21,913 nt of DNA. Origin: a virus. Of this stretch, positions 1 through 21,913 are shown piece by piece (within the stretch, counting starts at the first letter, position 1; each line of letters opens with the position of its first letter). The notes below the pieces were generated by a model. The model ran no database searches, had not been told where the DNA came from, and saw only the letters and a program-made list of their open reading frames with translations. Where the stretch lies: positions 1-21,913 of the IMG/VR virus record IMGVR_UViG_3300005289_000030, one strand, 5' to 3'. The position numbers were made by a program, and so were the translations under genes.

Positions 1-36
1 GCTATATCGTCGCTAGGCGCGCGCCGTTGGCGGCAA

Positions 37-252
37 ATGCACAAGGGCCAGATGGCCTTCGTAATTTTTACTGGCGTGACTTTCGCCCTTTTCGTCACGC
101 CATACGTTGCACATGAATGGCTTGGCGTTAGAGAAAACGACGCCCGGGCCGTTGTTGCGCTGACGTATCTATTTGGGTTCGGGGCGCACTTGCTGCTACC
201 GTGGGCTGTTCGCCGGGTGGGCAAGCTGACCGGTTCGGAGAGTGCAGAATGA
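37..252 (+). CDS. Small two-TM membrane protein, possible holin; 5' end uncertain
   Basis: The 71-residue product has two clear hydrophobic segments (about residues 6-29 and 38-60) joined by a short charged loop, and ends in a polar tail. Two-TM proteins of this size next to other small membrane proteins and a holin-like gene are typical of phage lysis cassettes, so a holin or antiholin role is plausible, but I recognise no family. The frame is open to the left window edge, so the gene may begin upstream. An internal ATG at 52 with AAGGG just before it is another possible start. The stop overlaps the next gene's start as ATGA, which suggests translational coupling. Confidence 0.6.
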   Translation: MHKGQMAFVIFTGVTFALFVTPYVAHEWLGVRENDARAVVALTYLFGFGAHLLLPWAVRRVGKLTGSESAE

Positions 253-551
253 TCGTCTGGGATATTCTCAATTCGCTTTTCCGGCTGGGTATCGCCGCCA
301 TTTGCATTTGGAAGCTATGGCGGTTTTACAACCTGTTCAATCCGATGGAGCGATACGGAATGAGCCTGGCCGCCGGCACGTCGCTCTTGACCATTACCGT
401 CATATGGGACGGCCAACGCAGCCCATATGACGGCTGGGCCACGTCGCTTTTCTCGCTCGCTATCCTTATCTATTTCGTCGGCCGCACGACTCGGCACTGG
501 CGCCATGAAGCCAACAACCGCGCCCAGTTACGACAAGGGCCGCTGCGCTAG
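249..551 (+). CDS. Small three-TM membrane protein, possible holin component
   Basis: The product is 100 residues with three predicted membrane segments (about residues 11-26, 38-54 and 68-84) and a basic C-terminal tail. I chose the ATG at 249 because it overlaps the upstream stop (ATGA) and has a GGAG ribosome-binding site at 237-240; a longer reading from 201 has no such support. The size, topology and position beside the holin-like gene at 623 fit a phage lysis accessory protein. I do not recognise a named family, and a generic phage membrane protein is equally possible. Confidence 0.65.
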   Translation: MIVWDILNSLFRLGIAAICIWKLWRFYNLFNPMERYGMSLAAGTSLLTITVIWDGQRSPYDGWATSLFSLAILIYFVGRTTRHWRHEANNRAQLRQGPLR

Positions 552-622
552 ACGGGCCGGGGCTCTTAGGGTATCTTCCCGCCATCTAGGTGCGCTGACC
601 GCGCGAAAGAGGAACCCGACCG

Positions 623-1297
623 ATGCCGGAAAACACCCCGATAAAGGTTGACGCTTCGGCGTTCATGCCTGTTCTTATTCAGATTGTCACGAAGTTGCTG
701 GCCATGGCTGGCGCTTTCCTTGTTGCCCATGGGCTGATGACAGAAGACCAAGTGAACGCGGCGCTTCCTGGCGCGGTCGAACAGGTCGTGGGCATTGTCC
801 TGGCGCTGGGCGCAATGGCGTGGGCCGCCTACCGGTCCAAGCGGAGCAACGACCAGAAATTGGAAATCATCACCAGCCCCCAGACGTTCGTTCCAACGTC
901 GGTGGCGGTTGTGAAGGAAAAAGGTCACACGACGCCCCCCGGCGCGCTCGCCATCCCCGTGCTGTTTCTGCTAATCGCCATCCCGGCCGCCGGGCTGCTA
1001 TCGGCCTGCACGACGCTGGGCAACGACGTGCGGCTGAACGCCAACAAAGCGTTCTACACGGCCCAGATTGCGTTGAAGTCGGCCCAGCAAACCACGCTCG
1101 CTTTCTGTTCCGCGCCGACCAAGCCGGTGGCGGCCTGCAATAAGGCAATCGACTTGCTGAACGAAGGCGCGAAGGCCGAAGCGGCGGGGTTCACCGCCCA
1201 GCAAGCGGGCAACGCGGCCGACCTTCAAACGGCCGTCACCACCCTAACCGCCTTGCCGTCGCAACTGGCCGACCTTGGCGTTCTGGAGGCAAACTGA
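623..1297 (+). CDS. Holin-like membrane protein with internal lipobox (possible nested lipoprotein)
   Basis: This 224-residue protein begins with an amphipathic segment, then two TM helices (about 17-37 and 55-71) followed by a basic stretch, YRSKRS. That layout resembles the small two-TM phage holins of the Pam3 gp28 type. A third hydrophobic segment (about 108-127) ends in a lipobox, LLSAC, with Cys129. The remaining 95 residues are Ala/Gln-rich and helical, with further Cys at 162 and 172. An in-frame GTG at 911 (residue 97) would give a product starting MKEKGH with a classic lipoprotein signal peptide. The gene may therefore encode both a holin and a nested outer-membrane-lipoprotein-like product (o-spanin-like), or a fusion. 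The RBS AAAGAGGA lies at 606-613. The family call is moderate and the dual product is inference. Confidence 0.7.
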   Translation: MPENTPIKVDASAFMPVLIQIVTKLLAMAGAFLVAHGLMTEDQVNAALPGAVEQVVGIVLALGAMAWAAYRSKRSNDQKLEIITSPQTFVPTSVAVVKEKGHTTPPGALAIPVLFLLIAIPAAGLLSACTTLGNDVRLNANKAFYTAQIALKSAQQTTLAFCSAPTKPVAACNKAIDLLNEGAKAEAAGFTAQQAGNAADLQTAVTTLTALPSQLADLGVLEAN

Positions 1298-1298
1298 C

Positions 1299-1520
1299 AT
1301 GGCCAAAATGACCGAAACCGAAGCGCTGAACCTGTTGGTCGGCGCAACCACCCTTCTGACCCAGCTTGCCGTGCTGGTGCCTGCGCTGGCCCAGAACCTT
1401 GCGGCGATCAAAGACGGGCTGGACGACGATAACGCCGATGACCTGAACGCAAAGATTGTCACCGCCCACGCCGAAGTTCAGGTGTTGAACGACCGGCTTC
1501 AGGCATTGCGGAGCGAATAA
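1299..1520 (+). CDS. Small helical phage protein of unknown function
   Basis: The product is 73 residues. Its first half is hydrophobic and helical (residues 9-32, rich in Leu/Ala/Val), followed by an acidic DGLDDDNADD stretch and a short amphipathic helix. I chose the ATG at 1299 because a strong GGAGG lies at 1285-1289; an in-frame ATG at 1275 is inside the previous gene and lacks an RBS. The gene starts one base after the stop of the holin-like gene. It precedes the SGNH-hydrolase gene by three bases and is clearly co-transcribed. No family is recognised. A lysis accessory or a small structural protein are both possible. Confidence 0.65.
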   Translation: MAKMTETEALNLLVGATTLLTQLAVLVPALAQNLAAIKDGLDDDNADDLNAKIVTAHAEVQVLNDRLQALRSE

Positions 1521-1523
1521 GCT

Positions 1524-2834
1524 ATGGGCGCTGCTATCCTTGATATGTTTTCCGGCGGCATTCGGTCGCTGGACGGTCTGAACGACGCGTGGAAGGGCCA
1601 ACGGTCCCTTATTCCCCAACCGGCGAACACGCGGGTTGCGGTCATCGGGGATAGCATCGCCTACGGCAACGGCTTCACGACCAACGCCACCAACATCAAG
1701 CTATACGCCAAAGGCTATCTGAACTGGGCGGCCTTCCTGGGACGCCAGCGCTGGACGTTCGACAACACCGACAATTTCGGCGTAGCGGGCGACAACACCA
1801 ACGACGTTCTGGCCCGGATAGACGCAGCGCTTGCGCTGACCACGGCCGGCACCATCGTTCTGGATTGCCTGACGAACGACGGCCCCAACGGCGTGTCGCT
1901 CGCCCAGTCCTATGCGAATTACGCCACGCTGGTTTCCAAGATTCTGGCCGCCGGGCGCGTCTGCGTTTGCATCACGCCCCGGCCGCGCGACATAACCGCA
2001 TCGGGCCTGACGATGACGGCGGCGCAATACCGCGACCACCTTGCGCGGCGCGACTATGTGTTGGGGCTCAACGACCCGTCGCGCGGCATCTATTCCGTCG
2101 ATATGTGGCGCTACCTGGCTGACCCAGCCAGCACGAACGGCGCCATGAAATCCGGCTACACCTATGACGGCCTGCACCCGGGCTTGCTAGGCGGCTACTG
2201 GGGCGGCGTGGCGCTGGCCGAACTGTTCGGCACCGGTCGCGGCCCGGGGCTGTTCGCCTTTCGGGACGTGCTGGTTGGCCAGAATACCGACGTTTGGAAC
2301 GCCACCTATCCGCGGGGCTGCGTCAACTCCAACCCGATGATGCAGGGCGGCGCGTCGGCGGCGACTGGCTACACCGTTGCGGGCGGCTCCGGCGTCACGG
2401 CCACGGGGTCTAAGGTGACGTCGAGCAGCGGCCGAACCGACGTCCAGCAAATCGTTCTGGGCGGGACGGCCAGCGGCAACGCCGACGTCTATGATTTTTA
2501 CCAGACCATCACCGCCGGCAATCTGACCGTGGGCGACACGGTGGAGGCTTACGCCGAAATCGAATACGACGGAATTACCGGCCTGACCTCGCACGGCCTG
2601 GTTCTGGTCGATACGACCGGCTTTACCAACCTCGTCGGCTGTCTGGTCGATAGCACCGACATTAACACGCAGGGCGCCGTCGCCATCCCGGCCTGTAGCG
2701 GCGTCATGCGCACCCCCCGCCTTGTTCTCCAGAATACGACCTTGCGGGCGGGCATGAAAGGCCGGGCAGTCAATACCGTCGCCGTCAGCGGAACCTACCG
2801 CATGGGCGCTATGTCAGTCAGAAAGGTCGTTTGA
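1524..2834 (+). CDS. SGNH/GDSL-hydrolase domain virion protein (tail-associated esterase/deacetylase-like)
   Basis: This 436-residue protein carries the SGNH hydrolase blocks in order: block I VIGDSIAYG with nucleophile Ser44, block II Gly near residues 86-89 (FGVAGDN), block III TND at 117-119, and block V DGLHPG with Asp215 and His218. The fold therefore spans roughly residues 36-235. The C-terminal ~190 residues are rich in Gly, Thr, Ser and Val with repeating beta-type sequence, typical of phage tail-fibre or spike C-termini. SGNH enzymes remove acyl groups from glycans, so cleavage of O-acetyl groups on the host surface is a reasonable inference. Position beside lysis genes and before an exported protein fits the end of a late operon. 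RBS CGGAG at 1509-1513. Confidence 0.85.
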   Translation: MGAAILDMFSGGIRSLDGLNDAWKGQRSLIPQPANTRVAVIGDSIAYGNGFTTNATNIKLYAKGYLNWAAFLGRQRWTFDNTDNFGVAGDNTNDVLARIDAALALTTAGTIVLDCLTNDGPNGVSLAQSYANYATLVSKILAAGRVCVCITPRPRDITASGLTMTAAQYRDHLARRDYVLGLNDPSRGIYSVDMWRYLADPASTNGAMKSGYTYDGLHPGLLGGYWGGVALAELFGTGRGPGLFAFRDVLVGQNTDVWNATYPRGCVNSNPMMQGGASAATGYTVAGGSGVTATGSKVTSSSGRTDVQQIVLGGTASGNADVYDFYQTITAGNLTVGDTVEAYAEIEYDGITGLTSHGLVLVDTTGFTNLVGCLVDSTDINTQGAVAIPACSGVMRTPRLVLQNTTLRAGMKGRAVNTVAVSGTYRMGAMSVRKVV

Positions 2835-3172
2835 TGCGCGTTCGCTTGCTATCCTTTGCCGCTTTCTTGGGTCTGTTGGTTATCGTTCCGGCCGAAGCGC
2901 AAATAGACGGGTCGGGCACCATCACCACGGGCGGCGCGGCCCAGCAAGTTTTCGCCGCGCGCCCAGGCCGAACCTATTTGTTCTGCCAGAACCCGATTGC
3001 CGCCACCGAACCGCTGTTGGTGAACGCACCGACCGCCGCCGGGGCCACCAACGGGTCGTTTGAACTGGCCGCGGGCGGAACCCTGACGTTCACCAACGGT
3101 TTTGTTCCGCAAGGTGCCGTGTCGGTCTTTGCGGCCACTACAGGGCACCGTTTCGTCTGCAAAGAAGGTTGA
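2834..3172 (+). CDS. Small protein with N-terminal signal peptide, beta-rich
   Basis: The product is 112 residues. It starts with basic residues, a hydrophobic core (residues 5-19) and a plausible signal-peptidase I site after AEA at 20-22. The mature part is beta-rich and Gly/Thr/Ala-rich with two cysteines that could form a disulfide (CQNP and the C-terminal FVCKEG). The ATG overlaps the upstream stop (TGATG), so it is coupled to the SGNH gene. A TTG one codon earlier is less likely. Exported small beta proteins at this place may be virion decoration or surface-binding proteins, or may act in the host envelope. No family is recognised. Confidence 0.7.
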   Translation: MRVRLLSFAAFLGLLVIVPAEAQIDGSGTITTGGAAQQVFAARPGRTYLFCQNPIAATEPLLVNAPTAAGATNGSFELAAGGTLTFTNGFVPQGAVSVFAATTGHRFVCKEG

Positions 3173-3480
3173 TAGCGGCGGTCGTCTGGCTGGAACGCTC
3201 TTTGCTCCAATGGGAACTGGCGCTAATTGCGCGCCGGCTCGCCCATGGCCAGACGACCGCCGAACTATGCACGGGTCTTAGCCGGGCCGCGGTCTTACAC
3301 GAACGCTTGTTGGTGGCGTCCCCACGTTCCGCCTGGCCGACTGTCTTTGACCTCGCATTAATCCTTGCGGTATCGCCTGCCCCTCCAGCCGCCGGCCGCG
3401 CGAATGGGCCAGAACTCGCCAGTGGCCAGCCGCGCCCATTCCGGCAACGTGCCCATGATGGCTTCGAACTCTTCGATTGA
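3169..3480 (+). CDS. Possible small protein from a TTG start (doubtful)
   Basis: A TTG codon overlaps the stop of the preceding gene (TTGA) and opens a 103-codon frame. The first ~60 residues look helical and plausible, but the last ~40 lie antisense to the 3' end of the DNA polymerase gene and look like non-coding reading. A 15-bp inverted repeat sits inside the same stretch, which argues that the DNA may instead act as RNA structure or a terminator. No family is recognised and there is no Shine-Dalgarno of its own. I list it because otherwise the gap would be unexplained. Confidence 0.25.
   Translation: MIAAVVWLERSLLQWELALIARRLAHGQTTAELCTGLSRAAVLHERLLVASPRSAWPTVFDLALILAVSPAPPAAGRANGPELASGQPRPFRQRAHDGFELFD
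3176..3262. terminator. Large inverted repeat between convergent operons; candidate bidirectional terminator or structured RNA
   Basis: CGGCGGTCGTCTGGC at 3176-3190 is repeated as a perfect reverse complement at 3248-3262, giving a 15-bp stem that closes a 57-nt loop. The loop contains a smaller stem (GGCGC/GCGCC around 3218-3235). It lies between the end of the late plus-strand operon and the end of the minus-strand replication operon, exactly where transcription from both sides must stop. No clear T-run follows on either strand, so a Rho-dependent or structural role is as likely as intrinsic termination. Confidence 0.5.
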
Positions 3481-5649
3481 ACCCCAGCCTTTCGGCACTT
3501 CGGCCACCGCTTCGTCGTAAACTTCCTGAACGACGGCATAGCCGGCGGCGAACAGATTCTTGCGCGCAAATCTCATGATGCAATGAGCGATGGCCTGCAC
3601 GGCATTTTCAAAGACGCGCGACCCCCACGTTTCCATGCGGACCCAACCCAGCGCCCCATATTTGGGGTTGCTGTTGTCGGTCATGTAAGAAATCGACAGC
3701 GTGCCGGGCCGCCGGTCGGACGGCGTAAGCATCGGCTGGTGGTAGGTTAGTTCGCGCCCGCTGGGCAGGCGCAGTTTCAACCGGTCGTATGTGCCGAACG
3801 GCGCGGTCATGCGAAACGACAACGGCCCGGCCCAGAACTCATAGCCCGGGTTCTCGACGGCATTGATAAACGCCCCTTCGATCCCATAGCGCTGGTCGAC
3901 CCAGCGGCCGTTTACCTTGCGGCGCTGGCCGCCCCACATTTCGACAATCTTGGGCGAAGCGTCGCGCCATGCGCTGATGATGCGTGCAATTTCGTCGTCG
4001 GTTTTTAGGTGTGCGTCCGGGTCGAAATTGCGCCATGAGCCCGACCACCCGCCGAAGCCCAGCGCCAGTTCTGCGACCTTGCCGACCTTTTGCCGGTCGG
4101 GATGGTGCGTGCCGTGTTCGGCCTTATAGGTCAAATAGGCGTCATAAGTCATGCCGGTTATCTTGGCGGCACTTTCCAAATAGATATCGCGGCGCGCCTT
4201 GAACGTATCGATACGCCATTGCTCGCCGGTGATGCACGCCGCCACCACGGCTTCAATCGCGCTATAGTCGGACGAAATCAGGTCCATGCCGTCGTCGGCG
4301 CACAACAGGCACCGAATGCAGCCCTGCATGGCCAACACGGCGTCGCCAAAAAAGTGTTCCACCATGTCGAGCGAGTGGCACGCCATGATTTCCAACACGT
4401 CGTCGGCATACTCGACCCCCCAGTGGCCCTTTTTCCCGGCCGCTGGAGCCGCCGACCCGCACCACGGGCAGTTCGGCACGTTGGGCAGCACCGCGCGCCC
4501 ACAACAGGCCGCCGCGGTCAAATCAGGGCCAATCTTGACTAGGTTGGTCGACTGCACCCCTTCGCCCGTCGGGCGGCCCGTCCGGGTGCCGTGGTGGACG
4601 AACAGGCCACGCAACCGGTTGTCGCAGGACGTCCGGTTTTCCATGGCATAGAGTTTCTTGACGCCAGCCGACCCGACCAGCGCGCGAATTTCCAGCACCC
4701 GGCGCACGTCCGACGGCAAGTCGGTGCGGGCCAAATGTTCTTCAACGGGGCTTTTCTTGCTGTCGAAGCTGTCAATGCCGAACACGCCCCGGCCGCGTAT
4801 CCAGCCGACCAGCGCTTGAACCTGGCTGGGGCCGATGCCCCCGGTTATCTCTTCGCATTCCCGGCCGTAGCGGTCGAGCGCTTGGCGCAGCACCACCAGA
4901 CAGTCGCGCACGCCCTTGCGGTCAATGGCAATGCCGTTCCAGTTCATCCGCTGGTCTAGCAACCACGCTTCCCGCTCCATCGGCGTCATGGGTTCCATGC
5001 GGGCGCTGGCGTCGCGCTCGGTCAACACGTCGTCGTCGCAATAATCATGATACCAGTCGAAAAGCTGGCTGGGGGCGACGGCGGTTCCTTGGAATTTGAA
5101 CGGCTGCGTGTCGTCGTGCCGCACGATATGGCGCGGGTCGGCCTTGGTCGGTTTGCGCGGCTTGGAAAACACGTCCATCAGGGCTTTGCCCCGGGGGTCT
5201 TTCTGCGTGTTCGTGCCCAGCGCTGGCCCCAGTTCGCCTAGTGCGCCCGGGTAGCCGTTGACGTGCGCCGTCGCCATGCTGCAATGCACGCGGCTATGGT
5301 CGAGCGGCGGGAACCCGTAGCGCTTTTGCAGGACGTGCCACCAGCCCAGCTTTTCAAACATGGCGTTGTGAAATTCAATCTCCCCGCCCGCGGCCAAGAA
5401 ATCGAACAGACGCTGGGGCAGCGGCCAGCCCGGGCGCCAACGGCTGGGCCGGCCATCGCCGGGCAGCGTATAGGAAAGCATCAGGACGTCAGCGGTCGGG
5501 TGTTCCCAATAGGCGAATGCGCCAATGACGGGCAGGCCCTTTTTTCCCTTGGGCGCGCCGGGTGGCCCTTCATAGTTCCCCTTGGCTTCGTTCCAACAAT
5601 AGCCCGCCCAGCTTACGCTTTCGACGTCCAGCGTCGCCAAGTTCCTCAT
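3358..5649 (-). CDS. DNA polymerase, family A, with 3'-5' exonuclease domain
   Basis: The product is 763 residues and has the organisation of phage Pol I-type polymerases without a 5' nuclease. The exonuclease domain spans roughly residues 1-215: LDVES (7-11) is Exo I, FHNAMFE (93-99) Exo II, and YHDYCDDD (200-207) Exo III. The polymerase domain shows TGRPTGEGVQSTNL (357-370), motif A DYSAIEA (Asp461), motif B RQKVGKVAELALGFGG (519-534) and motif C EVYDE (Asp712). Motif C has Tyr where His is usual. Between the TGR motif and motif A lies a Cys-rich insert (Cys382, 383, 394, 397, then 444, 447, 450) that could bind zinc. It is the last gene of the minus-strand replication operon, and its ATG overlaps the stop of the zinc-finger gene upstream. 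Confidence 0.95.
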   Translation of the reverse strand: MRNLATLDVESVSWAGYCWNEAKGNYEGPPGAPKGKKGLPVIGAFAYWEHPTADVLMLSYTLPGDGRPSRWRPGWPLPQRLFDFLAAGGEIEFHNAMFEKLGWWHVLQKRYGFPPLDHSRVHCSMATAHVNGYPGALGELGPALGTNTQKDPRGKALMDVFSKPRKPTKADPRHIVRHDDTQPFKFQGTAVAPSQLFDWYHDYCDDDVLTERDASARMEPMTPMEREAWLLDQRMNWNGIAIDRKGVRDCLVVLRQALDRYGRECEEITGGIGPSQVQALVGWIRGRGVFGIDSFDSKKSPVEEHLARTDLPSDVRRVLEIRALVGSAGVKKLYAMENRTSCDNRLRGLFVHHGTRTGRPTGEGVQSTNLVKIGPDLTAAACCGRAVLPNVPNCPWCGSAAPAAGKKGHWGVEYADDVLEIMACHSLDMVEHFFGDAVLAMQGCIRCLLCADDGMDLISSDYSAIEAVVAACITGEQWRIDTFKARRDIYLESAAKITGMTYDAYLTYKAEHGTHHPDRQKVGKVAELALGFGGWSGSWRNFDPDAHLKTDDEIARIISAWRDASPKIVEMWGGQRRKVNGRWVDQRYGIEGAFINAVENPGYEFWAGPLSFRMTAPFGTYDRLKLRLPSGRELTYHQPMLTPSDRRPGTLSISYMTDNSNPKYGALGWVRMETWGSRVFENAVQAIAHCIMRFARKNLFAAGYAVVQEVYDEAVAEVPKGWGSIEEFEAIMGTLPEWARLATGEFWPIRAAGGWRGRRYRKD

Positions 5650-5837
5650 TCGGCGGCCATCGCCACCGGCGCGGCGTCATCCTTGCATGTCGGGCACTTG
5701 TGCTTCCCGCCTTTGCAGTCCCAGCCCATTCCGTTCAGGCCCCGATTGATTATCAGGTCAGACGTCGGCGGGGATGGCTCGCCACAACCATCGCAGCGGA
5801 TGCGCACGAACTGGTCGTTATTGTCACGTTCAATCAT
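5646..5837 (-). CDS. Zinc-ribbon miniprotein upstream of DNA polymerase
   Basis: The product is 63 residues with two CxxC knuckles, CDGC at 15-18 and CPTC at 48-51, plus Cys41 and several His/Lys, so a zinc-ribbon fold is likely. Its stop overlaps the start of the DNA polymerase gene (ATGA), which suggests coupled translation and possibly a role near the polymerase, such as DNA or protein binding. No specific family is recognised. It follows the SSB gene after a 53-nt gap that carries a strong GC hairpin. Confidence 0.7.
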   Translation of the reverse strand: MIERDNNDQFVRIRCDGCGEPSPPTSDLIINRGLNGMGWDCKGGKHKCPTCKDDAAPVAMAAE

Positions 5838-5854
5838 TTCGGCCCCTTGGGTAA

Positions 5855-5884
5855 CGGGGCGCCCAGTGGTCGGCCGGGCGCCCG
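5855..5884 (-). terminator. Strong GC hairpin between SSB and downstream genes (attenuator or processing site)
   Basis: GGGCGCCC occurs at 5857-5864 and again at 5876-5883; because the octamer is self-complementary, the two copies pair to an 8-bp GC stem with an 11-nt loop, extended by a C-G pair outside a bulged G. It directly follows the SSB stop codon on the minus strand. There is no T-run after it, so full termination is unlikely. It could reduce read-through, or protect the SSB message 3' end so that SSB is made in excess over polymerase. Confidence 0.4.
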
Positions 5885-5890
5885 TCAGAA

Positions 5891-6832
5891 TTAGACCATG
5901 AGGCCGTTGGCGCGCAACTGGTCGTCGGTCCAGCCCGACGCCTTATAGGCTTCATAGGTCGTGGTGGCCGCCGCCGTCATCTGGGGACCAGCAGGCGGGG
6001 GAGGCGCACCAGCACCCGGGGGCGGCGGGGCACCGGCGGCGCCAGCGTCACGATAGCCGCTATATGCCGGTGCAATCGTTGAGCCCTGGCCGCCATGAGC
6101 AGGCGCGCCAGTTGAGGCCGCACCGGCATTGCCCGGCGGGGGCGGCGTGCCAGCGCCCGCGTGGGCCGGGGGGTTGGCGGGTGCCCCACGTGAACCAAGA
6201 GCGGCGTTCGGGTCGACGGAACTGGCCGCCGCGATAAACGCGCCTTCCTGTTCGAACGAAACCGTGTCGAAATTCATATACATACCGGGGCTGTCGGTCG
6301 ACTGGTTGGAAACGCAAGTGCCGGAAATCGACACGTAATCGCCGCACTTGACCTTGCGCCCGGTGTGGATGGTTTCTTGCCACCCGCTGGCCGTCCATTC
6401 GTAAACCTTGGGCACGAAGCCGTTGGCGAACTTGATAACCCAGCAACCGGCCCAGCCTTCGTTTTTGCTATAGGGCTGGCCGTTGTCGTCAAAACCGTCG
6501 CCGTCGATCACCTTATTGGCGAATTTGGGGTTGGTGCAGTCGTGCGGCAGCGAAGGCGGATATTGCAAGCCCTGTTGGCGCTGGCCGAAGAACTGGGGCC
6601 ATGCCGCGCGCGCCGCGCCGTCGATAAGCGCTTTCTGTTCGTCATAGGTCGGATTGCCGGGGATGACGAAGCGCGCGGCCGGGTCTTTCGGAATGGCCAG
6701 CGCGGCAAAGACCTGTTTCATGGGCTGGCCGTCTTGGCCAAGTTTCGGCTGTTTGGTGCGGCGGTCGGTGCGCACCTTGGCTTCGTAAACGTCACCCTGC
6801 ACCAGTCGGCCGGTGAAAGTAAAACGGGTCAT
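5891..6832 (-). CDS. Single-stranded DNA-binding protein, DUF2815 family
   Basis: The product is 313 residues. The N-terminal ~200 residues resemble the DUF2815 phage SSB family (OB-fold, functionally like T7 gp2.5): an early beta-rich FTGRLVQGDVYEAK, the AALAIPKDP strand, and a late segment with VKCGDYVSISG. A low-complexity Pro/Gly/Ala linker follows (about 215-290). The C-terminus, with YEAYKASGWTDDQL near 293-306, is the conserved tail expected to contact partner replication proteins. It would coat single-stranded DNA during phage replication. It lies between the DUF2800 nuclease and DNA polymerase genes in one operon, a common arrangement. The ATG at 6832 is preceded by a GA-rich RBS (GAAGGGAGA on the minus strand, near 6842-6850). 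Confidence 0.85.
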   Translation of the reverse strand: MTRFTFTGRLVQGDVYEAKVRTDRRTKQPKLGQDGQPMKQVFAALAIPKDPAARFVIPGNPTYDEQKALIDGAARAAWPQFFGQRQQGLQYPPSLPHDCTNPKFANKVIDGDGFDDNGQPYSKNEGWAGCWVIKFANGFVPKVYEWTASGWQETIHTGRKVKCGDYVSISGTCVSNQSTDSPGMYMNFDTVSFEQEGAFIAAASSVDPNAALGSRGAPANPPAHAGAGTPPPPGNAGAASTGAPAHGGQGSTIAPAYSGYRDAGAAGAPPPPGAGAPPPPAGPQMTAAATTTYEAYKASGWTDDQLRANGLMV

Positions 6833-6852
6833 GTGGTCGGTTCTCCCTTCGG

Positions 6853-8007
6853 TTAATCGCGTCGGCCGAAGACTTTAACGGCGGTCTTGTCAGACACGCG
6901 CATCAGCTTTTGGGCGGCGGGATTCTTGGTCGTGTAGGGGGTAATGACGGTGGCGTCAACACCCTGTTTAATACACTGGGCGGGGGTCGGAATCGCCACG
7001 CCCAGTTGCACGTCAATGCCGAACATTTGGACCAGTTGGGCCGCTTCGGCTTGCTTGTCTTTTGCCCACACAGTTCGGCTTTCACCGTAGCCGACCTTGA
7101 ACCGCGGCACGTTGGACCCTTGGTTGATGAGCATTTGCGCGCGGGTTTCGAGCGCCTTAATCTGGGCTTCCAATAGTTTCAGCCCGTCTTGCCGCATAGC
7201 CAGTTCCAGCCCGATTTGCGCGGGCTCCATCCCCAAGCTGGTTTGGCGTCCGGTTACGGCCATGACGTTGCCGCCGGCGCGCTGGAGCGCTTCACAATCC
7301 CATGACGCCAGGCAGTCGAGACAATAAGAGCCGACCTTGCAAAGCGCATCTGGCGCCATGGCGCTGGCCGCCGCCGCTCGTAACTGGTCGAACATGAGCG
7401 CGAGGCGGGCGCCGTCGGTGAACCATTCGCGCAACGTGCCGCCCAGTTCGTCCCGTGCGTAACAGCGCGGCTGGGCGATGGTGAATGTGAAGGTCCAGTC
7501 GCGCCAGTCGGTGATGCCTTCGCTTTCAATAATGCAAGCGGCGTAATCGACCAATTGCCAGTTATCCAAGACGTCGACGAACCGATGCCCATATTTGAAG
7601 TCCCAAATATGAAGCGTCTTGCGGCTATGCTGGACGAAAAAGACGTCTGGCGTTCCCCAGTTCTCGGGATGAATCATGTTTGGCGCGGCCACCCGCTGTT
7701 CGACCTGGAAATAGTCGCCCGACTGGCACGATTTCAGCGTGTCGTTTACGTCCGTCACCAACTCTTGGATGGCTTCGCGCATTTCGTCGTTGATGGGCAC
7801 GCCGTTGGGCGCAATCGCATCGGCGGGCACGGTCAGCTTTAGCAAGACCTGTTCCAACAGCCAGTGGGCGGCCGTCCCTTCGCGGTTCTCTTCGGTTTCC
7901 TCTTGCGGCGGCTGGCGTTGTTGCATGGCGACCGACGCGGGGCAACCGTGCGGCCCCCACATTTCGGCCGACGATGGCGCTAATATCGCGTGTTCTGGTT
8001 CGATCAT
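6853..8007 (-). CDS. DUF2800 family protein: Cas4/RecB-like PD-(D/E)XK nuclease with Fe-S cysteines
   Basis: The 384-residue protein shows the RecB/Cas4-type nuclease signature: GTAAH with His48, GTPD with Asp121, and WDFKYG with Asp136 and Lys138. Cys22 (GCPAS) near the N-terminus and a late cluster Cys229, Cys232, Cys238 (with Cys223) have the spacing used in Cas4/AddB proteins to hold a 4Fe-4S cluster. DUF2800 proteins are regular companions of DUF2815 SSBs and family A polymerases in phages. The likely job is DNA end resection or recombination during replication; the exact polarity is unknown. The ATG follows the DUF6378 stop by four bases, so the RBS lies inside that gene. Confidence 0.85.
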   Translation of the reverse strand: MIEPEHAILAPSSAEMWGPHGCPASVAMQQRQPPQEETEENREGTAAHWLLEQVLLKLTVPADAIAPNGVPINDEMREAIQELVTDVNDTLKSCQSGDYFQVEQRVAAPNMIHPENWGTPDVFFVQHSRKTLHIWDFKYGHRFVDVLDNWQLVDYAACIIESEGITDWRDWTFTFTIAQPRCYARDELGGTLREWFTDGARLALMFDQLRAAAASAMAPDALCKVGSYCLDCLASWDCEALQRAGGNVMAVTGRQTSLGMEPAQIGLELAMRQDGLKLLEAQIKALETRAQMLINQGSNVPRFKVGYGESRTVWAKDKQAEAAQLVQMFGIDVQLGVAIPTPAQCIKQGVDATVITPYTTKNPAAQKLMRVSDKTAVKVFGRRD

Positions 8008-8011
8008 TGGC

Positions 8012-8335
8012 CTACCCCACCGGTATGTGCGAAGGCGGTGCCGACGGCATAGGTGGAAAACCGGACGGCGCGGGCGCGACCGTTAATCGCTCTTCGACCA
8101 GACGGGCATAACCCTGAATGTCGTGCCAGTTGTCCGCATAGGCTGGGTCGCCGCTCAACACGCGCGCCACCTTGTCGGCAATGACGGTCAGGGCTTGCCG
8201 CTTTACGGCATCGCAGCGGTTCCAGCCGGGCGCGTCGCGCATGACGTCCTGTAGCGCCTGGGCGATGAACGCGTGGTCGGTAAAATCCCCGTAGCGCGCC
8301 CCCCGTTCGTCGAGGGTCGATTGCACGTCAGCCAT
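8012..8335 (-). CDS. DUF6378 domain phage protein
   Basis: The product is 107 residues. The segment LDERGARYGDFTDHAFIAQ (8-26), followed by KRQALTVIADKVARVLSGDP and DNWHDIQGYARL, matches my memory of the DUF6378 domain found in many phages, a helical fold of unknown biochemical role. The C-terminal ~20 residues are Pro/Ser-rich. The chosen ATG at 8335 has AAGGGGAA upstream on the minus strand (near 8342-8348); an out-of-frame ATG four bases earlier runs into a stop at once. It sits in the replication operon between a proline-rich protein and the DUF2800 nuclease, so a replication or nucleotide-related role is inferred only from context. Confidence 0.8.
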   Translation of the reverse strand: MADVQSTLDERGARYGDFTDHAFIAQALQDVMRDAPGWNRCDAVKRQALTVIADKVARVLSGDPAYADNWHDIQGYARLVEERLTVAPAPSGFPPMPSAPPSHIPVG

Positions 8336-8422
8336 TCATGTTCCCCTTGAAATCCCGGGCACCTTGCGGGTCGTTTAAGGCTAGGGCAACCGCGCGCGAC
8401 GGCCCAACCCCCGGGTGGTCAA

Positions 8423-9256
8423 TTACTGGCCGCCGGCCATCGCATAGAAGGTTTCCCACGCGTCCGGGCGGTCCTTCAAATCCTTGAACTGGACGCCGGC
8501 ACCACAGACCGTTTCGGCGTAGGTGTTCAGTTCCAGATACGGGATTGTCGGCGTGCGGATGGAATTGACCGCCTGCACGAACTCGGGGAACCCGGCGAAG
8601 CGGCCCGACGCCGCAGGGCTACCACCGCCCGGCGCACTTTCGGCAACGGGGGGAGCCGTGCTTGCAGAGGGTGGGGCGGGGGCGTTTGGGACGTCAGCCG
8701 GTGGCGGGGGCGGCGCGGCCGATGCGGTAGGGGCGCTGGACGCGGGAGGCGGCGGGGCAGGCGGGGTTTCCACAGTGCCGGAACCATTCGGAGCCGCCGC
8801 CCCGTTCGTGGTGCCAGTGCCATGGTTTCCCGCGACTTGGGCCGCCTGCAATTCTGCGTGAATTTCGCCGTATGTAACTTCGGACAGGCCGCGCTTTTTA
8901 CGCCATGTGCCGTCTGCGTTAATTTTGGGCGGGGTCGAATGAATGCGCACGTCCCACGGGATGCCGTCTTTGTCGATTGTCTTGGGGTCGACAGCCGGGC
9001 CGCTATTGTCGTCGCCTTCGGTGGCGGGCGGCGGCGGTGCCGCGGCCACGCGGGCGGCTTCACGCTGCAACATCATTTCGGCCGCATCCTTGGGCGTCTC
9101 GGGGGCCGGGGCTACCGCGGGCGGCGGGGGTGCAGCGGGCTCGACGACCGTGTTGGCTACGGTCGGCGCGATGCGGCCGCCAAGTGCAGCGACAAGCGCG
9201 GCAAGGGCCGCTAGGTCGGTCTCGTCCTGCGTGTCCAAATGGACGGTAATTTGCAT
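8423..9256 (-). CDS. Proline-rich phage protein with conserved central and C-terminal segments; function unknown
   Basis: First gene of the minus-strand replication operon; 277 residues. It starts with a short beta-type segment (MQITVHLDTQDE) and an Ala-rich helix. Two long Pro/Ala linkers (about 40-85 and 150-210) separate a compact core near residues 93-135 that includes GIPWDVRIHS and DGTWRKKRG, and a C-terminal segment (about 218-277) ending near the acidic/aromatic DAWETFYAM. The core motif is one I associate with uncharacterised proteins in phage replication cassettes. Modular domains on flexible linkers suggest a scaffold or adaptor. RBS ACGGGAGT precedes the ATG, and a promoter with the TTGAC palindrome lies just upstream at 9288-9316. 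Confidence 0.7.
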   Translation of the reverse strand: MQITVHLDTQDETDLAALAALVAALGGRIAPTVANTVVEPAAPPPPAVAPAPETPKDAAEMMLQREAARVAAAPPPPATEGDDNSGPAVDPKTIDKDGIPWDVRIHSTPPKINADGTWRKKRGLSEVTYGEIHAELQAAQVAGNHGTGTTNGAAAPNGSGTVETPPAPPPPASSAPTASAAPPPPPADVPNAPAPPSASTAPPVAESAPGGGSPAASGRFAGFPEFVQAVNSIRTPTIPYLELNTYAETVCGAGVQFKDLKDRPDAWETFYAMAGGQ

Positions 9257-9287
9257 TTTGGATTACTCCCGTTGGTTGACGGGGGCC

Positions 9288-9316
9288 GGTCTAGGGCCTA
9301 ATGACGGTCGCGTCAA
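9288..9316 (-). promoter_or_regulatory. Promoter of the replication operon with TTGAC palindrome operator
   Basis: On the minus strand a TTGACG box (9316-9311) is followed after exactly 17 nt by TAGACC (9293-9288), leaving a leader of about 25 nt to the start at 9256. The -35 box is one half of the 16-bp near-palindrome ATGACGGTCGCGTCAA at 9301-9316. A protein bound here would block the polymerase. The site lies in the 76-nt divergent gap and might also affect the plus-strand gene at 9333, though on that strand no good -10 is seen at the right place. Confidence 0.6.
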
Positions 9317-9332
9317 TAGGGAGAAATTGACG

Positions 9333-10094
9333 GTGATAATCCGCGACGAAAATGGAATTGCACATATCGCGGGGCTGTCTGGCGGGCACGATTCGACCAG
9401 CATGTGTTTGCAGCTAAACGAACGCGAGCCCCGGCCCTACAATTACCTTTGCACGCCGACGGGCAACGAACTGCCCGAAATGTTCCAGTTCTGGCAATTA
9501 CTGGGCGACCTGTTGGGGCGGCGGCTTATTCCCATCATGAACGGCACGTTGTCGTCGGTCATCGCCGCCGAAGGCATGTTGCCGAACATTCGCGCCCGGT
9601 TCTGCACGCGGATTTTGAAAATCGTGCCCTACCGGGATTTTCTCATTCGGGAAGCGGCTAACGGTCCTATCGTATCCTATGTCGGTTTGCGCGCCGATGA
9701 GCCTGGGCGGGCCGGGGGCGTCTATGATGACATACCCGGCGTCACTATGCGTTTTCCGTTGCGAGAGTGGGGCCAAGGGGAAGACGAAGTGCAAGCCGAT
9801 CTAGCGGCACGCGGCGTCAAATGCCCAGACCGGACGGATTGCGCATGGTGCTACCACCAGCGGCTTGGTGAGTGGTGGGAACTGTGGTGGCACCACCGCG
9901 AACTTTATATGGATGCGGAACGACTGGAAATAAAAATGGGCCACACCTTCCGAACGCCGGGGCGTGACAGTTGGCCGTCGTCTTTGCGCGAACTTCGTTT
10001 GCGGTTTGAGGCCGGCGACGTTCCCGACAAATCCCTTAACCGCATGATGCGCGAACGCCAGTTGGTCGGGTCGTGCCGGGTGTGCCGTCTATGA
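9333..10094 (+). CDS. PP-loop ATPase / PAPS-reductase-like protein
   Basis: Reading from the GTG at 9333 gives 253 residues. SGGHDST (16-22) is the PP-loop of the PAPS reductase/N-type ATP pyrophosphatase family, with His in place of the usual Lys. ARFCTRILKIVP (89-100) and VGLRADEPGR (117-126) match the phage PAPS-reductase-like subfamily. Late cysteines, Cys164/170/173 and CRVC at 248-251, may hold an iron-sulfur cluster or zinc. Such enzymes activate a substrate with ATP, and relatives modify nucleosides or put sulfur into DNA (DndC). The substrate here is unknown. AGGGAG lies nine bases before GTG; a TTG at 9327 is too close. Longer upstream readings run antisense through the neighbouring gene. 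The stop overlaps the helicase start. Confidence 0.85.
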   Translation: MIIRDENGIAHIAGLSGGHDSTSMCLQLNEREPRPYNYLCTPTGNELPEMFQFWQLLGDLLGRRLIPIMNGTLSSVIAAEGMLPNIRARFCTRILKIVPYRDFLIREAANGPIVSYVGLRADEPGRAGGVYDDIPGVTMRFPLREWGQGEDEVQADLAARGVKCPDRTDCAWCYHQRLGEWWELWWHHRELYMDAERLEIKMGHTFRTPGRDSWPSSLRELRLRFEAGDVPDKSLNRMMRERQLVGSCRVCRL

Positions 10095-11806
10095 TGCAGG
10101 AACGCGCATACCAAAGCGAACTGATAGGACAGACGCAATTGCAATGGGCCTTGGGCCAATTGGTCGTGCTGGTGCAGCTATGCACCGGCGGCGGCAAGAC
10201 GCCCATATTGTCCCGGCTCATCAATGACCACAACGGCTTCGTCTGCGCCATTGCGCACCGTGACAAGCTGGTGGAGCAAATCAGCCTGACCCTAGCGCGG
10301 GCGGGCGTCCGACATGACATTATCGCGTCGGAAAAGACCAAGCGAATCATTGCCAAAAAGCACGTCAAGAAACTGGGCCAGTGCTTCTATGTGCCGGGCG
10401 CCCGGTGCCGGGTCGCGTCGGTCGATACGCTGGTGCGCGCGAAGGATTTGGAGAACTGGGCCAAGCAAGTCACGCTATGGGTCGTCGACGAAGGCCACCA
10501 CGTTTTGCGGGAAAACAAATGGGGCCGGGCCGTGGCCCAGTTCACGCACCCGCAATGCAAAGGGCTGGTGCTGACCGCGACGCCAGGTCGACCGGACGGC
10601 AAAGGGCTGGGGCGGCACGCCGACGGCTTCGTGGACGTCATGGTGCAAGGCCCGGCCATGCGCTGGTTGATCGACGAAGGTTATCTTTGCGATTATGACG
10701 TGGTTTGCCCGCCCAGCGACATGCGGGTGGAGGAAGCGCCCAAGGGCTCCGACGGTGAATATAGCCTAGCCCAGCGTCGCACGGCGGCCCGCAACAGCCA
10801 TATCGTGGGCGACGTGCCCAAGCATTACCAGCAATTCGCCGCGGGTCTGTCGGGTATCACCTTTTGCGGCGACGTCGAAACAGCGGTGGAAACGGTCGCA
10901 GCCTATCGCGCGGCGGGCGTGTCGGCCGAACTTATCACCGGCGAAACCGACCCGACCGTTCGGGACCAGATATTTGACCGGGCCGAAGCCGGGACGCTCC
11001 AGCAAATCGTGGCGGTCGACGTCATCAGCGAAGGCGTCGACATTCCGGCGCTACAGGTCGGTTCGTTCGCCCGCCTGACGGCCAGCATTATCACATGGCT
11101 GCAACAGTTGGGTCGCTTGCTGCGTCCCATCTATGCGCCCGGTTACGACCTGACCACGCGCGAAGGTCGACTGGCCGCCATCGCCGCTTCGATCAAGCCC
11201 CGCGCGCTGTTGATCGACCATATTGGCGGGTTCATCAATCCGAACTTGGGGCCGCCCGACAAGCCGCGCGAATGGTCGCTGGACCGACGCGAGAAGAAAG
11301 CCAAGGGCGAGGATGACGACGACATTCCGATGAAGGTTTGCGCGAACCCGTGGCAAAATTGTTTCAAGCCATACCCCCGGGTTTTGCGCGCGTGCCCGCA
11401 TTGCGGCTATCAGCCTGAACCGCTGGGCCGCGGCACGCCCGCCCATGTCGACGGCGACTTGCAACTTATGGACCCGTTTGAACTGGCCAAATTGCAGGGG
11501 CGAATCATTGACCCGCACATGACGCGCGCCGCGTTCGACGCGCAACAACTGGCGAAGGGTGCCGCGTCGACTTGGCTGAACAGCCATTGGGCCAGCTATG
11601 TGAAGACCGGCGGCGCCCAGCTTGCGTTACGCGAAAGCATGGACCGCTGGGCCGGTCAGCTTCACGCGTCCGGGCGGCCCGACCACGAAATTCAGCGGGA
11701 ATTTTTCTTGCGCTGGAAAGTGGACGTCGTGACGGCCCAGGCGTTGAGCGAAAAAGAGGCCATCGCGTTGAAAGAGCGCATTGACGGCGCGGTCAATAGG
11801 GCTTAG
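10091..11806 (+). CDS. DEAD/DEAH-type superfamily 2 DNA helicase
   Basis: The product is 571 residues. Motif I CTGGGKT (31-37), motif II DEGH (133-136), motif III TATPGR (162-167) and motif VI QLGRLLRP (339-346) define an SF2 helicase related to phage UvsW/RAD25-like enzymes. A four-cysteine zinc finger follows (Cys417, 424, 435, 438), then a charged helical C-terminal region. The ATG overlaps the stop of the PP-loop gene (ATGA). It would remodel or unwind DNA in phage replication, recombination, or at modified DNA. The last codons overlap the palindrome at 11781-11796 that controls the next gene. Confidence 0.92.
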   Translation: MMQERAYQSELIGQTQLQWALGQLVVLVQLCTGGGKTPILSRLINDHNGFVCAIAHRDKLVEQISLTLARAGVRHDIIASEKTKRIIAKKHVKKLGQCFYVPGARCRVASVDTLVRAKDLENWAKQVTLWVVDEGHHVLRENKWGRAVAQFTHPQCKGLVLTATPGRPDGKGLGRHADGFVDVMVQGPAMRWLIDEGYLCDYDVVCPPSDMRVEEAPKGSDGEYSLAQRRTAARNSHIVGDVPKHYQQFAAGLSGITFCGDVETAVETVAAYRAAGVSAELITGETDPTVRDQIFDRAEAGTLQQIVAVDVISEGVDIPALQVGSFARLTASIITWLQQLGRLLRPIYAPGYDLTTREGRLAAIAASIKPRALLIDHIGGFINPNLGPPDKPREWSLDRREKKAKGEDDDDIPMKVCANPWQNCFKPYPRVLRACPHCGYQPEPLGRGTPAHVDGDLQLMDPFELAKLQGRIIDPHMTRAAFDAQQLAKGAASTWLNSHWASYVKTGGAQLALRESMDRWAGQLHASGRPDHEIQREFFLRWKVDVVTAQALSEKEAIALKERIDGAVNRA

Positions 11807-11809
11807 GGC
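11781..11809 (+). promoter_or_regulatory. TTGAC palindrome and candidate promoter inside the end of the helicase gene
   Basis: TTGACGGCGCGGTCAA at 11781-11796 matches the shared operator; it is embedded in the final codons of the helicase gene. TTGACG can serve as -35, with the weak hexamer TAGGGC after 17 nt, placing a transcript start near 11816, just before the RBS of the next gene. It suggests that the gene at 11836 can be controlled separately from the helicase. Confidence 0.45.
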
Positions 11810-11835
11810 TGGACCGACCAATGGGAGAATTGACC

Positions 11836-12588
11836 GTGACGCAACTGGAATTTGAATGGGGCGAGCCTATCCCTGCCGACGGGACGAAACCGGAATGGCT
11901 GGCGGTTGGCGAATTGCCGATGCAATACCAGACGTCAGGACGGAGCCAAGATTGGTTCGATATGAAATGGGGGTGGGGCTTTGCTTGTGTCGGTAAAGCT
12001 TTTCGCTTGCGTGCCGACCATCCTTACTATGTGGCAAACGCGGCGGGATACAGCTATTGGCCAGGCGGCGATAGCGAACCCGTGGATTGGAACGGGCATA
12101 CCGTCCTGTTGCGAGACGGAAGCACCAGCGCCGTTCACGGTTTCACCGGGGACAACATTGTTTGGACACATGACGGCGCGTGGGACGACGTGATTGGCTA
12201 TCGGAAAAAGGCCAAATCAGGCGACCCGCCGAAAGCCCCGCCCGTAATGATCGACCATAGCGGCCCAAACCTGCCCCTTGGCCCCAACGACCCGCCCGGC
12301 TGGGCCGTCGTGCGCGCGTGGAACGAAGTTGGCGGGCTCGTCACGCCGCGGTCGGCAATCCTGGCGCTGGCCCGCTATATCGAAAAGCACGAAGCGGCGC
12401 CGGTCGACCCGGACGTGTTGGCCGTGCGGGATATCATATCGTCTTATTTTGCTGGCGAGGATGCCGCCCGCGTGGCGGAAGCGCTTTACGAAGGCGAATA
12501 CGACGAATTTAACGGGTTCGTCGCAGCCTTGACGGTCTATCGCCGGATTAAAGCGAACGGGGGCGTCGTCGATGTTCCATCTTCATAA
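11836..12588 (+). CDS. Unknown phage protein
   Basis: The product is 250 residues from the GTG at 11836, which has GGGAGA eight bases upstream; the ATG at 11821 (five codons earlier) overlaps that RBS and the TTG at 11830 is too close to it. The N-terminal 140 residues are rich in Trp, Tyr and Gly (for example WFDMKWGWGF), with alternating strand-like sequence that suggests a beta domain. A Pro-rich spacer follows, then a helical acidic C-terminal half. A middle stretch (TWTHDGAWDD-type region and NGHTVLLRDG) recalls small beta-barrel surface repeats, but I recognise no family. The next small gene overlaps its 3' end by 17 bases. Confidence 0.65.
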   Translation: MTQLEFEWGEPIPADGTKPEWLAVGELPMQYQTSGRSQDWFDMKWGWGFACVGKAFRLRADHPYYVANAAGYSYWPGGDSEPVDWNGHTVLLRDGSTSAVHGFTGDNIVWTHDGAWDDVIGYRKKAKSGDPPKAPPVMIDHSGPNLPLGPNDPPGWAVVRAWNEVGGLVTPRSAILALARYIEKHEAAPVDPDVLAVRDIISSYFAGEDAARVAEALYEGEYDEFNGFVAALTVYRRIKANGGVVDVPSS

Positions 12589-12715
12589 ATGGTCCGTCTG
12601 GTCGAACGTGTCGTGGATTGTCGACCCGAACAACCCCAGCGCCATCTTGGGCTATGTCCAGCACCGGCATTGCCGCAAGTGTCGCACGCTCCAGACAAGG
12701 TGCCGGGCTCTATGA
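12572..12715 (+). CDS. Cys/His-rich miniprotein (zinc-knuckle-like)
   Basis: The 47-residue product starts MFHLHKWSVW and carries HCRKC (33-37) and a later Cys43, with many His and basic residues. It overlaps the previous gene by 17 bases and its stop overlaps the next start as ATGA, so the overlaps on both sides support it as a real coupled gene. The layout of an N-terminal HxHxW stretch followed by a CxxC knuckle is like the miniprotein at 16685. The function is unknown; zinc binding is inferred from the cysteines. Confidence 0.5.
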   Translation: MFHLHKWSVWSNVSWIVDPNNPSAILGYVQHRHCRKCRTLQTRCRAL

Positions 12716-13524
12716 CCGCGCGCCCCATGCGCAGCGCCAGCGTCCGAAAAGCCTATGCCTCAAAAGGGGATGACGCCACATTGTCCCGCTGGGTCAAGGT
12801 GCCAGGCGAACACCGCGCGCCCGGCAAGCCCAAGCAAGGCGTGCTGAACGGGCTGGGCCATCCGACTGTCGAAGCGGGCCGGTCCATCTTTTACCGAAAG
12901 GGCGTCCACCCGGTCGGCTTCAATCCGCTGGTTTCCGGCCACAACAACGTTAAAATCGGCCGTGACGTTCGCAAGGGACGGTTGCGCGGCTATTGGATTT
13001 ACACGCTGTCGCTGGAGGAACGGGCGACGTGCCCCAGGTCGTGCGCTCATTGGCACGATTGCTACGGCAACAACATGCCGTGGGCGAAGCGTTACCAGCA
13101 CGGCCCAGAACTTGAACGCGCGGTGGAAGACCAGCTTGAACGGCTGATGACCAATCGTAACCGCCGGGGCATTCTGGTTCGGCTGCACGCGCTGGGCGAC
13201 TTCTATTCGGTCGACTATGTGCATTTCTGGGGCCGGATGCTGCGCAAGTTCCCGCGGCTGTCCATCTTTGGCTATACGGCCCGCGCGCCGGGCACGCCCA
13301 TAGGTGACGCCGTGTTCTATCTGGGCCACGCCATGCCCCGCCGGTTCGCCGTGCGCTGGAGCGATGGCAAGCGGAACTGGGGCGCAACCGTCAGCATCGT
13401 CGACGAAGCGGCCTGCCCGCCTGGCGCTTTCGTCTGTCCCGAACAGACCGGACGGACGCTCGCTTGCGCGACGTGCGGCGCGTGCTGGGGGACGTCCAAA
13501 AATGTCGCATTTATAGGGCACTGA
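12712..13524 (+). CDS. Gp88-like cysteine-rich phage protein
   Basis: The product is 270 residues from the ATG at 12712, which overlaps the stop of the miniprotein upstream. Eight conserved-looking cysteines form two groups: Cys107, 111, 117 (CPRSCAHWHDCYG) and Cys235, 242, 252, 255, 258 (CATCGACWG). Between them lie LHALGDFYS (158-166) and a repeated alternation of strands and helices. The pattern of an early CP-x-SC...CY block, a GDF motif, and a late CxxCxxCW block followed by an F-x-x-H end fits the 'gene product 88' family known from mycobacteriophages (function unproved). The cysteines suggest an iron-sulfur or zinc centre. A longer frame from 12589 adds residues with no start signal. 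Confidence 0.65.
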   Translation: MTARPMRSASVRKAYASKGDDATLSRWVKVPGEHRAPGKPKQGVLNGLGHPTVEAGRSIFYRKGVHPVGFNPLVSGHNNVKIGRDVRKGRLRGYWIYTLSLEERATCPRSCAHWHDCYGNNMPWAKRYQHGPELERAVEDQLERLMTNRNRRGILVRLHALGDFYSVDYVHFWGRMLRKFPRLSIFGYTARAPGTPIGDAVFYLGHAMPRRFAVRWSDGKRNWGATVSIVDEAACPPGAFVCPEQTGRTLACATCGACWGTSKNVAFIGH

Positions 13525-13527
13525 ACG

Positions 13528-13947
13528 ATGAGCGAAGCGGGCAACCAAAACCGGGTGCGCGAACATTACGCGGCCTTGGGCGCGCGGCTATGGCGCAACA
13601 ACTCGGGCGTCCTGAACGATGCCAACGGCCGGCCGGTGCGCTTTGGCCTGGCGAACGATAGCCGCGCCCTGAACGAACAGATAAAGTCACCCGACCTTGT
13701 GGGCTGGGTTCCCAAGCTGGTCACGCCCGACATGGTTGGCGACGTGGTGGCCGTCTTTTTCTCGCCCGAAATCAAACGGGACGGCTGGCGCTTTCCATCG
13801 CCCGGGCCGATCAAAGACGGCAAGGGCCGTCTGACCGAATATGGCCGGTGCATGGCACAAAAACGCTGGGCCGACATGGTTGTGCAAGAGGGCGGAATCG
13901 CCGGGTTTATGATCGACCCGTTGCGGGGGTTCGAAATAATAAAATAG
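13528..13947 (+). CDS. VRR-NUC domain nuclease
   Basis: The product is 139 residues. ALGARLWRNNSGV (16-28), SPDLVGW (54-60) with Asp56, and the EIK pair (Glu81, Lys83), followed by an AQKRWADMVVQEGGIAGF-type helix, match the VRR-NUC branch of the PD-(D/E)XK nucleases. Many phage members are small stand-alone enzymes thought to act as Holliday-junction or structure-specific endonucleases. It follows the Gp88-like gene by three bases. It probably trims or resolves replication and recombination intermediates together with the SF2 helicase and DUF2800 nuclease. Confidence 0.85.
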   Translation: MSEAGNQNRVREHYAALGARLWRNNSGVLNDANGRPVRFGLANDSRALNEQIKSPDLVGWVPKLVTPDMVGDVVAVFFSPEIKRDGWRFPSPGPIKDGKGRLTEYGRCMAQKRWADMVVQEGGIAGFMIDPLRGFEIIK

Positions 13948-13949
13948 GG

Positions 13950-13980
13950 TATTGACGGTGCCGTCAATAGCTGGCAAATG
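13950..13980 (+). promoter_or_regulatory. Perfect 20-bp palindrome operator and candidate promoter
   Basis: TATTGACGGTGCCGTCAATA at 13950-13969 has perfect 9-bp arms around TG and is the cleanest copy of the shared site. Reading TTGACG as -35, a 17-nt spacer leads to CAAATG, putting the transcript start near 13987 and the RBS GGGAG at 13993-13997 ahead of the ATG at 14007. It would control the three-gene cluster 14007-14792. Confidence 0.6.
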
Positions 13981-14006
13981 TCGTCTCAACAAAGGGAGTT
14001 GCCGAC

Positions 14007-14285
14007 ATGACCACCGCCAAGCTGATCTATTCCAACGGGCCGTTCGACGTTTACAAGGTGCGCCAGGTTCTTATCATCAATGAGAACGGCGAATTATTCT
14101 GCAATCTGCGCAAGAGCGATAACGGCTTTCACAACCCGGCGGGTTTCGTGGATGGCATCTTGGCCAGCCGCGCCGAAGCAAAGGCGGAATGGGCGGCCGT
14201 GTCGGATGAACGCAAGGCCCGGCTTGAAACCTATCTGGCATCGCGCCGCGGTCGCGTCGAAGCCCAGCCCCAGTTCATGTTTTAA
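14007..14285 (+). CDS. Small unknown phage protein
   Basis: The product is 92 residues. The first half is strand-rich with alternating charged and hydrophobic residues (IYSNGPFDVYKVRQVLIINE), the second half helical, with an Ala/Glu/Arg-rich segment (residues 52-85). It is the first gene of a three-gene cluster directly behind the perfect palindrome at 13950. The RBS GGGAG is ten bases before ATG. No family is recognised. Early position suggests a host-takeover or regulatory small protein, as inference only. Confidence 0.65.
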   Translation: MTTAKLIYSNGPFDVYKVRQVLIINENGELFCNLRKSDNGFHNPAGFVDGILASRAEAKAEWAAVSDERKARLETYLASRRGRVEAQPQFMF

Positions 14286-14298
14286 GGGAGAAAGACCG

Positions 14299-14463
14299 GT
14301 GGACGACCGCATTAAGGAACAACTGGCGGCGCTCGAAAAGCTGTTGCGCGACGCCGACGACCGGTTGGAACGGGTGGCGCCGTCTTTGCGCGTCCGCGCC
14401 CGTCGCCAGCGCAACGCCATCAATGCCGCGTGCAACGCTATGTTCAGGGCGGCTCGTGCATGA
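14299..14463 (+). CDS. Small coiled-coil-like protein from a GTG start
   Basis: The 54-residue product begins MDDRIKEQLAALEKLLRDA and continues with a heptad-like pattern of Leu at hydrophobic positions, then a basic stretch (RVRARRQR), so a short coiled coil is likely. GTG at 14299 has GGGAGA eight bases upstream; this start was chosen over an ATG at 14080, which lies inside the previous gene without an RBS. Its stop overlaps the next ATG (ATGA). The function is unknown. Confidence 0.55.
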   Translation: MDDRIKEQLAALEKLLRDADDRLERVAPSLRVRARRQRNAINAACNAMFRAARA

Positions 14464-14792
14464 CCCAGCAAGTCGAATTTGAACAGGACCGTGGCATTTA
14501 CGGCAAGAAATCCTGGACCGGATATTGCCCAATGCTGACCAGCCCGTTCGCCGTGTTCAAGGATGAAAAGGGCTGGGCGCTGGGCCACCGCAAAACCGGC
14601 CTGTCGGTCAACTCGCTTATTCCTAAGGGCCACCGCATCACGCGCAAGTCGCTGTTGGATTTGCTGACCCGGATGGAGCAGGCCGAACCCGAAGCTATGG
14701 CCGCCATGAACGAAGTGACCGGCTTTCCCATCCACAAGGATTACCGCTGGGCTGGTCAAAAGCTGATCGACTGGAGCCGGGCGCGCGGCTGA
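14460..14792 (+). CDS. Unknown phage protein
   Basis: The product is 110 residues from an ATG that overlaps the upstream stop. An N-terminal stretch rich in aromatic and charged residues (FEQDRGIYGKKSWTGY) is followed by strand-like sequence (FAVFKDEKGWALGHRKTG), then a helix with an RMEQAEPEAMAAM-type stretch. No family is recognised. It ends three bases before the stop of the convergent endolysin gene, and a hairpin covers both ends. Confidence 0.65.
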   Translation: MTQQVEFEQDRGIYGKKSWTGYCPMLTSPFAVFKDEKGWALGHRKTGLSVNSLIPKGHRITRKSLLDLLTRMEQAEPEAMAAMNEVTGFPIHKDYRWAGQKLIDWSRARG

Positions 14793-14808
14793 CCGTCAGG
14801 CCCGCGCC
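14781..14808. other. Imperfect hairpin spanning two convergent stop codons
   Basis: GCGCGCGGCTGAC at 14781-14793 can pair with GTCAGGCCCGCGC at 14796-14808 with two mismatches and a two-base centre. Each arm contains the stop codon of one of the two convergent genes. It may act as a compact bidirectional stop, but there is no T-run on either side. Confidence 0.35.
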
Positions 14809-15476
14809 TTATACGCCGCTTCCAACCGTGTGTCGTAAGCGTTCGCCGCGTAGGCAGTCCCGTTATAGCCGCGCGCAAAGGTCGCCCAGTCGCCCGCACG
14901 CAGCGCCGGCAAGAGCCCGTTACGGGTGACGAAATGCACGAACGCGTCAAGCTGGTCGCCTTCGGTCTGCGCCTGGCGCCAAGCGAACGCCCACGGACTG
15001 GCCGCGTCGCAGATGGCAAAATTCTCGCCCAGGATTTGAAAGCCGCCATAGCTGGCCGACGCAAAGCCCGCGTCAACGTCGAGCCCCACGGCGTCGAGCA
15101 GTTGCGCATAGCGGCCGTCCTGGCTGGCTGGATATAGTTTCTTGTTCCATGATTTTGACGAAATCTTGGGGTGCGATTTGTCGAACTTGCCCCCGGTGGC
15201 CCGGCTGAAACGGTGCGGTTCGAACAGGATGGTCGGGCGCCCATTGATGAACGGCGCGGCCGTGCTTTCGACGTCCCATACGGCCCAGACCTTCGCCGGC
15301 TCGACTTGCATGGCGCGCCCGGCCCGCACAACGTCCGCATCAGTCAGTTGATAATCTGGCCCGTCAGTCAGCGCCGACAGCACCGCCGTTCGCTCCATCG
15401 GCCCGTAAATTCCGTCAATCTTGCCCCGGTAATAGCCCATGCGGGCTAGGCTGCGCTGCAAATCGAAATGATCCAT
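14796..15476 (-). CDS. Endolysin: peptidoglycan-binding domain plus N-acetylmuramidase
   Basis: The product is 226 residues. Residues 5-36 form a peptidoglycan-binding type 1 repeat (LARMGYYRGKIDGIYGP region). From about 55 on it matches the N-acetylmuramidase family (DUF3380): VWDVES with probable catalytic Glu70, ILFEPHRFSRATGGKFD (83-99), and ASYGGFQILG (141-150). There is no signal peptide or SAR segment, so export would need a holin; holin-like genes are at the left end of the window. The ATG at 15476 is next to the shared TTGAC palindrome, and the upstream reading from 15494 starts inside it. The gene stands alone on the minus strand, away from the other lysis genes. Confidence 0.88.
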   Translation of the reverse strand: MDHFDLQRSLARMGYYRGKIDGIYGPMERTAVLSALTDGPDYQLTDADVVRAGRAMQVEPAKVWAVWDVESTAAPFINGRPTILFEPHRFSRATGGKFDKSHPKISSKSWNKKLYPASQDGRYAQLLDAVGLDVDAGFASASYGGFQILGENFAICDAASPWAFAWRQAQTEGDQLDAFVHFVTRNGLLPALRAGDWATFARGYNGTAYAANAYDTRLEAAYKARA

Positions 15477-15478
15477 GG

Positions 15479-15507
15479 TTGACCGTCCCGTCAATAGTGG
15501 TTAGATC
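15479..15507 (+). promoter_or_regulatory. TTGAC palindrome operator and promoter for the TetR-like operon, also abutting the endolysin start
   Basis: TTGACCGTCCCGTCAA at 15479-15494 is a copy of the shared operator. TTGACC, a 17-nt spacer and TAGATC at 15502-15507 form a good sigma70-type promoter, with a start near 15514 and the RBS AGGGGAA at 15521-15527. On the other strand the endolysin ATG begins only two bases from the palindrome, so a bound protein would also affect that gene. Confidence 0.6.
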
Positions 15508-15536
15508 GACCCTAACACGAAGGGGAATTATTGACT

Positions 15537-16004
15537 ATGCCTGACCCATTGCCGCCGACCGTGGTAATAGAGCCGGCTGGCTACGCCTTGAATGGGCGCC
15601 TATTCAGCAAGGAAGAAATGGCCGCCCAGCGGGTCGCATCAAACGACGCGGTGACGCCGGTTTATTACCGCGACGCCATTGCGCCGCTTCGCGTGCCGCT
15701 GGTCGACCAGCACAACAACGTCATGGGCCACGAACACCGCAAGGCGCGCGAACTGCTGATAGAACGCGTCTTTACCGACACGGATGGCGTCGTTTGGAGC
15801 CGCCCGACCGCTTGGGCCTATTATGCGGTCTGCGAAGCCCGGCACCAGTGGGAAATGATGGCGGGGGACGCCCGTTCCATTCTGGCCATGCTTGCCGACG
15901 CGAAGACCCCGGAAGGCATTGCGGCCGTCCAAGACGTGGCCCGCGCCTTTCTCGACAAGACCGCCCGTTCCCGAAATGTCGATACCGCCAAGGAACCGAC
16001 CTGA
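15537..16004 (+). CDS. Unknown phage protein, first gene of the TetR-like operon
   Basis: The product is 155 residues from the ATG at 15537 with AGGGGAA ten bases upstream; a TTG at 15531 is too near the RBS. The N-terminal half is strand-like with YALNGRLFSKEEM, then RDAIAPLRVPLVDQHNN, followed by helices with an Ala-rich C-terminus that contains an AVQDVARAFLDK stretch. No family is recognised. It is coupled to the TetR-like gene through a TGATG overlap, so it may act together with that protein. Confidence 0.65.
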   Translation: MPDPLPPTVVIEPAGYALNGRLFSKEEMAAQRVASNDAVTPVYYRDAIAPLRVPLVDQHNNVMGHEHRKARELLIERVFTDTDGVVWSRPTAWAYYAVCEARHQWEMMAGDARSILAMLADAKTPEGIAAVQDVARAFLDKTARSRNVDTAKEPT

Positions 16005-16333
16005 TGACCCTGACCGAATTTCACCTTGAACGCGACGATAAGATTTTGGCGGCCACCAAGCGCATTATCGAGCGCGAAGGGCTGACCAGCCTGACCCGTG
16101 ACAAGATTGCGACCGAAGCCGGGTTGTCGGCGGCCAGCGTGTCCAACTATGGCCTGACCAGCATTACCAACAGCCCGCCCCCGTCGGAGGGCTACCGGGC
16201 GCGCATTTTGCGCGGGCTCATGGCCCAGGCGGTCGAGCGCTCCGACCTTCGCATGGTTCGCGTGGGGCTGGTCGACGGTTGCTTGAAAGCCGATGATTTG
16301 CCCGACCATCTGCGCAAGGCCGTTGCGGCGTGA
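16004..16333 (+). CDS. TetR-like helix-turn-helix regulator (short)
   Basis: The 109-residue protein has a TetR N-terminal DNA-binding domain pattern: ILAATKRIIEREGLTSLT (14-31), then DKIATEAGLSAASVSNY (33-49) as the helix-turn-helix. The segment after it (60-109) is helical but far shorter than the ligand domain of cellular TetR proteins (about 200 residues in total), so it is a minimal regulator. TetR proteins bind short palindromes as dimers. The operon starts behind one copy of the TTGAC palindrome, which would allow autoregulation. I propose it as the factor for all seven sites, by inference. The ATG overlaps the upstream stop and the stop overlaps the next GTG. Confidence 0.75.
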   Translation: MTLTEFHLERDDKILAATKRIIEREGLTSLTRDKIATEAGLSAASVSNYGLTSITNSPPPSEGYRARILRGLMAQAVERSDLRMVRVGLVDGCLKADDLPDHLRKAVAA

Positions 16334-16506
16334 CGGACGCCCAAGCCTTGCTGGAAAAGCTGGCGCCCTACGCACGAAGCGTTTTGCAGGAACACCGGAC
16401 CCGCAACAAAAGCGATAGCGCTTGGCATACCCGGCGGATTGACGGCACGGGTCTGACCTATGGCGCGCTGCGCAAAATCGTCGAACTGGTGGACGGCGGG
16501 AAATGA
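16330..16506 (+). CDS. Small unknown protein from a GTG start
   Basis: The 58-residue product begins at a GTG that overlaps the TetR-like stop (GTGA) and ends in an ATGA overlap with the next gene. It has a helical N-terminus (MTDAQALLEKLAPYARSVL), a basic middle with AWHTRRIDG, and a short helix at the end. The chain of overlaps and the absence of in-frame stops support a real gene. The function is unknown. Confidence 0.55.
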   Translation: MTDAQALLEKLAPYARSVLQEHRTRNKSDSAWHTRRIDGTGLTYGALRKIVELVDGGK

Positions 16507-16688
16507 CCCAGCACGTCCGCATCGCTACCTGTCTTGAATGTGGAAGCGACGAACCGTTGCCGCGGCTGGTCTGCGCCCATTGCGAGACGCACAAGGGCTA
16601 TGGCGATGAAACGGGACGTGGTGGCGAAGCGCGGCCGATTGGTGAGATTGCCGCCCAGGTTGTCGAGCGGATAGCGGCAAACCTATGA
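16503..16688 (+). CDS. Zinc-ribbon miniprotein
   Basis: The 61-residue product has CLEC (10-13) and CAHC (24-27) knuckles spaced as in a zinc ribbon, then a helical acidic tail. Start and stop overlap both neighbours (ATGA). No specific family is recognised. A DNA, RNA or protein-binding role is possible. Confidence 0.6.
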   Translation: MTQHVRIATCLECGSDEPLPRLVCAHCETHKGYGDETGRGGEARPIGEIAAQVVERIAANL

Positions 16689-16807
16689 GCCGGCTGTTTT
16701 GCCTGTTCGGGCTGCACGCTTGGCACCCAACGGCGCGGGCTACAGATGGCCAGCGCATCAGCAAGCTAGTTTGCGTCCGGTGCGGCACGCGTAAATGGTG
16801 GAAATAA
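16685..16807 (+). CDS. Cys/Trp-rich miniprotein
   Basis: The product is 40 residues with an N-terminal CLFGLHAWHP stretch, a central polar part and a CVRCGTRKWW end. Cys6, His11, Cys30 and Cys33 could bind one zinc. The ATG overlaps the stop of the gene before. The layout resembles the miniprotein at 12572 (early His/Trp, late CxxC), and such tiny proteins are often missed in phage annotation. Confidence 0.5.
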   Translation: MSRLFCLFGLHAWHPTARATDGQRISKLVCVRCGTRKWWK

Positions 16808-16811
16808 GGGC

Positions 16812-16846
16812 GGGCGGGGACTGGCCGACCATCCGTTGCCCCGCCC
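16812..16846 (+). terminator. GC-rich hairpin after the miniprotein cluster, terminator- or attenuator-like
   Basis: GGGCGGGG at 16812-16819 pairs perfectly with CCCCGCCC at 16839-16846 across a 19-nt loop. It starts five bases after the stop of the gene ending at 16807. No T-run follows (TGACCATTT), so it may only reduce read-through or stabilise the RNA end. Confidence 0.4.
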
Positions 16847-16883
16847 TGACCATTTGCCGAAACCAAGGGGAGAGAATGCGGCT

Positions 16884-17105
16884 ATGGCTGGTGAACACTT
16901 AACCGAACGTCGAGAGGATTGCAACGTCGTGGAAGTCTGGAGCCGGGGCGGGTCGTCGCTCTTGCGCGTCACGTCTGACCCTTTGGTTCCTAAGCGCGTG
17001 AGGGTTCGCGCCCAGACAGACTTTGGCGAATGCCTTATGGTTTTCAAGCAAGACGAATTACTTGCCTTTGCCGTCGACGTGATAGCCAAATATGGGCCGC
17101 GCTGA
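16884..17105 (+). CDS. Small unknown phage protein
   Basis: The 73-residue product is strand-rich (NVVEVWSRGGSSLLRVTSD and an RVRVRAQTDFG stretch) with a helical end, suggesting a small beta fold. I chose the ATG at 16884 because of AGGGGAGAG at 16866-16874; an in-frame ATG at 16836 has no such signal. The next gene starts 14 bases before its stop. The function is unknown. Confidence 0.6.
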   Translation: MAGEHLTERREDCNVVEVWSRGGSSLLRVTSDPLVPKRVRVRAQTDFGECLMVFKQDELLAFAVDVIAKYGPR

Positions 17106-17304
17106 CCAAGACGCCCGTTGCAAGGGGTGCGCTCGCTATGACCGCGTATCTCTGACCTTTGAGTTTTGCTCATTCCATCGTAAACCAGTGCTGGCCCAGG
17201 ATGCCGCTTGCAACGACCATTGCAGCGCAAGCCCTTGGCACGACTGGCTATTGACGGCGCCGACAATGCGGCGCATGACGACCGGTAGGGAGAACCGACC
17301 ATGA
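17092..17304 (+). CDS. Cys/His-rich miniprotein
   Basis: The 70-residue product carries CKGC (10-13), CSFH (26-29) and CNDHC (40-44), a spacing that could hold one or two zinc ions. It overlaps the previous gene by 14 bases and its stop overlaps the next start as ATGA. Its 3' half also covers the palindrome at 17251, so its last residues may be constrained by the DNA site. The function is unknown. Confidence 0.5.
   Translation: MGRADQDARCKGCARYDRVSLTFEFCSFHRKPVLAQDAACNDHCSASPWHDWLLTAPTMRRMTTGRENRP
17251..17279 (+). promoter_or_regulatory. Variant TTGAC palindrome and weak candidate promoter
   Basis: TTGACGGCGCCGACAA at 17251-17266 differs from a perfect 16-bp palindrome at one base (A for T in the right arm). 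With TTGACG as -35, the hexamer after 17 nt is CATGAC, which is weak. It lies 35 bases before the start of the gene at 17301 and so could set a separate promoter for that gene and the primase-helicase. Confidence 0.4.
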
Positions 17305-17540
17305 CCGACCAACAGACCGTCGGGTTCATCTTGGAAACGGGCAAGCTGGACGCCAGCTATACGATTCCGATGATCCTGTTTTGCCCCATGTGCGGCACCC
17401 GTCACATTGACGAAGCGGCCTTTGCCGAAGTTCCCCACCACACGCACGCTTGCCAAGGTTGCGGGAACGTCTGGCGCCCGGCTAAGGTGAACACGCACGG
17501 GGTCCAGTTCCTGCCCGGCTACACGAACGCGAAGGGCTGA
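17301..17540 (+). CDS. Conserved phage zinc-ribbon protein upstream of primase-helicase
   Basis: The 79-residue product has CPMCGTRHID (28-37) and CQGCGNVWRPA (51-61), a zinc ribbon, ending GVQFLPGY. I recognise this as a small protein conserved across many proteobacterial phages, of unknown function. AGGGAG lies ten bases before ATG. It is five bases upstream of the primase-helicase, so it may be a replication accessory protein. Confidence 0.75.
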   Translation: MTDQQTVGFILETGKLDASYTIPMILFCPMCGTRHIDEAAFAEVPHHTHACQGCGNVWRPAKVNTHGVQFLPGYTNAKG

Positions 17541-17545
17541 CGTCT

Positions 17546-19927
17546 GTGTCAGATTGGTCTTTTTACGACAGGGGCTTTAGCCTCTTCCCATTAACGCCGC
17601 GCACCAAAAGCCCGGCGCTCGAAAGCTGGGAACCCTATCAGACGCAACGGGCGACGCCTGAATTGGTTGCATCGTGGGCGGCCCAGACGGGTTTCAACAC
17701 CGGCGTAGCGACCGGCACCGTATCCGACTGCATTGTGCTGGACGCCGACGGACTGATGGCGCGCACGATGATGGAAGCCCAAGGGCTACCGGACACGCTG
17801 ACCGTCGCCACCCCACGCGGCTGGCACTTCTATTTCCAACACCCCGGTTGGGAAGTGAAAAACCGGGCCGGGCGCGGCTGGACCAAAGACCTGAACGGCG
17901 GCGAAGGCTTTGACGGCTGGGACTTGCGCGGGGACGGGGGCTATGTCGTCGGGCCGGGCTCCTATTACCACCCAACCCCGGCCGAAGCCGCCAAGGGGAA
18001 GGTCGCCGGCTGGTATCGGATCGAACGGGACGTGCCCGTTGCCCCGGCGCCCGACTGGCTGTTGGCGCTGGTGTTTCCCAAGGCGCGCAAGGAAAACGCC
18101 CAAGCCAAGATTGCCGACGTGACGTCGGACTATGGCCGGGCTGCGCTCAACAGTGAATTTGCCGTGCTGACGTCGGCACGTGAAGGCGAAGTGAACCAGC
18201 GGGTCAACGATAGCGCCTTTGCCATCGGCCAGCTTGTCGGTGGTGGCGAAATCACCGTGGAAGAGGGCTGGGGCGCGCTACAGGAAGCGTTGGCGGTTCT
18301 GGGCATCCAAGACGAAGAGAAAGCCCAAGGCACGCTGGAACGCGGCTGGACGGCGGGCATGGAAGCCCCGCGGGCAGTCGAACACCACGAACGGGTCAGC
18401 GTCACGCCCGAACAAGCGCTGGGCACGCGCGCACCTGTCGCACCACCGCCGCCCGGTCCCGACGGCCAGATAGTTGCCGCGGCCCCTCCCCCGCCAGTCG
18501 AGCCGTCCACCGCCCTGGTGCGCGGCCAGACGATATGGCACGACGACATGGATGCGCTGTTTGCCAATTGCTGGTTCGTCCAGATGCGGGATGCCGTGTT
18601 TGTCAAAGGCATGGGCGTTCTGTCCCCCACGTCGTTCGACACGCTCAAAGGGGGTTTCGAGTTTCCCACGACCATAGAGGGAAGCAAAAAGACCCGTTCG
18701 GCATGGGACGCGTTCAGGCTGTCGCCGTCATGGAAATGCCCATGGGTCTTTGACGTCTGTTTCCGGCCCGACCGGACGCCCGGCGCGGTCATTGATATTG
18801 AGGGCTTGCCCTACATCAACAGCTATCAGCCGATAACGACCAAGCGTATCGCCGGCGACCCGTCCAAGTTCGTCGACCTGTTGCGCAAGCTGTTCCCCAT
18901 CCAGCGCGATTACGACATAATCACCACCTACATGGCGTCGCTGGTCCAGAACGTCGGCCGCAAGTTCCAATGGTGGCCAGTCATCCAAGGGGTGCAGGGC
19001 AACGGCAAGACGCTTATTCTGACCGTGTTGCAACACGCGGTCGGCAAGCGCTACACCTATTTGATTGACCCCGAAGTGCTGGGCAAAACGGCCAACCAGT
19101 TCAATAGCTGGGTCCAAGGAAATTTGCTGGTCGGCGTTGAGGAAATATTTGTCAGCGACCAGCGGCACATATTGGAAACGTTCAAGCCCATCGTGACCAA
19201 CGCGCGAACGCGGGTCGAGAAAAAGGGCAAGGATGCGACGACCGGCGATAACTATTGCAACGGCGTCATGCTGACCAACCATAAGAACGGCGTGCCCGTC
19301 ACTGACCGGGAACGGCGCTATGCCATTTTTTTCACGCCCCAACAGGACGCCGAAGACTTGGCGCGCGACGGCATGGATGGGGGATATTTTCCCGACCTTT
19401 ACGACTGGCTGCACGGCCGCGGGGCCTATGCCCATCTGGGCGAAGACTATGGGCTTGCCGTGGTCAACGACTGGCTGCACGGGCTCGCCCGGGTTGCGGA
19501 GTTCGACCCGGCCGCATTGTGCCAGCGCGCCCCCGCCACGTCCAGCCGCGCCGAAGCGGTCAGGGAATCGCTCGGGACGCTTGAACAGGAAGTGTTGGAG
19601 GCGGTCGAGGAACAGCGCGTGGGGTTCAAAGGCGGCTGGGTATCGTCGCACGCCCTGCGCAACCTGTTCCAGTCGTTGCGCATGACCATAGGACCGAAGC
19701 GCTATCGCTCGCTCATGGCGGCGGTAGGCTACGTGCCGCACCCCTCGCTTGCCGACGGCCGCGTGACGAACCCGCTGAACGATGGAACACGCCCCAGACT
19801 TTACGTGGCCAAGGGAACCCCCGAAGCGGCATTGCCAGCGGCCGACGTGCCCGCGGCGTTCGAAGCGGCCCAGACTGGCACGGTCGCCGTTGCACAAGGG
19901 AACGTCGTTCACTTGCGGCCCCGTTAA
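17546..19927 (+). CDS. Bifunctional primase-polymerase / SF3-type helicase
   Basis: The product is 793 residues from a GTG at 17546. The N-terminal Prim-Pol domain (about 5-175) shows VLDADG (64-69, catalytic Asp66 and Asp68), TPRGWHFYF (89-97, with His94) and WDLRGDGGYVVGPGS (125-139). A Pro-rich linker lies near 296-320. The C-terminal helicase has Walker A GVQGNGKT (482-489), Walker B-like LLVGVEE (527-533), sensor TNHKNG (577-582) with Asn578, and an arginine-rich DRERRY finger, as in DUF5906 phage/plasmid replication proteins. It would unwind the origin and lay down primers. The AT-rich origin candidate follows directly downstream. Only one Prim-Pol is seen, together with a separate family A polymerase. 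Confidence 0.92.
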   Translation: MSDWSFYDRGFSLFPLTPRTKSPALESWEPYQTQRATPELVASWAAQTGFNTGVATGTVSDCIVLDADGLMARTMMEAQGLPDTLTVATPRGWHFYFQHPGWEVKNRAGRGWTKDLNGGEGFDGWDLRGDGGYVVGPGSYYHPTPAEAAKGKVAGWYRIERDVPVAPAPDWLLALVFPKARKENAQAKIADVTSDYGRAALNSEFAVLTSAREGEVNQRVNDSAFAIGQLVGGGEITVEEGWGALQEALAVLGIQDEEKAQGTLERGWTAGMEAPRAVEHHERVSVTPEQALGTRAPVAPPPPGPDGQIVAAAPPPPVEPSTALVRGQTIWHDDMDALFANCWFVQMRDAVFVKGMGVLSPTSFDTLKGGFEFPTTIEGSKKTRSAWDAFRLSPSWKCPWVFDVCFRPDRTPGAVIDIEGLPYINSYQPITTKRIAGDPSKFVDLLRKLFPIQRDYDIITTYMASLVQNVGRKFQWWPVIQGVQGNGKTLILTVLQHAVGKRYTYLIDPEVLGKTANQFNSWVQGNLLVGVEEIFVSDQRHILETFKPIVTNARTRVEKKGKDATTGDNYCNGVMLTNHKNGVPVTDRERRYAIFFTPQQDAEDLARDGMDGGYFPDLYDWLHGRGAYAHLGEDYGLAVVNDWLHGLARVAEFDPAALCQRAPATSSRAEAVRESLGTLEQEVLEAVEEQRVGFKGGWVSSHALRNLFQSLRMTIGPKRYRSLMAAVGYVPHPSLADGRVTNPLNDGTRPRLYVAKGTPEAALPAADVPAAFEAAQTGTVAVAQGNVVHLRPR

Positions 19928-19957
19928 TTTATACAAATTGCTATAATTTACAAAATG

Positions 19958-19988
19958 GCCCTGTCGTTAAATTAACGGCGGGGCTTTT
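19958..19988 (+). terminator. Rho-independent terminator after primase-helicase
   Basis: GCCCTGTCGTTAA at 19958-19970 pairs with TTAACGGCGGGGC at 19972-19984 (two G-U pairs), followed directly by TTTTAATTT. It lies 31 bases after the primase-helicase stop codon and is the clearest intrinsic terminator in the window. It ends the long plus-strand early operon. Confidence 0.75.
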
Positions 19989-20004
19989 AATTTGTGCAAT
20001 TATT

Positions 20005-20044
20005 TATCGGGTTTTTCACCCGGTAAAAGTGGCGGTTTTCCGCC
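20005..20044. repeat. Two tandem hairpins in the origin candidate
   Basis: TATCGGGT at 20005-20012 pairs with ACCCGGTA at 20018-20025 across a TTTTC loop (one G-T pair), and GGCGG at 20031-20035 pairs with CCGCC at 20040-20044 across TTTT. They follow the terminator and precede the iterated repeats. They could be a primase start site, a further terminator or a protein-binding element. Confidence 0.5.
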
Positions 20045-20089
20045 GTTTCCCCGAAACCCGATAGAATTGAGTAGTGCTGCCTAGTGCGG

Positions 20090-20125
20090 GTGCGTGTGCG
20101 CACATACACACATGCACACACATAT
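20090..20125. repeat. 36-nt alternating purine/pyrimidine tract (possible Z-DNA or melting element)
   Basis: From 20090 to 20125 purines and pyrimidines alternate without a break, mostly GT/CA dinucleotides (GTGCGTGTGCGCACATACAC and on). Such tracts can adopt Z-DNA under negative supercoiling. Directly after it the sequence turns AT-rich (ATTGATATATAATTTATAG), suitable as an unwinding element. Confidence 0.6.
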
Positions 20126-20348
20126 TGATATATAATTTATAGGGTTATAGGGTTATCGGGAAAGAGAACGAAAAAACAATGACTTATGGTTTACCCGATA
20201 CGAAAGGTTATCGGGTTCTATCGGGAACGGCTCAAAATGGCCCGTGGCGGTCGGAGCGGGACGAATTGGCGGTGCGGGAAGTGTGGGCCGGGATTTGGGG
20301 TCGCTCCCCCTCGCCCGGGGGCATCGCGCGCACGCGTAGGTTCAAGCG

Positions 20349-20377
20349 TTGCGGCAAGCCGGGCGGCGCGATATATT
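20349..20377 (+). promoter_or_regulatory. Promoter for a leaderless small-terminase mRNA
   Basis: TTGCGG at 20349-20354 and TATATT at 20372-20377 are separated by 17 nt, a good sigma70-type pair. The expected start of transcription falls on or next to the ATG at 20384, six bases after the -10. No Shine-Dalgarno is present before that ATG, which fits a leaderless message. No TTGAC palindrome is present. Confidence 0.55.
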
Positions 20378-20383
20378 GGCCAC

Positions 20384-20851
20384 ATGACCGACCAGCCTGC
20401 ACCCGATTACGCCGACAGCTTGGAAGCCCAGTTGATTGCCGACTATGTGTCGGAGGGCCAAACGCTGGTCAGTGCGTGCAAGGCGCTGGGCGTCCCCCTG
20501 TCGACCTTTTACGACCGCCTGGGCCGTAGCGAGCGGCTACGGGAAATGATGGAGAAAGCCCGCGATAGCGGATACGACGCGATAGCCAACGAATGCCTGG
20601 AAATTGCCGACGACGCGACGTTGGACACGATAGAAACCCGGTTTGGCCCCAAGCCTGACAAGGAATGGTTGGCGCGGTCGAAACTTCGTGTTGAGACGCG
20701 GCTAAAGCTGTTGGCCAAGTGGCATCCGAAGAAATACGGCGAAAAAATACAGGTCGAACAAAAGACCGCTACCGTTGCCATTCCCGTGACGGACGACCCG
20801 ATAGCGGCCCAGCGCGCTTATGAAGAACTGATGAAGGGATACGACAGCTAG
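20384..20851 (+). CDS. terS: Terminase small subunit
   Basis: The product is 155 residues from the ATG at 20384. Residues about 16-46 hold a helix-turn-helix (LIADYVSEGQTLVSACKALG, then LSTFYDRLGRS), followed by ARDSGYDAIANECLEIADD and then WLARSKLRVETRLKLLAKW, leading to HPKKYGEKIQV. This order matches the small terminase proteins of many proteobacterial siphophages, which recognise packaging sites on DNA and assemble as a ring. The start was chosen because the domain begins there and a good promoter puts the RNA start at the ATG; longer in-frame starts (20186) lack an RBS and have low-complexity sequence. The large subunit is not next to it: the downstream gene is convergent and ParB-like. 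Confidence 0.85.
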   Translation: MTDQPAPDYADSLEAQLIADYVSEGQTLVSACKALGVPLSTFYDRLGRSERLREMMEKARDSGYDAIANECLEIADDATLDTIETRFGPKPDKEWLARSKLRVETRLKLLAKWHPKKYGEKIQVEQKTATVAIPVTDDPIAAQRAYEELMKGYDS

Positions 20852-21705
20852 GCGTTCCCGTTCGGCGGCGCACCGGCCAGCAACGGCAAGCGCGTGCTGA
20901 CCCGGATGGATTTGAGCGAGCGGCCAGACCGAAAGGCGTTCCAGCCGGAAAAGATGACCGACGCTTTCTTGGCCGCCCCGGACTTTCCCATGTTGAGCAA
21001 CCTGGCCCGAACCACATAGGCGGGGTCTGTCTCTTCCAACAGTTCGCCCTTGGCCACCTTCGTAATAAATTCTTCGGCCGCCGGTTCGTCGATTTCCTCC
21101 AGAACCGCGTGACAAAACCCCAAGACGCCGGGCGCCACCAGCGTTTGCACCGTTTCCTTGAACTGGAGCGCCAGCGCCGCCGACTTTTGGATGACGTCGC
21201 GGTGTTCGTGGTAAAATTCCAGCACTTCGGCGTTGGTCGGCTTGGCCGTGTCCCGTAGCGCTTCCCCTTCGTTGCGCCGGTAGGCCAGCATGAGCCGGGC
21301 GATATTGGCGCACGTCCGGGCGTTGGGCTCGCCTTCAATCCCCAGATAGTCCCCCGCCGTGCGCGGCACGCCCTGCCCCATCGTCGCCATGGCCAGCGGG
21401 TGGACCCCCAGCACCAACAGCACGTCCACCGCCGCTTCGGTGCCTTGGATGGCCAAACAACGATGCTGGCCGTCTATCAGCTTGCCTTCGCTCGAAATAA
21501 TCATGGGTTCGCCATTCAAGACCCAGTGGCCGCCTTCCATGTCGGCGCGGTAGCGGGCGACGCGGGTTCGCCTGACGTCGCGGTTGGTGGCGGCCCGGGC
21601 CAGCAATTCGGTGGCCATGGCGCTGTCCAGACGAACGACGCGGGCGATGGGCTTGGTCGCCTTGGCGGCCTGGTCAATGAGTTTTTCAATCTGATGGTCG
21701 GTCAT
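20848..21705 (-). CDS. ParB-like (ParB/Srx N-terminal domain) phage protein
   Basis: The product is 285 residues. NRDVRRTRVARYRADMEGGH (41-60), WVLNGEPMIIS (61-71) and DGQHRCLA (78-85) are the ParB/sulfiredoxin-fold signature seen in many phage proteins annotated as ParB-like nuclease. Asp78-Gly-Gln-His-Arg82 is the key motif, the ParB-family CTP/ATP-binding block. The helical C-terminal ~190 residues are not recognised. I chose the ATG at 21705 because GAGGAT lies upstream; a reading from 21795 starts inside the palindrome and lacks an RBS. It may partition or mark DNA, or regulate. Its promoter overlaps the operator at 21770. Its stop and the terS stop share the palindrome CTAG. Confidence 0.8.
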   Translation of the reverse strand: MTDHQIEKLIDQAAKATKPIARVVRLDSAMATELLARAATNRDVRRTRVARYRADMEGGHWVLNGEPMIISSEGKLIDGQHRCLAIQGTEAAVDVLLVLGVHPLAMATMGQGVPRTAGDYLGIEGEPNARTCANIARLMLAYRRNEGEALRDTAKPTNAEVLEFYHEHRDVIQKSAALALQFKETVQTLVAPGVLGFCHAVLEEIDEPAAEEFITKVAKGELLEETDPAYVVRARLLNMGKSGAAKKASVIFSGWNAFRSGRSLKSIRVSTRLPLLAGAPPNGNA

Positions 21706-21756
21706 GGTGGCATCCTCTTCAACTACCGGGCAAGCCATTAAGCCCGGAATACCGCC

Positions 21757-21785
21757 ATTTTCTGCCCTATTGACCGCCGCGTCAA
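21757..21785 (-). promoter_or_regulatory. TTGAC palindrome operator and promoter of the ParB-like gene
   Basis: TTGACCGCCGCGTCAA at 21770-21785 is a copy of the shared site. On the minus strand TTGACG, a 17-nt spacer and GAAAAT (21762-21757) form a promoter with a leader of about 45 nt before the ATG at 21705. Confidence 0.5.
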
Positions 21786-21814
21786 TACTGCGCAAATGGG
21801 CTATGCCAAAGGTA

Positions 21815-21843
21815 TTGACCCCGCCGTCAACATGCCGTAATCG
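21815..21843 (+). promoter_or_regulatory. TTGAC palindrome operator and promoter toward the right edge
   Basis: TTGACCCCGCCGTCAA at 21815-21830 matches the shared operator. TTGACC, 17 nt, then TAATCG at 21838-21843 gives a start near 21850, followed by GGATGGGGAG and the ATG at 21873. It is the second site in the same divergent gap, 45 bases from the site at 21770. Confidence 0.55.
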
Positions 21844-21872
21844 TTCAGAATTAAGGATGGGGAGTAACGGCC

Positions 21873-21913
21873 ATGCCGACGCTGTTGTGGTTAATCGTTT
21901 GGCCCATTGTGGG
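21873..21913 (+). CDS. Start of a gene cut by the window edge (hydrophobic N-terminus)
   Basis: The first 13 codons read MPTLLWLIVWPIV, a hydrophobic start typical of a small membrane protein or a signal anchor. GGATGGGGAG lies 8-18 bases upstream, and the TTGAC-type promoter precedes it. The rest is outside the window, so no function can be given. Confidence 0.6.
   Translation, partial: MPTLLWLIVWPIV

Follow-up and report, generated by a model that had tools for sequence, protein, structure and literature searches.

One palindrome type at nearly every early promoter of a virus, probably switched off together by a tiny TetR-type protein

It is largely unexplained how the transition from early to late transcription is made in many virulent phages of this size class that have no polymerase or sigma factor of their own. 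The same has been said of T5 (PMC7472727). The window (the whole stretch of viral DNA analyzed, 21,913 nucleotides) raises the question of whether a repeated 16-bp palindrome, TTGAC-N6-GTCAA, could provide such a switch and, if so, through which protein. Here, we describe by computation how strongly it is over-represented, where it lies, how it is spaced from −10 boxes, how its two arms differ, and how far it is conserved and linked to a candidate regulator gene.

Palindromic sites in the window

All seven 16-mers listed in the preliminary description were found where it had placed them (Table 1), five with exact arms (11781, 13952, 15479, 21770, and 21815) and two with a single mismatch in one arm (ATGAC at 9301 and GACAA at 17251). 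In an unbiased screen of all arms of 4 to 6 nucleotides combined with gaps of 0 to 16, TTGAC with a gap of 6 was the most enriched palindrome type in the window (5 versus 0.036 expected; P = 5e-10). The same five exact copies compare with 0.015 expected for TTGAC-N6-GTCAA itself, a count reached in 0 of 1,000 dinucleotide shuffles, and allowing up to two mismatches gave 22 sites versus 6.67 expected, matched by 0 of 100 shuffles. This confirms the palindromes, at numbers well above random expectation. The copy at 13950 to 13969 (TATTGACGGTGCCGTCAATA), previously called a perfect 20-bp palindrome, mismatches its reverse complement at two central bases, so that site 13952 with its flanks is palindromic at 18 of 20 positions.

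Table 1. Coordinates of the sites and genes discussed (window positions)
Positions	Strand	Feature	Sequence or match	Context
6944–6959	−	Putative operator/−35 site, missed earlier	TTGACGCCACCGTCAT; one mismatch	In 3' end of DUF2800 exonuclease gene; 120 bp before ssDNA-binding-like gene 5891–6832
9301–9316	−	Putative operator, divergent early region		Promoter TTGACG-N17-TAGACC for gene 8423–9256
11781–11796	+	Putative operator/−35	TTGACGGCGCGGTCAA	Last codons of helicase gene; 47 bp before gene 11836
13952–13967	+	Putative operator/−35	TTGACGGTGCCGTCAA	47 bp before gene 14007
15479–15494	+	Putative operator/−35	TTGACCGTCCCGTCAA	−10 TAGATC
15537–16004	+	First gene of regulator operon		No assigned function
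16004–16333	+	Small HTH protein, 109 aa, TetR-type N-terminus	phrog_8723-like	Proposed operator binder
17251–17266	+	Putative operator/−35	TTGACGGCGCCGACAA	42 bp before gene 17301, then primase
17546–19927	+	Prim-Pol/DUF5906 primase-helicase	Pfam	Early-module marker
21770–21785		Putative operator, one of pair	TTGACCGCCGCGTCAA	Minus-strand promoter TTGACG-N17-GAAAAT for ParB-like gene 20848–21705
21815–21830	+	Putative operator, one of pair	TTGACCCCGCCGTCAA	49 bp before gene starting 21872

Two further one-mismatch sites, at 6944 and 21662, each lie within a gene, so the assertion that all sites fall at gene boundaries holds for only seven of the nine. The genes that the sites precede are called early on the basis of gene content. 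The statement that none lies near the late genes is true of the window; yet some Jedunaviruses carry one site before a baseplate gene, with a different geometry.

Site 6944 occupies the same position, 91 to 103 bp short of the end of the gene, in G012, G003, G008, Scuro, SppYZU01, and vsMR and is placed similarly in MR14, while in JD001, PEAT2, and ZCEC13 its counterpart is just beyond the gene end. The encoded proteins share the motif G[VI]DxxVI here, so that coding constraint itself favors TTGAC..GTCAT. This explanation was dropped because eight phages use the exact operator codons, whereas JD001 and LAPP1, with the site outside the gene, encode the same amino acids with different codons. 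In view of its conservation in seven distant relatives, site 6944 is probably real. Site 21662, inside a gene and with no conserved position seen, was rejected as an operator and is probably a chance match.

Several other sites had equivalents elsewhere. The divergent intergenic region matching that at 9301 has a site in JD001, PEAT2, ZCEC13, Scuro, and MR14; in the window, site 9301 also overlaps the −10 of a plus-strand promoter for a PAPS-reductase-like gene (TTGACG at 9276, TAATGA at 9299). The 3' end of the helicase gene has a nearby site in G003, G004/G005, MR14, PEAT2, and JD001 as well, and the 45-bp spacing of the 21770/21815 pair recurs in L138 (3941/3986).

Promoter geometry across related phages

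No close DNA relatives of the window were found in INPHARED, nor any host or prophage match among genome contigs; relatives were recovered first by way of the primase and later with profiles. Equal numbers of matches within genes or in shuffled sequence would have refuted the preliminary description; instead, sites were strongly over-represented against shuffles and clustered before start codons. Counted as TTGAC with a gap of 6 or in the inner form TGACG/TGACA with a gap of 4, the palindrome was top-ranked or strongly enriched in JD001 (a Jedunavirus), PEAT2, ZCEC13, LAPP1, Scuro, and MR14, as well as in the IMG/VR contigs G004, G005, G006, and G015. Relatives with the motif share the early module, and the same gene junctions bear sites at 27 to 50% protein identity. 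Their hosts belong to at least four genera (Klebsiella, Pectobacterium, Acinetobacter, and Pseudomonas). No integrase is annotated in JD001, PEAT2, ZCEC13, Scuro, MR14, LAPP1, or SppYZU01; the window itself is a fragment.

With relatives pooled, the gene-side arm coincided with a −35 hexamer, followed 17 bp on by a −10 hexamer, ca. 50 bp ahead of start codons; a clear example is JD001 TTGACGGCGGCGTCAAggtgggtTATAGT. Among 34 exact sites, 25 were 35 to 80 bp before an annotated start, versus 2.1 expected (P = 2e-23, although the relatives are not independent and P values are thus overstated). The mean −10 match peaked at a spacing of 17 (3.07 of 6 positions, versus 1.3 to 2.2 at other spacings). 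The −10 box reported 17 nucleotides from the arm is very clear in the pooled set and weak in the window alone, which is GC rich and where most boxes match at 2 or 3 of 6 positions. In the 25 sites with one mismatch, the change was in the −35 arm in 2 and in the other arm in 23, as in site 17251, whose single mismatch sits away from the −35. Given this skew, the far arm appears to be held by something other than sigma70.

A small TetR-type protein linked to the motif

Site 15479 lies 50 bp before a two-gene operon whose last gene encodes the TetR-like candidate, 518 bp from its operator. In most relatives, this gene is found just upstream of the primase. The protein matched phrog_8723 (E = 1e-11) and, below the curated cutoff of 24 bits, Pfam TetR_N (PF00440; E = 1.4e-4, 22 bits), and the A3 profile matched many TetR structures at their N-termini (best E = 2e-11). 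Its AlphaFold model had a pLDDT of 90; a Foldseek search of this model against the PDB gave no match with an E value of <0.001, the best being 0.07, and all matches were TetR proteins. The protein has the three-helix N-terminal HTH of the TetR type. The profile matches cover the first 60 to 90 residues of TetR chains, and because its 109 aa do not include the C-terminal ligand-binding/dimerization domain, we regard it as TetR-type in its HTH and not as a full TetR regulator. A single-protein scan of viral contigs found no homologues; those recovered from phages have 77 to 167 aa, likewise without a ligand domain.

With close homologues defined as those scoring at least 80 bits with the A3 profile, a threshold chosen after the data had been seen, the motif was enriched in 16 of 18 phages, and 13 had a site 41 to 80 bp before the regulator gene itself. 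Most phages that share the module but have a distant or altered homologue did not carry the motif. There were two exceptions, G009, with a homologue of 118 bits, an altered recognition helix, and no motif, and vsMR (a 31-kb record), with the motif and no homologue detected. G009 has another palindrome, TGTG-N2-CACA (8 copies versus 0.86), rejected as a replacement operator since no tie to promoters was found.

The linkage was also seen in a blind retrieval, in which contigs were fetched by TTGACG-N4-CGTCAA-N7-TATA alone and an arm-swapped pattern with the same −10 served as the control (67 versus 19 stretches). The regulator (E < 1e-22) was present on 14 of 63 operator-fetched contigs and on 0 of 19 arm-swapped ones, with a Fisher P value of only 0.012. 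Eight of these 14 regulator genes had a site 42 to 72 bp upstream and four more at 210 to 272 bp. A second control palindrome yielded two contigs, too few for use alone. The view in the preliminary description of one operator and one regulator is thus supported by sites far above shuffles and clustered 35 to 80 bp before start codons, and it is strengthened by the relatives, where the TetR-like gene suggested in that description is conserved, usually has its own operator, and co-occurs with the motif.

A proposed early shut-off switch and its alternatives

We propose that a single palindrome type stands at nearly every early promoter of this virus and that these promoters are probably all switched off together by a tiny TetR-type protein. 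The gene-side arm, TTGAC[G/A/C], would act as the −35 hexamer in a promoter of the host-sigma70 type, whose −10 hexamer follows after 17 bp, and the second arm would serve solely a DNA-binding protein, presumably the small HTH protein of the phage itself, probably as a symmetric dimer. Once bound, it would cover the −35 box and so keep RNA polymerase out; as its level rises, all early promoters, its own included, would shut at about the same time. Early genes would be shut off in a Cro-like manner in phages for which neither an integrase nor a lysogeny module is annotated. From sequence comparison, we put the probability that each palindrome is operator and promoter element in one, within a single regulon that has this protein as its Cro-like repressor, at roughly three in four.

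The overlap of the sites with near-consensus −35 boxes makes us prefer a repressor to an activator. The same protein could act through the same sites as an activator of early or middle promoters or as a dual regulator, which we consider unlikely. TetR-type proteins can activate, FasR being described as an activator (PMC7382501), and the Jedunavirus baseplate-gene site falls between a poor −35 and the −10; against this, promoters with a near-consensus −35 at the ideal 17-bp spacing can do without an activator, and a protein bound there would stand in the way of sigma region 4. It is improbable that the sites are bound by a host regulator (for example, a RutR-like TetR protein) whose operator the phages display, since the motif tracks the phage's own gene across the host genera and is missing from most module-sharing phages in which the homologue is distant or altered. 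The RutR consensus, TTGACCAnnTGGTCAA, does have outer arms and spacing equal to those of the phage motif, while its inner CCAnnTGG differs. The palindrome recognized by E. coli RutR is ca. 16 bp long (PMC10891134). The HTHs are related (A3 profile versus 6z1b, E = 3.8e-6), but RutR is a host protein of ca. 220 aa with a ligand domain, which the phage proteins do not have.

Slightly less probable still is binding by another phage protein, for example, the ParB-like one, or a role as parS-like or replication sites. The 21770/21815 pair does precede the ParB-like gene, and its conservation extends to L138, but the fixed −35/−10 geometry and the placement before start codons point to transcription control, and the regulator gene itself has a site in most relatives. 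Finally, we give very little credence to mere strong promoters, RNA hairpins, or terminators, that is, a palindrome with no protein partner. Each site is half −35 box, and a terminator scan flagged one of them (13969 to 13950), but GTCAA in the spacer is not needed by sigma70 and is conserved in register nonetheless, and swapping the arms with the same −10 reduced the number of stretches retrieved. The terminator and RNA readings were rejected because the stems are without T runs and stand at the −35 position before genes and because the sites had no match in Rfam.

Dispersed operators at early promoters are known in phiC31, where they are conserved inverted repeats as here, and for P1 c1, but these have other sequences and belong to other repressor families, the lysogeny repressors of temperate phages. 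Lambda Cro is a small autoregulated phage HTH protein, and the proposed repressor would resemble it in lowering early promoters; unlike it, Cro acts at two operator regions as part of a lysogeny switch and is not TetR-like. The stoperators of L5 and Bxb1 (repressors gp71 and gp69), served by one phage HTH protein, comprise dozens of dispersed sites, mostly intergenic or at gene ends, and are 13-bp, asymmetric elements of temperate phages with a proposed elongation block (PMC3029335). The present sites are dispersed, at gene starts, and predicted to share a single binding protein; they are palindromes of 16 bp that incorporate a −35 box, without the fixed orientation of stoperators and with a consensus different from GGTGGMTGTCAAG, in phages without an annotated integrase, and the presumed binder, unlike stoperator repressors, has a TetR-type N-terminus. 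A literature search, with most subscription journals outside its reach, returned nothing relevant on phage TetR-type regulons or Jedunavirus operators.

On balance, we favor a broader view, in which a TetR-type protein of 77 to 167 aa free of a ligand domain may be the master early shut-off regulator in a broad set of apparently virulent Gammaproteobacteria phages, including the Klebsiella Jedunavirus group and phages like that of the window, with one 16-bp element combining −35 box and operator and with accessory early genes among the structural genes having their own copy. If so, one small protein and one 16-bp site would constitute the temporal switch of a family with often-isolated Klebsiella phages among its members, and sequence would predict every early promoter in it. 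A function would also be assigned to phrog_8723 and to the gene that these phages carry under the annotation "TetR family transcriptional regulator," and a compact set of repressor and operators, naturally varying at the sixth base (G, A, or C), would become available.

Palindromes and promoter geometry in the window

The window is a tailed-phage fragment (62% GC; 21,913 bases, the whole IMG/VR record). No close DNA relative was found among 50,697 phage records, and no prophage relative in a genome scan. The intergenic region between the primase and small terminase genes (19928-20178) is AT-rich, with repeated TATCGGG words, and is a candidate replication origin.

Gene content of the window and positions of one conserved site in named phages
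Feature	Position	Block or remark
Small tail/lysis-side genes and GDSL lipase-like protein	37-3172	
DNA polymerase A	3358-5649	leftward block
ssDNA-binding-like protein	5891-6832	leftward block
DUF2800 exonuclease	6853-8007	leftward block
Further gene	8423-9256	leftward block
PAPS-reductase-like protein		rightward block
Helicase	10073-11806	rightward block
GP88-like protein		rightward block
VRR-NUC-like gene (named in present analysis)	13528-13947	rightward block
Muramidase	14796-15476	leftward, within rightward block
TetR-like gene	16004-16333	rightward block
Prim-Pol/DUF5906 primase	17546-19927	rightward block
Small terminase	20384-20851	rightward block
ParB-like gene (named in present analysis)	20848-21705	leftward
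Site in divergent early region	JD001 33474; PEAT2 10491; ZCEC13 38668; Scuro 26265; MR14 31335	named phages

The seven TTGAC-N6-GTCAA sites claimed in the preliminary description were all recovered in place, five with exact arms and two (9301 and 17251) with one mismatch each. The claimed excess over shuffled sequence held, with 5 exact copies against 0.015 expected and 0 of 1000 dinucleotide shuffles reaching 5, and an unbiased screen (arms of 4 to 6 bases, gaps of 0 to 16) ranked TTGAC with a gap of 6 as the most enriched palindrome of the window. An eighth probable site, previously overlooked, lies at 6944. The copy at 13950, described as a perfect 20-bp palindrome, in fact has two central mismatches.

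Placement near gene starts was likewise borne out: in eight annotated genomes, with annotated starts accepted as given, 25 of 34 exact sites fell 35 to 80 bp upstream of an annotated start codon (2.1 expected), as did 53 of 100 sites with at most one mismatch (6.1 expected). With sites oriented towards the gene, hexamers spaced 17 from the first arm matched TATAAT at 3.07 of 6 positions on average, compared with 1.3 to 2.2 at all remaining spacings from 10 to 25. The suggested -10 hexamer 17 nt beyond the arm stands for the pooled sites, whereas within the window itself the -10 boxes match poorly (2 to 3 of 6), as is presumably common in GC-rich genomes. Klebsiella phage JD001 has textbook promoters, TTGACGGCGGCGTCAAGGTGGGT-TATAGT and TTGACGACCTCGTCAGTATGGTG-TAGAGT. 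Judged by sequence, the sites are promoters.

Among 25 one-mismatch sites with a single start codon downstream, the gene-side (-35) arm was changed in 2 and the far arm in the other 23 (P = 2e-5; because the phages are mutually related, this and the other P value here overstate significance). This split suggests that the -35 arm is doubly held, by polymerase and by a binder, and that the far arm, held by the binder only, is the one that drifts further. Retention of GTCA in the spacer would not be expected from polymerase alone; the far arm would need a protein.

One exact palindrome of Jedunavirus-like phages lies upstream of the baseplate spike gene (L182:90-105 in JD001, L188:42946-42961 in Pectobacterium phage PEAT2, and L189:23698-23713) in a different layout, with a TATACT -10 box just 13 nt past the arm; the proposed binder may act differently on this late operon. 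Across the whole JD001 record (L182), TATA-N3-TATA is likewise strongly over-represented (10 versus 0.36), an excess perhaps tied to -10 boxes.

Distribution and conserved positions in relatives

Relatives comprised thirteen IMG/VR loci obtained through the primase (41 to 48% identity), locus L138 through the ParB-like gene (83%), and named phages collected through the polymerase, primase, or proposed regulator. In the same arm/gap screen, counting TTGAC with gap 6 or the inner form TGACG/TGACA/TGACC with gap 4, the palindrome ranked first in the IMG/VR relatives G004, G005, G006, G008, and G015 and in JD001, PEAT2, Escherichia phage ZCEC13, Acinetobacter phages LAPP1 and Scuro, and Pseudomonas phages MR14 and vsMR; JD001, ZCEC13, LAPP1, and PEAT2 are close to one another, and G004 and G005 are apparently one phage. 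TGAC with gap 6 ranked first in G010 and G013, and the palindrome was weak or absent in SteB2, G009, G011, Vib97.13, VP_EVC, TPWB08, and Susan. Retrieved solely through a DNA match to the motif, G015 has eight exact sites together with a related primase (57% identity) and regulator. The 21770/21815 pair is repeated in L138, likewise 45 bp apart.

Sites recur at matching junctions around orthologues of window genes. The divergent early region has one, the 3' end of the helicase gene another, and a third precedes the gene for the ssDNA-binding-like protein. This last site lies inside the exonuclease gene, 91 to 103 bp before its end, in the window, G012, G003, G008, Scuro, SppYZU01, and vsMR, and 61 bp before the end of the match in MR14; in JD001, PEAT2, and ZCEC13, the equivalent site is 7 bp past the match end. 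At this place the protein motif G[VI]DxxVI is conserved, and JD001 and LAPP1 encode it with non-operator codons. Protein constraint evidently accounts for part of this conservation, and codon choice suggests selection on the DNA in addition. JD001 and ZCEC13 also have sites upstream of small genes inserted among opposite-strand structural genes.

An unrelated dispersed repeat, GGCGCC-N9-GGCGCC, occurs 8 times in G011 (L173-L175) against 0.016 expected. The AT-rich phage contig L067 (record G017) has TTGACTTYCMTGTCAA at three places and lacks a TetR-like match, and is possibly an independent system of the same -35-overlapping design.

Linkage of a proposed TetR-like regulator to the palindrome

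The proposed regulator, the product of the window's TetR-like gene, is 109 aa long and has a TetR-type HTH (phrog_8723, E = 1e-11), matching Pfam TetR_N under the curated cut-off (E = 1.4e-4). Its AlphaFold model (pLDDT 90) has helices at 3-25, 32-39, and 43-47 plus three further ones; the protein contains no TetR ligand domain. A fold search gave weak TetR matches only, and a ten-member regulator profile matched many structurally characterized TetR proteins, RutR among them, at their N-termini. Orthologues close to the primase are annotated as TetR regulators in JD001, ZCEC13, SppYZU01, Scuro, and SteB2. The PEAT2 gene (L188:14195-14479), unannotated in the public record, has an exact operator immediately upstream; the MR14 candidate is only 77 aa long.

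TGAC-N6-GTCA was enriched in 16 of the 18 phages whose regulator reached 80 bits or more with the profile, a threshold picked after the table was seen, and in 13 of these 18 a site lay 41 to 80 bp before the regulator gene itself. One exception to the enrichment is a 6.7-kb fragment. The other, G009 (L170-L172), has a high-scoring homologue and no TTGAC palindromes, its recognition helix reading GLVLHYY versus forms such as GSVNHHW; it carries 8 copies of TGTG-N2-CACA (0.86 expected), possibly a switched operator. The motif was absent or marginal in named phages with distant homologues (Vib97.13, VP_EVC, SteB2, TPWB08, and Susan).

In a blind test, viral DNA was searched for TTGACG-N4-CGTCAA-N7-TATA, which gave 67 stretches (65 contigs), compared with 19 for an arm-swapped control. 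With JD001 and PEAT2 excluded, the regulator (E below 1e-22) was present in 14 of 63 pattern contigs, the rest including many short fragments, and in 0 of 19 control contigs (Fisher P = 0.012, with two more control contigs, left out of the regulator search, counted as negative). The site lay 42 to 72 bp before the regulator match in 8 of the 14 and at 210 to 272 bp in four more, where the regulator is probably N-terminally extended. A looser 20-mer set contained the regulator in 7 of 50.

Proposed early-gene control and known operators

On entry, host sigma70 polymerase would transcribe all early promoters; the regulator, the product of one of them, would then bind the palindromes, cover the -35 boxes, and turn down the early set, its own gene included. 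A repressor is preferred to an activator because, in the relatives, both promoter boxes (-35 and -10) come close to consensus and are ideally spaced. Annotation of the named motif-bearing phages shows no integrase, making a role in lysogeny unlikely there.

Phages known to have dispersed operators include P1, with its c1 operators, and phiC31, where they are inverted repeats. The arms and spacing of the sites described here match those of the RutR operator. The latter spans about 16 bp (PMC10891134). The L5/Bxb1 stoperators are also dispersed but are 13-bp asymmetric sites (PMC3029335), whereas those of the window are palindromic. The literature searched, with many journals outside its coverage, contained no earlier description of such a system. 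The fusion of a palindrome with the -35 box across a whole early gene set would be new, as would the proposed small TetR-type partner of the operator and the spread of the system over distant, apparently virulent phages.
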